This document shows positions 1 through 61,647 of a stretch of 61,647 nt of DNA, piece after piece (the first letter of the stretch is position 1; every line of letters begins with the position of its first letter). This DNA comes from Perkinsus olseni (Eukaryota; Perkinsozoa; Perkinsida; Perkinsidae): the NCBI GenBank assembly GCA_013115135.1, contig JABANP010000305.1, forward strand, positions 1 through 61,647, given 5' to 3'. The position numbers and the translations under genes were made by a program. The notes under the pieces were generated by a model, which saw only the letters and a list, made by a program, of their open reading frames with translations, made no database searches and had not been told where the DNA came from.

Positions 1-183
1 CTGCTGGGCGCAATCGGGGCTATACTCAGTGTTCCCTATTTCAACAAGGTTAAGAAGAAGAGCGCTCAACGCCAAGCAGAAGTTGACCGAGGAGGACTGA
101 GGCCTCCGGCCTCCAGTTTCGCGGAGTCTTCTGGCGCTACGGAAGGGGCCCTGCGAAGGAGGTCCGTAGCATCGATGGCCTGA
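1..183 (+). CDS. POT/PTR family transporter, C-terminal fragment (cut by window edge)
   Basis: Frame 1 is open from the first base to a TGA at 181-183. Its first residues (LLGAIGAILSVPYFNK) match the last membrane segment of the complete POT transporter that follows (CLIGAIGSLAFVPYY), so this is the 3' end of a tandem paralogue. After the membrane segment comes a basic stretch and a Ser/Ala/Gly-rich cytoplasmic tail that differs from the neighbour. The gene begins left of the window. Homology to the neighbour is seen directly; family assignment is inherited from it. Confidence 0.75.
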   Translation: MLGAIGAILSVPYFNKVKKKSAQRQAEVDRGGLRPPASSFAESSGATEGALRRRSVASMA

Positions 184-573
184 TCGAAGTTCAATTGAAG
201 TTCGATCAGATTGAACATTTACCACGTTGTTTAGAATATGACTACTTCTACTAAGTTCTACTGGGGTTATCGTTAATAGTCTCAATTACATGAATCCGAC
301 CACCTCTACTCCGCCTGGCACTGGAATGGTTAGGGCTCGCCATCAGTGCACGCGTGCTACGGGGGTGACGCGTGCGAAAGGCTTCACCCCCGGAAATTCC
401 GGGGCGGAATTATGCCCTTATGCAGAGGTCGTCGATACCGCTAAAAGCTCCACACAGGGGAGGCCTTCGTTAGTACGACGTTTGGATTCGTTTGTCCTTG
501 TTACTTGACCAGCGTCTGATGCTTAGTGTGGTTGCTGAACAGGGCATTATTATTATCATCTATTTTTCCACCA
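184..573. other. Spacer between tandem POT genes
   Basis: There is no convincing gene here. A 72-codon ORF at 290-508 has no recognisable features. The spacer is presumably the 3' UTR of the first POT gene and the 5' region of the second. Confidence 0.5.
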
Positions 574-2082
574 ATGCCTCATCACAAACCTTTTTCTTGG
601 ACTGACAGGTCCGGCAACATCTACCACTACTTCGAGAACCCCATGTTCATGGCCTGCGTCTTCATCCTCATGCAGGAGTTCTGCGAACGTCTGGCCTTCT
701 ACGGTTTGACCCCCAACCTTCAGCTCTTCCTCAAGAGCTACCTCGGTTACTCGGACTCGGCTGCTGACTCCTACGTCTCGAGCTTTAACGCCATCCTCTA
801 TGTCACGCCTTTGCTCGCGGGAGTCCTGGCCGATACCTTGGTCGGTGTCTACCACACCATTCTGGGCTTCTCGATTCTCTACATGCTGGGCCTGGTGCTT
901 CTTACTTTAGCTTCGATAAGGTCTATCACCGAGGCTTGGATGATTCATCTATCATTACTAGTACTGATCACAGTCGGTGCCGGCGGCATCAAGGCCTGTG
1001 TAAACGTGATGGGAGCACAACAGATGCACCCTGAAGAACATCAGGAACTCATAACCCGCTTCTTCACCTACTTCTACGCCTCGATCAATCTCGGTTCGAT
1101 CATTGGTGGCGTTGTTACACCAATACTTCTGCAAGAAGTCAGCTACACGGCTAGCTTCCTTTTCCCTCTGGCCTTCTTCGTCATCGCCACCATAGTCTTG
1201 GTTATAGGAGATTTCATGAACCGTTATGTGAAAGCAAAGCCGCAGGGATCAGCCGTACTGAAGGTCGGCGAAGTGACCTTCTTTTCTGTTGTCAAATGCT
1301 CCCTCGAGAAGAACAAGAAGAGTAAAGGCGGCAAGTTCGAGGACGAGTTCATCGAGGATGCGAGGGTTTTCTTCAGACTCATCCCCCTCTTTGTTTTGAC
1401 TATACCGTTCAATATGGCTTACAACAATATGACAACAACTTTCCTCACACAAGGCTTCAAGATGGACCGCAATACTTTCGGTTGGAACATGCCCGCCGCC
1501 CTCATGCAGAACGTCGACCCTATTGCGGTCGTTCTGGTTTCCTTATTCGTGGATAGGGCCCTCTTCCCTATCCTAAGAAGGCGAGGACTTATGCCACCGG
1601 TTCTGGTTCGTTATTGCATTGGGTCCTTGCTTGGTGCTTTGGCACTAGTCGCCGCTGTGATTGTGGAATTCGCCGTCAATAGCCGACCGCTATACACAGT
1701 ATCTATTTGGTGGCAAATCCCTCAATTTGCATTGATTGCAGCTGGGGAGATCTTCCTGGTCTCGACCAGCTATGAGGTGGCCTTCACACACGCCCCACCT
1801 GAACTCAAGGCCGTGGCTTCCGCCGTGAACCTCTGCTTCATGGCGGTCGCCAACGCTCTTTCAGCTGTCATGTTCCAGTTGGCATCGCCATGGTTGCCTA
1901 ACTTCGATCCTGGCAGCGCAAGAGCTGAGCCCTCCCACTACGACTACTATTACTATGTACTCATAGGGCTATGTCTTATTGGCGCCATCGGGTCTCTGGC
2001 ATTCGTGCCGTATTACAGAAAGGTACATGCTGAGGCAATGGCCCGGCAGAAGACGGAAGTGAGCGAGACTGACGCCCCTTGA
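574..2082 (+). CDS. POT/PTR (SLC15-type) proton-coupled oligopeptide transporter
   Basis: This is a 502-residue polytopic membrane protein in a single uninterrupted ORF. I chose the ATG at 574 (context CCAATGC). The frame stays open upstream to 526, but only from a GTG and through non-conserved residues. The family signature ExxER followed by an aromatic stretch is present near residue 35 (EFCERLAFYG). Further POT-like blocks follow: a Gly-rich second helix region, a segment with GGIKACVNVMGAQQ, and a long central cytoplasmic loop between two six-helix halves. The family imports di- and tripeptides (or nitrate and other small solutes) with protons across the plasma membrane or internal membranes; the substrate cannot be read here. 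The preceding partial gene is a tandem paralogue. The ORF ends in a charged tail with TGA. Confidence 0.88.
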   Translation: MPHHKPFSWTDRSGNIYHYFENPMFMACVFILMQEFCERLAFYGLTPNLQLFLKSYLGYSDSAADSYVSSFNAILYVTPLLAGVLADTLVGVYHTILGFSILYMLGLVLLTLASIRSITEAWMIHLSLLVLITVGAGGIKACVNVMGAQQMHPEEHQELITRFFTYFYASINLGSIIGGVVTPILLQEVSYTASFLFPLAFFVIATIVLVIGDFMNRYVKAKPQGSAVLKVGEVTFFSVVKCSLEKNKKSKGGKFEDEFIEDARVFFRLIPLFVLTIPFNMAYNNMTTTFLTQGFKMDRNTFGWNMPAALMQNVDPIAVVLVSLFVDRALFPILRRRGLMPPVLVRYCIGSLLGALALVAAVIVEFAVNSRPLYTVSIWWQIPQFALIAAGEIFLVSTSYEVAFTHAPPELKAVASAVNLCFMAVANALSAVMFQLASPWLPNFDPGSARAEPSHYDYYYYVLIGLCLIGAIGSLAFVPYYRKVHAEAMARQKTEVSETDAP

Positions 2083-2310
2083 GGATCTCTGTATTATTCA
2101 TCATTTTGCCGTTTACAAGTTTTTAGTTCAGTCGAACATACCGCTTGTCGTTGATGTCATTCATCACCTCAGATTGTCATAGTCTGTCATGGAATCGGTA
2201 GTTTTCCTACTCCAGGGTTAATATTTTTTCCTGGAGAATCCCGAGAGTTTCGTCGATTGTACTCCGCAACGTGTTGAGCAAGCCTGTGGCAAGTTCTGAT
2301 AAATCGGTCA

Positions 2311-2368
2311 TGTGTGAGCGAATTTAAAGTCCAACGCCGACAGTATGGCTTAGTTAGACTAGTACCGA
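2311..2368 (-). repeat. Small hairpin element, copy 1
   Basis: The arms AAGTCCAACGCC and GGCTTAGTTAGACT are imperfect reverse complements around an 8-nt loop. They are preceded by a TGTGAG-type end. The same unit recurs at 7641, 24350, 25277 and 25352. Confidence 0.75.
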
Positions 2369-2539
2369 TGAACCTCTCTATGGGGGAAGCAGCTGACTTG
2401 TTCTTTCGCCTGACTGATCTCGAGTTTTACTTGGGACAGTCGCGCGGAGAACTAGGGAACCTCGCTGCGATGCGAAACTGCGCCGGATTTGCTTCGATGA
2501 AATATTGCCACGCTGCCGTCGAATGCACACCGTTTCGGT

Positions 2540-2600
2540 CGAGTCGGTTTCGGGCTCGGGCTAGTCTACGAACAACCCTGGTTCAATTCCTAGAGCTTTC
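2540..2600 (+). repeat. tRNA-like (SINE-type) segment, weak
   Basis: A B-box-like GGTTCAATTCC lies about 35 nt after an A-box-like GTCGGTTTCGGGC. No complete cloverleaf was found, so this is a decayed tRNA-derived unit at best. Confidence 0.35.
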
Positions 2601-2981
2601 GCTCAGACCAATGCGTGTTAGCGTACGGACAACGTTGAATCGGGATAGATAGCAAGTCAGCGGCCGGACTGTGGTTCTGGGCCGCCCAGTGTTCAGGTTT
2701 CCCTCCCACCATGTTGTGATCGTGATTTAAGAGTCGTGTCCGGAAAAGGATTCAGACTTTTGAATTAACACAATCGTCGAGTTCACCGAAATAAGCCACT
2801 CTACCGATGGTCAGTCGACACACGCAGGTGCATTCAATCCGGTGAGAAGCGTTACGATTAGGCAGTGCCGCAGTGCAGAGTCCGAGTAAAATCCCAGCTC
2901 TTTCACCAGGGACACCGATGCCTCTTGTCCATGGGCTATGGATCCCTCTTCGCCCCTATACGAACGCAACTTCGAACACTA

Positions 2982-4130
2982 TCAGTAACGAATCCTTTTA
3001 CGAGAGGTGGCGGATTGATTCTCTCGCCTATGAGTCTTGACTGTGGCGTAGAGCTTGAGGTTGAAACGTGAGAGGGCCTTGAAGACAAGAATCAGCTTTA
3101 GAAAGTAATCATTTCCTACCTGTGGGATTGCACTGATGACCTTCCCGAATTCTGAGACACCTTCCTTGTAAATGGTCGTCAGTGGAACTGAACAACAGCG
3201 GCCCTCAAGCTCATACAGGAGCAGACACAGACGCCGGGGGGCATCAAGAGCAGTGCGGACTGTAGTCTTCGGTGTCACAGTTCTTCAAGTTCATGCACAC
3301 GTCAATCACACTTGGCAATCAGAAAATTTCGTAAACAATTCTCAGCAAATAAACGTGCAATTATCATGGTTCAACTTAGCGAGTTGCTTCAGCGTTGAAG
3401 ACCGCAAGGGAGTCTATCTACGACTCACTGCTTCTAATCTCGCATCCAGGCCGGCTACGCAGGACGCATTTGTGAGGGAGAACAACTTGATACCTGCTCA
3501 CGACGGAATCGCTACTTCAGGCGACGCCAAAGGCATACACTGAGATGCACTCCTTCGGACGCTGGACGTATGATGGCAAATACGGATAGACGAACTCGTC
3601 GAACTCCGGACGCCAAAAAGTGAAGAGCTTCTCGCCAATCTGCGACGGAGCATGGAGCAGGGGAATCAATGACTCTAACATTTCGACTCGGCGCTTCATT
3701 CCTGCCTTAGACGGAGCATAGAACCGCCAAGGGCAGGACTAAGCTTGAAACACACGCAGACACAGGACGTCCTATTGGCGTGAATTCAGAAAAGCGGTTC
3801 GATGGTACTCTCAACCAAGAGGGGTCATGCAAGTAATCGTACACGGCACACGAAGTGGTGCGAAATCCTTCCCCGTCGAAGCCACACCGATAAGGACACG
3901 GAAGTTGATGCGCCGGAGGAGATGGAAGAAGACCGGTTCCTCACCGTCCATTCGCATTTGCTCTGCTTCTCGTCAACTCGCAGGATGCATCTCCGCAACT
4001 TTCTATTCAGGCAGTCAATGTCGGTCTCACCCGGCGCAACCTTCCCGCCCAGCAGACGGTACCGGCACCATGCAGGCTGCACACCACTGACGATCAGGAG
4101 CCGTTTTGACACAACAGAAACGGAGCGCTC
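2982..4130 (-). CDS. CFIm25 / NUDT21-like cleavage factor subunit (spliced; 5' end unresolved)
   Basis: Minus-strand exons line up in order with the Nudix-fold 25-kDa subunit of pre-mRNA cleavage factor Im, which binds UGUA in nascent RNA and helps choose poly(A) sites in the nucleus. Exon about 4120-3932 carries LLGGKVAPGETD, matching the FKLPGGELNPGE block. Exon about 3650-3520 carries IGEKLFTFWRPEFDEFVYPY, matching the WWRPNFEPPQYPYIPAH region. A later exon ends with KVISAIPQ at 3120, and the last exon (3077-2982) begins ALSRFN, matching the conserved SLPQLLSRFNF end. The last intron (3119-3078) is 42 nt with GT-AG borders. The catalytic Nudix glutamates are absent, as known for CFIm25. 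The amino-terminal exons (a candidate lies around 4180-4378) and one internal boundary are unresolved. Confidence 0.72.
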
Positions 4131-4560
4131 ACCTCTGTGACGCCTCGAGTGAGTCGGACAGTAGCAGACAGGGCAGCTCATCGAAGTGACAGAGAACAAC
4201 GGCGTAGACAGTACCTGGCCATCGTTTGGATGGCGTAGGTGAGTACTTCTGCGTGCTTTATTTCTATGCGCAAATCACTCGAACTACCGTCGGAAATTTC
4301 GGACGCACCGGTGGATTTACGACGAAGAGCCTCTTTCACCAACCCTTCAACCTCAGGATTTAGTGAACCCCTTCTCAAGGCCCTTAAGGATGACGATTCT
4401 CGAGGTCAGATCCTCAACGAAAGTGAGGAACCTATAACAGCGCTTCCCGAGTCCTCTAGTTTCAAGTGTGAGGATACTAACCGCAAGAAAGACGCAGACT
4501 TTCGCTGACCGCCATGCCAGCGACACTTCTCGGCGACGAGCACGTCCGCGAAGTTTGATC

Positions 4561-4640
4561 CGCGATATGAAAAACACTAGTGAGAACCATATTTCGCATC
4601 GCGTTCTTCACTCTGTTCGGCAAAAAATGCGTAAAATACG
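4561..4640 (+). repeat. Dispersed GCGAT-TGAAA repeat, copy 1
   Basis: It starts CGCGATATGAAAAA and runs through a TTTCGCATCGCG block, then TTCAC and a block similar to GGCAAAAAATGCGT. It shares block order with copies at 4717, 10138 and 12448. Confidence 0.6.
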
Positions 4641-4716
4641 AGAGGCGTTTTCCACTGATGGTTTAAAAGGCGAAGTCACTTCATGTTTGCGGCCAAACTC
4701 ACAACGGAGCTTCCCC

Positions 4717-4785
4717 CGCGATTTGAAAAATACATTTCACATCGCGGAATTCACACTTGGCAGGTAAAAGCGCGTGAAACATGAC
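4717..4785 (+). repeat. Dispersed GCGAT-TGAAA repeat, copy 2
   Basis: CGCGATTTGAAAAA, then CATTTCACATCGCG, then TTCACACTTGGCAGG and GCGCGTGAAAC. The block order matches the copy at 10138. Confidence 0.65.
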
Positions 4786-5696
4786 GCGCGCCATGCTACA
4801 TGCTATTGATACGACACGCTATTTATTACCGGCGTAAAACGCGAAGCTACTTCTGCGAAATTAAGGAACGTTACGGACACGAAACTCAGGTTCCGGACTT
4901 ACGCCGCATTCCCTCCTTCTGCCAAGCATCCAACCAACTCCTCCTCGGCGCCCCTAACGACTGACACGAAAGACGAGACAGTTTTCAACAACACGACCCT
5001 GAGCGAAAACTGAGTGGTTGTTGAACATACAAATTCTGAAACTGGAAATCGATTCTATAACCGAATTTTACGCGTAAAAATCACTCCCGCTATCGATTCT
5101 TTCAGAGTTAGTTTGACGAAGGAGGATGAGGCGGAGCTGCTCGTCGAACTCACCCGAAGATTCCCTTTTTCAACCGAATTTGAGCGGGACGGTTGCATGT
5201 CATAGTTGCACAAGTCGTAGACCTGCCAATCGGGGCTCGCCACAGCCATTAAATGAAGAAAACTAGCGGTAGTAGCAAGTACCGAATCTCGATAATGGTG
5301 GGAAATATACAAAAAATTGGTACCACTTTACTCATCCAGACCAAAATTCGATAAGCACTTTTCTCGTTGCTCCGAGATTTCCCCGGCCTGGAGCCCGCGA
5401 CCCCGGTAACGTAGATAACGTAAACTGTTCGTGTTGATCTCGAGTCTCTATTTGAATATCCCAATTGCAGTCCGGCCGCATCGCTCCGCTGAGCTGGACC
5501 AATAATAATACCGAAGCATCAGTTGCTTCGAGAAAGGCTCGCAAAAGCCACCCCGACCAGTCCTTGGTGAATCGATATAAAATTCCGCGCACTCTCTGAA
5601 GCCCCCAACTTGCACAACACAGAAAGCGAATGAAACAAAACACACATGGTCTTACAACTCTGGTGTAAAAACTCTGTGACCGCGCGCCGCGGAATT

Positions 5697-8600
5697 CTAT
5701 GCCGTGTCAAGAATCATGCTTGCCGGGTTCTCAAGGTAGCCCTTGAAGGTGTTAGAGAAACGCGCAACTGTCGCACCTGAAAAAAAAACTTCGCTCCGCT
5801 TTTCGCAGTTCTGACAGCTAGAAAACCGAAATCGTTTCATCTGTAATAATGATTCGCAAGTCACTGAAGTTCTGTCATCATAAAGTTTCACTTATCCCTA
5901 TCTGTCATGTCCTCGAGGAATTATCAGTCTGCGCTGCCTGACCTAGCCCCACAATCCGAAAAGGGTACAGATTTTTGACCTAGAGGTGCGGTATTCTCCC
6001 AAGATTCACACTCAAGATGCGGCGGCGCACAATTCTCCCCAAATTCCTTTCTCGTGCCAAGTCCAAAACACAAAAATGTGCCAACCAGAATTGAATGATC
6101 GCGCTGGGACTTTTTCGCCCGCCCTGCTACATCGTCGAAGCAAACATAAGAGCAGCGCGATCACTTCTCGATCGTTTAATCGCGGGAAATAGCGTTGGCA
6201 CTTCACATCACGGGCGAAAAATTCCGAATTCGGTCTTTTTCGCGCTTTCTCACCAGCCACATCGCGGGCTGTTCTAGGGTTGTATTACTAGTGAAAGTTC
6301 TGAGCAAACTCTCTCAACCCAGGAATTTTGTCTAAGCCACGCTTCAACCTTGGATACCACTCACCGTCGATATGCCGATGATCTGCCGACCACGACACGT
6401 TCACGATCTTTGCTGGATACACTTCCGAACCATCATCGGTGAACCTACCAGACCAGCTTACTTTTCACGCGCCACTAAATTCATAAAAGAGAAGCATAAT
6501 CGATCATCATGGCGAGCGCTATTTCCATCTCACCTAGGTAATGTCCTTATCCTTCCTGCTCCACCAATGAGAGCTTGGCCGTCGAACAGAATAGATTTCG
6601 AGTATGTCCCTCCGATGACACCAACATTCGAGAAAGATACTGTTCCGCCATGAACGTCGTCCAAGGTTAACCGACCAGCAGCCGCGCGCTCCTGACACTC
6701 GACGAGAAATCACCTTTTCGACTCTAATGGAATACCCAATTGGAATCAATGTTCCTCTTGAAAAACCTCAGAAATTCGGGAAAAAATGAAAAATTCCCCC
6801 CCCAAGGAATAATACTAAAAGGAAAAAAATTTCAAGAACCGAAATATGAGGAAAAATCCGTACCACTTTTTACAAGAATTGTGCGCCATTCGAATGTATC
6901 GGAATGCCTAGCGGAGCGAAGCGCATGAAAGAATTTTTCTCAAGGACACACAGCCCCAAGGGTCTCCCCTTCCCACCTGTATTTCGAGAATATCTTTCTG
7001 AATCTGTACCAAAGATTTTTTCTCAACTCCCTTCACGTTCGGTACCACCAACCCTGAGGGACTGTCAACCGCCATAGAGATATTATGATGGCGATACACA
7101 GTAAAGAACTCGCACGACCTGACAGCCCATGACCGCGCGCCACGAAATTATCCCAACTCACGGGTCGATTCTGGAGTTGAGCGTCTCGTGTTTGAGAAGG
7201 CTCAGTGACAAGGCCTTGATCATAATAGCCGTCAGCGTGATTGAAGGCAAATTGTGTGGCGGGCCCTGGACTAGCTTCTTTAGGTTAGCCTGAAAAATAA
7301 TTTCGTGGCGCAGTGACGAAATCAACACTGATCTACTGAAAGCCACAATTGATTCTGAAACCGCATTCCGCATGAAATCGATCACATGATCGATTCTGGA
7401 CTTGAAATTTGATCTAGAATCACTTCGGAATTGAACATTTATAAGCAGTCGACCCGGTTTAGTACGAAAAAATTATTGAAACTATCACCCCCAGAAACAA
7501 TACAGAAGGGTCGTTCAGTGAACCAATTCTGAAACCGCATTTTCCGTTTAAAGATCAATTCCAGGATCGATTCTAAGTTCCAGGATTATTTTATTGGACC
7601 GGGGTAGGGAATCAGTCACAGTCCGGCCACCATAATACATCGGTTATGTCAGTCTAACTAAGCCGGTCCTTGACGTTGGACTTAAAACTCACTCACACAG
7701 TCCGCCTACTCACACTTCGCACTACGCTCGCAATACCCTTCAAACGCCCAAGCCCGTGAGCACCCACGCAGGCCTACATGCACCCTCAACAACTCGTCCA
7801 CGCGTATTTCCTCGCCCAAGTTCATATGAGGGGCAGCCAGCGACACCGTCATCGATTTCACCATAGCCGCTGCCACGCCCCGGGTCAGAGACACTCGGTA
7901 GGACTCGGACGTATCTTGCACTTTCTCCACGGGAGCAATTTCGTCAACCTTCGTCGCCGCTTCCGTTGCCTTGAGAATATCTTCCATCACAACCCTTCCA
8001 TTGGGACCTGAGGACGACACGAAGTGTCGACCAACAGAGTAGTCGCAGCAAAATCTTGCTATCTTGTGCTCACTTGCGCACCCCAGCCTGTCTGTGTGCG
8101 CATACTCACAGTGCCTTGAAGGCCCGTATTGGCGCTGAGTATAATGCTGCTGCCAATACACCGGAGTACCGAGTCGAGTTCAATACGAATGAGTCTATTC
8201 AACGGACGTTACCGAACCAGGTGAGCACTACACTGCCTCTCTCGAGTTTCAACAGAGATTCCAGAATCGTCTCAAACATGTCCAACTTAATCCTACAAAT
8301 CAGGAGGAGAAATAGCCGTCTACTGAATGCCCCCAAAGTTTCGCATCACGGGATTTTTCAGCAGGAGAATATCACACGTGATTCTAATAAATATAATCAG
8401 GTTAATTCGTTATCGAACGAGCTGTCGAGTGGCCCGATAAGTTCCACTCTTCACCAAAGGAGTACTTTTCACTCATTCAAGATTATTACGACATTAAAAT
8501 CTTTGCCATATCTTCTCCACATCCCTATTTTCATACGTCTAAATTATTACCAATTTTCGAGATCGTAATAACCCTTATTATAAAGTCCCTTGATAATCGA

Positions 8601-11600
8601 AAATCAAGCACCCCCTCCTCTGAGCACCACTGCGAAGCGAGCGGAGTATGTCCTGTCACTTCTGCGCTATTCTGTGCATCCGTTAAAATTATTTCTCCAC
8701 GACTATGCTGGATCAACTCATGAGACGCACGTGAATCGAGAGCTCTCGATTCATATATTCTACAAAAAATACTCATCCCCGTCCTACCAACCAAAACCAG
8801 CGTGGACCGTTGTAGATGAACCCGAAAAAATACAGAAAAACGCCTTGGCCGGGGATCGAACCCGAGACATCGTGCCGATCTCCGCTTTTTTCGTTACGAA
8901 GCCCTAGTGAAACTCATTATAAAGTCCCTTGATAATCAAAAATTGAGCACCCCCTGCCATTACTACCGGTGCCAAGAACAGAGTTGATGTCGATTCCCTT
9001 TTCCTTAGCCGCTTGCCTCACCATCGGAATAGCCAGCGCTCGGCCCTCCGCCTTCGAACCTCTATTGAGCTCTGAGCCTGGCAGCGAATCATAGGTTGAC
9101 TAGTGCAACAATTAGGTATAAAGATACCAATCGACAGCACCTCCGAAGAGAGTCAGTTTCTCTCACAATTTTCTACTAACCGTACTATACTCTCCACATT
9201 ATCGGTCCTTTGCCGAATAAAGATTCGACCACTCTTGCAATACACAAAATTAAAGATACCCCCAACGTCTTTCCGACTTCCTTTAAGCCAATTCCAAACT
9301 CCTCACACAGACCATCTTCAAGCCGACTTCTAAGTCAAAAAATCCTCTTGCTACTGCTCAGAATGGCGCCATCATCGCAACCCTTCTTACACCACTAACC
9401 TTCGACCTTCCCTGTTCTATGAAGTAGCGCTCTACTCCAGTTGAGTACACGGCCCCGCCCACCCATGCGCTGGTACTATCAGTGGCCATGGACTCCCGCC
9501 ACAAATAGATCTTCTATTCAACCCGAAAAGAATTATCAAAACAACAATCCACTGATAAACACTTCCCTGCCTTTCTCGCCCCATCGCACCGAACCCTCAA
9601 AGCTTGCGTTCGCCCGATGCCTCGCTTCCCGAGCCATTCGCCCTCTACTACCCTTCTCAACAGCTCCAGGCTGCTCAACCCTCCCAGCCGCCACCGGCTG
9701 TCCCTCCTCCCCGTCCAACCTCTCAACTTCAATATCCACCAAAACCGAACCGACCTTGGCAGTATCACCAACCTTATACCTACCCTTGGATAATTTCGTG
9801 GCGCAGTGACAAAAAAAATCTCACCCTAAGCGCCTGATTACACCGTTATATCGACTGGTGATGTCCACAACTGCCTTGTCGCTTTCAACCGTACAAAGAC
9901 GATCCATCTCTTCTACGCGGTCCCCTGCAATAATCAAAACTCGCACCCGCAACCTCCCGACTAAGGCCACGAAGACGAGCGCATAGCGCTTCTCCGAGAC
10001 CACGAAATCTTCTCTACATCACAAACACCTCTTCACTATGATTAATTCCTCCACATTCATTCTTTTCTTCCTACTTTTTGTACGCTTCAGGACGCAGTGA
10101 TGCGAAAGTACCATTACAAACATAATACAGTTTCACCCGCAATATGAAAAAACCATTTCACATCGCCACTTTCACAGTCGACAGGCGGAAAAGGCGTTGA
10201 AAACAAAACAAGCTTTTCACCCATGGCGTGGCACGCTGCTACGAATGACGTTATCCAATGAGATATGAATTCAAACAAACACCGGGTACTTCACATGAAC
10301 ATAGCCGATCATTCTCAAGCCCTAGGAAAACGGGGTAGCGAAGATTTTCCGGAAAAAAATCAAAAAATTCACAAATTCATCTAGTAGAATTTTTCCAAAA
10401 TTTCCCCAGGGCCATCGTCTAGGACCTTCTCCAACGTGCCACTCCATTATCGCCACTTCGCTGATACCCTCTCCAATATCCGCAAGATGAAACGGCACAA
10501 TTTGACCGCTAGTCTGAGGAGGGGCGGCCAATGCCTCACTGGTCTCCTCCTTTTCCGAGACGCGGTCTGAAAATATAGGTCGATGACAGTTGATAAAATC
10601 GAACCCACGACCTCCTCAAAGAGAAATGAAAACCTTAACCACTCTACCACCTGAGCTTTCCTTAGCCGGAGTCTCCTCTACCCCGTCTGGTTCACCATCT
10701 TCTATCTCCAACAGAACGTCCCCAACTTTAGCAATGCTATTAACATCGAACAACAAACGTTTTACCGTACCGCCGTACCTGAGATACTCTGAAATTCCGA
10801 ATTTCGTGGCGCGCGAGAAAAAACACCTGCTGGTGATATCCACCGCAGCCTTATCGCTCTCAACCGTACAAAGACGATCCATCTCCTCGATCTTATCACC
10901 TGACCATATAAACACTCAACCCGTACCACACCAATCGCAACTTTCCCCCAAGTTTCTTCCCGTTCGACACCATCACCCATTTCACAGTGTGGAATGGGTG
11001 GAATCCACACTCGTTCGCCCGTGACCAAACGCGAGTGCTGTCCGACTTACGCTTAAGACCGGCAAAAATGGCATTTAGAAATCATTTCTATGCATTTCTA
11101 AGATGCAATATAGAAAGGAATCAGCCGCAGACACTTGGCACGTCCCAATGAACACCCTCAACCACAGACGCACAGCACTGTCAAGCCGAAAAATAAGATT
11201 CTCCACGAGGCCTCGAACACGAATACTCTGATTCACTCCTATCATACCATGGATCTGCCGAATTCCTTCAAAAGAGCGCAAACCCACAGGAAGCTAAAAC
11301 AAAGCGAGAAAAGAAACTCATTTCGGAGTCCCCAATTATCAGAGACTCCGACCCCAACGTGGCTGTGACGAAACTAGGCAGCAACGGCTGAGCTCGCTAC
11401 CGCCGTTCCTCACCAGTGGAGGTTCGCCCGTTACGTGTGAATTGGCGTTTGTCGCGATGTGAAATACTTTTGATATCGCCCGATTGTTTCTCTACGACGT
11501 ACCATGGGAAACTCGGTACCCGTTTCGCTATACAAAATTTAACACAACCGTTTCCAGGAGTCGTGTCCGCCCACACTACCGGGTTTCACATGCCACTCCA

Positions 11601-12022
11601 TCACCTCAACTTGAGTGATACCTGACATGCGTATCTTCAGCTCAACCCTGCATCTAACAGTGACAAAAGATACTATCTCATCAACCCCAAGTCGGATCGT
11701 AATGCAGCAGATGACACTGCTGTCGCGCGCTGCGACAAAATTACCCCAGCGCTGCTCGAAAGAGAGGGCGATGCACGCTTAAAACAAGGAAAAAGATACA
11801 TACCCGCCCTGCTCCGCGACAACGAAAGTTCCCCAAAAAACCTTCCCTTCGCAAGTTCCGCCATTTCGCGGCTGAGATTCTCCAACGGCATATACACCAT
11901 TCCCTTCTTCCCAGTTATTACCCTCTCCCGATGTCCGCCAACCTAAACGGTTTCACAGCTCCCAATACTGCCGTCCCTCGCCAGAACGACACATGCCGGC
12001 GAATGACCAAGCCGGAAAGCAT
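5697..12022 (-). CDS. Mitochondrial branched-chain 2-oxoacid dehydrogenase E2 (dihydrolipoyl acyltransferase) with two lipoyl domains
   Basis: A spliced minus-strand gene. ATG at 12022 opens a short basic, hydrophobic leader that runs straight into KPFRLADIG. Lipoyl domain 1 uses exons about 12022-11922, 11621-11580, 10899-10827 and 10778-about 10660, with the lipoylated Lys in ESDKAAVDI. Lipoyl domain 2 uses about 10570-10426, 9924-9825 and 9779-about 9641 ([20 protein letters not shown]). An E3-binding domain follows (about 9059-8967). The acyltransferase domain uses 8007-7784, 7289-7162, 7118-6977, 6691-6534, 6444-6365 and 5776-5697, ending at a TAG. The active-site block [13 protein letters not shown] is of the branched-chain type. 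Exon phases agree at nearly every junction I checked. The enzyme core transfers acyl groups to CoA in the mitochondrial matrix. In related alveolates this complex replaces mitochondrial pyruvate dehydrogenase (established for Toxoplasma and Plasmodium); that role here is inference. Two lipoyl domains are unusual for this class. Confidence 0.88.
6445..6533 (-). other. E2 intron with GGCGCG motif
   Basis: An 89-nt GT-AG intron between the exons ending at 6534 and starting at 6444. It contains AATTTAGTGGCGCGTGAAAA, a degenerate copy of the recurring intron motif in sense orientation. Confidence 0.75.
7119..7161 (-). other. 43-nt E2 intron carrying the recurring GC-rich motif
   Basis: The intron begins GTGAGTT and ends CTGTCAG. 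The middle is ATTTCGTGGCGCGCGGTCAT. A near-identical core sits in a PP2C intron at 49888-49936, in an unrelated gene. Confidence 0.8.
7342..7412 (+). repeat. CTGAAACCGCATT repeat, copy 1
   Basis: AATTGATTCTGAAACCGCATT followed after about 30 nt by GATCGATTCTGGA. The same two blocks occur at 7520 and 26681. Confidence 0.6.
7520..7605 (+). repeat. CTGAAACCGCATT repeat, copy 2
   Basis: CCAATTCTGAAACCGCATTT, then GATCGATTCTAAGTTCCAG, then TTATTTTATTGGACCGGG. It resembles the copy at 26681 over its whole length. Confidence 0.65.
7641..7705 (+). repeat. Small hairpin element, copy 2
   Basis: AGTCTAACTAAGCCGG and GACGTTGGACTT form the imperfect inverted arms, followed by the AAACTCACTCACAC tail. 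The copy lies inside an E2 intron. Confidence 0.8.
8008..8966 (-). other. 959-nt E2 intron with a 40-bp direct repeat
   Basis: This intron splits the Gly codon of LGTGPNGR. Two 40-bp direct copies (about 8578-8617 and 8919-8958) share ATTATAAAGTCCCTTGATAA and the following AGCACCCCCT. Between them is a tRNA T-arm-like GGGTTCGATCCCCGG on the minus strand (about 8849-8863). Confidence 0.7.
9780..9824 (-). other. 45-nt E2 intron with inverted motif
   Basis: The intron begins GTGAGATTTT and contains CACTGCGCCACGAAATTATC, the reverse complement of the motif at 7119. It lies inside lipoyl domain 2. Confidence 0.75.
10138..10205 (+). repeat. Dispersed GCGAT-TGAAA repeat, copy 3
   Basis: CGCAATATGAAAAAACC, then CATTTCACATCGCC, TTCACAGTCGACAGG and GGCGTTGAAAAC. 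It lies within an E2 intron (antisense to the gene). Confidence 0.65.
10571..10660 (-). repeat. tRNA-derived unit forming an entire E2 intron
   Basis: On the minus strand the upstream exon ends AGCTCAG and the intron starts GTGGTAGAGTGG. Together these form a tRNA D-arm/A-box like that of tRNA-Ala. About 35 nt later comes GTGGGTTCGATTTTATC, a B box and T arm, and the intron ends soon after at TATTTTCAG. The intron is about 90 nt and consists of little else. Both flanking exons encode E2 (linker after lipoyl 1, then lipoyl 2) in phase. Confidence 0.75.
10779..10826 (-). other. 48-nt E2 intron with inverted motif
   Basis: The intron begins GTGTTTTTT and contains TCGCGCGCCACGAAATTCGG, then ends TATCTCAG. 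It sits at the same place within lipoyl domain 1 as the 9780 intron does within lipoyl domain 2, but two or three codons earlier. Confidence 0.75.
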
Positions 12023-13376
12023 GTGCACAACAAAAAAGAACTCCAAGATCCAGTCTAGACAGCCCCTCGGTAGGAGTAGCAGCACATTGTTGCACAACTC
12101 GCGAAGACTCTCCGATCTCGGAAACCCTTCGCCATTCTAGCGGTTTCGGGTACTGATGATCGTCGAGCGCTCCTGTTCTGAAATCATGAGGGTTCCCGGT
12201 TGTGGACACCCGAGGAGTTGACCCTCCACTAACCGATCATAAACTGCTGTGGCCTTCATTCACCAATAGGAGCATGGTAATGACCGTGACGGCTGCAATT
12301 AAGTCCTTAGGCTCCAAAATCAAGCCCAGAAATGACCGATTTTCACCTGAGCCTGTCGCCTATCAGCATCATCTGGTTGATACGCAGATTCCAAAAACGA
12401 ATACCGTTCTCAGCACCGGATACTCGCACAAGTCTGACTAGTACATGTGGTTTACGCGTTTTGCACCTGCCGAATGTGAATTTCGCGACGTGAAATGTGA
12501 AATGTGTCTTTTCACTAATGTTTTTTATTTCGCTGGTGAAACTTGAGTGATGCGTTGAGTGGGCTTTAAATTACAGCCCTCCCTGCTTTCTATAGTGAAA
12601 CCACTTAACGATAGAGTACTTGTTTCACGAAAGGCTCTCTATGTTTCACGCGATATGGCCTCATTTGCGATGTGTCATCTCGCGAGATGCTCCGATTTCG
12701 TAATATTTCGCGCTTTTCGCGTTTTTCACTTCGCGAAAAACGCCGCTTCACGTATTACGGGTAAAACTCCATTATCATCCGTTCATCACCAATATCTGAA
12801 TTTTTCCATTCAACTACGTATCCTTCACGGAAAATTCATATTGCACATGCGCTCCTCCAAGACTGACTTTTTCATACTTTTAATCCTTTAATTTTCATCA
12901 GCGAAAGCCACCTAACCATATAATAAATTCACATGAAACACATATTTCCATACTACGCCGATTCACCGCCTGTAGGCCAGCTTCTTTCAAGCGATGAGGA
13001 AAAGCATCTCTGCGCGGAAACTCACAAAATCGTCCGAGGCAAGCGTCGCCACTGCAACCTAATCCAACCCCAGAATTGATCGTCAGGTAGACGACATAAA
13101 CACAACTTTCTTGTCGCCGTGAGAGTCAGTTTTCGGCCCGAAAAAAGGAGGACTGATAGTTGTACGTGGAAAGTAACGGGTAACCCACGAACGCTCCTCT
13201 TGAATAGTAGTATTATGTTTCCGAATGTTAATGACTAACAATATCAACATCAATCATCATTAACCTTAAAACCACAGCCGATCGAACGCCGACTGCACGC
13301 CGGGAAAAGGGCACACAGCTCCCCCGCTTGCTTCTCCTCGACCATCCTGACGCAACCTTCCTTACAAAATGCCTTC
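12023..13376. other. Spacer upstream of E2
   Basis: No gene is recognised. It includes an inverted copy of the GCGAT-TGAAA repeat (12448-12540). The E2 promoter should lie just above 12022, but I see no defining element. Confidence 0.45.
12448..12540 (-). repeat. Dispersed GCGAT-TGAAA repeat, copy 4 (inverted)
   Basis: Read on the minus strand: CATTTCACGTCGCG, ATTCACATTCGGCAGG and GCAAAACGCGTAAACC, the same block order as the copies at 4717 and 10138. Confidence 0.6.
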
Positions 13377-15928
13377 TCAATAATTCCTCCCATAAAATGC
13401 CGCCTCAGACAAGCCGTGAGACATCTTCTCACTGCCGCTACTGCTGATATTAGTGGTATGGTGATGATGCCGATGATGATGGTGCGATGCGGAACTCCCA
13501 GACATCGCGCCGCTCGAATGACGTCCGCCACTGACAGGCGTCACGCTTGTATTGTACATGTCACCGGTTAGAAGGTGATGCTCCTGCTGCTGATGGACAG
13601 GAGGCTGCTGCTGTTGTTGTTGTTGATGCAATTCCGTTTGCTTCAATAATTTAATAATTTGTAACTTTTCCTTCTTGCGACGTTTTATCTCACCCGGTGG
13701 GCACCTACAATTGGGTAATTTACTCCGAAAAAGGGCATCTCCGCGCATTTCAAAAGCCAAAAAGAGCGATATCGCCGTAGAGTTCGCTATCACCGTCGCT
13801 AGCGGTGCTGAGTACGGATACAACGGTTCACTGTCGAGGAGGGAAAAATCCCGTGAACGGAGAAAATCGCTCCAAAACGTCCGTCATTACAAATGGCAAA
13901 ACTCGCACTGGGCTCCATGACGGCATCCGCTCGCATGATAAAACCACGCACAAGGTTTGCACGTCCCCGACGCATGCAGCCTCGACCTGAACACACCGTT
14001 GAGGAAATGCAAGATAGCAAGATACCAAGGACTACCGCTGCTTACCCAATGCTAGGATAGACAGAGAGGTCCAAATCTACAGGGGTACTCTCCGGGCTGT
14101 GTGATGAAGCAACCGGACTTAGATTGCTCTCATTACCAACTGTCGTCGTGAAAGACTGAGAAAAAGACGAAAATCCTAGAATCCTGAGCGGAAAATTCGA
14201 AGCGAACTTTCTCGCAGAGAAATAAATCTTCCGTCATTGTGATGCTCATTTAACCTACTACTCCACGCACGACGTGAGACTGAAAACTCGCCCTGGACAG
14301 AGTTCCCACTCCAGCGCTTCACCACAAATCAACGCAGGAAGCCGATCACAGACCGCCGAAAATTCCAACCAGTCATGAGTATGAGAAAACGGAGGACTGC
14401 CCGGCACTACCTTCGGCAAGGTCATGGTCATATCCACAGGACAACTCTGCGGCGTCTTCTTGCACGACGTAAGTTGGGAAGGGGGAAAGTTGATGAAGGT
14501 GTTCTTAATCGGCAGAAAACGGTCTTCTGAAGTGAGGCAGAAACATCGTTCCGAGACTATGGTAAATGCAAGTCCCTCACTGGAGCGAAAAATCCCGAAA
14601 TCCGAGCGATTTCCCCTATTTTTACGGGATAAAACCAGGCGTGCGTTCTCCCAGTGTCATTCCTCAAAAACGCACCAAACTTTCAACCCCTCGCTGTTAT
14701 CACAATCAAGCCTGCGCAAGAGAATCGGCATCCGCCGAACCACCGCGCAGCTCTCATACGCCCACAACCGGGACATTGCGACTACGAGTCCGACCAAGTC
14801 CCACCATTGCGCCAATGAACCCCGACGCTAACGCTAGCGCTAGCACTAGCGTTGGGAACCCCCACGAAGCGATGATGGCGAAAGCGAAATCGAATGGTCT
14901 TCCCATATATCCAACCTCCAAGGCCATTGACGTTCCTCTGCTGCTCCTGCATCCGCTGGAGCCTCTCGTTCGTGCTCTCGTGACCGACCTCAATTGCTAA
15001 TCGCGTGAGAGTGTCGATATCTTCTCGACTCTATCTGACCACCGATCGATCATCAGGGCGAGCGCTAAGTTCACTGATTGATATTACCCCTGATGAGCTA
15101 GTGAATGGGTATCCAGAGTTGCAAGATCAGACACCGTTTCCAACCCATGGGCTCTGAGAAGGTCGATACCTGTACAAAAACAACAAAGTCAAAATCAAAA
15201 TCGCGAAAAAAATGCAAAAGCCGAAGAAATTTCACCAAGAAAAGAATCCAGCTAAACAGGAGAACCGGGATTGAAAACAATCTCCCAATCCGAAAGGAGA
15301 GCAACCCTAGATTCTCCCAGCCCATGAGGATCCTCAAGATAGCAAGATTTCCTCCCCATAAAGAAAGGGAAGCTGATTCCTTTTTGATTCCTCCGCAGAC
15401 CACTAGTCTAGGGCGAAAATTGGCGCTCATGCGGCGGCATCATTACCCTCAGGGGAGACCCCGTAGGTGACTAAAATGTCGACCGTAAGGCCCATGGCGT
15501 GCTGGAGGAGAAGGTGTTGTGTTGGAGATGAATGAGTGGCCGTCGTGGTGGCGGGAGCTGTACTGTAAGAGCTCTGCCCCAGGGTATCGGGTGATAAGGA
15601 ATATAGACTGAAAAAAGAGCAACAAAGAATCGAACCGGGGACATCAGAATGCCAGACCGATCCACTAACCTACTGCACTAACAGTCCACACCTTACCCAC
15701 CGCTACCACTTACTCGGGATTCTGATCAGGACCCAAACTGGACGCCGCTGAGAACAGTGATGGTGCCGGGTACTCATCAACCTGCACCAGAGGCGTTGAA
15801 CCTTGCCCAACCATCGGGGCATCCCTTCCATCAGACGCTCTGTGACGCCGTGACGCATCCTTCCCGTCACCAACACCATGCGCGCCTGCCGGTGCTATGC
15901 TGGACGAGTAAGTTAGACTATCTCGCAT
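13377..15928 (-). CDS. Unrecognised multi-exon gene
   Basis: Exons 1-3 (15928-15714, 15607-15447, 15169-15088) are joined by GT-AG introns with agreeing phases. They give a protein starting MRDSLTYSSS, with a Ser/Ala/Asp-rich first part and then a helical stretch (LTVDILVTYGVSPEG, joined to IDLLRAHGLETVSDLATLDT). A further exon around 15050-14935 encodes a heptad-like LTRLAIEVGHESTNERLQRM. The 3' part (about 13890-13377) encodes one hydrophobic segment, a basic patch, a poly-Gln run and a His-rich run before TGA. Whether this 3' part belongs to the same transcript is inferred only from strand and spacing. I do not recognise a family. The first intron carries a tRNA-like unit. Confidence 0.5.
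15615..15690 (-). repeat. tRNA-derived unit in an intron
   Basis: On the minus strand AGTAGGTTAGTGGATCGG (A-box/D-arm-like) is followed about 30 nt later by CCCCGGTTCGATTC (B box). It lies in intron 1 of the unrecognised gene and has no complete acceptor stem. Confidence 0.65.
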
Positions 15929-16106
15929 AAACAACCAAAGTGGGAGTCAACTTATCGATCTTTCAAAAAATGATAGCCGGAAGAAAAAAATAACACAACA
16001 GACCATCTTCACTGGTAAATAGAAACAACACTGTATAAGAAAGAAGGCGTATCTAACCGTTTCACACGATCATTCCGCACTGCCAAGAATTAGCTGCTCT
16101 CGTTAT

Positions 16107-19100
16107 TCACTGTTCGCCCTCATCTTTCTCGGCTTCCTTCTTCTTACCCAGGGCCACCGTGATCAAATTCGGATGGTACTTGAGAGACGCACTAGCGGTA
16201 GCGCTGGCTTGATCAATCGAACCTAATAACGATCAAACAACATCCACTCGGTATATTCATGATTTTAAGGATAAAAACGACATCTGTGCGATTCGAACCC
16301 GGGACCTCGATAATCAAATGACCTCACAGACAGACGCTCGAGAGATGGACTACACATACGACTGTAGATCGATCATAGACGTATCTTTTCATCCGTATCT
16401 TACCAGCTGCGAGCTGCTTCAGCACTAGGATATTGGAGAGTATGACCCTCCTCATCTGCTGTACATCCCGCCTCGTCCTCGCATCAGCCATCGATCGCTT
16501 CCCAACTTGATCCAAGAAAAACCCTGTGCGATTCATAGAATCGATGCTGTTCATCACGATCTGTTGCAGACCTGAAAATTACACAAAAGTCTTAGCGGAG
16601 CGATGCAGACTAATCCCCGTAAAGAATCTCGTTCACAGTACATCCGTCAAACAAAAAATAAATGCGAAAAACCCCAAAGATCCCTCGGTGGGACTCGAAC
16701 CCGGGGTCTCCTAACACCAGAAGCTAAATTCTCATCACTACAACCTATCCAGCCTGACCATGCATGTGGAAGATGCTCATGGATGTAGTTAGGGAAATGC
16801 AAGAATGCAAGATTTCAAGTTGATCGTCCTTCGGCCCACTCACCCATGTTGGTATCAGATTCGTCCTTGCCAGTCACCGCCATCGCTGTCGATTGGAGGA
16901 AATCCGCAAAGGTAAGCTCGTGAGGAAGACGATAACTGCGGGCGAGAAATTCCGAAAATGCGAATAAATCGCGCACAGTGGATCCCAACAGCCTCCAAGG
17001 CACTCAATCAAACACCCGCTTCAAATCTTCCGACCGCGCGCCACAAAATTGAAACCCCTTAACCAAGAAATCTTCCACCCCCTGACTTTTACCTAGATAT
17101 TAGAGTCTGTATCCTCACGGCGAATCGCGAGGCGATCGACTTTGCCGCGGCCTCGGTCGGGGCACTCATCAGGCCAATGTACTGAAGGGCTAGTAGCATC
17201 CGGAAGGAACCTGGTCAAAGACGAGGTCGAAAGATACGCCTTGACGACATCGCCACTCATACTGGCTCGGTATGACACTCTATTAAAGTTGAAGCGAACG
17301 ATGTCAAAGAGGTATAGGTTTCTGAGATCTACGGCGAATTTGAAGTTTCAATTTTTATGCTACCTACGCTACCATAACCATTCTGCTGCGACGAGCAGGC
17401 CGCATCTTTTACCCAAGCCTGCGCGACGTGAAAACAAACTTGTGAGCACTCCAACCATCTCTCTTTTGAACAGTCGCTCAGGATGAGACACGTCCTGCTC
17501 GAGATCTATCTCCTCGTCAGAAAATTGCTCATTCAACGGCAATGATGACTATATACCCGCGGCCCTCATCGACACTACCCTGAATGATCTCCATCCTAGC
17601 TTGTAACAAGGCCATGTCGTTGGTGGGCTCCGGGGGTGGGAGTTGACGATTCTTCCGCTCACTTCGTCGAACGTGACGGGGCTTGGAAGCCAGGTCCAAT
17701 GCAGACGCCATCTCGCGGAGGGCGTAAAGCTGAGAGAAAAAGAGAACAATGGAGGTGGTGTCTCGGTCGACCAAAAGACTGGCGAATTAGTATAATCGAT
17801 GGGGAGAAGATACTTAATGAGGTTGACTCAATAAAGTTAACCGAGATACTCAAAAAGGTTGACCTAATCGATCAAGATACTCAACGACGTTGACCTTATC
17901 GACCAAGATACCACCAACCTCTAACCCTCTTCCCCTCCTCATTACCCTAACGCCAATGAGGTAATCTTCGAACCACAAGAGCATCGGCATCTCCTCGCTG
18001 TCCGCCAATCCGAGCTCGAAAGTGAGCTGCATCTCGATCTGCATCAGACTGATAGCCTGGTCCGTGACCCAGGTCCAAGTAGGCTTCTTAAAGGCCAAAC
18101 GCTTGCCGTAGTTGATCTCAAGCATTTCATCCATGCCGAAAGCCTGATCAAGAACCAATACCACACTTTCACCTACTCACATGAACCCCGCATCACTTGG
18201 CTTTGCATGATGTTGTACTCGGGGATGAGCTTGGGGATGGCTCGATGCTGCCTCGACCGACTCTTGAGAAGAGTCCTGGCACGCAGCTGGGTGATGCGAA
18301 CGCAATTAGACAGCACCCCAGCGGAGAACTCTTTATGTGCGGACCAGACATCACTCGGTACGCCCATAGACTGGAGGGAATCCTGAGAACGTGAGAGATG
18401 CAAATGGAAAAAAAGATATTTTTCCCAACACACGACGCTTGAGTAATACCAAAACTTCCCCGTTTCTGGCCCTAGCACGGCGACTGTGCGCGATTCCGAC
18501 AGAGGCGATGAGAGTCCCAACCGCGGGATGATAGAAAGATCTTTTTCACAGCTCCCGTAGAGCACCATTCTACAAAATTCGAATGCAATACGACGTTATC
18601 AGTACTACTCATCGTCAACGCATCTTGTTACCCTCGAAGAGATTGGTTAAACGATTTTTAGCTCAACCCCAACTCAACCTCCCTCGCATCATGCACGCTT
18701 CAACCTAAGATTCCCCGATGCCCACCTTAACAAGTGCCTCCATATCGATGGTGTCCATGAGACGCAAGCTGGTGATGGCCCGAGCGAGGGGCTGCTCAGC
18801 CGCGCTGCCGTGTCGAAGATCTTCCAAGAAGTGCTCCAAGTTGTCGAGACTGTTGACCCTCGATAGACCCTCGAAGGCGTAGCCAATATCCGTCAACAGC
18901 GAGTCCATACTCGAATACGCATCCTCGCGACTCAACGAGGGTACTTGGCGCGGTGGTCCTGACATACAACCAATTCCCAACAATGCATACTACATGAACC
19001 CGCACGAGTTCTATCCTCACCTGGGGGCATATCATTATTATTGATACTAGCATCGAACAGCCTATCAAGCTGCTTCCTTCTGTCCTCGTCTTCTGCCAGT

Positions 19101-19753
19101 ACCGCATCCCGGCCCGCCATCTGCAAGGCGTCCAGTACTTCGCTGACCGTCGCCATAGTGCATCCCTCGCCCTTGCTGGTCTGTACGCTCTCCAATATCT
19201 TCTCGAGCGCTTCAAAAGCCGCTATCCGCCCTCCCAGACAGTCGGCCACCGCAGGGAGCTTCTTCTGATCGAGGGCGGCTCCCAACAAGGCCAGCGGGGC
19301 GTCCTCATCGGCGACAACCTCAGATTCAAGCATGATGTCCCGGGCCAGCCACGAGCATCTCAGCGCTAAGTTGAGGAAATACTTCAACCCTTCATGATGG
19401 ACCGAACCGAGATCATGGCAAAGCAGGCACGACCAGACCGTCTGGAGGGTCGTGTTGCCGTTAAAATAGAGGTACACCATAGCAATCATCCCATCAGCGA
19501 TGTACTTAGCATCATCATCGCTCAGCTCGCCGATTTCCGCCATAACCGTCTTCACGTCGGGCGTCTGGTGCAGGCCAACGTCCATCTTGGGCTGCATCAA
19601 CTCGATCGCGCTCATGGCCTCAAAGGGACTGTAGTCGTCGCCATGCACTAGCTGGCCCAACTTCATAGAAGAGCAAGCGTTGGTGAGCGTGTTCGTGATG
19701 TCGGTCCAATCGCCATCATCATGCTGAGCGTAAGCGACAGTGGCTGCTGGCAT
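16107..19753 (-). CDS. NAA35: NatC N-terminal acetyltransferase auxiliary subunit (NAA35/MAK10-like)
   Basis: ATG at 19753. Residues about 15-60 carry the Mak10 signature: WTDITNTLTNACSSMKLGQL, then FEAMSAIELMQPKMDVGL. Exon 1 runs 19753-19021, exon 2 18958-18726, exon 3 18382-18197, exon 4 18143 to about 17912; phases agree for exons 1-4. Exon 4 holds FELGLADSEEMPMLLWFEDY, matching the family's ELGFELELYS-hE-IYWYL region. Further exons lie at about 17735-17545, 17480-17100 and 16945-16850. Exon 16571-16407 ends SNILVLKQLAAG, as in the family's NFVVMKLLAGG. The last (about 16215-16107) ends with a Lys/Glu tail and TGA. The protein would be about 650-700 residues, close to human NAA35. It anchors the NatC complex to ribosomes for co-translational N-acetylation of Met-hydrophobic starts (family knowledge). 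Middle exon borders are approximate. Confidence 0.85.
16265..16335 (-). repeat. tRNA-like unit in NAA35 intron
   Basis: The minus strand carries GGTCCCGGGTTCGAATCGCA, a strong B-box/T-arm. The A-box half is weak. Confidence 0.5.
16683..16757 (-). repeat. tRNA-derived unit in NAA35 intron
   Basis: On the minus strand GGATAGGTTGTAGTGATGAG precedes CCCGGGTTCGAGTCCC by about 35 nt, giving A and B box order and spacing. T-stem pairing is imperfect, so this is tRNA-derived rather than a tRNA gene. Confidence 0.6.
17800..17912 (-). repeat. Degenerate tandem repeat in NAA35 intron
   Basis: A unit of about 30 nt, GGTCAAC..TTGAGTATCTTGATCGATTA on the minus strand, is repeated three to four times with decay. 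It fills the intron after exon 4. Confidence 0.65.
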
Positions 19754-20463
19754 TGGGAAAGGTGTGATAAATAGAAACTGCTCCCGAGTACCATTTTTTC
19801 CGCGCTTCTACGGACCCCTTCCTGATTTCTGAGAAATCCCCGCGTCGACCTGAGATTCACGCAGCTGGGAAAAACCATATTTCTAAAGAAAGTTGCCATT
19901 TTCTAAAGAAGTTTCTCGCTCGCCCGGGAGAGGATTGGGATTACGCTTTTGACTCTCGGATAACCTATGACCTATAACCCTAGGCCTTCGGGTTTGAGGT
20001 GATGGTCGCCCGAAGGGCGACCTGAGTCGGGTTTCGGGTTGACGGGGGTTACGGTCAGTACTCCACTAGGTCTTTTTCTCTTTAGTTTTTCTCCTTCTTT
20101 AGATTTTCGCCCTCTTGCTTAGATTTTCGCCCTTTCGCTTAGATTTTCACCGTCTACCCACGCAGCTCCACCAGTTCATCTAGCTGTCTCGTCTCGCCGC
20201 TCCCGAAAGCCACCTTTTTTCGAGCCAGAACGAATCCAGTGCTCATCCCGTCGTTGAGAGCATTTGGATTCTTCCCTCTATAACACCCACCACCTGCCTC
20301 AAGTCGCTGTAGTGACCTGTATCCGCCTCAAAGAAGCCGCACGACGTAGCAGCAAGTCTCCCGCACGGATTGTAAAAAGCGCGCGCCCGAAAGATACCCC
20401 GCGTGTCACCCATGCGTCACGCAGACCAGCTCGTTCACTGTCCACTCACTGTCGATCGTGAAT
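19754..20463. other. Divergent promoter region between NAA35 and SLC35-like gene
   Basis: The two genes start outward from this 0.7-kb interval. It contains a short inverted repeat GGTCGCCC/GGGCGACC at about 20005-20023 and three imperfect copies of AGATTTTCGCCCT (about 20099-20150). No known promoter motif is identifiable. Confidence 0.5.
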
Positions 20464-21546
20464 ATGACGGTGTCTCAGTCGGAAGGCAAAGAGTCTGGCG
20501 AGAATCTTAGCTCGACCAGTGCAAGATTCGTGCGCTTCATCGAGAACATCAACTTCTGGCCGCTAATTACTATTTTTGTGGGCTCGGCTATTCTCCAAAA
20601 TCTATGCTTGGACCAGATCCGCAACAACGGTGGTGGTGGTAAAGATACTGTCCATCTTCTAACCTTCGCCGCCAACGCCTTGGGTAACCTTCTAGTCGGC
20701 TTCCTGCCTGCCCGAAAGCCCTGGTTCAAGTGTCACTGGCGTCGAGCTCTAATTCCGTCAGCAGTGGATCTCGTCTCGCAAGTGCTCATTCAATTCGGTG
20801 TCGTGCTAGCCGGCGCACAAATCTTCACAATCCTGTACAACTCTTGCATTGTGTGGACGGTCGTCTTGGCTTTCGTTTTCCTCAAGACCCGCTTCTCATG
20901 GTGGCAACTTGCCGCCATTACTGTGGTCATCGTCGGCGTTGGCATGAAGTCCTTCGTGAACACAGCGTCCGGCTCCAACTCCCTGATACTCGGCACTATC
21001 CTCATTCTCTGTGGCTGCTTCATGCATTCTCTTACTAATATCATTAACGAGTATTACATCAAAAGATACGATTTTCCGCCAACACGCTTGGCGGGCTTCA
21101 CTGGTCTTTATTCGATCGTTGCATACGCCGTTTATTTTATCGCGTGGTCTTCCTGGCGTATCCAAGAGCAAATAGTGGACGAAATCCACTCGAAAGATTC
21201 CACCGTCGCTTGGGTTGCACTTTGGTACTTTCTATTCACGTTGGCCAACTTTCTTCACGCCGCTGGTTTCTTCCTCCTACTCGGTCGTATCGGAAACGTC
21301 GGCACTGCGATCACTAAAGGGCTTAAGACGGGCACATATGTTTTTATATCGCATGCCATCTACTGCTCGTCCAACGACAAGTACTGCGTTTTCCCTCTGG
21401 ACCGTTGGCAGCGCACGTTAACCCTATTGTCCGCCATTCTCTCGATTGCGGGCGTCATCGCCTACGGTTATTCAACAAAAAAGTACAATCAAGCAAAGGC
21501 CAAGAAAGAGAAGTCCAAGATCGTTGAAGATGGTCAGGGTGTGTAG
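20464..21546 (+). CDS. SLC35 / drug-metabolite superfamily transporter (nucleotide-sugar transporter-like)
   Basis: A 360-residue protein with about ten hydrophobic segments. ATG at 20464 is the first Met of the frame; a GTG two codons earlier only extends it artificially. The central part (FTILYNSCIVWTVVLAFVFL, then WWQLAAITVVIVGVGMKSFV) and the repeated five-helix halves are typical of DMT/SLC35 carriers, which exchange nucleotide sugars or related solutes across Golgi/ER or plastid membranes. The C-terminal tail is Lys-rich (KKYNQAKAKKEK), like ER/Golgi retrieval tails. No intron is needed. The substrate cannot be inferred. Two further DMT-fold genes (CRT-like) lie downstream on the other strand. 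Confidence 0.78.
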   Translation: MTVSQSEGKESGENLSSTSARFVRFIENINFWPLITIFVGSAILQNLCLDQIRNNGGGGKDTVHLLTFAANALGNLLVGFLPARKPWFKCHWRRALIPSAVDLVSQVLIQFGVVLAGAQIFTILYNSCIVWTVVLAFVFLKTRFSWWQLAAITVVIVGVGMKSFVNTASGSNSLILGTILILCGCFMHSLTNIINEYYIKRYDFPPTRLAGFTGLYSIVAYAVYFIAWSSWRIQEQIVDEIHSKDSTVAWVALWYFLFTLANFLHAAGFFLLLGRIGNVGTAITKGLKTGTYVFISHAIYCSSNDKYCVFPLDRWQRTLTLLSAILSIAGVIAYGYSTKKYNQAKAKKEKSKIVEDGQGV

Positions 21547-22966
21547 CTTGCGATAATTTGCTAGAGGGGAGATCGCCCCGCCGCAGCGTCCATCGCTTTC
21601 CTGATTGTTATCACCTGGTTTCCCTCAACGTTGGGAGTTTCAGTAGAGTATATTTTATATCAGCAGATTATCCTTACGTTTCCATTCGACGCTTTGGGGA
21701 AGTTGATGAGAAAATTGTCTTTTTTTTCAAACAAAGCCTCTTGCGTTATGTTTCAACGCTAATTTTACGGATCTCCAGCTCCTGCTTGTTGTACCACTCG
21801 AGCTCAGGAAAAATATCGCGAAAGAAATTACTTAGTAGGATTTAGCCTTCGGCGAGTGAATGGGAATGGTTGCTAGTTTTATCGACGAACGTTCGCTGTC
21901 GTATTATCGGATCGCTTCGGGAGTGAATTTTACGCCCCACTGAGCACCTCGGCGAGTCATAGTGAACCGGAGGCGGCGGCGTTGGGCTATGAACACACAC
22001 ACGTCAAGTTTGACTGGTTTCAGCAAACTGTTTTCGGCTACTCACCGCAGGAAAGAATTTTTAGCTTTACGCTAGGGCCATGAAGGTTGCTAGATAGAGC
22101 GTCTAAAGATGCGGGGAGTCTTAGGTTGACCAGAGTATATCGCAATTTTCACTGTTTGGCCCGATCGATCGCCATCGACAACACTTAAGTCCCTTATTTT
22201 ATCGAATTTTCGACAAGCTCCGCAGTTCACAAAAGCTCGGAACTGGCGTCTTTAATAACGGGGTTAAAGCGAAACCGGAGGGTTCGAATGGTTGAGCAGC
22301 TCTCTCGCCTGATTCGAAAATCCCCGAGCTGGAACCTTTTGTGTCCCTTGCAAACTCGTTAAACATGCATGAGAGGAGACAAGAAAAATCGACGTTTGAA
22401 TGGATTTCAAAAATCGTAATTTGCAGTTTTCACCCGAGTAGCCTCATCAAGTACTCGGGTTCAGGAGCCTTCGGCTTCTGATTTGCAGTTCAAGCTGCGC
22501 GGGTGAATGATACTGTGGTTGTGTGCGCTGTCCCCATCGGCTAACACGCGATAAATTACCATAAAATACGTACCATAACTTCATCACTTCTAAAGAAATA
22601 TCCTCATGCGACTAGACTGTGCGGTAAAGTGAATTTCTTGTCTCTTGAATACAGAATTACGAAGACCTGTGTAGGTGTAGTATCTCTAGCTCCGAGAATC
22701 TTTAACCACACGAAAGTGCCAGTACACTAACAGATCGTAAGTGCGTACAGGAGAACCATGGAAAAACTTTAACCAGGTTGACTAGTTTTTTTCACGTGAT
22801 AAAAGATACGCTCTGGCATTGTTGTTGAGATCTTCGCGTATTTTCTAGCTATTCCCGTCCGAATCTTGCGCAGCGACTCTCACATCGGTCCGGACGCTTT
22901 GTGTTCAGTGGATACTATTGACCCCATTTTTTACCCCTAATTTTTTCATTTCTTTTTTCCATTCGA
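21547..22966. other. Intergenic
   Basis: The 3' UTR of the SLC35-like gene and the upstream region of the Mei2-like gene. One inverted pair CCCGAGTA/TACTCGGG occurs about 22433-22459. No gene is recognised. Confidence 0.5.
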
Positions 22967-23806
22967 ATGTCCGCCGCAACAACTGTAGCCTCACACACGG
23001 ATGGGTATACCGTGAAAAATACTTTTCTTGATTTCACCCCTCGGTACGCCCGTCCAAGGAGCGTCTCCTCGCCCCAGTGGTGCTCCGTTACGCCGACTAC
23101 CACCACGCTAGTATCAAATTTAACTACCACTTCCAGCGACTACTATAAACCCGGTACGGCTTCTAATAACAACAAGTATGACGACGATCCCCTCAGCCCC
23201 GTCATCGAGGCCTCTTGTGGTACCACTTGTTCAACCAACGGTGATGGCGAGGTCAGCAGCGTCGATCGTTGTGATGATGATGGTTTGGTCCCGGGAACAA
23301 CTACTATCACTCTCCGGGATTTGCCACCGAGTTTTTCTGCTGACACTCTCGCCAACTTGCTCATGGACTTCCGCGGTCGGTTCGATTTTTATTATGTCCC
23401 TCTAACTTTTCGCACTCGCACAAGCATCGGCTATGCTTTTGTCAATTTCGGTACTCCCGAAGACGCCCTGGCATTCTACGACCGTTTTAATGGTGCGCGA
23501 GTCAGCTCTGATGATGATGAAGCCGCCAAGCCCATGGTAGTCACCACTGCCCACGCTCAAGGCTTGGATGCTCAGATCGCCCTCCTCCGCAACAGTCCAG
23601 TGAACAGCGGTGATTCTCCGGCGTTCAAGCCACGTATGTTCGAAATTGGTACTGGCAGACCACTGGAGTTCCCTCATGCCGAGTTCGTGCCGAAGAAGGG
23701 GCATTCGCATCGCTCACGACATCGCCAGCGAAGGGCACATCCCTCAGCGGTTATTCGTGAACGCCAATTTTTTGGTTATTCTTCGTCTTTCAGTCATGTC
23801 CATTGA
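22967..23806 (+). CDS. Mei2-like C-terminal RRM RNA-binding protein
   Basis: A 279-residue ORF with ATG at 22967. The first about 110 residues are Ser/Thr/Asp-rich and look disordered. Residues about 113-230 form a Mei2-type C-terminal RRM (RRM_2): TTITLRDLPPSFSADTL (RNP2-like), FDFYYVPLTFRTRTSIGYAF (RNP1-like with the diagnostic YAFVNF), DALAFYDRFNG, and then the family's trailing motif AQGLDAQIALLRNS and KPRMFEIGTGRP. The family binds RNA during meiosis and development in fungi and plants and is expanded in some alveolates. The C-terminus is basic and His-rich. The gene appears intronless. Confidence 0.85.
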   Translation: MSAATTVASHTDGYTVKNTFLDFTPRYARPRSVSSPQWCSVTPTTTTLVSNLTTTSSDYYKPGTASNNNKYDDDPLSPVIEASCGTTCSTNGDGEVSSVDRCDDDGLVPGTTTITLRDLPPSFSADTLANLLMDFRGRFDFYYVPLTFRTRTSIGYAFVNFGTPEDALAFYDRFNGARVSSDDDEAAKPMVVTTAHAQGLDAQIALLRNSPVNSGDSPAFKPRMFEIGTGRPLEFPHAEFVPKKGHSHRSRHRQRRAHPSAVIRERQFFGYSSSFSHVH

Positions 23807-24349
23807 AATTTTACTGACCTGTTTTGTATCATCATCATAATCGTCATCATCCTTTTGTCGTCAAGACGTTCGCACTGCTCAGGGAAGAGTACAGGTCTCT
23901 GCGACCATTCCCTAGACGTTACCGCAGGCGCCGTACTACCCTACCCAATTTTTCTGAACTTTCAACACGGTCGAAGGATGTCAGTATCAGAACATCATTT
24001 GCTTACTCATCATTGTAGTCTATTACCACACAGAATGACCTACATAAACAACTTCGTGACCAACCACTGTGTTTTGTGTTTACTAGGAGAGTCTTACCCC
24101 GGGGAAAAACTACGAACGCAAATATTAAAAGAAAGGCATGCACATCGTCGAGTGTTAGTGTTAGTGCACAGTTGCCGTCGCCGTTGCGGACGAGGAAAGT
24201 GAGAGCCTGCTTTTTTTCGGACGAATTTTCGGAAGATCTCCTACCTTCTATGCATCATCATGTATTCCTATTTTCACAAACTTCTGTTCTCGAGCGCTGC
24301 AATCCTGGTTCGAAATACACGCCTGAAGTAATCCCTCTAAAATCGGGAT

Positions 24350-24412
24350 ACATCGGTGCTAGTCTGACTAAGCCGGCTCGCGGCGTTGGACTTGAAACTC
24401 TCCCAAAAACGC
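24350..24412 (+). repeat. Small hairpin element, copy 3
   Basis: AGTCTGACTAAGCCGG and GGCGTTGGACTTGAAACTC carry the same arms and tail as copy 2. Confidence 0.8.
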
Positions 24413-25276
24413 AAATATCTGATTCAACCCCATAGGAAAGCATGCACATCATCAATGGTTGCTTCGCCATGGTCTTTGGATGCTCTCATTCTAGTAGCCA
24501 AAGTACATACTGTGAGGTCCACGTCGCTGACAACTGTTATATGGTCTTTGGCCTGATCTGGTTGCGGTACATACGGGGACAGCTGAACAGTGGACGATCA
24601 ACAACAAGCGAGAGGCCTCCTTCCACTCACCGCCTTCATCGCTTCCTTTATGTGGGCGACGCCCCTGGCCACAGCATCATTATGAACTACGAGAAGTCTG
24701 CTGCTTTTCAGTGCCTGCAGAGCATCGTCGTCACTCGCCTCTTGGATGAGTTAACCCTCGCCTGAGGCATCGCTTGATTCACTGGTTTAACGAGGAAGGT
24801 CGCATCAGCAGCGCCCTCTGCTCGATGGAGGGCGTCCTGAACCAACACTGTGAGTGTTGCTGTGAAAGACTCGTCGGTCTACCTGTATATCACTATTAGC
24901 ATTTTCCATAGCATTGCCCTGACCCCAGCATCGTAACGCGTTACCAACACCCGACTCCTTCAAGGGTAGCAGATCCCCTGGCAGGTCGGCAAAGTGGCGC
25001 AAATACTCATGTAAAACCATGAGGCTTCTGAGGGGTGCCGACGTGGAATTAAACGAGCAAGGGAGGGATAGACTTCGGAAGAGGCTTTTTGAATGGACCG
25101 GCGATTGGACGAACTGCCAACTTTACCAGCAACACCCCCGATGTTCTGCGGATTCTGCCGCTACGAAGAGATACCCCAGCTGACGATGACCTCGATGCTC
25201 TGAGAGCAACGTTCTTTGGCTTGATGAACAGAGCCTATTTAACAGGCTGAACTAACCCCCCCCCCCTCAGAAAGGT

Positions 25277-25343
25277 ACGTCGGTGGTGCTAGTCTAACTA
25301 AGCCGTACTGTCGTAGGCGTTGGACTTTAAACTCACACACACA
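25277..25343 (+). repeat. Small hairpin element, copy 4
   Basis: AGTCTAACTAAGCCG and GGCGTTGGACTTTAAACTCA. It is directly followed by an inverted copy, so the pair forms a larger palindrome. Confidence 0.8.
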
Positions 25344-25351
25344 CGATGGGA

Positions 25352-25411
25352 TGTGCCTGTGAGTTTATAGTCCAACGCTTGCGGTTCCGGCTTAGTTAGA
25401 CTCGAAGCCAA
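25352..25411 (-). repeat. Small hairpin element, copy 5 (inverted)
   Basis: TGAGTTTATAGTCCAACGC and GGCTTAGTTAGACT, the reverse complement of copy 4, about 10 nt away from it. Confidence 0.8.
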
Positions 25412-25701
25412 TGTGCTCGGTTGGGGACTTTCTGTAGCGTTGACATGCCGTGCAATCAGGCAGATGGTCAAAAATGTCTTTATCGTCATCACATGGGCTG
25501 AGTGATATCGATAGATCTGCTCTCTCTCAGCTCGACGTCAACGATCGTCTAGCGTCATCAGCCCTTCCACAAACTCTCATCGTTACGAACCTTCTATGAA
25601 CTCAACAGACTTATATCGTGAAAATTTCGGGACAGAAAATGAAAACTCCGACCCTTACGGACAGGAGGTGTAAAAGAAATCTAGATGGAGTGTCGAACGA
25701 A

Positions 25702-26640
25702 TCATTCGCTCCAACGGGCAGAACTTTTCCGACCAAAAAGCGGCCAACAGCAGATGGTCGTCTTCCTCATACCAGAACCAACACGTTTGTTGTCTTCTTC
25801 GAGTTGTTCACGCTTGACGTTGCCGTGACGGAAGATGACGATTCCGCAGAGGATGAACCCGAGGGCCATCCACTCGAACCAAGTCACCTTGGTAGCTCTT
25901 ATGATAGGCCAACTTATCAGAGAAAAAATCGCCGCCAAGGGCACCGTTAGTTTATAAGAGATGAACGTGAGGAGACTCGATCCATAGGAGACGAGTAAAT
26001 ATATGGTGATGTTGAACAACACGTTAATGACCATGTAGACGGCGAAAGCCTCAGGAGCGTAAGAGTTGGTAGCTAGGGCGTGGAAACCATCGCTGAGCCT
26101 TTGAGCGGGGTCCTGGCCTGTGCGGGCCACCTCCACGAGAGTGGCGATTGGCACAACCCAAATGACGCCAAACGTGTGATTGGAGCTGCTCACAGCGAAG
26201 GCGTCCAACGTAGTGTTCACGCAGCCCTTCCGAGTAGCATAGCGAGTGTAGTCCCTGAACATTCTCTCTTTGATAACAAACGCCAAGGCTTGAAACATGG
26301 TAGACATCAGACACACAATGGACATACCGATACTCGATGAGGCGCCGTCCGAGCCTGCCATCACGACCGAGCCCACAGCCATACCGACCACGATAGCCAC
26401 GCCGAACAGCTCCTGCAGAGTGTAACGCACGGCCAAGAAAATGAGTGACCAGAGTAGAGTAAAGGGAACCATCGCTTGCTGTAAGAGACTGAAAACTACG
26501 ATCGAGATGTATGCCTGGGTTAAGAACATCAGATTGTCGCCCAGGACCTCAGAAATTGACGCCAAGAACGTGTACTTGCAACCCGGCAAGCGCTGCCATA
26601 TCTTTCTCCTACCAGGAAAACTGCATGCGCACGCGTGCCA
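25702..26640 (-). pseudogene. CRT-like DMT transporter, 5'-truncated paralogue
   Basis: About 295 codons match the adjacent complete gene from the RLPGCKYTF block to the end (for example VSYGSSLL, then KLTVPLAA and SLISWPI). The first about 130 residues of the neighbour have no counterpart. Upstream of GCKYTF, homology decays within about 25 residues and meets an in-frame stop. A copy of the CTGAAACCGCATT repeat (26681-26783) sits where the missing 5' exon should be. No ATG lies near the start of homology. It could be a live gene with an unrecognised first exon, but truncation by the repeat is simpler. Confidence 0.65.
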
Positions 26641-26680
26641 CCTCTATGCGACCGAGCAAGCTAGTGAGGGGATCTTCAAA

Positions 26681-26783
26681 AAACCAATTCTGAAACTCAG
26701 AATCACTTCTGGAACCGCATTTTACGCCTTAAATCAAAACCAAAATCGATTCTGAGTTTCAGAATAATTTTTTGAACGGGAGG
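26681..26783 (+). repeat. CTGAAACCGCATT repeat, copy 3
   Basis: CCAATTCTGAAACTCAGAAT, GGAACCGCATTTTACG, AAATCGATTCTGAGTTTCAG and TTTTTTGAACGGGAGG. The block order matches 7520-7605. Confidence 0.65.
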
Positions 26784-26917
26784 AAAAACACAAAACTCTC
26801 ATCAACATGATAATCTATTTCAAAACTTGCAGCCGGCACGGCGTGCCGGGCACGCCACAGTAGCCACAGCAGGGCCGGCCAGACGTGAGCTCCTCGCCGA
26901 TTTTCGGCCATCGAAGT

Positions 26918-28117
26918 TCACTCGCTCCGGACAAGGGGTGAAGAAAGCGACTGACTCTGATAACCCGGAGGGGTAGCCTTCCTCCTTTGAAAGAGAGGCC
27001 ACAGGCACACCGTCTCTTCCGTAAATCCACTGCGCGCCAGTACTCCTTCCCGGACCCCGTTGCCATGCTTAAAGATAACAACGCCGGCCATGATGACAGC
27101 CAGAGCCAACCACTCGAATGAATTCACAGTAGAAGCCCCTATGAGGGGCCAACTAATCAGTGATAAGAACGCAGACAATGGTACTGTTAGCTTCAGACTA
27201 ACGAATGCCAATAAACTCGAACCGTAGGACACGAGTAGGTATATGGTAATATTAAAGCACAGGTTAACGACCATGTAGACCATGAAGGCGTCCATGGCAT
27301 GCTTCGACCAAAGAAGCGTCTCGAAACCCGACCGCATTTCGCCCAGCACATCTCCGCCAACTCTCGCGCTTTCCACCAGATAGCAGACCGGTACAACCCA
27401 GAGAATCCCCCAGAGATGGTTGGAGCTGGTCACGGCAAAGATATCCAATTTCGTGGCGCGCGACCCGTGTTCTCGAGCGTGACGATCGTAGGCTCTGAAC
27501 ATTGCTTCTTTGATAACGAACCCGAGCGCTTGAAAGGCAGTAGATGACAGACAGAGCAGAGCCATCCAAAAGCCTGCCGTGCCGCCGCCCCGAGTAGAAG
27601 CAAAAACAGACGCCACCGCCATCGAAACGACCAGACCCACACCCAGGATCTCTTCCAGTATGTAACGTGAGCCCAGCAGCAGCATCGACCATAGTAGAGT
27701 GAACGGGACCATGCCTTGCTGTAGGAGGTTGAAGACGATGATAGACAGATACGCCTGGGTTAAGAACATGAGATTGTCCCCAAGCACGTCGCAAATCGAC
27801 GACAGAAATGTGTACTTGCAGCCAGGCAACCGAGACCACCAATTTCCTTCTTCACTGGTCCGGGTCCACACCCATCTCGCTTGCTCCTCGGGAATCCTTT
27901 TGGTTGCGTATTTCACGGCGAACACTGACCAGTAGGTAGCGAAGTAAACCAGCTGGCTGAGGATGCTGGTGACGAAGCCTGAGAAGTCACCGAGCGGCTC
28001 AGAACGTATCTTGCCAGTGATGACGTTGGCCGTGCCGAAGATGACCAAGATCACCATCAGAAGGGGGGTAATCCATCCTGGTTGGGACTGGCCCAGGTGT
28101 CTGCTAGAAGTGCTCAT
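26918..28117 (-). CDS. CRT-like drug/metabolite superfamily transporter
   Basis: A 399-residue single-exon ORF. I start at the ATG at 28117; the frame extends three codons further only to a GTG. About ten hydrophobic segments are present. The blocks KYTFLSSICDVLGDNLMF, FTLLWSMLLLGSRYILEEIL and ISWPLIGASTVNSFEWLALA resemble chloroquine-resistance-transporter-like members of the DMT superfamily, which move solutes across acidic-compartment membranes. Substrate and compartment are unknown. A truncated tandem paralogue lies downstream on the same strand. The codons around 27446-27462 contain a 16-bp match to the GC-rich motif otherwise found in introns. The ORF ends in a Ser/Pro-rich tail. Confidence 0.75.
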   Translation of the reverse strand: MSTSSRHLGQSQPGWITPLLMVILVIFGTANVITGKIRSEPLGDFSGFVTSILSQLVYFATYWSVFAVKYATKRIPEEQARWVWTRTSEEGNWWSRLPGCKYTFLSSICDVLGDNLMFLTQAYLSIIVFNLLQQGMVPFTLLWSMLLLGSRYILEEILGVGLVVSMAVASVFASTRGGGTAGFWMALLCLSSTAFQALGFVIKEAMFRAYDRHAREHGSRATKLDIFAVTSSNHLWGILWVVPVCYLVESARVGGDVLGEMRSGFETLLWSKHAMDAFMVYMVVNLCFNITIYLLVSYGSSLLAFVSLKLTVPLSAFLSLISWPLIGASTVNSFEWLALAVIMAGVVIFKHGNGVREGVLARSGFTEETVCLWPLFQRRKATPPGYQSQSLSSPLVRSE

Positions 28118-28564
28118 TTTAGTCACAATAGAACTCAGCCTGCGAGAAGCGCGTCCGAGAGGGAGAAACCTATTCCAAGGAGATAAAATTGCAAGTGGCG
28201 CGTTCGACCGCTACTACTCTTCTTCCAAAAAATTCTTTCCGAATGCAGAAATATTTCCACAAGAAAACTCGCTAAATCTTTAGAGGGTGATCTTCTACCG
28301 AATCTGACTACCCTCAGCGAGACTTCACCGGCAACCGCTAATGCGTGCATCACCCGGACCAGCTCTGAGCACACATTCAACTCACCAGAGAGAAAACCGC
28401 CAGATAACTATTGCAACTCCCCCGCCCATCACACGAGCGCTGGCGGAACCGTACTCTCAGGAGTTCACAAATGCCCCCGAGAACCTTCGAGCCATCCCCC
28501 TCTACGCAACCTCGGCACGTCACAGAAGTAGTAGTTGAAATCGTGAACAGTATTATGAACAGGG

Positions 28565-28819
28565 TTACTGCTTGGTCGACACAGATCCGTCACGGTGAAG
28601 TGAAATTGATGGATCGTCATCATCATCTGGTACATCCAGGATAAGGGATTCCGCATGGGCTAGATAGTACTCTGACCATTCCCTTACGCTAGAGTACAAC
28701 TCGGCGAATACCTCGAAAAGATACTCAAATCGATCAACCGTTTCATAATAACACACATCAAATGTAGAGTTAAACCCGTAGGCTTCGACGAGGGCGAAAC
28801 TCGTGCTGACGAGTTTCAT
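28565..28819 (-). CDS. Small putative secreted protein
   Basis: An 84-codon ORF starting MKLVSTSFALVEA, which is signal-peptide-like though weakly hydrophobic. It continues with an aromatic/acidic body and an acidic run (DVPDDDDDP) before the stop. Upstream on the coding strand the start region is partly duplicated and followed by three CTGACGTG-type repeats (about 28818-28845). No family is recognised. It may be a first exon or a chance ORF. Confidence 0.4.
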   Translation of the reverse strand: MKLVSTSFALVEAYGFNSTFDVCYYETVDRFEYLFEVFAELYSSVREWSEYYLAHAESLILDVPDDDDDPSISLHRDGSVSTKQ

Positions 28820-29126
28820 GCTGACGTGCTGACGTGCTGACGTGCGACGAGTTTCACCCTCACGAGTCGCGCAGCTGGGCGCGCGACGGCGCCCACCTGC
28901 AAGGGCCTCGCCGAGACGCTAGTGTCTGAGCAAGGCCCTTGCGTGCTCAGATTTCATGGGGGTCCGATTTGAGAACCCAAAACCTGCAAATTTGATGGAT
29001 TTCACGTTTGCGGGTTTGGTCGTGCGACACTCCGCCGATGCGCGTCACGTCACGCTCGTGAAAAACGCGCCGCACACGAGGCAACTCCTCTGTTCAAAAC
29101 TCTATAAATTTTCCACGTGTAACAAT

Positions 29127-29190
29127 GCCTCCACCGGGAATCGAACCTGCGCCCTTCCCTTCTATCACTTTAATCAGGCCCGCCACTATT
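29127..29190 (-). repeat. tRNA-like unit
   Basis: Minus strand: GATTAAAGTGATAGAAGGG then GCAGGTTCGATTCCCGG, a perfect B box with a partial A box. Confidence 0.5.
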
Positions 29191-29514
29191 ATTATAAGCA
29201 CCATCACATCCACACGCCCTCCTCGCGGCTGATTTTCTACTCCGAATCTGGAACAAAAAACTTCGCTCCGCTGCGAATTTGCCAAAGACCAACCTCGGAA
29301 TGTAGAATATGAGTTGAGCGAATCCGCTGAGGCCTACTATAGTTACGCCACGTAGAAGGAAATCATACCTGCAAGGAGGAATCTTCAACTTCTTCGCCAA
29401 AACCCAGCTTCAACCTAAGATACTACCATGCCCATCGGTGGCCAGCAATCAAGAACCAAAGGAAGCCTACGTCCTCTTCCTCTGAAGGGAAGAAGTATCT
29501 GAAAATGCGCGAGC

Positions 29515-29590
29515 CTGAATTTGAACCAACGACCATCAGATGGAGAAGCAAGTCCGAAAACGGCTAGCCCATACCTACCCAAGCATCAAT
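29515..29590 (-). repeat. tRNA-like unit, weak
   Basis: Minus strand: GTTGGTTCAAATTCAGG (B-box-like) preceded by a possible A box (GGTATGGGCTAGCC). Confidence 0.4.
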
Positions 29591-29697
29591 CCGAAGAATC
29601 CACACAGCACTATCAGAAGGAGAAGAACAAGCACGGTGCACTAAAAAGAAGCAGAATCGCATGTCACTCCCCTAGGCGAAGTTCTGATTCAGTACGA

Positions 29698-30976
29698 CTA
29701 TCCATCATGACGCACCACGCTGTACGACATGGCCAACTGATCGTCAATTGCACTCGACACTCGAGAGGCGAGATCACGAGCGAGCCCATTCACTGTCACT
29801 ACCAGACCGACAATAACAGGGTTCGTCAACAAACCAGCAAACCACGTCCGTTTAAACTTATATTTGTACCTGATCAGGAGCCTATCGCAGATTGGCGCTG
29901 GAAGAAGGAAGAACTGTGAAGTGATTACACGAAACTCTAGGTTCGGCTCAGGCCCAGACCTAGAGCGCCACGGATCCTCAGCTCGAGTAGTCACAAGAAC
30001 AGTCAGACCGAGGTGACCAGATTTCTCAAACGGCTTTTCTACAGCGAGACAGTACGCGATAAGATCACTCCCCTCGCGCTCAACTAAGACCCTCACAACG
30101 AACGCACGCTGAGCAGCGCTGCAAAACCCACCATAGGAATTGAAATCGGGTGAATTTATCTTATCGATAAGTGCCGAAGATGGCTCGGAAAAATGCTTCC
30201 CGATTTGATAAAATACGAGTACCATAACAATCGAATCAATTCTGCACTATGGAAGTCGAGCGGTCCGCCGAGTCCTTACTTGCAGGTTTGACATTGAAAG
30301 AAATTGTCACGATTGGTTGCAACTTTACGCCATTGATTGAGGCACTCAACATGGACGTATTTCATAGACCCTGAAAACGACACATTCCAACCTTCCAACT
30401 TGACTCGGGCCTTTCACTTATGGATGGAGTCAGTGATGCAGTCCATGAGTAAAAGGCCCCACGTCTTCGATGGTGACACCATCAAAAACGGCGGAGTATT
30501 CTCTAGGAGGCCTCACAGAGATCCCTTCTACGCGGGAAGATCTTTCCCTCCCAGCACGATAAGTGGTACGCGATATCATGTGGAGAGGGTACTCCTTCGA
30601 AAACTTCAATCAGTCAAACGCGGGTTGAGGTCCTCGAAAAATTCTTCCAGGTGGTATCGAGACCGAAAAGTTCCGCAAATTACTATAGTAAAGATACCGG
30701 GCCCAAGTGCATGTGAAACCCGCAATTGTGCATTTTCGATGTGAATGACCGGCATAGAAAAGAATCCCAGTCACTACCTTTACACCGACAGGGCGAAATC
30801 AGTCTACCGTCCGCCGCGGTTCCGGAACATATTCGACAGACTTTTTCCTCAGTCGGAGCGGATCGCTCCAAACTCGATTCATACAGCCGAGTTAGATACT
30901 TCCGAGCCTCGGCTTGAGCGATCGAGTGAGCGTAGACATCTCCGAGAGTACTTCGCGCTTCCGCTGAAGTTCGCAT
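29698..30976 (-). CDS. Compact RINGv (MARCH-type) membrane E3 ubiquitin ligase
   Basis: There are three exons with agreeing phases: 30976-30778, 30370-30280 and 29869-29698, encoding 153 residues. Exon 1 starts with ATG and ends with the first half of a RING-variant domain (EEKVCRICSGTAADGRLISP, then CRCKG). Exon 2 supplies SMKYVHVECLNQWRKVATNR and CQTCK, completing the C4HC3 pattern (Cys-x2-Cys, Cys-x-Cys, His-x2-Cys, Cys-x2-Cys). Exon 3 gives the conserved YKYKFKRTWFAGLLTNP followed by one hydrophobic segment (VIVGLVVTVNGL) and ends with TAG. The family ubiquitinates membrane proteins at ER or endosomal membranes. Only one membrane span is visible, so a further exon beyond the TAG is possible. 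Confidence 0.82.
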
Positions 30977-30999
30977 GTTCGACGATAAGAAAAAGTGCT

Positions 31000-32190
31000 A
31001 AATGAAATATTTTTTTCGCAGCTCGCCCCGAGCTTGTGTCGCCATCCTTGTCCACTCTCCTGAAATAGATGCACTTCACGTTTGAGATTCCGTTTGACAT
31101 CTAGTGTATTGAACACAGGGCTCATCTTTTCCACAGTGTATAACTAAGTTCGTTGTGGGAAGTTCTATAGAAAAGCAAGTACATCGCTTCCAACACAACT
31201 TGTGTTACACAAGTATCTGGTTAAGGAAAAGGGCCGTCCTTCTTATTGCCCTCTACGTAGAAAAGGCAGACGAGCCGATCTCCAGCAGCTGCTCATAGAA
31301 CTATGGCATACTGTAGAACTCAATGAATTGTCGCTTCGTTGGATTTGGGTGAAGTACAAAATCCAAGGGAAAGGTACAAAATCCAAGGGAGCGCGTGCGG
31401 CAGGGAGGCACAATCAACAGAAGAAAACCCTGAACTGCGGGTGAAGGCAGGAACGGGAAACCAGAAACCCCTGCCGAAACCCGACAGGTCAACGCGATCC
31501 CGGAACTGTTACCCAGGGCCACCAGAAACCGGAACTATTACCGTGGGCAACACGATCCCCGGAAGTGGCTCTTTGGATTTTGTACCTTTCCCTTGGATTT
31601 TGTACCTTTCTCTTGGATTTTGGGAATTACCCCTTCGTACGTGGAGGAGATAGGCGCATTCTGTTTGGCGCGCGCCCTGAAATTCGTGACGACGACACCG
31701 CACGAGTAAATTCATAATATTCTCAAGGAAGTTACTGAATTCTCAAGGATGAAAATCCCGCTCGCCCGCGGTTTCACACTCAAGGAGGTCACTTAATCCT
31801 CAAGGAGAGTTGCGTTGCCTTAGGTTCCCTTCCGGGATCGGGTTGCCTTGGGTTCCGGGGTTGCCTTCGGGATAGTGATAGACAGATTTGTCTCTTCTTG
31901 GGGCCTATAGAGTGGTGGCACGCCAAAATCTTCAACGGATTGTTGACAACAATCCAAGAAGTAAGGGCGTGCAATTCTAAGTCTCCACGAGAAGTTTTTC
32001 CTCTCTGTCAGGTACAGCGAACGACCTGAGACACTGACACAGAAGCAGCGGCAGAAACTTCTTCCCTGCCGCAGGGTCGCGGAGCTCCTCCGGCGGAACT
32101 CCGCCAAACCGCGAGAGACGACATTACTGGCACCCCTGGCGGGCAAACACTTATCACTGCGTACTTTCCGAGGGTTCCGCCCGGTCCAAG
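31000..32190. other. Repeat-bearing spacer at the left/right boundary
   Basis: It contains the GTACAAAATCCAAGGG inverted pair (31353-31395 and 31570-31622) and several CTCAAGGA copies (about 31720-31810). No gene is recognised. Confidence 0.5.
31353..31622. repeat. Inverted repeat built from tandem units
   Basis: The left arm has two copies of GTACAAAATCCAAGGGAAAG. The right arm has the reverse complement (CCCTTGGATTTTGTACCTTT), with further partial copies. The spacer is about 175 nt with CCGGAACT(G/A)TTACC repeated twice. Confidence 0.7.
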
Positions 32191-32212
32191 GTGAGGACTC
32201 CTCAGTGAGGAG
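32191..32212. repeat. 22-mer palindromic insertion site (1 mismatch)
   Basis: Target 8-mer CTGAGGAG. The 7+8+7 rule is met except for one base (first position). Confidence 0.7.
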
Positions 32213-32236
32213 GCATCTGATTTGAAGCTTCTATGC

Positions 32237-32258
32237 GTCATAGGCTATGACTCATAGC
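32237..32258. repeat. 22-mer palindromic insertion site (perfect)
   Basis: Target 8-mer GTCATAGC: x1-7, reverse complement of x1-8, x2-8. Confidence 0.85.
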
Positions 32259-32528
32259 CTTCACCCAGGTTGGGTGCGCCAGGTCGAGCAGCGCAAATAC
32301 AGAAATTCAATTTCCGCGTGACATCTCATGGTGGTTTGCTCAGGAGGAGCTTCGCAAGCTCCTAGAGAAGTGATCCGGCTTCCCGCGCACTACTCATTCT
32401 TTCTTCTCAGATATAGGATAAATCCAGTCAGCTTTACCACTCGATAGCGTTACCGGCTGGCGAAGCTGTGATGGTTAAGCTTTCCCTGAGCACGCCTTGA
32501 CATGAGGATGCTCTGCATCCCCGTACAT

Positions 32529-32550
32529 CTCCTAAATTAGGAGTCCTAAT
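32529..32550. repeat. 22-mer palindromic insertion site (perfect)
   Basis: Target 8-mer CTCCTAAT. First of three in a row. Confidence 0.9.
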
Positions 32551-32552
32551 GA

Positions 32553-32574
32553 TACACGAGTCGTGTAACACGAC
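32553..32574. repeat. 22-mer palindromic insertion site (perfect)
   Basis: Target 8-mer TACACGAC. It starts 2 nt after the previous site. Confidence 0.9.
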
Positions 32575-32577
32575 TAG

Positions 32578-32599
32578 TATACCGACGGTATAATACCGT
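32578..32599. repeat. 22-mer palindromic insertion site (perfect)
   Basis: Target 8-mer TATACCGT. It starts 3 nt after the previous site. Confidence 0.9.
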
Positions 32600-32689
32600 A
32601 GGCTTAACATTCTGGATGCGTGTTTCGATATGACGGGACCGTCCCATGAATGACGAGGCGGATTTCGCCAAGTGCACCGTGCTCAGCAC

Positions 32690-33070
32690 GTCGACGTGTC
32701 CACCAATTTATTGGTCTGCGTTTGTGAGCGTCATCGCACTAACAATGCGGCTACATCATTACACTCGATGTTCAAACTTTTGATTGATCGCTGCCATCCT
32801 AATAATACGACGTAGACGTATATTATACGTCTACTTCTTCGAAAACTTAAGATGCGCTCAAGAAGACGGAATCAAGCCGGTGGGCGAATTACCGTCCCAT
32901 CTAAGGGCTGAAGCAGAGAGCCTCTGCCAGAGGTTCTCAGACCCGCCACATGCACGGTTGGTGCAGCTAGCTCTGCAACAAGGGGGAGGGTTAAAGGGAA
33001 GAAGGGGCTTCGCTGCTCAGCTCAGCAACAAGATTCTTCAGTTACCTGGCTTCGACAAGGTGCTCTTCTC
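32690..33070 (+). mobile_element. Decayed repeat family A, copy 1
   Basis: It shares ordered blocks with 35195-35560 and 45650-45990: GTGAGCGTCATCGCAC, ATTACACTYGATGTT, TTCGAAA.CTT, GGGCTG.AGC.GAGGTTC. No copy keeps a long intact frame. It carries a 14-bp insertion (32913-32934) absent from both other copies. Confidence 0.7.
32913..32934. repeat. 22-mer palindromic insertion site (2 mismatches)
   Basis: Target GCAGAGGT. The family A copy at about 35410 reads GCAGAGGTTC here without the extra 14 bp. Confidence 0.75.
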
Positions 33071-33224
33071 TCAGTCTCTTGAATGACACAGATATCATGT
33101 GAGCGAGCCTCTTTGATGACTGCGTTAAGACGTTCTCCGTGTTGACTCAGCCACGCCAGTTTTTCGACATAAGCTATAAACGGGGAGATGGCCTAGTTTT
33201 CAACATTACCTTCAAGGCTACCTA

Positions 33225-33690
33225 GGACGACACTTCCAAGTATACCACCATGAAGTGCGCGAGTGAAGTGATAACGCTTCATCTTGGATCTCTAGACTCT
33301 TGGTTACATGTACACTGTACATGTACATTGTACAGTGTACATTGTACACCCTCATCATGAGGGCCTCACGAATTGAAGTCACCCGCAGTCTCAGTTGTTG
33401 GAGTGACGCGCGACACGTGTGCGCTATCTCGTCTCCATGAACGTGAAGTGAAGGGACGTTCTCCGCTTTTCGAGAGTTCGCAGGGATGAAGTCCACAGGA
33501 GTTTGAGGAATGTTCGGAAAGATTGATAACAACGATGATATTAAGTTGATTATCAAGCTGATAATCAACCCGACAACTAGTTAATTATCGACTGCTGATA
33601 TGTATCACCCGTGTGATGTTGACGGGATTACGGGGGCGTCAGGAGCTCTGCGTGTCCGGCAACGATATACCGGTTTAACCGGTATACCGG
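33225..33690 (+). mobile_element. Decayed repeat family D, copy 1
   Basis: It shares blocks with 38090-38320 (CACGTGTnCGCTATCTCGT, GTTCGCAGGGAnGAAG, TATCACCCGTGTGA, GGGAGCTCTGC). It includes an alternating TGTACA run at 33306-33350. Confidence 0.6.
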
Positions 33691-33757
33691 CTCGGCAACG
33701 GCTTGAAGGTGAATTCGGTAAGATGATTTTTACGGTATAACTTATATCAGCCGCTCT

Positions 33758-33779
33758 GCAGGATCATCCTGCCAGGATG
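33758..33779. repeat. 22-mer palindromic insertion site (perfect, copy-polymorphic)
   Basis: Target GCAGGATG. The paralogous copy at about 46372 has the uninterrupted 8-mer. Confidence 0.95.
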
Positions 33780-33888
33780 TGCGTTGGCTCTCGAAACTGC
33801 AGTTTCTGAGCATGCTGTGCTCGTCGAAAGATGCTATTGCTGCGTTCATAGCCAGGCGCAACATGGCGAGAGGGGATAAGATAGTTGG

Positions 33889-33910
33889 GGAACAGCCTGT
33901 TCCGAACAGG
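33889..33910. repeat. 22-mer palindromic insertion site (perfect, copy-polymorphic)
   Basis: Target GGAACAGG. The copy at about 46490 reads GGGAACAGGTGG. Confidence 0.95.
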
Positions 33911-33975
33911 TGGACGATATCGATGACCTTGAGCTGTTGATTCGTCAAGCTGCTACCTCCTATGAAACAGCCTAT

Positions 33976-33997
33976 CTCACGAGTCGTGAGTCACCAG
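33976..33997. repeat. 22-mer palindromic insertion site (2 mismatches, copy-polymorphic)
   Basis: Target CTCACGAG as in the copy at about 46576. The length difference is exactly 14; the central base is x8 rather than its complement. Confidence 0.85.
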
Positions 33998-34341
33998 AAA
34001 ATCGGGTCGGTCGGACGCTTCTCGGCCGCCGACCCCGAATACAGATAGAAAGGAGGAGTCGGTGAGAGCCGCATCATCTTAGCAGCAGACGGGAGAGCCG
34101 ACGGCAGGCTATGACGGGGTCGACGGGGTATGACGGCAGGCTAAGAAGGATAGAAAGAAAACCTCGGCGAGTGCTCGCGACGGAGAGAGAGAGCGCTTTG
34201 CCAAGCGGTCCGGATTGTGCTTGTTCGTGACAGCGCCATGGAGCTACAAGGAGGCTAGAATCTACCACTTAGGTAGTGACGATCTGCTGGCCCAGACCGA
34301 CAAGAAGGAAAGAACCTTTCATCTCCTTGGTTATGAGAATC

Positions 34342-34363
34342 GCTTCAATTTGAAGCCTTCAAA
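34342..34363. repeat. 22-mer palindromic insertion site (perfect, copy-polymorphic)
   Basis: Target GCTTCAAA. The copy at about 46982 has GCTCCAAAGG without it. Confidence 0.95.
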
Positions 34364-34385
34364 GGTGAAATTTTCACCGTGTAAA
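34364..34385. repeat. 22-mer palindromic insertion site (1 mismatch, copy-polymorphic)
   Basis: Target GGTGAAAA as in the copy at about 46990. It abuts the previous site with no spacer. Confidence 0.9.
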
Positions 34386-34809
34386 TTGGAGCAAACAAAC
34401 TGTTGAGAGGAATCCTCAGTACAGGAGCCGAGAGTACGACTTCAGGGGGGAAACTAGAAGGAGCTGTACACTTGCTTCCCATATGTTCATCTTTTCCGTC
34501 TTTTTCTTCTTCCGATTATCATCACCAACGTCAAGATCTTCATCGATACTCATGATCATTATCTCATCATCAGCTTTCGTATAACCGAAGATGTAGCTCC
34601 GGGCCGAGCGTCCGGCGAGGAGCAGGCTGTATATTTACTACCCATTTCCCATGTTGTTTACGCCGCGAATCCTCTTTCTTTTCGGGGAAGTCCCCGCCGC
34701 CGTTGAGATTCGCGGTGAAGCTTTCCCTCCCAGGAGCGGGAGATGAGGTGGCCGGGGAGCTGCAGGTCCGAATCGCTGCGGACCAGGGACCCGACCACGG
34801 CATGGAGCG

Positions 34810-35095
34810 GGACAGAATTATCTTATTTTGAGTCCAGAAGTTGGCAAGACTTTAGTATGTCAATTTGTTGGTAGCCTTAGCTGATGGCGGCCGAGCTGAC
34901 ATCTTGGGCATGGACTTCTGCATATCAGAAGGTTCCTGGGAAAAGGATAAGGGAGTTTCTCGACCACTATCTGCATTGGAGAAGAGACACACTCGAGAGT
35001 CGACCATATATTAGTGGAGACCGAATAGTTAGTAGCCGATCCTCTTGGTAGATCCCTCTTGAGCTCGGAAGGTACCAGTTCTAATCATCCATCAG
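34810..35095 (+). mobile_element. Decayed retroelement-like repeat family C, copy 1
   Basis: It aligns with 47165-47460 (GTCCAGAAGTTGGCAAGAC, GGCCGAGCTGACATCTT, TCAGAAGGTTCCTGGGAAAA). One frame reads ADILGMDF, reminiscent of the end of an aspartic protease in LTR elements, but stops intervene, so this is only a hint. Confidence 0.55.
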
Positions 35096-35194
35096 TCCAA
35101 TCAGGCGGGTCGAGGCAGTGAGTCTTCAAGGCGGTGATCTCACATCTTCATTTGTCAGTTCTGAGCCGAAAATAGGTTAAATAAGGGATTACCT

Positions 35195-35560
35195 TCCGAC
35201 GCGCTGAGCATATCGACCAGTTTATTGGTCTGTGTGCGTGAGCGTCATCGCACGAATAATACGGCTGAACCACTACACTTGTTGTTGAAACTTCTGTTTG
35301 ACCGCTGCCACACCAATATCTGTCTTTTTTTACGAAAGCTGAAGATGCGTTTCAGCAGACAGAATCAAAAGGGTGGTCGAAGAACTACTGGCCCATCGAA
35401 GGGCTGGAGCAGAGGTTCCCGGACGAGCGCAGTGATAGAAGCTCTAAGATCGAGGGATTCTCAGTGAGAGAGATCTCCAGTGGCCGGGCTCCGCTCGTAC
35501 TCATGGTGGACGCTCTCGCTTAGTTCAAGCTGAGAGGCTTCCAGGCCCCGCAGGGAGCCG
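35195..35560 (+). mobile_element. Decayed repeat family A, copy 2
   Basis: Same blocks as 32690 and 45650. It lacks the 14-bp insertion seen at 32913. Confidence 0.7.
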
Positions 35561-36288
35561 CTTTCTGGACATGCGCCTCCCATGGCCCATGCGGGATGCC
35601 CGCGGCGTTTTCGTTGGTAAACGCAACACATCTTCGTGTGAATGAGTCACGTGGCTGGTTACCTAATAGCAACAGTCATAGGACCGTCGTTATGTCATTG
35701 ACTGGTGAGTCATTAACTAAGCCATCTAAAAAATCCTTCATCTCGGACAGCGCCGTCATCATGGCGGATCCAAGAATTCAAGGCGAATATAGGTCCCTGT
35801 AGAGCCAATTTGGCTCAGCCAAAGAATTTCTTTTCTTTGAAAGAAAGAATCTTGGTTTGATCCAAACGACATTTTTTCTGCGCAAGTATAGTGCGTGAAA
35901 ACGCTTGCGGTAAAAGCTTCTCTCGGAAGAGAATAGATGTGCATACGTTCAAGCCCGCAACAGATGTAATAGTTTAGTGAGGGAAGCTGAAGGAAAATTT
36001 GTTGCGGAAAAATGCGGACTCATTGAAAATGAATCCGCTAGGGGCCCTTTCAAAGAGCCTGTGGTAAAATTCTACGGTAAAAACTCTAAAAAATGAACTT
36101 CTTTCTAAGAAGTTCAGAATTAATCATCAGTAATCATCGGATCAGTACGTCCGGATCCGGAGGAGACGATAAATCACCTCAGAAATCTCTTCACCAGTGA
36201 TGAGAGCTTGCCCATTTTCCCAGAAGGAAAGTTGGGGCTTCCCGATCCAGTCTCACAAGACTGAGGTCAGACGGTGCGACCCTGTGAC

Positions 36289-36310
36289 CCTGTAAGTTAC
36301 AGGCTGTAAC
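36289..36310. repeat. 22-mer palindromic insertion site (perfect)
   Basis: Target 8-mer CCTGTAAC. Confidence 0.85.
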
Positions 36311-36539
36311 CCTGTGACTCACACCAGTCTTGTGGGACCGGGCAAATCACACTACTAGTGTGACACTAGTGGTGTGACGGAGTCACTTTCTTGCTTTTCA
36401 GGGTAAAAGGTCGCAAGACCTCACCCAGCAGCTGGTAGCTGCCAGTTACCGATCTACTTTTCACTGCGACCACGATTTAAGATCGGCCCGACCTGGTCGG
36501 GTGCTAATAAACGGGAAAGATCCAGTGGAAACGGTAAGT

Positions 36540-37300
36540 GAGTATAATGCTCAGAGTATTACATAGATGATGGACAAGAGGGATTCCAGCCAAAGAAGCC
36601 ACTGAGTCAATGACCTTCTCCCTTAGAGTCTAAGGTCCTTCAGGTTGGAGGACTACAGCAATGAGCTCGTTACCAAGGGTTTCCCTCTGTGGAGCCTCTG
36701 CAGCCTTAAAAAAGGCATTCGATAGAGTAGATAGGCGAACAACAGCACCTTAGAACCTCAGGGCGTAATCTCTGGAAATTGCTGAGTACTAAACAGCTTG
36801 AAGCTGTTCACGAAGCTGTCAGCTTCGTGAAAGGTCGGAATGCAACATCCTCGGTTTGAGGGGATTGGAACAAGCTAGTACAGAATTCCAAGACAGAGTA
36901 CCAAGGAAAAGTGGCTCTCTACCACGGGTAGACTACGTGTAACTGCTTATAAAATGCAAGTGGGAGTGAGATGAGGGTGTACCCTTGGTCAACGCCTGTT
37001 CAACATCTTCTTCCAAGCAGCCTTGAATGGAACATTCAATGACTCTGATTTGGGACTGGATGAGATCTGGATTTGACCAGGAAAAATTGTGGATTTGTCT
37101 AACAAATTTTGTCAGCTTAGGTGACGTCACGACAAGGGAAATTAAATTGTTGGCGAAGCCAACAATGCCAACCTGGCATATACCGATGATTTTTTGATCC
37201 TCGGACACTCACCGAAAGTTGTAGAAAGTTTTCCACAACGTTGTCTGCAGGTCTCTGAACCTGAAAATCTCGAGCACCGAAACAAAGTGGATGGTGCAAA
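36540..37300 (+). pseudogene. Decayed non-LTR-type reverse transcriptase remnant
   Basis: Broken frames contain KKAFDRVDRR (RT motif A-like) near 36710 and AYTDDFLILG (motif C, Y-x-D-D) near 37175, in the right order and rough spacing. Stops and palindromic inserts interrupt it. It is different from the intact LINE, whose motif C is LADD. Confidence 0.6.
36807..36831. repeat. Long odd palindrome (12+1+12)
   Basis: Arms TTCACGAAGCTG/CAGCTTCGTGAA are perfect around one T. It does not fit the 22-mer rule. Confidence 0.8.
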
Positions 37301-38256
37301 GTGATCGTATCTTTTAGGTAGTGTTCGTATCTAAGTGCACAAACGGGGAGGAGGAAGAACAGCGGGATGAAAATCACCTGACAGGTGACCTCTGCCGATC
37401 CAACTGGACTTCCAGCAGATAGAAAGAGTAGAAGCCTGAGGTGCAAGTACTGAGGGGCGGCCTCTGCCACCTTGGTAGTGCCAAGATGGTTCCCTAGCGA
37501 AGGAAGTTTCTAGTAGACTAGCTAAGTGTGAGATTTGCGCTATGATATAGTTCGCTGTTCTCATTTTGATGTCTATGTCTTTGTAGTTGCACGCATACAC
37601 ATCATTAGCTATACCTACGCAGCAGGCTCCGAATATGAGCATCATCTGGCGACTATTTGGTCCCCCCCAAAGCTAGGCACCACTTGATAGAAAGATCAAT
37701 CTTATCTCTTACCCCTCAGAGATCTTAATTAAAACCTAATCTTGCGGTACGCATCTGGCACCTGGCTTTTACCCAAACCACTAGTAGACAAGCTGGATGC
37801 TTCTCTGAACCTCTGCTGCCTACAAGTGGTAGGTTCGGCTAAGCGAGATAAGGTATCCAACGAGGAATTGGCGAGCCGAAAACGGGCAATTCTATATTAT
37901 AGGATCGGCGAATCGACGGCCCACGGTCGATGAGATCGGCCTCGTCTTTGCTGCGTTGTACAACTTGTCCCTCAAGTTGTAGCCTAAACCTTGAGACAAC
38001 GAACACGGCTCTGTACAATGTACATTATACAGTGTACATGCATTACAAATAGATACTAAATATTTATCAAATAGTTAGCACTACAGTGCCTGCGGAGTTG
38101 GGGTCACACGAAGTCTCACTTTTGCAGTGACGCACGACACGTGTCCGCTATCTCGTTTTTATGTACGCAAAACGCAGGCACCTTCTCCACTTTTTAGGGG
38201 TTCGCAGGGAAGAAGCCCGCAGCAGTTTGAAGACGGGTTGGAATGCTAGATATCAC

Positions 38257-38278
38257 CCGTGTGACACACGGCGTGTGT
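38257..38278. repeat. 22-mer palindromic insertion site (perfect, copy-polymorphic)
   Basis: Target CCGTGTGT. Family D copy 1 (about 33608) reads CCCGTGTGATG at this point. Confidence 0.9.
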
Positions 38279-38310
38279 TGTTTGTGAGGCTACGGTAACG
38301 TCTGGGAGCT

Positions 38311-38332
38311 CTGCTGACTCAGCAGAGCGGAG
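38311..38332. repeat. 22-mer palindromic insertion site (2 mismatches)
   Basis: Target CTGCTGAG. Family D copy 1 has GAGCTCTGCG at this point. Confidence 0.6.
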
Positions 38333-38337
38333 TCGTT

Positions 38338-38370
38338 CCCGGGACACTCAGCACAGCTGAGTGTCCCGGG
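38338..38370. repeat. Perfect 15-bp stem with 3-nt loop
   Basis: CCCGGGACACTCAGC and GCTGAGTGTCCCGGG flank ACA. It does not fit the 22-mer rule. Confidence 0.85.
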
Positions 38371-38559
38371 ATCTCACGACTCACGATCTCATAGGACGCC
38401 GCGAAGCATGCAAATTATAAATACTGCATTTGGAATGCATGACCATCTGCACTGCAGAAGGTTCCTGCGAAAGTGATGATAGAAAAGTGTTCGACCTCTT
38501 TCTGGCAGTAAGTCTCGCCGCGTCGAGTTTCTGCACTCGAAGAGAAAGTCGAGACGCTG

Positions 38560-38584
38560 GAGACTCGATAAGTTATCGAGTCTC
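38560..38584. repeat. Long odd palindrome (12+1+12)
   Basis: GAGACTCGATAA and TTATCGAGTCTC around one G. Confidence 0.8.
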
Positions 38585-38733
38585 GAGCGACCCCCAGCCG
38601 CACAGTCTGAGCGTCATGACGAAGTCGCCTGTCCGTCCATAAGCTCCGTAACTCCTGCACAAGAAGGAACCACGACAGGTAGGACATGTCCGGGCCAAGC
38701 CCGCGACCGAAGATCTTCCTCCCCGAGTTGCAT

Positions 38734-38755
38734 CCTCGGTCACCGAAGTTCGGTG
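38734..38755. repeat. 22-mer palindromic insertion site (1 mismatch)
   Basis: Target CTTCGGTG. Confidence 0.75.
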
Positions 38756-38759
38756 AAGC

Positions 38760-38781
38760 GACCCCCAGGGGGTCACCCCTT
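38760..38781. repeat. 22-mer palindromic insertion site (near-perfect)
   Basis: Target GACCCCCT, with the last arm one C short. Confidence 0.65.
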
Positions 38782-38917
38782 ATCGTGTATCACTTATCGA
38801 CGATAGGATATTAGACTAATATTATTAGCGGAGACAGAGAAGGTAATAGCTGATTCTCTGCATCGCCTGAGCACAAAACCTATCAGTTCTAATCGTCCGG
38901 GACTATTCATCCCTCTC

Positions 38918-38939
38918 CCTGGATCATCCAGGCTGGATG
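38918..38939. repeat. 22-mer palindromic insertion site (perfect)
   Basis: Target CCTGGATG. Confidence 0.85.
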
Positions 38940-39216
38940 CTTCTGATAGAAAGAGATGAAGGATCACTTCCTACTTGTTGACTCAAATACTGTCATCTTG
39001 AGAGCTGAAGAGGAGATAGTGTAACTGTTCACTTTTGGCGTGTTCGCTAGGAACAGTCAGCTCCGGAAACCAGCTTCCTACTATGTTTTATTGTAGAGTT
39101 TATGATGGACAAAGTCATCCTCCGGCAAGACTCAACGGCGAGCCGATGTGGTGTTTCGCAAACGTGGACAGCCTGGACGACGGCGTAAGCCTGGTTCGGG
39201 CACATAGTGATCTCGT

Positions 39217-39238
39217 CCCCGCCCGGCGGGGCCCGCCG
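39217..39238. repeat. 22-mer palindromic insertion site (perfect, copy-polymorphic)
   Basis: Target CCCCGCCG. The copy at about 47670 reads TCCCCGCCGACG. Confidence 0.95.
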
Positions 39239-39711
39239 ACGCTGGCGCTGAGTGCGGTACTCTAGTAGCGCGAGTTTAGATTTATGGTAAACGGCTAATC
39301 CCAACTTCAGGTTGAAATCGAATTTAATGATAAATGATTAGTTGATTATGATAAGTTGGTTTGATGATTTTTGGTAAAGTTATGCTGACAGTCCCATTGC
39401 AGGTACGCCGCGTGCAAAAGATGAGAGCATCATGCTCGAGTCGAGCATGGATGGGTCGAGCAGCTCCTAAGAAGTGACCCATCCGCGAATTTCGGCCGGA
39501 CCAAATCCTCGCGGGCTCTGAAAGGATTGACTCAAGCTTTCCTCACTAAAGGCGACAGACGTGACAAAGGTGTGGATATTGTCCATCGAACCTACTCGGA
39601 AGCAACTGCATCTACTCAAAGTTTGCCTTCAGTGAAGGCCCTTCACTCTCCAACGTGGTTTACGATACCGGCAAGGTAATGCTTTATACCCGAAGACTCT
39701 GCGGAAGCAAG

Positions 39712-39733
39712 CCCCCAGACTGGGGGCCCCAGT
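39712..39733. repeat. 22-mer palindromic insertion site (perfect)
   Basis: Target CCCCCAGT. It lies 26 nt before the LINE target duplication, in the host flank. Confidence 0.85.
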
Positions 39734-39758
39734 CTACTTCATCCATTACGACCATCTC

Positions 39759-39770
39759 AGAGTGCAATCC
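39759..39770 (+). repeat. LINE target-site duplication, 5' copy
   Basis: AGAGTGCAATCC, identical to 44071-44082. Confidence 0.85.
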
Positions 39771-42700
39771 TCCTCCTAGTTGCTTTGTTCTCTATGCCTG
39801 CTCGTGGTGCAACTGCCAGAACCGACTCTCATCAGCCGGGTCTGCCAAAAGGGAACAACTTCACGGCGCCAAAGCGGCACCGTGCGACATTACCAGTGGA
39901 CGGAGTGATACGAATTTTAACTTACAATGTTCGTTCTATCCGTGCACATATGGTGGAAATTAAGAAGATGTCAGTGGAGTGGCTTAGCAGAGAAGTGGAT
40001 ATGCTTGTATTCACCGAGAGTTGGTTGAAATCGGGGGATGAAACCCCTAGACTCCCTGGATATGTTGAAGCAGGGAGGAAGGATAGGAGTGAGAATTGGG
40101 GTAGTAAAGAGGGGAGGGGAGGTGGTGTTCTGATCTATGTGAGAGATCGCATGGGGTACTCTGTCGATCAAATCGATTATAATCGGGGAATTATTCATGA
40201 GGGCATAGACTTTCTACCGATTAATATTCGTCGAGGAGGGAAAAGACGGATACAACTGGTTGGCGTCTATGTACCGCCGAACTTGAGTGACGAAGTCTGG
40301 GAGGAACAGATTCTTGATTGGAATATAAGGAGTAATGAGAAGGGAGCTTTGGTGATAGCTGGAGACATAAATTCCCACGGTAGTTGGAGTTCGATGAGCA
40401 CAGTGGCGGGAGACCGAATAGAGGAGTGGTGTGTGACTAAGGGAATCGAGATTCTCAATGATCCAGTGATTCCAACCAGAATAGCCACCACAACAAATTC
40501 CATGGGCGATCGTATCATACAACTGTCTAGCCCAGATGTTATTATGGTGAAGACAGCCGATGCGATTAACTCCATGTGGGAGTCTTTTCCGGAGGAGTCG
40601 TGTGGATCAGATCATATTCCGATACAGATCAACCTCCTGTGGTCGGATAAAACAAATCTGGGGCACGTGAAGTATCGTAAGAAGTGGAAACTCAAGAAAG
40701 CTGATTGGGATTTATTTCGGGAGAGATTGAGGGTATATTGTGTTGATTCGATGAAGGATGGCGGTCGATACCAAAATGCACAGGAGTTGTATAACTTGCT
40801 GGAATCCAACATTAAATCTGCCTTAATTGAGGCGGTGCCGAGGACAACTAGAGCTAGAGAATATATCTGGTGGACTGATGAAGTAGAGGGGGCTGTGAAA
40901 ACCCGAAGAGAGGCGTTGAAAAAGTTTAGGGAATCGGGATCGGAGGAAGACGGTGATATTTATGAACAAGCGAGGTTAGATTGTAATCGCTTGATTCTCG
41001 AGGCAAAGAAGAGAAGCTGGGAAGATTTTTGCGCACAATTGAATCCTGCGACACCGGACAACACTGTTTGGAGAGTGGTGAGAGGACTGGATGGATCCCG
41101 TCCTTCAGCAAGACACCAATTTCCCCTGATTTTGCCTAAGGCCGTCGGAGAGGGTAATGTGACCTATTTCGATGAGAGAGCGAAAGCTGAAGCTTTCAAT
41201 GTTCATAATACGAGATCTGAACACTATACTGAGAGAACAGAAGAACGAAGGGCGTATAGAAGGATTCGTGATAGGGTTAAAGCGGAGCTGAGCCGATGTG
41301 GTGAAGAAAGGAAGGTTGAGAGAGGCGAGATTGTTCGTATTTTGATTGGTTCGGAGGGGGGGAGTAATGAATGGTTTGATGGGATTATAACTCATGTAGA
41401 CTGCAGTACTGGCAAGAACCATTGTCGGGTAGATTGGGTGAATGGTGATGAGCCAGAATGGGTGGTACTGGAAGATGAGTGTTGGGAATTTGCCGACAAT
41501 TCCCAGCGAGAAGACTATGATGAGTTGTTCTCGTTAAATGAATTGAAGTTCACTCTACATTCGATGTCGCTCAATAAGGCTGGAGGAAGTGATAATATTC
41601 CGATGCAGTGTCTGAAGTTTTTGCCGGACGAGGCTATGAATATTTTCCTCGTTGTCTTGAACAAATCATGGGTACAAGATGCAATTCCTCGGCAGTGGCG
41701 GACGTCTCGGTTATGTCCAGTACCGAAACCCAAAGTAGGCGCATTCAGGCCCATAGCACTGACAAACGCTTTGGCCCGCGTAGCCGATAAGATGGTCACT
41801 AGGAGGATCACACATTATATCGAATCCTGCTCTGGTTCAATCCAACCTGAGCAATCAGGCTTTAGGAGAGGTATGTCAGCCGAACAACAAGCATGTGCTT
41901 TCTCTCAATATCTGGAGGATGAAGTTCGGAAGGATAGAGCAGTGGTAACCGTCTTCCTGGATGCTACATCTGCATATGATTTCGTACGACATGACATACT
42001 TCTGGCTAGGCTGGGGAGTATCGCTACTCCTCCTCGACTATGGAGGTGGTTGAGGAATTTTATCAAGGGTAGGATTGTACACACATTATGGGGCACTTCT
42101 AGCTCTAGTAGAAGAATAATACGACGAGGAGTCCCCCAAGGATGCTCTTGTAGTCCTGTCTTATGGCTCGCATATATGTCGCCCTTGATATCCTATCTAT
42201 GGGATGGGGAGGTAGAAGGTGCTTTTTTCCGTACTTTCTGTTTAGCGGATGATGTGTGCATCACGATGTCTGTGCGGACTTCGGATTTTGATGAGAAGCT
42301 CTCTTTGATGCAAAAACAGCTCAACGGTGCTCATGACTTCTTTACTACTTCTTCTATTAAACTAAATGCGGCCAAATCCGCTTTAATTATATTCTCAACT
42401 AATTATCACATCCGTAGTGAAGATGTAGACCTATATATTGGTCCCGAGCTAGTACCCCGTACCCACGATCAACGTATGCTCGGTCTTTATGTTGATGAAG
42501 CTCTTACGTACGCAAAACACTGTGATCTATGGCAGAAGAAGGTTTATGCTCGAATAAAAGTACTGAACCATATAAGTTCTAGATCATGGGGTACTGGATA
42601 CAATGCTATCAAGCAGCTCGCAGACCAGTTCATTATGTCCAGCGCCCTGTATGCGTCGCCGGGGTTCTTTGGTGTTGTGGGCAACAAAAGAAGCTCTTCC

Positions 42701-44070
42701 AAGCTCCAAACTGGGTACAATGCGACGCTGCGACTCATCTCGGGTTGCTTGAAGATGACGAAGGTTGATAAGTTGCCTAAGATTGTGGGTTGGGAAGATT
42801 TAGCACAGAGAGTATCTCGTCGAGCAGCTCACTTAGCATACTCAGCTCTCCAACATCCTCAACCTTCTCCGGCGAAGCAATCTTTATTGTATGAGGCTAA
42901 GAATAAAAAGAAACGCTTGAAGAAGAAGGGTTGGCGAGAACTATCTGAAGAACATCTTCCTAGGAATATGTATCATCTGATTTCTCCATTGCCATCAAGG
43001 ATTGCCCCATGGCTGTCTTTAAAGGTGATATTCTCGGCTACATCTTGTTTGCGCACAGATGATGACACTCTGAGAAGGAATGAAGCTTCATCATTACTTG
43101 ATAGAGTGAGGAACCGATTGAGAGTATATGCCAACGATGGATGGGAGGCTTGGTCCGATGGATCAGTAGACGCTGAATCGGGGCATGGAGGAGCTGGCAG
43201 TGCAGTTTGGAGATATTCTTTTGATACTATTGATGATATAAGTTCCCCTCTCTTGGAACCTGTGTGGGAAGATAGCGCTCCTGCAGGGATTCTAGCTTCA
43301 TCATATACTGCAGAGATTCTAGCAGTTCAGAATTGTGCGAAGTATCTAATCCAACAGAACTTGGACGATACTAGTACAGTTCTGTTTGTTAGTGATTCTT
43401 TGTCTCTCTACTCGGCTCTGCAGGGTGATCCTTATAATCTGAGTGCAGATATCATTCCACTTTGGAGAATGCTACACCAAATATCATGTGATGTAGCTTC
43501 CTGTGAGTTTGTATGGGTTAGTTCCCATTGTGGTTTGATCCGTAATGATCTTGTGGATGCATTGGCGAAGGAAGGCACTGAATTGGTTCAGTGTGAGTGT
43601 CCCCTGCCACCTTCGGCTATCAAGTCCTTCATTAATCGGGGTCGCAGATGTAATCCCATTATTGATCTCCCCGATACAATACCAGATATGATGTCACTTC
43701 CTAATGTTACAATGCGTTATGTACATTCGAATGTGAATCAGATCTTATCTGGTCATTGGTCAGTCTGTCATGACTATTTATTTAGAATAGGGAAAGTAGA
43801 TAGTCCTTTATGTACCTTGTGTACTGACGACGATAATGAAGTTGTTGATGATATTAGACATAGATTATTCGATTGCCAGAAATATGAGAATATTCGAATT
43901 CAATGTTTCGGGAATTCTCGTATTGTGGCGGATAAAGACGACTTTGTTCGTGAAAACACTATTAATGTCGCGCGGTTCGTTGCTTTAGCGAGAGGGTTAT
44001 AGCTTTATAGCATTATTATAGTCCTCTCCCTACTCCATTCCGTCGAATGGTTTACGGACCGTAAAAAAAA
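39771..44070 (+). mobile_element. Full-length LINE (EN-RT-RNase H), recent insertion
   Basis: The element is bounded by identical 12-bp duplications and ends in eight A. It holds one uninterrupted ORF that begins about 23 nt inside the 5' boundary and stops 68 nt before the 3' end, so there is almost no 5' UTR. No palindromic 22-mer is seen inside it, unlike its flanks. Confidence 0.85.
39794..44002 (+). CDS. LINE polyprotein: APE-type endonuclease, Tudor-like segment, reverse transcriptase, RNase H, zinc knuckle
   Basis: 1402 residues from the ATG at 39794 (the frame opens three codons earlier at a TTG). Residues about 39-280 form an EEP endonuclease (RILTYNVRSI, FTESWL, and the catalytic SDHIPI). 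Residues about 508-573 (GEIVRI, EWFDGIITHV, VDWVNGDEPEWVVLEDECWE) look like a Tudor/agenet SH3-like barrel. Residues about 640-900 are a reverse transcriptase (FRPIALTNAL, LDATSAYDFV, GVPQGCSCSP, and motif C FCLADDV, with Leu replacing the usual aromatic residue). Residues about 1115-1260 are RNase H (WSDGSVD, TAEILAV, FVSDSLS, SSHCGLIRND). A Cys/His knuckle (CTLC, later H and C) lies near 1340-1365. The order fits I/Jockey/Tad-like LINEs. The protein nicks target DNA and copies its own RNA there. Confidence 0.9.
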   Translation: MPARGATARTDSHQPGLPKGNNFTAPKRHRATLPVDGVIRILTYNVRSIRAHMVEIKKMSVEWLSREVDMLVFTESWLKSGDETPRLPGYVEAGRKDRSENWGSKEGRGGGVLIYVRDRMGYSVDQIDYNRGIIHEGIDFLPINIRRGGKRRIQLVGVYVPPNLSDEVWEEQILDWNIRSNEKGALVIAGDINSHGSWSSMSTVAGDRIEEWCVTKGIEILNDPVIPTRIATTTNSMGDRIIQLSSPDVIMVKTADAINSMWESFPEESCGSDHIPIQINLLWSDKTNLGHVKYRKKWKLKKADWDLFRERLRVYCVDSMKDGGRYQNAQELYNLLESNIKSALIEAVPRTTRAREYIWWTDEVEGAVKTRREALKKFRESGSEEDGDIYEQARLDCNRLILEAKKRSWEDFCAQLNPATPDNTVWRVVRGLDGSRPSARHQFPLILPKAVGEGNVTYFDERAKAEAFNVHNTRSEHYTERTEERRAYRRIRDRVKAELSRCGEERKVERGEIVRILIGSEGGSNEWFDGIITHVDCSTGKNHCRVDWVNGDEPEWVVLEDECWEFADNSQREDYDELFSLNELKFTLHSMSLNKAGGSDNIPMQCLKFLPDEAMNIFLVVLNKSWVQDAIPRQWRTSRLCPVPKPKVGAFRPIALTNALARVADKMVTRRITHYIESCSGSIQPEQSGFRRGMSAEQQACAFSQYLEDEVRKDRAVVTVFLDATSAYDFVRHDILLARLGSIATPPRLWRWLRNFIKGRIVHTLWGTSSSSRRIIRRGVPQGCSCSPVLWLAYMSPLISYLWDGEVEGAFFRTFCLADDVCITMSVRTSDFDEKLSLMQKQLNGAHDFFTTSSIKLNAAKSALIIFSTNYHIRSEDVDLYIGPELVPRTHDQRMLGLYVDEALTYAKHCDLWQKKVYARIKVLNHISSRSWGTGYNAIKQLADQFIMSSALYASPGFFGVVGNKRSSSKLQTGYNATLRLISGCLKMTKVDKLPKIVGWEDLAQRVSRRAAHLAYSALQHPQPSPAKQSLLYEAKNKKKRLKKKGWRELSEEHLPRNMYHLISPLPSRIAPWLSLKVIFSATSCLRTDDDTLRRNEASSLLDRVRNRLRVYANDGWEAWSDGSVDAESGHGGAGSAVWRYSFDTIDDISSPLLEPVWEDSAPAGILASSYTAEILAVQNCAKYLIQQNLDDTSTVLFVSDSLSLYSALQGDPYNLSADIIPLWRMLHQISCDVASCEFVWVSSHCGLIRNDLVDALAKEGTELVQCECPLPPSAIKSFINRGRRCNPIIDLPDTIPDMMSLPNVTMRYVHSNVNQILSGHWSVCHDYLFRIGKVDSPLCTLCTDDDNEVVDDIRHRLFDCQKYENIRIQCFGNSRIVADKDDFVRENTINVARFVALARGL

Positions 44071-44082
44071 AGAGTGCAATCC
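44071..44082 (+). repeat. LINE target-site duplication, 3' copy
   Basis: AGAGTGCAATCC directly after the A-tail. Confidence 0.85.
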
Positions 44083-44591
44083 AATAACTTCTACTACGTG
44101 GACACCCTTCGAGTTAACAACACCGTGTGAATTCGAAGATTCGTGGCGAGCGCCAAAGAATTTTTATTTATTACTTTATTATTGTAACTGTGATAGTTTA
44201 CCCCATGTCAACCGGGTCTAGTGTTAAATCTGATGGGCGTAAGAGAAGCGAGGAATGAAGGCCAACAGCAGCATCCACTTCGAATGGCATTCGACGAATG
44301 CGATGACGAGGTCCTTAGTAAAGACTCCTTGTCTTGGAGCGCCTCCGGCGGGGACGGAATCGTGGACCACGAGTCGCGGTTACTTCCTGAACTCTAGAGA
44401 GTCTTAAGTTGAACTGGGTTTTGCATCCAAACATTTGATTCCACTTGCAAAACACCACAACCAAACTTTGGATTCATCATCCCTCAGCCGAAAGTAGGTT
44501 AGATCAGGGTGCTCCTTTGAAAGAAGTCCGTTCTCTCTCTCTCTCTCGGTATCTTGATGGTTCGCTAGTGGTTACAGATTTGACAATCTTA

Positions 44592-44613
44592 GTATGGGAC
44601 CCATACTATGGGT
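44592..44613. repeat. 22-mer palindromic insertion site (perfect)
   Basis: Target GTATGGGT. Confidence 0.85.
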
Positions 44614-44934
44614 CCCAACGAGACCCACCAACGAATGACGATGGGTGTACCGCGATTCGTCCATGATCGATTGGTCCACTGCAGCTTCGATCCAAGATTG
44701 TTTTGTGCAAATTTCGGTTCATTCATGATCTTTTCGTACATCGAAAAAGTGTTTCGATGTTTCGGTCACGATTTTTTCATCCATAACCGGTTTCGTACAC
44801 GATTATTTCGTCCATGGGCGGTTGATCCAAAGATATGCTCGTTGTAATCTATTCGGCCACGATCTTTTCGAAAAAAATTCATTCGTCCAATAGTGGTTCG
44901 TACATATGAAACTGACGACACGCAAATGTTTATC

Positions 44935-45000
44935 GAAGGAAATGAACCCACGGCCTCGGGAATACCAGTTTGAGCTGCTAACCTACTCACCCGTAAGACT
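44935..45000 (-). repeat. tRNA-like unit
   Basis: Minus strand: GAGTAGGTTAGCAGC then GCCGTGGGTTCATTT at A/B-box spacing. Confidence 0.55.
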
Positions 45001-45187
45001 CCTTATGAATTCCGACAAAGTACCGCCCATGCGATACCCAACCTATTCAACTTGGCTCCATTCATGATTGGAGCCTCTAGGCACTGGGATCATCACAGAG
45101 ACAACCTGATGTGGGGGAGTGCCAGATCGTCACCACTGGTGACTCACCAGTAGAGGCGGCGGTGAGATTCTTAGGGTGTAGTAGGTG

Positions 45188-45258
45188 ATGGTAATAGCGG
45201 AATTGGTAGAGCTCCCGGCTTGCATGACGATGGTCCCAGGTTCGAATCGGTGTAAGGG
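45188..45258 (+). repeat. tRNA-like unit
   Basis: GCGGAATTGGTAGAGCTCCC followed by GTCCCAGGTTCGAATCGG. A and B boxes are in canonical order and spacing. The acceptor stem does not pair convincingly. Confidence 0.6.
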
Positions 45259-45649
45259 TAGATAGTAATGGTGGAGCCGGCGGCTCAGCCGCCGGCGCGC
45301 TACTCTTAGACGCCGCGGCGTCACATATGTCTAAAAGTATATGAAAGTGTATGAAAGGCTTGTACGAAAAGCCCTGGAAGAAAGAAGCGGAGTTAGAGCA
45401 TGATTGGACGAAACGGCGTGGATGAAAGAATCATGTACTCAAGACCCGTGGACGAAAGAGGTGTGTATGAATGAGGATGTACGGAAGTAACACGGACGAA
45501 ACAAGCAGGATGAACCCTACCATGGACGAAACAATCGTGGACGAAACCTGCAAAGTATGAAACAGCAATGTATGAATGGAGGTTCCCCGATGACGATGGC
45601 CCAATGGATGACGATCCTGGGATCGTGGCGGAGCTCGCCTAGTGCGCCG

Positions 45650-45990
45650 CGCTGAGCACATCGGCCAGTTCATAGCTCTGCGTTCGTGAGCGTCATCGCA
45701 CGGACAATGCAGCTGAATCATTACACTTGATGTTGGAACTTTTGATTTATCACTGCCATCCCACTATACGTTTTTTTTCTTCGAAAGTTGGAGATGTGCT
45801 TAAGCCGACGGAACCGAGCCGGTCGATGAAATACTGGCCCGTCGTAGGGCTGGAGCCGAGGTTCCCAGACGAGGGCAGTGCTAGAAGCGCGAAGATCGAA
45901 GGATTCTCCGTAAAGGAGATCTCCACTGACCGGGCTCTGCTAGTACTCACGGTGGACGCTTCTACTGAGGTCAAGGTGAGGACTGTGCTG
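45650..45990 (+). mobile_element. Decayed repeat family A, copy 3
   Basis: Same blocks as 32690 and 35195, directly upstream of the hAT-like fragment, so families A and B may be parts of one element. Confidence 0.7.
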
Positions 45991-46050
45991 TGAGACCTTA
46001 TAGTTATTGCCGATGGCAAGGGTGCGACTATCGCTCGGGCTATCCGCCAG

Positions 46051-46620
46051 ATGCATGAGCGCGACAGTGCGAGCATTCGTCGGTGCTACTCAGGGACTTC
46101 AGACGGGGCCCTCGTTATGCTTCGTGCCTCTGAGTTGACCAAGGAAGGGGACGAAGGCGCCTGGAAAGTCTGTCACTGCATGGCTCACCGCTTGGACCTA
46201 GCAGTGAGCTCCGACGTGTGGAAGCGGTCTAGTATCTGCCAGCGTATAGAACGCACTCTGAGGATAGCCTACAGCGTCTTCAACAGATCCGGCCAGCGGC
46301 GTAGGGAGCTGAAACGGTTTGACGGTGAATTCGGTATGATGGTTCTACGGTATAACTTATATCAGCCGCTCTGCAGGATGTGCGTTGGCTTTCGAAGCTG
46401 CAGTGTCTGAGCATACTGTACTGGTCGAAAGATTCTATTGCTGCGTTCATAGCCAGGCGCAACATGGCGCGAGGGGATAAGACGGATTGGGAACAGGTGG
46501 ACGACATCAAGGACCTTGAGCTGGTGATTCGTCAAGCTGCTTTCGCCAAATCGGCGGCGCCGATGAAACAGTATATCTCACGAGGGAATCGGGTCGGTCG
46601 GACGCTTCTCGGCCGCTGAC
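46051..46620 (+). pseudogene. hAT-superfamily transposase-like fragment (ZNF862-like)
   Basis: The frame from 46051 contains TSDGALVM, WKVCHCMAHRLDLAVSSDVW (the C-x2-H-x-L-x-L block typical of hAT transposases and derived ZNF862-like proteins) and a helical ELKRF segment. A frameshift near 46380 continues as VRWLSKLQCLSILYW, the following conserved RW-L-S block. Zinc-finger and catalytic N-terminal parts are not recognisable. It continues into family B copy 2. hAT enzymes duplicate 8 bp on insertion and form hairpins on flanking DNA on excision (family knowledge). Confidence 0.65.
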
Positions 46621-46900
46621 CCCGAATAAAGATTGGAGGGAGTCGGTGAGAGCCGCATCATCTGAGCAGCAGGCGGGAGAGCCGACGGCAGGCTATGACG
46701 CGGACGAGGTCCAAAAGACCATTGACGAGATGGAGGCCGATCGTAAGGCTCATGACGAGGCGAAGGCTAAGAAGGATAAAAAAAAACCTCGGCGAGTGCG
46801 AGACGGGGAGAAAGAGCGCTCTGCCAAGCGGTTCGGGTTGCGCTTGCTCGTGACAGTGCCATGGAGCTACAAGGAGGTTAGAATCTATGACGACTTTGGT

Positions 46901-46922
46901 AGTGACGTCGTCACTGTGACGA
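46901..46922. repeat. 22-mer palindromic insertion site (perfect, copy-polymorphic)
   Basis: Target AGTGACGA. Copy 1 (about 34275) reads GTAGTGACGATCTG. Confidence 0.95.
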
Positions 46923-47022
46923 TCTGCTGGCCCAGACCGACAAGAAGGGAAGAACCTACTATCTCCTCGGTTATGAGAATCGCTCCAAAGGTGAAAATTG
47001 GAGCAGAGAAGCTGTTGAGAGG

Positions 47023-47044
47023 AATCCTTTGAGGATTATCCTCA
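47023..47044. repeat. 22-mer palindromic insertion site (1 mismatch, copy-polymorphic)
   Basis: Target AATCCTCA. Copy 1 (about 34411) reads GGAATCCTCAG. Confidence 0.9.
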
Positions 47045-47164
47045 GTACAGGAGCCGAGGGTACGGCTTCAGGGGGAAGACTAGGAAAAGCTGTACACTTG
47101 CTTCCCATATCTTCATCTTTTCCGTCTTTCTTTATCATCACCAACGTCGAGATTTTCATCGATA

Positions 47165-47720
47165 CGTCAGAATTATCCTATTTTGAGTCCAGAAGTTGGC
47201 AAGACGTTGAGCCTTTAGTCTGTCAATTTGTTGGTAGCCTTAGCTGATGCCGGCCGAGCTGACATCTTAGGCAAGGATTTTTGCATATCAGAAGGTTCCT
47301 GGGAAAAGGATAAGGGAACTCTCGACCATTATCTGCATTGGCAAAGAAGACACACTCGAGACTCGACCATATATTAGTGGAGACCGAATAGTCAGTAGCC
47401 GATCCTCTTGTTAGGCCGAGCTCAAAATGTATCAGTTCTAATCATCCTTCTCCAAGGAAGTTCCTAATAGATAGAGATAGATGAGCACTTCCTACTCGTT
47501 GAATTAGGTACTGCCGTCTCGAGAGATGAAGAGGAGATAGTGAAACAGTTCAGCTTTGGCTAGTAAGTGATCTTCCGGCAAGACTCAACGGCTAGTTGAA
47601 GTGGTGTTTCGCAAAGGTGAACAGACTGAACGACGGCGTGAGCCTGGTTCGGGCGCATGATGATATCGTCCCCGCCGACGTTGACACTGCACGCGGCACT
47701 CTAGTAGCGCGATTCTAGAT
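47165..47720 (+). mobile_element. Decayed repeat family C, longest copy
   Basis: It matches 34810-35095 in its first half and 38820-39270 in its second, so those two are fragments of one longer unit. Confidence 0.65.
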
Positions 47721-48274
47721 ACTCAGCCAGCTACCTCCGAGGTATCTTACCTAGTATATATAATATCCTCGACTACGAGGCTGCCGATGATAAGGGTGGA
47801 ATGGCTCCACTCACTGGACTCGAGCACCTGCAGTACAAAGTGAACCTGTGAGAGTGAATCAGCTTTAAGATGCTGTGACTGACCTCCTTACAGAGTATCA
47901 AGTGCGGAGAAGCGAGTCTCATCCGGCCTAAGGCCATTGAGTTGTACCTGAGAGAAAGTGATGCTGATCATTTCTCAGTCATCAGGTGGGTGACATTGAA
48001 TACCGGACGTTCGGCCTTCGTGTAGTGCGTTCTGACAGGAAATGCAACTAACAACAAACAACCCCCTCACTACTTAGCCCGCGAACGGGGACATTTTGAA
48101 TGGATGGTAGTATAACCAGTACCATTGATGCCGACTCCCCCTGGGAAGTTCCCCAGACTACGGATACTATCCATTAGATAGGAAGGCCCATCATCGTCAG
48201 CGAGTCGCTGACGCTGACAGCGACAATAACATGCACCCGGTTACGATGATATTACAGAGCATGGAAGAAATATC

Positions 48275-48296
48275 AGTTGCACTGCAACTGTTGCAT
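48275..48296. repeat. 22-mer palindromic insertion site (1 mismatch)
   Basis: Target AGTTGCAG. Confidence 0.75.
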
Positions 48297-48816
48297 CTCC
48301 CAATGATGATGGGAATGGCAATAATATTGACCATAGAGAATAAGCTACTGATTCGATATTCCGCCCGATATTTTATGCTTTTTCCCTACGGGTGATCCTT
48401 AGTTTCTTCGCCGCGGATTGTTGTTGGGTTGGTAACGGTTTTTGTCATCCTCTCTAAATTTCGGCATTGATACGTTTGAATTCGTGTCGTTCTTGGATGC
48501 CCCTTCCTCTTCCGCAGGAAACCGCGGATAGCGCTTTGGACGCCGCCCTGGTCCAGGGTTCAGGGCCCCTGGACAGCGGTGGTCGAATCGAGAGAATGCA
48601 GAGGACACTCCTCTGAGGAGTGCGCATAGCTGGTCTTATCGGTAGTGTACGGGTAGTAGCAGACTGCCGAATCTTGTTGAAACCGGTGGAAGTAGTAGAC
48701 TTGACTTGCCAGACTATATGCACTGTCTACATAACACAATGGAGCTGTGCTCATACAGTATGAGTGTGAGTCATACTAGCTTCGCATTATCACTCTATTC
48801 TCTCAACTACTCCACC

Positions 48817-48838
48817 TTTCTACGGTAGAAATTCTACC
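48817..48838. repeat. 22-mer palindromic insertion site (perfect)
   Basis: Target TTTCTACC. Confidence 0.85.
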
Positions 48839-49007
48839 TGCTCTATCCCGTCAACGAGACGGCAAAGAGATAGTGCAACGTAGCAGCTCCTTGTTACCGA
48901 GAAGGAGGTACCGCTGCAGCTGATGAAGTTCACCGAGTATAAGGTGAAGTGTGTTGGTATTCGGTTTAATGAGGAACGATCTAACACTACTTGGAGTTCA
49001 TTAACGT

Positions 49008-49029
49008 CTCACGAATCGTGAGTCACGAT
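49008..49029. repeat. 22-mer palindromic insertion site (perfect)
   Basis: Target CTCACGAT. A similar CTCACGA-C-TCACGAT string without the inverted middle occurs near 38374. Confidence 0.85.
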
Positions 49030-49285
49030 CTGTGGTTCGCGGTCCTCGCACTTCATCACGTACGAGACCGGATATGAGAAAGTCAGGTTTGTCACTCATC
49101 TATAGTAGTCGTAAGTTGTTGTTAGTCGTTCTCGCGCGTCGTTTGCTTTGATCCTTAGCCCAGACTCTAAATACCCACAGCGCCCAAGGCCCATTAAGTA
49201 GCGGAACGAAACACTTTTGGATGGTTCACAACAGGAGTTCTGGCAACCTGGTGACTCACCATGGTCGCTATCGAAAGGTGATACA

Positions 49286-49307
49286 TACTAGGACTTAGTA
49301 ACTAAGT
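49286..49307. repeat. 22-mer palindromic insertion site (1 mismatch)
   Basis: Target TACTAAGT. Confidence 0.75.
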
Positions 49308-49425
49308 CCTCCCGTGGATGGACCTCTTCAGCATCACAATCAGGCAGGTGACGTTATCTCTCGAGTTCTTCTCCATGATCGCATCACTCACAAGTTCCTG
49401 AGGGAAAAAGCCAATCCACGGTGGA

Positions 49426-50911
49426 TTATCCACCGGCCTCAGTCGACCTATCGCAGGGTGCCAGTACGGGAATGATCAGGGCCCGATCATCGGGCCGGTG
49501 CTCTGTCCACTGAGCAGCCATCTTACTTGAGCAACAACCGCGGGATCTTGCTCGCCTTTTGGCATGCGCAGCAGCCGACTTCTCACGAAATCGACGACTT
49601 CCTGCGCAAGAGAATGTATGAGATCGAATGCGGAGCCCGGTGTCCAATGAGCTAGACGGTAGCTCACCTGTGATGAAAGGACATCGAACAGACCATCACA
49701 AGCGATAACAATGAATTCGTCTCCGTCCTGAGAGCACCTTCCCGTACGCAGCACCGGTTAGTGAACTTCGCTACTCACTTGGATGAATTCAGCGTGAATT
49801 TCTGGCTCCGAAATGACCAATGGAGTCTGGTCCGCAGGCAAGCCTGTTTTATACTCCAAATCACCGAAGGCTCGAGACACCGCCAACCTGAGAGACCAAT
49901 CATGACCACACGCCGCGGAAACCTCAAGAAATGTACCTGCCGAGGACTCTTCCAAAGAACACAAAACCTCCCGCTTCTCGTATTCTCTTGAACTCGTCCT
50001 CTCGTGAAGGGCGCTGGTCGCTGGATAGATTTATCGCCCTGCTCAGCGCGCCCTTATACAACCACTTTGAGCTCAGCATGCTGGTAAGACCGCGCTGTTA
50101 CCGAAGGAATACTCACCTTCCGTTACGAGATAAAACGGCTCGCGCATCGCCGGTATTCGCACATATTATTGCCCTTCCCATGATAAGCACTGTTACTGAC
50201 ACACAACCTGAGGAACGACGGCCGATCAAGAGTGAACAGCTCTTTCAGCGGCGCACCGGTAGCGCTCGGCCACTCTTTCTCCGTGGCGGTCTGAATAAAG
50301 GCTTCATCCGTGCTGTGATGAGCCTGAGGGCCGCTCTGCAGGTTGCACTTCCGCTATTTGGGACAGAAGTGAAGAGATGGGAATTGGGGTAGATTACGTT
50401 CACCTCTCTTGCATACATCGAAAATGCGCGAAGCATTGGAGTAAAGGAACCGAACAATCGGCCCTGCGAGCGACGACAAGACATACTTGTTTCAAGCACT
50501 CTAGTACTTCGCCATAGACGTCTTGAGAATCGTCGGAACCTCCTGAAGCACAATCAGGACCTCATACTAGTTTTCCTGCAACAGGAATCCTGTTGAATCA
50601 CTAAATTTAGAGACATCAAAATACACACAAGAAGCGGCTGGGGATATTCACCTCGTTGATAGAGCTGCGCCACAAAGTTGAGGTGAAGATACTTCCGCAA
50701 AAAATTAACGCACTCAAGACCCCCATGGCCATCATACCTGCAGTATCCAGGAATTGAATCCCGAATCGCAGTAGGGGGGCGAGCTGACTTACACCGCAAA
50801 CCAGCTGCATTGTCTCTTATTCGATACAGCAAGATCCTACAAGAGCTTTGTTTCATATGGAAGGGCACTAGCTGTGCCAGTTACGTGCAAGGAGATTTCC
50901 TCGTCTTCCAT
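49426..50911 (-). CDS. PP2C-type (PPM) serine/threonine phosphatase, spliced
   Basis: Minus-strand exons give PPM motifs in order. An exon ending at 50793 codes CSWFAV, and the next (50737-50652) starts YDGHGGLECVNF, the metal-binding VYDGHGG block, across a clean GTAAGT...CAG intron. An exon near 50350-50225 holds STDEAFIQTA. An exon near 50213-50111 reads CVSVTVLIMG and ANTGDARAVLSRNG. The exon ending at 49937 has LSSDQRPSREDEFKRI and GGFVFFGRVLG, and 49887 onward reads RLAVSRAFGDLEYK. Then come DEFIVIACDGLFDVLSSQ and a helix ending about 49520. The family removes phosphate from Ser/Thr using two Mn/Mg ions. The start (ATG 50911, MEDEEISLH) and the last exon are tentative. No 22-mer site lies inside. 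Confidence 0.82.
49888..49936 (-). other. 49-nt PP2C intron carrying the recurring GC-rich motif
   Basis: The intron begins GTACATTTC, contains TTTCCGCGGCGTGTGGTCAT and ends GTCTCTCAG. It is alignable with the E2 intron at 7119-7161 in the same orientation. Confidence 0.75.
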
Positions 50912-51352
50912 TGTTGGTCTATACCCCTGTTGGTGGCAGACACCAACTTGAAAGCGGCAGGCCGTGAATTCCTACACGCAGGGATACATGCAGAGCATCG
51001 CACCGATCACATTTATATCCGCATTTCAACGAGGCTGATCGGGAGACAAAGGTTCCAGTCGCTAAGCTCTACCGGAGCTTCTTATCGTGACGATTGAATC
51101 GTCAGAAGAGCGTTCCTGATCCACTCCCGAGAGCTGTATGTAAACATCGCTGATGGTAATGTGCCATCTATATTTGAAGGATGTTGCAGCGTCATATGAC
51201 ATTTCTTCGCAGTTGTTAACTGGCAGCTGTCAGGATATGCACTTTGGTACTTCCAACCAGTGATAACGATCACTCGGAAGACACGAATGCTCAAGTGTGC
51301 GTGAATGTTGGAAGTATTCTCAAGCCGCTACGATCAACTGGGAGCCCTCTCC

Positions 51353-51374
51353 AAGCCAGCCTGGCTTAGCCAGG
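51353..51374. repeat. 22-mer palindromic insertion site (perfect)
   Basis: Target AAGCCAGG. It is followed to 51475 by a dense nest of further CAGAG/CTCTG and CATG palindromes. Confidence 0.85.
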
Positions 51375-52048
51375 CACATCCTCTGACTCTGACTCAGAGT
51401 CATGAGCCAGAGACATGTGCCTGAGACATGCTCAGAGCCTCTGAGCATGTACCTGGCTAAGCATGATGCTCACAAGTTTGCCAATCCGGAACTCGTCCAT
51501 TAGTTGCAGCCAATGTGGATGGTCTCGACTGAGGCGCAACCACACCGACTGCCCCGAGTCTATAGAAAGCTGAGAAAAATACCAAGCTTCCGTAGGAGAA
51601 TATCATCTACTCTCGCCTTCAGCAAGGACCCTTCGATGAAACGCAGCAATTGAACGTCATCTATTCGAATGGCTTCATTCCAGTTGGAGCATAGAACGGA
51701 CACTCAAGACACGTTCCTCTGCCATGAAATGGTGATCGTGAGCCATAAGAATATCCCAATCGGGTGATCGGATCACCCGAAATCTCGTCCGGCTAGTGCA
51801 AAAACAGCCATCCGGTGAAATCCATCCATTAGACTCACTCGAACGGCAGAAGCCTTTATAACTCGCTCACACGCTATACTCCCTTTAGGGTAAGGGCCTC
51901 ACCTCGCCCAGATGCGCATAGTATCGCCCGTGAACGAAAGCCACGTGCAAACACTCGCGCTTGGTCCAGCGAATTGCCTGACTCAACAAGGATCAGATTC
52001 AATTTCAATCAAGCTCCACTCCAAACTCTGGAGTCCAAAAATATCGAG

Positions 52049-52070
52049 CTCTAGAGTCTAGAGCCCAGAC
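52049..52070. repeat. 22-mer palindromic insertion site (2 mismatches)
   Basis: Target CTCTAGAC. Confidence 0.6.
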
Positions 52071-52327
52071 AATGAACAGCTGTTGTAACGCTCCGGGAGT
52101 ATGGTTTTCTAGCAAGCTGTGGATCGCACAAACGGGAGCCCCATTTTGTAGGGAAATCGCTGGGGAGCGCATCAAATACCGTACTCAGCGTTTCGAGTCT
52201 CTTGGATGACCCTTACTTTCTCCTCCGACGGAGGCTCTTCTCCAGTGGAATCGCCTCCTTGACGGGTGCCCGGATGACTCACGACTCTCAGGGATCCTCT
52301 ACGAACGAACTTCCCGTAGCCGCCTGC

Positions 52328-52349
52328 GGAAAGGACCTTTCCGAAAGGT
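52328..52349. repeat. 22-mer palindromic insertion site (perfect)
   Basis: Target GGAAAGGT. Confidence 0.85.
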
Positions 52350-52841
52350 CATCGTTGACATGAGAGGAACTCGACAAAGTCGCGGACACGTAGTGACCGT
52401 CGCGGAGCGCTGAGGAGATGTCTGTTACTGGTCTTATAGGGTGGCTCCTGGGGATTGGAGTATCTCTTCAATAATACTCTTCCTCTTGGTCGATGACATT
52501 CTGACAGACCAAAGACTTCGGTCTGTGGTGGTCGCCACCGTGACGAAGCTCATGCTTGATACACATGGTCGAATTCGCCGTGTTTGATTTTCTCTCGGTA
52601 AAGCTCCCAAATCACGGAAGGATATACCAACTAATACGGTTCTTCTAAAAGGACTCCCTATAATTTCAAATTCCGTTGATCGCGTAGCGGAGGTAAATTA
52701 GCACACTGCCTTGGTTTCACGCGTGCCTACTCTACTGTCTTCAAGAATGTGCCATGCTCACCCTTCGACAGCATCCGTCGGCTCCAGGACAATGGTTCCG
52801 CCACTCAGGTTAATACCTGAGCACTCCCATAGTTCCTCGCT

Positions 52842-52863
52842 AAAGCCATTGGCTTTAAGCCAA
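52842..52863. repeat. 22-mer palindromic insertion site (perfect)
   Basis: Target AAAGCCAA. Confidence 0.85.
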
Positions 52864-53022
52864 TATCAGTACATGCAATCTCTTCTTCTCCGTTCATGAA
52901 TCGAACTGACTCCATGAATCGCCTAAGACACCAGTTGAGTTGGGACGAACATCAGAACTTCACTGAATACACTGTAGCGGATAGGCTCCACCGAGACGCA
53001 CCCAGATTGCACCCTCTAATCA

Positions 53023-53050
53023 GTTCCGACTTCGACTCGGAACTTCCGAG
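53023..53050. repeat. 22-mer site with 6 extra bases
   Basis: Target GTTCCGAG. All three parts are perfect, but CTTCGA separates the first from the second. Confidence 0.6.
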
Positions 53051-53700
53051 TGAATTCAGCAAGACGATTGGTCAACTTCATGTCCTGATGCCCCTAGTAG
53101 CGCGGTTTCGTGCTGGAATACTGGAGGAGCTCGCAATGCGAGCCTTGCATGCAAGTGTCGGAAGTTCGTCGAGAAGCAACCCCGAAGCATCAGCGAGCTA
53201 AGTCACTGTCCAACCCTGTGAGGAGCAGACTTGCAAAACGATGCTTTCCTTTCCTGGACAAAGGCCCGAAGCAGACCGCACACTATTCACTCCTATTCGG
53301 TCACTCCGAGAAAGCAAGGCACTTTGATCTGCCTGTCCCAGCTCTGGCAACCGGTCGTTTTCAACCACTGATAAGGCGTTCGATGTACATCACATCTCGA
53401 TGTGTGTGGATACTATAATAATACGGTGGTCACTGCTGCAATATCCACTGGATGTTGTCGGCGAATTGGGGCGAACCGAAAGTATCAGGCTCATCGAATC
53501 TTACACAGAACCGCTCTTCATCCTTTGCGGAGGGAACATGGCGGGTATTTCTGATATTGCGTTTTTCAGCTTCTCCGCTTCTTCCGGCAGCAGGATACCG
53601 GCAACTGAGCGAAGGCTAACCGTGCGTCATGATTTTCATGATTTTCATGATGGTGAAGTGCGCTCTATTGACCGAGGCAAATTTTCGGTATTCGTTCAGA

Positions 53701-53722
53701 CCAGGACCGTCCTGGCAGGACG
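53701..53722. repeat. 22-mer palindromic insertion site (perfect)
   Basis: Target CCAGGACG. Confidence 0.85.
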
Positions 53723-54372
53723 GACTTCGCCCGACGAAGCCGGTCGCTCGCACTCACGTAGCTCCATAAGCTCTGTTCTACACTCGTAGACAGCACTGAA
53801 GTCATGACAACTCCTCAACTCTTTCAATACCTGATCCGAAAGTAAATCTCCGGCTCATTCAGCTACACGGAGATACCCCGTTTGAAACTGTCAGACCGCT
53901 TGTTCCGGATAGTTCGCATTAGTGACAAGAGTTCTAGAGAGTCTGTAGGCAAGCTTTGCGCCTGTGAATCCGCGTAGAGACTTGGTCGCATTGAACTGGG
54001 TCTCTGTTTTCCGTTTCATTCTTCAGCAAAGGCCCCCCCGCAACGCTTACTGGATGCAAATTGGATATGGATGCTCCTAAACGATTCAGGCCGTAAATCG
54101 ACAGCCACTCAGTCAGCAGGTCCTTGCCGGGTCCAGGGCTGATCTGGAACAGGGGCTGCCGACAATCTACCATCCAGCACAGTTTAGGCGAGCAGGCCGA
54201 GGTAACCTCGGCGAGGCTTCAGGACTTCGACACCGAGTTGAACTCGGCGAGTTCTCACGCTGATGATGGATCCGCCAACTGAGATCTCTTGACCGGCCAT
54301 CAGCTCTACCGAACGATCCCACCTGAATGAGGCTCTGAATCATCAGTATCTCGATTGGATTGGGTGAGTGTG

Positions 54373-54394
54373 CACACACAGTGTGTGACACACT
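54373..54394. repeat. 22-mer palindromic insertion site (perfect)
   Basis: Target CACACACT. Confidence 0.8.
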
Positions 54395-54446
54395 TTACTG
54401 ACATACTTTGCGTGCATCTTTGACAAAGGTGCAAGGTCTATCCTGA

Positions 54447-54475
54447 CTTCGCTACATAGCAGCTATGTTGCGAAG
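54447..54475. repeat. Long odd palindrome (14+1+14, one mismatch)
   Basis: CTTCGCTACATAGC and GCTATGTTGCGAAG around one A. Confidence 0.75.
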
Positions 54476-54484
54476 CGAGTGTAC

Positions 54485-54506
54485 GTTGAGTCACACAACT
54501 TGTGTG
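54485..54506. repeat. 22-mer palindromic insertion site (1 mismatch)
   Basis: Target GTTGTGTG. Confidence 0.75.
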
Positions 54507-54577
54507 AGTTTGGAAAGCGGTCAATGACCGCAATCGTATGACATACGATGATAAATTCGGCCACAATCTCGCGAAAG

Positions 54578-54599
54578 CTTTACGCCGTGAAGTTCACGG
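54578..54599. repeat. 22-mer palindromic insertion site (1 mismatch)
   Basis: Target CTTCACGG. Confidence 0.75.
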
Positions 54600-55929
54600 T
54601 GAAGCGTGAGTACCAACTCTGGTGAATGGCGCTCATGAATCTACGACCAGTTCGCTTGCGCATTGTTTCGCTGAGCTGGAAAGCTAGAATTGCGCGTCAC
54701 CTCAGCTGCTCAGCTCGTTTAAGCTGAGCTTGAGGGATGCACTGTACGGTACAGTGCAGGGTTGTTCGGTTGTACGTTACAGTCTGTACCCAAGGCATCA
54801 ATGGTCTTCAGCCGAGCCTACCGGAGTTTAACCCAAGTTCCACTCCCGTTGTACTGATAAGACGCATCTTGAAGAAAGTATCTATCGAGGAGTGAACTGT
54901 CGTGGCAGTTTATGCATCACCGTTTCGGCTAACGAACGGGGGTTCCCGAGTGGGAATTCGCAGCTTCCGCAGAAGAGAATTTCCTCGAAAGGGATACTAA
55001 GACAATTTTGCGGTGAAGACACTCTTCGAGAGCACACTCTCATACCAACGTTGAATGAGTCATACTGAGAGGTCTGGTGATGGTATTTGACAGTGGCATG
55101 CTTCGGGGCCAGCTCGACTCCTTCTATGTACCTGATAATCAGCTGTCATCGACCCAAATTACGAAGTTTCGACGTTGTTAGAAAGGTATGGATGACAACA
55201 ACAGTTTCAGGCACGATGCCAGAACGACGCGAGACGAGGTTTCTTTCAACGAGGGACTTAACGCACTTCCAAATCCTGCCAAAACTGATGTAATACGTCG
55301 TCCTGCTGACAATCGGGTCTGCTGCGTGAATTTCCGGACTTTCCGCATTCCACAACGAAATGATCGATATGTTCCAACCCTCGAAATTATAGCCTCACAA
55401 TGTGACGTCTTTTGAAGATTCATCGCTTCCGAAGGTCTCTCCGGCTGGGCTTCCGATTAGCATATCTAAGACTGGCCGTGAAATTTCCATTCTCGCGAGC
55501 TCCGCACTTCTCACGGTGAAGCGCGTTCGCTTACACGAATTTGCCTTCGAAAGTGCCAGAGCTGCACAGGAGGCCCAAGTCAGTCGGGCCGGAGTCCATC
55601 TCCTCCGCCGTCATCACTGGAAGGAAATCCCTCTTGCTGGGGCTCACCAGTCGAGCCCAGCGAGTGTTAGTCGATTCCGCTGCGTCGGCGGGTGAAGGAT
55701 CTAGCTTGGTCTGAAAGAGGGGCCACGAAGATTGGCGGTGAAGTGTCCAAGCAACCAGGAAGCCCAATAAACTGATGCCCTTCTTCAAGCCGGGTAATCG
55801 TGTTCTCACTCAGTGAGAGACACTCACATCTGACGTTGCAGGGGCATTCAATCGCGTCGTTGGTGAAGCGTATCCTCTGGTAGGGGAAGGAGAGACAATA
55901 TCCATAAGCTGTTGGAAACAACGTCCTGC

Positions 55930-55951
55930 TCAAGCCAGGCTTGACAAGCCT
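55930..55951. repeat. 22-mer palindromic insertion site (perfect)
   Basis: Target TCAAGCCT. Confidence 0.85.
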
Positions 55952-56244
55952 TGAGCCTCAAGGTGGTACTGATTACTCTTTGCACAAGCCGTCGGATCCA
56001 AAAAAATGGCAACCAAAGACCGATATGGTTTGCTGAATGATGATGTAAACGGGTCATCAAGAGCTCTCCGGGCAAGTCTTGCTCACCAAAAGGTATTCCC
56101 CCGTGCTCCACACCGCACGTTTCCGACTGTACGGCAGAATATGGATGGACTGAGAGTGACTCGATGAGATGGATGGTTATGAGATGAGATGGACTTGATA
56201 ACTGATCACTCGCAATGCAATTCTGTCCCGAAATTCAGGGCTTT

Positions 56245-56281
56245 ATACGAAGTCTATTCAGGGCCTGAATAGACTTCGTAT
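56245..56281. repeat. Longest odd palindrome (18+1+18)
   Basis: ATACGAAGTCTATTCAGG and its exact reverse complement around one G. Confidence 0.9.
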
Positions 56282-57104
56282 GAAGCGGGTCATTATACCG
56301 TTGATTTGCCGGACACGTCTGCGGAGGAGACTGTGCTCAATCTCGCCGATTCGTCGCTCTCTATTGTGCCCATCACAATGAGACCTGCGCACAGTCACTT
56401 TACACGCTGCCAGTGTGTAAGGTAGTCTCGCGCTCCGAGCCTCGCTCTGAACTCCAGGAGCCCGGCTCGTCTGCAGCGGCTTCGGCCCAAGCAGCACGCA
56501 CGCGCGACGTGCGCCATGCTGCCCACAACGGCGCGTCCGCACAATCAATCACATGGCCAGTGGAATATGCACCTACTGCCTCGAAATCAACCCCAGAGAC
56601 GGCGTTATTGAGAGCGCATAATGTTAGTTTGTAGCCCGAGACTATGAGCCAAGGATGCTACTGTTTCCCCAAGGTAATGGGCCTCCACGAAGGCCATTTG
56701 ACGCCAGCATGGGAGCAACTGGGCACTGAGTCTCAGTGACTGAGAAGTTGTGCGGCACAAGTGGCAACCAGAGACTGGAGACAAGCGTGTACGTTGTGGT
56801 CGGCGCAAGCCGCATTCTCTAGCCGAGCTGGTGGTGCATAAGCGAATGGAAAGATCCCTGCGAGCTCACCTAGTAGTAGGAGGGTGGAGTCAGCGACTTC
56901 CTTCCGCGTCCGTAGAGGGAAAAATGTTTGTCTCACGCTCGGAAATTCGCGTTCCCCAGCACTCTCCCTAGAGGTCTTCTTTAGAAGGACTGCACACTAC
57001 GGCAGCACAAGCGACTAGGATTCCTGCAGTATCTTCGTAGCGTGAGCGAGAGTGGAATTGGAGCTTGCGATGTGTCTTGAGAATGACAATCTTGGCTCAT
57101 TGCG

Positions 57105-57125
57105 TAGGGAGTCCCCTAAGGGGAC
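57105..57125. repeat. 22-mer palindromic insertion site (one base short)
   Basis: Target TAGGGGAC, first arm lacking one G. Confidence 0.65.
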
Positions 57126-57216
57126 TCGGACTATCCAAGTTGGACCGCCTTTCTTACTTTAGGATCACACGTGATTCAGCACTCCCGGTGTTAAACATTG
57201 AGATATCCTTCATCTA

Positions 57217-57423
57217 ATGAGAGTTCTTTCGATTTCCACCTTCGTCGCTGCCCTCGTCGCGGTACTCTTCATCGCGGGATGCGGCCACTCCAGTGAGAAG
57301 TCTCGAGTTCAATTGGTAAACCGATCTCTCTCGTGTTCAGATAAGAAAACTACTACCGGAAAACCAACGACCAGAGCTCCGACTACTAGAGCCCCGACAA
57401 CTACCCGCCCTACAACTCGATAG
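57217..57423 (+). CDS. Small secreted Thr-rich (mucin-like) protein
   Basis: A 68-codon ORF with a clear signal peptide or lipobox-like start (MRVLSISTFVAALVAVLFIA, then GCGHSS). A short central part is followed by a Thr/Pro/Arg repeat tail (TTRAPTTRAPTTTRPTTR). Such tails are typical O-glycosylation regions. It ends with TAG. It may be complete or a first exon. No family is recognised. It lies in the repeat-rich half, with palindromic 22-mers on its left. Confidence 0.6.
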   Translation: MRVLSISTFVAALVAVLFIAGCGHSSEKSRVQLVNRSLSCSDKKTTTGKPTTRAPTTRAPTTTRPTTR

Positions 57424-58184
57424 AGATGGTCCGCCAACGGCCCTGCCACTGTGGCAGCCTGGCACGCTTCTTCAAGGCTCAACGGCCACTAGTTCACTCT
57501 TCTTCTACGGATCGCTTAGTCGTTTCCAGAACGGTTGTGGCGCAACCCTTCGTACAGGGTTGGATAATGCAGTCGTTCTACCCCATTCTCTTGCTATGGC
57601 GCTCTCATCTCTCGCGGTAACGGTTGGCCTCATTCTTCATTGACCAAAGCTTATTCGACGTAAATCTTGAGTTCGAGTAACTTCCGTCGAATGGGCTCAG
57701 CCGATGAGAGGTGCTCGCGTCGAGTTGAAGCGAGCCAGCTTGAACCAATTGAGAACAGAGAGCCCTATACGCCTCCATTCACCACAGAGATCAGGTGATT
57801 TAATGTGAAAATATGATTCAATCATCCACATTACAAGTCATTGTTCTCTTCGAGGTCAGACTAACTTAATCGGTAAATCCGTGAAAGGGACACTGTTTTA
57901 CGCCCTTGATAACCTTCATAGGCGGCAAATCACATCCAAAATTCGAAAAAAGCCATTCGCCATTGTTTCAAACTATCAGCGCTAATCACTGATTAGCCGA
58001 CACCATTGATGAAATTCATCAGATGAGTGCCGTAAAACTGTATAACGCCTGAAGCTGGTGCAACTAGGACTACTAGTGTTAACAAGCGTAGCCGGGTGTT
58101 TCCGTTGGCAATGCCCGTTTCTGGGATTACTTTGGTACATGAAGATAAACTTCATGGAGATGGTATTGAATATCCATATAATGG

Positions 58185-58206
58185 GCCCCGTTACGGGTCC
58201 CCTGTA
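58185..58206. repeat. 22-mer palindromic insertion site (weak)
   Basis: Target about GACCCGTA, with three to four mismatches. Confidence 0.45.
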
Positions 58207-58600
58207 GTCCTGGGAGTCACTGGAAATACTGGAATTCTGAGCGAACAAAAGGCGTCAGATAATATCCATCGTCGCCGGTCTCGCCGCACGATAGGACCTC
58301 CTCAGACCTCTCGGGTGAGGCCCAACTGTAAGAAGGCGCTGGAACGTCCCAAGCGTGATCCAAAGTACCCCTCAGCGAAGGGAGGCCGAGTCCCTCTCAC
58401 AAGAATGCACTGGCAAGGGCAACCGCGCACGCTGGCCGCGAGACGAGACATGGCCTACAGACGACACCCGTCTCCTTCGCGGCGCGATTTATCATCCTTT
58501 GCGACATATACTTATCGATAGGAGCCATGAGTACTCGAACAAAAGAGAAATGCAGAGCGATATATTGCTACCGGTACGGGATTCTGGACTAGGACCCTCA

Positions 58601-58622
58601 CAAAGGCAGCCCTTGAAGGGCT
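58601..58622. repeat. 22-mer palindromic insertion site (1 mismatch)
   Basis: Target CAAGGGCT. Confidence 0.75.
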
Positions 58623-58991
58623 TTACAGTTGTGAATTCTACAACGTGGAACAGCTTTCATTGGCTTGGTCGGATCGCTCGAGTTTCGCCACAGCCCTGGG
58701 AACTGTCCACAACCGTAGGCAATCATCGTAATCCGTGTTAGTGGCAACTCTACAGTGTAAACAGCTGATTGGCTCCACCCTTCAACATGTGCCGAAGAGA
58801 GCTAAAAAATGTGCTCTTTCTAAGAATTTGTTGTGCAGTGTATGCGCGCGCTCAACAGTAGGACCTATTGAGTAGGCCTTCAAAGCCAACGGCACCTGGT
58901 CTTGCCTTCTGGTACCTCTTTGCTACCCGAACCTCGCTGCTCAACAAAGTTTGTTGTTACTTTTGTTTGAACAGTGCTGTTTTCTAACCCC

Positions 58992-59453
58992 ATGTTGTTC
59001 ACGTCTCTCCTCATGCAAGTAATCATCAATGGTTATGCCCAGCCCTATCCAGACGGTATTTTTAGAGGCTTTGCAGAAAATCCATACATCTTCATCGACG
59101 TTACTTTCCACGAGGATATCCCAAGCTCATGGGTGCACATGGAGGTCAAGTGCGACAAAAATAAGGCCGATGCAGCCAGCGCCATACTGGACATCACGGA
59201 GGATCCCGTCTATCCCGGCGAGTTTGCCGTCGATATTGACGATGACGAATACACCGGGATGATAGACAAGTTGAATGAGATATGCCAAGATCGGGAATTC
59301 ATCATTGACGACTTCTCGCGGTTCAAGGAGGTCACCGAAGGTATCCAGTTTCAGGTTGACGAGGAGGGCCGATTGGTGGATATCATGAGAGTGACTGACT
59401 CGGAAACTCATTTCCGAGAGGGCCCGGAGATGTATGCCGAGACGTTACCATAA
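58992..59453 (+). CDS. Putative secreted acidic protein
   Basis: 153 residues from the ATG at 58992 (the frame opens six codons earlier at a GTG). The start MLFTSLLMQVIINGYAQPYP looks like a signal peptide with cleavage after YAQ. The mature part is acidic (DIDDDEYTG, QVDEEGRLVD) and has two Cys. It stops with TAA followed by another TAA. No family is recognised. The ORF is uninterrupted while palindromic inserts lie on both sides, which argues that it is maintained. Confidence 0.65.
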   Translation: MLFTSLLMQVIINGYAQPYPDGIFRGFAENPYIFIDVTFHEDIPSSWVHMEVKCDKNKADAASAILDITEDPVYPGEFAVDIDDDEYTGMIDKLNEICQDREFIIDDFSRFKEVTEGIQFQVDEEGRLVDIMRVTDSETHFREGPEMYAETLP

Positions 59454-60174
59454 TAAGCGTGCAGTCCGGCGGATAAGCTATCATCAAACACCTCTAGCTA
59501 CCAAGAACCGTGGTAGACGAGCCCTCTAGCTCGGCCCGCAAGTCGCTCAGTTGAACCCTGTCATGTATCATTTCTTCACTTTCGGACTAATACCAGATGC
59601 TCGTTGTGATTAGCTGATCAACACTCTGGCATGCTCGCCTTGAATTCGGTTCGTCAATCTCATGGAGAGGCTGGGATATGTTATTAGTGGATAGTTCCTA
59701 TTAGGATACTGGTCTTGTTTGCACCATTTTTAAGGACGTCGTAGTATGATTCGCTGTTCCACGAGAAAGCCCCATTCCTGGTCGCAGGAACAGTATGCGA
59801 ACGAGAGGGCGCGATCGCCCACCTCTCTACCTAGTGCAGTTGACTTAACCGTGTTGACTTAACACTCGAGGTGCAACTGAGAACCGTGGAGACCGGATAA
59901 TGAGAAACGCGCAAATTCCAAAAAGCCAACGTGGTTTTCCGACTATCACGATGGCTTTTTGCTTTTATGCAGTGAAAACGCGGAACTTCCGCGTTATCCC
60001 TGACATAGGAATCTCCTATTTAATAGGAGATAGTTTTTAGCGGTGGCCACTTCATACTGAACCAGCGCTTCTCGTAGTGTTTCCGTAGTTTCCGTCGAGG
60101 AAAGCTAAAAGACCTTCGGAAATGAAGTTTACCATCTCGCCTATACCGTAGAGGTTAATAACACACTGATCCAC

Positions 60175-60196
60175 AACCTGATTCAGGTTACCTGAA
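60175..60196. repeat. 22-mer palindromic insertion site (perfect)
   Basis: Target AACCTGAA. Confidence 0.85.
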
Positions 60197-60310
60197 CAAG
60201 AATATACGATTATTTATGGAACGGCATTACCTGTCTCACAGCTGCTAAAGGAAACCCTTTAATATATGCAGTTGTGCAAGTGCACAACTGCGGCTTGCCG
60301 CTGGTTGATG

Positions 60311-60332
60311 ACTTTATGATAAAGTCTTTATC
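60311..60332. repeat. 22-mer palindromic insertion site (perfect)
   Basis: Target ACTTTATC. Confidence 0.85.
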
Positions 60333-60494
60333 AGCGTAGTCTAAGAAAGGTAGAATCTCAGGCCTCCGCTTCAAATGGTTCCCGAATAACAATATAGCCT
60401 CTCACGGCCCGGATTATCGGCATTGTCCACTATTCCGATTATTCACGATTCTATCTTGCGAATCATTCACTACACCTTTTAAATGCCTATTTCG

Positions 60495-60712
60495 GGGTCA
60501 GTAAGATCAATTTCGCAGGGCGGGCGAACACCCGCGCCAAGATATGCCTTAGTAAAATCAATTTCGCAAGCGCGCGCGATAGTACAATCAATTTCGCCAG
60601 TGCGCGCTATAGTACAATCAATTTCGCCGGCATCCTCGAAGTAAGTCCAATTTCGACGAAATGCGGAAATCAATTTCGCCGGTAGTACATTCAATTTCGC
60701 TGCAGTGACGAA
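60495..60712 (+). repeat. Tandem array with TCAATTTCGC core
   Basis: Seven or eight copies of (A)TCAATTTCGC occur at uneven spacing. The best unit is TAGTACAATCAATTTCGCCA followed by GTGCGCGC, about 30 bp. Confidence 0.75.
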
Positions 60713-60739
60713 TTCTGACGTCCGACTGTTGTAGGCTGG

Positions 60740-60975
60740 CCGTTTCGCCTATCATAATGCCAAATCCTAGTCACAAATCCGATTATGAGAGCTACCGTGG
60801 CATCAGTGACGAAAGTCATTATGACTCCCATGATGACAGTCTCCAGGGCTCAGTCGAGGGAGATGGCCCAATCTCGCCTCGTCGCCAGCCACGAGAGAAA
60901 TCCAAGAAGCACAATGCCACGGTAGCTCTATAATCGGATTTTGTGACTGTAGATTTGCATTATGATAGGCAAAAC
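60740..60975. repeat. Long inverted repeat (arms about 60 bp, spacer about 110 nt)
   Basis: The left arm GCCTATCATAATGCCAAATC...GAGCTACCGTGGCAT matches the reverse complement of ATGCCACGGTAGCTC...GCATTATGATAGGC with few differences. Confidence 0.85.
60757..60933 (+). CDS. 58-codon ORF spanning the inverted repeat
   Basis: It begins MPNPSHKSDYESYRG inside the left arm, runs through an Asp/Ser-rich then Arg/Lys-rich spacer (SHYDSHDDSLQG, PRRQPREKSKKHN), and ends NATVAL-TAA inside the right arm. Codon periodicity is plausible but the ORF is short. It could equally be the transcribed loop of a hairpin RNA. Confidence 0.35.
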   Translation: MPNPSHKSDYESYRGISDESHYDSHDDSLQGSVEGDGPISPRRQPREKSKKHNATVAL

Positions 60976-61544
60976 AACCAACCCTGATCTCGATCGAACA
61001 TTCGTCACTACAAAATGAATTCCTACCGGCAAAGTATTTCCACATTTCGTCGAAAGTGAACTTACGTCGAGATACTCATTATTATACGCACTGGCGAAAT
61101 GATTTCGTAAATCGTTCACGACATATCTTAACGCGAGTGTTCGCTATATCTCTGACTTTTACAAACTGACGACTAAAAAGTAATACTATCTCAAGCGAAC
61201 ACTCTCTCCCCTAACAAAACACTCAGGACTTTGCAATCAGTACCTCCCAAAGGTAGCTCAAGACCGCCACACCGATAATGAGCGGATTGCAGAATAATCG
61301 AGATGGAGACAGAAAAGGATGGAACTTTTGTGAAGAGCTAACCATAATAAAACACTCGTACCTCAACGGTACAGCGAAGCTCTCGGCCAACAGCAGTGGA
61401 CGCGCAAAAAGTCACGTCTGTCAACTACGCTGGCACAACTATAGAACAAAGTTAACTAGACATAGAGAAATGAAAGAGAAATTACCAACCTCAGATACGA
61501 TCGTTATGATAACTACTTCGAGGAACAATAAACTAAAGCACAAT
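60934..61544. other. Spacer
   Basis: Nothing is recognised beyond the right arm of the inverted repeat. Confidence 0.5.
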
Positions 61545-61647
61545 TTAGAACTTGACAGGACCAGCGTGCCACAGCTGCCAGTGCTTCTCCCAGGTCTTCT
61601 TGAACTTCCAGAACCCGACGAAGGCATTGAAATTGACGTTAGACACG
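61545..61647 (-). CDS. C-terminal exon of an unrecognised protein (cut by window edge)
   Basis: The minus strand is open from the window edge to a TAA at 61545-61547. It codes a Trp/Lys-rich end (FVGFWKFKKTWEKHWQLWHA, then GPVKF). The aromatic-basic composition is distinctive but I cannot name the family. Confidence 0.5.
   Translation of the reverse strand, partial: VSNVNFNAFVGFWKFKKTWEKHWQLWHAGPVKF

What the first reader, a model, noticed from the sequence alone, without database searches (positions are those of the whole stretch)
32191..60332. About 40 sites obey one exact rule: an 8-mer becomes a 22-mer (7 + inverted 8 + 7)
Seen directly: at each site the sequence is x1-x7, then the reverse complement of x1-x8, then x2-x8. 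I found 24 perfect sites and about 15 with one or two changes. Perfect starts: 32237, 32529, 32553, 32578, 33758, 33889, 34342, 36289, 38257, 38918, 39217, 39712, 44592, 46901, 48817, 49008, 51353, 52328, 52842, 53701, 54373, 55930, 60175, 60311. The target 8-mers share no obvious consensus. A fixed length with arbitrary sequence points to an enzymatic process, not random slippage. I know of no described element with this structure.
Basis: seen in the sequence. Interest (0 to 1): 0.96.

Follow-up and report, generated by a model that had tools for sequence, protein, structure and literature searches.

The report
Uniform hairpin scars of departed transposons
DNA of what is, by protein similarity, the clam parasite Perkinsus olseni is peppered with 22-base scars all built by one exact rule, each likely left where a hAT-type jumping gene cut itself out and the broken ends were rejoined through predicted hairpin intermediates, giving one uniform scar where published cases usually show several.

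Summary
All 24 listed sites are exact, 10 more perfect ones exist in the window (34; none in 20 simulated sequences), and the peak at 8 is sharp (2 at k=7, 0 at k=6 and k=9-14). It is genome-wide: 134 perfect sites in 302,879 non-overlapping bases, and in a whole-genome triple-repeat search 66 of 101 readings of the 100 listed hits fall in the two spacings, out of 169, that the rule predicts. Repeat copies show the event itself: 18 distinct 14-bp insertions that turn a bare 8-mer into the 22-mer, all obeying the rule. The genome is Perkinsus olseni by protein match. It carries hAT transposase domains and two hAT elements with 8-bp target duplications, and the scar targets show the hAT preference nTnnnnAn (p=1.6e-9). 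The pattern is what hAT excision predicts: flank hairpins centred on the complement of the base next to the element, opened at least 8 nt deep, their complementary tails annealed and filled in. Published hAT footprints are mostly short and mixed; here one full-length product dominates, of order 20,000 copies by extrapolation. No site was caught empty, filled and scarred, so the transposon step is inferred.

The parts
26834..26855 (.). perfect 22-mer scar (7+inverted 8+7)
31192..31213 (.). perfect 22-mer scar
32237..32258 (.). perfect 22-mer scar
32529..32550 (.). perfect 22-mer scar
32553..32574 (.). perfect 22-mer scar
32578..32599 (.). perfect 22-mer scar
33758..33779 (.). perfect 22-mer scar; paralogue at 46314-46440 has the bare 8-mer
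33889..33910 (.). perfect 22-mer scar; paralogue at 46430-46541 lacks 14 bp here, with the gap split in the alignment
34342..34363 (.). perfect 22-mer scar; 14-bp insertion relative to paralogue at 46922-47028
35802..35823 (.). perfect 22-mer scar
36289..36310 (.). perfect 22-mer scar
36348..36369 (.). perfect 22-mer scar
38257..38278 (.). perfect 22-mer scar
38918..38939 (.). perfect 22-mer scar
39217..39238 (.). perfect 22-mer scar; 14-bp insertion relative to paralogue at 47610-47720
39625..39646 (.). perfect 22-mer scar
39712..39733 (.). perfect 22-mer scar
44280..44301 (.). perfect 22-mer scar
44592..44613 (.). perfect 22-mer scar
45129..45150 (.). perfect 22-mer scar
46901..46922 (.). 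perfect 22-mer scar; 14-bp insertion relative to paralogue at 34219-34342
48817..48838 (.). perfect 22-mer scar
49008..49029 (.). perfect 22-mer scar
49413..49434 (.). perfect 22-mer scar
51353..51374 (.). perfect 22-mer scar
52328..52349 (.). perfect 22-mer scar
52842..52863 (.). perfect 22-mer scar
53701..53722 (.). perfect 22-mer scar
54233..54254 (.). perfect 22-mer scar
54373..54394 (.). perfect 22-mer scar
55930..55951 (.). perfect 22-mer scar
56724..56745 (.). perfect 22-mer scar
60175..60196 (.). perfect 22-mer scar
60311..60332 (.). perfect 22-mer scar
34364..34385 (.). scar with 1 mismatch; 14-bp insertion relative to paralogue at 46944-47071
47023..47044 (.). scar with 1 mismatch; 14-bp insertion relative to paralogue at 34379-34478
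389..410 (.). scar-like, 1 mismatch
32191..32212 (.). scar-like, 1 mismatch
33328..33349 (.). scar-like, 1 mismatch
33349..33370 (.). scar-like, 1 mismatch
36480..36501 (.). scar-like, 1 mismatch
38734..38755 (.). scar-like, 1 mismatch
38760..38781 (.). scar-like, 1 mismatch
38808..38829 (.). scar-like, 1 mismatch
48275..48296 (.). scar-like, 1 mismatch
48600..48621 (.). scar-like, 1 mismatch
49286..49307 (.). scar-like, 1 mismatch
49474..49495 (.). scar-like, 1 mismatch
50573..50594 (.). scar-like, 1 mismatch
53129..53150 (.). scar-like, 1 mismatch
54197..54218 (.). scar-like, 1 mismatch
54485..54506 (.). scar-like, 1 mismatch
54578..54599 (.). scar-like, 1 mismatch
58007..58028 (.). scar-like, 1 mismatch
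58601..58622 (.). scar-like, 1 mismatch

Best explanation
Each 22-mer is most likely the scar of a hAT-type transposon that inserted with an 8-bp target duplication and later left, its flanks predicted to close as hairpins with a 1-nt tip that are then opened and rejoined by annealing two complementary 8-nt tails. Steps. (1) Insertion duplicates x1-x8 on both sides (shown for two resident hAT elements; inferred at the scars). (2) On excision each strand would be nicked 1 nt into the flank; the flank end attacks the opposite strand and makes the hairpin x1..x7[x8']x7'..x1' on the left and its mirror on the right (inferred from the hAT literature; both 15-nt odd palindromes are present in every perfect scar by construction of the rule). 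(3) A host nuclease would nick each hairpin 8 nt or more from the tip, leaving 3' tails that contain x8'..x1' and x1..x8; because both came from the same duplicated 8-mer they are fully complementary (inferred). (4) The tails anneal, any overhang beyond them is trimmed, both sides are filled in and ligated, giving x1-7, rc(x1-8), x2-8, a net gain of 14 bp (outcome shown, route inferred). The length is fixed by the duplication length, not by a measuring nuclease, so any sequence obeys the rule.
For: Outcome seen as an event: 18 distinct 14-bp insertions between repeat copies, 18 of 18 obey the rule (14 perfect, 4 with 1 mismatch); no other indel size of 10 bp or more has more than 3 cases. Length: 8 equals the duplication of two resident hAT elements, L008 537-1967 (GTCCGGAG both sides, ends match 12 of 12) and L006 982-2845 (GTCTGATG both sides, ends match 8 of 11). 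One-base offset: 34 perfect for 7+8+7, 0 for 8+8+8; Ac/Ds footprint palindromes centre on the complement of the base next to the element (PMC5873905, passages), and earlier Ac/Ds work fits cleavage at the nucleotide flanking the insertion (PMC1978519, passages). Hairpin-capped flanks are shown for Hermes and Kat1 (PMC4763223, passages). Target choice: T at x2 or A at x7 in 159 of 420 (83 + 76 in 210 sites with up to 1 mismatch), p=1.6e-9, the Hermes and hobo preference nTnnnnAn (PMC10368747, PMC3276498, passages). hAT dimerisation domain: 21 matches in this genome. Whole-genome spacing test: 66 of 101 readings of the 100 listed hits at the two predicted spacings, 58 of the 66 with the extra complement constraint. 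Bare sister sites have no palindrome of their own to start from: mean longest stem 4.3 in 19 contexts against 4.1 at 600 random places.
Against: No locus was found in all three states; a hAT-family copy on C34 has empty sisters but no scarred one, and its left duplication was not found. Few hAT elements remain for some 20,000 scars: 21 domain matches, 35 exact TAGAGATGGGCA ends against 5 in the reversed control, and the 5 further ends that I read do not continue like the family. Published hAT footprints are mostly mixed and short; the short Ac-type 16-mer is at background here (5 observed, 4 in one simulation), so the repair route must differ. Some other short joint classes show small excesses (13 against 4, 6 against 0, 7 against 2). 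The 8-mers beside 17 hAT ends give T/A in 12 of 34, p=0.11; leaving out the 5 doubtful ends afterwards gives 12 of 24, p=0.006, a choice made after seeing the data. Decayed scars are fewer than steady accumulation predicts. Density varies from 0 to 16 per 10 kb and is not explained by open-frame coverage (rho -0.14, p=0.50).
Confidence: 0.8

Rival explanations
1. A transposon of another superfamily with an 8- to 9-bp duplication (Mutator-like, Merlin, P) made the scars.
For: Merlin-related frames and relics are reported in Perkinsus marinus (PMC8101967, passages); P elements share an 8-bp duplication with T and A at the same places, GTCCGGAC (PMC3276498, passages).
Against: Mutator-like Muta1 gives a mix of 8 and 9 bp with little or no sequence preference and about 90% precise excision when the duplications are present (PMC5225508, passages); here k=9 is 0 perfect. 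Merlin transposase domain PF12762: no match at E 1e-3 in this genome. P elements are recalled to excise with long staggered cuts and no flank hairpin; P itself was not searched for, nor was a Mutator transposase.
Confidence: 0.07
2. No transposon: a replication or repair template switch copies the nascent strand backwards and forwards again at one 8-nt step.
For: The product can be written as two switches; one 36-mer (L049 1022-1057) is a second event on the centre of a first scar, and one in L039 fits simple slippage better.
Against: Template switching has no reason to fix 8 and the one-base overlap (k=7 2, k=9 0) or to prefer nTnnnnAn. The bare sister sites show no excess of palindromes to switch on (mean longest stem 4.3 against 4.1).
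Confidence: 0.05
3. A host-tamed or programmed hAT-type recombinase removes many elements at a set life stage, as ciliates remove internal sequences, and these are the seams.
For: One uniform product; scars far outnumber resident elements; an open frame of 581 aa with a hAT dimerisation domain exists (L011 1402-3147, minus strand).
Against: Sister copies 97-100% alike over about 90-130 aligned bases differ in scar presence and scars span all decay stages (134, 74, 73 and 60 above background with 0, 1, 2 and 3 mismatches), which looks like accumulation, not one shared programme. The rate needed is modest, about 0.009 to 0.014 scars per base per substitution per site.
Confidence: 0.06

Closest known systems
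hAT (Ac/Ds, Tam3, Hermes, hobo, TcBuster) excision footprints
   Same: Palindromes centred on the complement of the base next to the element, 8-bp duplication, hairpin and microhomology repair, nTnnnnAn targets (PMC5873905, PMC1978519, PMC3499496, PMC10368747, passages).
   Different: Known ones are mostly mixed and short: 28 footprints among 128 in Candida, added palindromes of at most 3 nt there and arms up to 20 nt in baker's yeast (PMC5873905); in HEK-293 cells a few nt, some deletions (PMC3499496). A single donor can favour one product, 11 of 17 in one Arabidopsis line (PMC1978519), but a short one. Here one product, arm 7 on both sides joined through 8 complementary nt, dominates over arbitrary sites (134 perfect; other joint classes at or little above one simulation, save the 14-mer).
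V(D)J P-nucleotides / RAG and Transib hairpin joints
   Same: Flank hairpins opened off-centre leave palindromic additions (recalled).
   Different: 5-bp duplications for Transib (PMC3276498, table passage) and, as recalled, no 1-nt offset; joints are diverse.
Kat1 mating-type switching (Kluyveromyces lactis)
   Same: hAT-derived enzyme, hairpin-capped flanks, cut mostly 1 nt from the start of the assigned terminal repeat (PMC4763223, passages).
   Different: One locus, programmed; not a genome-wide set of arbitrary sites.
mPing excision repair by target-duplication microhomology
   Same: The duplicated target supplies the homology that fixes the repair product (PMC4561436, listing and start of abstract only).
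   Different: There the repair is precise; here the homology would be between inverted hairpin tails and adds 14 bp.

Membership tests
hAT transposon excision footprint | 8-bp target duplication | tested here: met
   Scar unit is 8; two resident hAT elements carry 8-bp duplications.
[quoted passage not shown]
   7+8+7 34 perfect, 8+8+8 0.
hAT transposon excision footprint | Target preference nTnnnnAn | tested here: met
   T at x2 or A at x7 159 of 420, p=1.6e-9; the next dyad position has 31%. Sister copies of one scar with altered flanks may count twice.
hAT transposon excision footprint | hAT transposase genes in the same genome | tested here: met
   21 matches to PF05699; 581-aa open frame with PF05699 and PF14291.
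hAT transposon excision footprint | The element itself seen at a site that is a scar in a sister copy | tested here: inconclusive
   None found; one filled site with two empty sisters, right junction only.
hAT transposon excision footprint | Hairpin intermediate on the flank | not testable with these tools
   Inferred from the product and from PMC4763223, PMC5873905.
Mutator-like footprint | 9-bp (or mixed 8/9) duplication | tested here: not met
   k=9: 0 perfect in window and in 20 stretches.
Merlin footprint | Merlin transposase in the genome | tested here: not met
   PF12762 no match at E 1e-3; six-frame search, introns ignored.
P-element footprint | P transposase in the genome | not tested
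   No search run for it.
Replication slippage / tandem repeat | Broad length distribution, direct repeats | tested here: not met
   Sharp peak at 8 and at 14-bp insertions.

The most novel reading that the evidence does not exclude
Perkinsus rejoins transposon-made hairpins by one near-exclusive route, in which the two hairpins are opened past the duplication and zipped together through their own inverted target copies; this turns hAT hopping into a stereotyped genome-wide mutator (+14 bp, a frameshift in any reading frame it hits) that contributes about one scar per 70 to 110 substitutions and leaves a readable archive of some 20,000 past transpositions.
Probability: 0.6. Interest if true: 0.82.

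Novelty: new variant of a known kind. Interest (0 to 1): 0.74.

Why it matters
How cells open and join transposase-made hairpins has been inferred from small collections of reporter footprints. Here nature seems to have run the experiment thousands of times with one outcome, so the opening depth, the use of the duplication as homology, and the rate can be read from sequence. If the reading holds, the scar identifies hAT excisions without knowing the element, dates them by decay, and gives a search rule usable in any genome; a uniform outcome would also point to an unusual hairpin-processing route in a lineage related to dinoflagellates and apicomplexans.

Tried and rejected
Local feature of the window: rejected, found in 16 of 20 other stretches. 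Chance or low complexity: rejected. Other lengths and overlap choices: none comparable. Other joint classes (P-nucleotide lengths a, b from 0 to 8): a+b=8 is the 22-mer itself; against one simulation the rest are at background or show small excesses (for example 13 against 4, 6 against 0, 7 against 2), and the 14-mer with no added bases is high (233 against 76), which I take for tandem repeats and did not pursue. Large insertions at scar sites among the aligned copies: none recognised. Other ends of the hAT copies on C204 and C206: not found in 2.6 kb more of each. Empty site of the L006 element: flanks unique. LINE copies as carriers of scars or hAT insertions: two full and three partial copies of 0.7 kb or more, no useful split. 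Insertion in the C599 copy at a scar: TA at its borders, looks mariner-like, not hAT. Serial scars on one site: one chain-type 36-mer and one slippage-like one, so not a main route. Loss of classical end joining as the reason for one product: not supported, a Ku-domain match is present; DNA polymerase A family matches exist but theta was not singled out. Scan for intact inverted-end elements with looser ends: a list of mostly chance pairs, from which I picked L006 because its ends resemble the L008 family.

Sampling cautions. Of the 20 stretches, 12 are contig starts chosen blindly (42 perfect sites in 120,000 bases by the per-locus rows, 0.35 per kb); 7 lie at hits of an unrelated palindromic pattern and 1 at a hAT hit, so the 0.38 per kb of all 20 may be a little high. 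The 302,879 bases also include about 61 kb of hAT-selected loci. In the triple search 100 of 140 matches were listed; the 66 hits at the predicted spacings hold 41 distinct strings, so some are copies of one another or one site read on both strands. In some searches alignments share copies, so substitutions are counted more than once while scars are counted once.


Full report
WHAT WAS CHECKED. The rule says that a site reads x1-x7, reverse complement of x1-x8, x2-x8. I scanned the window for the same rule at every length from 4 to 14. Length 8 gives 34 perfect sites; 6 gives 0, 7 gives 2, 9 to 14 give none; allowing 2 mismatches, 8 gives 75 and 9 gives 0. In 20 simulated first-order Markov sequences the mean at length 8 is 0. 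All 24 listed sites are exact and 10 more were missed. The overlap of one base on each side is also exact: of 16 overlap choices at length 8, only the one described has more than 2 hits. 50 kb of E. coli has none.

IT IS GENOME-WIDE. The window lies in a 61.5-Mb assembly. A 518-aa peptide-transporter open frame at 526-2082 is 99% identical over 93% of its length to a Perkinsus olseni protein, with P. marinus and P. chesapeaki proteins next among the named hits, so I take the organism to be P. olseni. Twenty other stretches (177,377 bases, 12 of them chosen blindly) hold 68 perfect sites, 16 of 20 have at least one, and lengths 7, 9 and 10 have none. In 302,879 non-overlapping bases, hAT-selected loci and the window included, there are 134 perfect sites. 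A search of the whole genome for CTGAC, its reverse complement and CTGAC again, with both gaps free from 0 to 12, gave 140 matches, of which 100 were listed; these can be read in 101 ways, and 66 of the 101 fall in the two gap pairs (3,1) and (1,3) that the rule predicts, out of 169 possible; 58 of the 66 meet the further complement constraint that chance would meet in a quarter. The 66 hold 41 distinct strings, so some are repeat copies or one site read on both strands. The tool's own control, the pattern read backwards, is another inverted triple and so is not a negative control (63+48 matches). Extrapolating from the 12 blindly chosen contig starts (42 in 120 kb), or from the triple search, gives of order 20,000 perfect sites; this is arithmetic on samples, not a count.

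THE EVENT ITSELF IS VISIBLE. Between repeat copies, some carry the 22-mer where the sister carries the bare 8-mer, among them the window's own pairs 33758/46314, 34342/46922, 46901/34219, 47023/34379 and 39217/47610. Taking all 48 alignments of at least 70% identity between repeat copies (29,294 aligned bases, 1,272 substitutions), insertions of 14 bp number 19, or 18 once one seen in two alignments is counted once, and every one obeys the rule (14 perfect, 4 with 1 mismatch); no other size of 10 bp or more occurs more than 3 times, and only 1-bp gaps (45) are commoner. The bare sister sites show no excess of palindromes. At L005 434 one copy has the scar and L008 and L019, themselves close copies of each other, have the bare site, so gain, not loss, is the simpler direction. 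Fourteen is not a multiple of 3, so a scar in a reading frame would break it; long open frames hold 16 of 100 sites but 27% of the bases.

WHAT MAKES IT. Three numbers point to hAT transposons. First, 8 is the hAT target duplication; two resident hAT elements here have intact 8-bp duplications: L008 537-1967, 1,431 bp, GTCCGGAG on both sides, ends matching 12 of 12, and L006 982-2845, 1,864 bp, GTCTGATG on both sides, ends matching 8 of 11 (picked from a list of mostly chance pairs because its ends resemble the first). Both contain a hAT dimerisation-domain match. Second, the one-base offset: footprint palindromes of Ac/Ds centre on the complement of the base next to the element (PMC5873905, passages), which fits a nick at the nucleotide flanking the insertion (PMC1978519, passages); Hermes and Kat1 cap the flanks with hairpins (PMC4763223, passages), and the 1-nt nick of Hermes is recalled. 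A perfect scar contains exactly those two palindromes, x1..x7[x8']x7'..x1' and x8'..x2'[x1']x2..x8. Third, the targets show T at position 2 or A at position 7 in 159 of 420 cases against 24.7% expected (p=1.6e-9), the strongest of the eight dyad tests for T/A; Hermes and hobo prefer nTnnnnAn (PMC10368747 and PMC3276498, passages). The 8-mers beside 17 hAT ends give 12 of 34, p=0.11; five of these ends do not continue like the family, and without them it is 12 of 24, p=0.006, but that cut was made after seeing the data.

WHY ONE PRODUCT. If both hairpins are nicked at least 8 nt from the tip, the left 3' tail contains x8'..x1' and the right one x1..x8. These are complementary because both derive from one duplicated 8-mer. 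Annealing, trimming of anything beyond, fill-in and ligation give the 22-mer whatever the sequence and wherever exactly the nicks fell. So the fixed length follows from the duplication, and no measuring enzyme is needed. This repair route is inferred. It predicts that shorter or one-sided joints should be rare when opening is deep; the joint-class scan mostly agrees (134 for a+b=8; the Ac-type 16-mer 5 against 4 in one simulation), with small excesses in a few short classes (13 against 4, 6 against 0, 7 against 2) and a larger one for 14-mers with no added bases (233 against 76) that I take for tandem repeats without proof.

RATE. If scars arise steadily and decay by substitution, the number still perfect implies 0.0093 scars per base per substitution per site; the copy comparison implies about 0.014 (18 events to 1,272 substitutions), an underestimate if shared copies inflate the substitutions. 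The two agree within a factor of two. Scars with 0, 1, 2 and 3 mismatches exceed background by 134, 74, 73 and 60, where a steady rate predicts 1: 0.82: 0.99: 1.11, so all ages are present with an excess of young ones. No single burst is required; a small population of elements that hop steadily would do, and few elements against many scars is then expected, since each hop leaves a scar and the element moves on.

WHAT IS MISSING. I did not find one site in the three states empty, filled and scarred. The nearest is a hAT-family copy on C34 (L048, right end at 1161) whose right flank is present without the element in C637 and C258, with a single TCCTGTAT at the junction; that it is hAT rests on my reading of its coding end by eye and on no domain search. 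Its left flank was not found. Density per 10 kb runs from 0 to 16 and the window's first 31 kb holds 1 of 34 perfect sites; open-frame coverage does not explain this.

LITERATURE. Ten searches of the held open-access library, several with listings cut short, showed no title or abstract start that describes this scar in Perkinsus or a genome-scale set of uniform hAT footprints; most subscription papers are not held, and I read passages, not whole papers. In Candida 128 Ds excisions gave 28 different footprints (PMC5873905); in HEK-293 cells TcBuster left a few inserted bases or deletions (PMC3499496); in Arabidopsis one donor gave the same short footprint in 11 of 17 (PMC1978519); in rice 8 of 94 excisions of all DNA-transposon classes left just the duplication and the rest had deletions, fillers or both (PMC4423477, passages).

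VERDICT. A true, sharp, genome-wide rule; most likely a uniform hAT excision scar. New variant of a known kind: the hairpin footprint is known; the single full-duplication inverted form at this scale was not found in print in the searches named. On rereading I mended counts and wording (distinct events, spacing readings, Kat1 cut, Arabidopsis case) and left the odds as they were.

Noticed in passing
window 39785-44002: Open frame of 1,405 aa with endonuclease, reverse transcriptase and weak RNase H domains: a LINE-type element with no scar (up to 2 mismatches) inside, though it sits between scarred regions; two full and three partial copies of 0.7 kb or more in the genome.
   Followed up: partly
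window 20458-21546, 25702-26589, 26918-28126: Three open frames with CRT-like / SLC35F transporter domains close together in the gene-rich half.
   Followed up: no
L049 1022-1057 (C599): A 36-mer that fits two successive scars, the second on the central 8-mer of the first, with 1 mismatch; the slippage form has 3.
   Followed up: partly
L049 (C599 about 13746-14251): An insertion of about 500 bp with about 30-bp inverted ends and TA borders, mariner-like by eye, inside a scar that has 1 mismatch in the C34 copy.
   Followed up: partly
window 32529, 32553, 32578: Three perfect scars within 71 bases, 2 and 3 bases apart.
   Followed up: no
134 perfect sites: The base before x1 complements x2 and the base after x8 complements x7 together in 20 of 134 sites, about 8 expected; not explained by serial scars, which are rare.
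   Followed up: partly
L011 24-758 and 1402-3147: A reverse transcriptase fragment next to a 581-aa open frame with DUF4371 and hAT dimerisation domains.
   Followed up: no
window 1-31000: Only 1 of 34 perfect scars lies in the first half of the window; strong unevenness also between 10-kb stretches elsewhere.
   Followed up: partly
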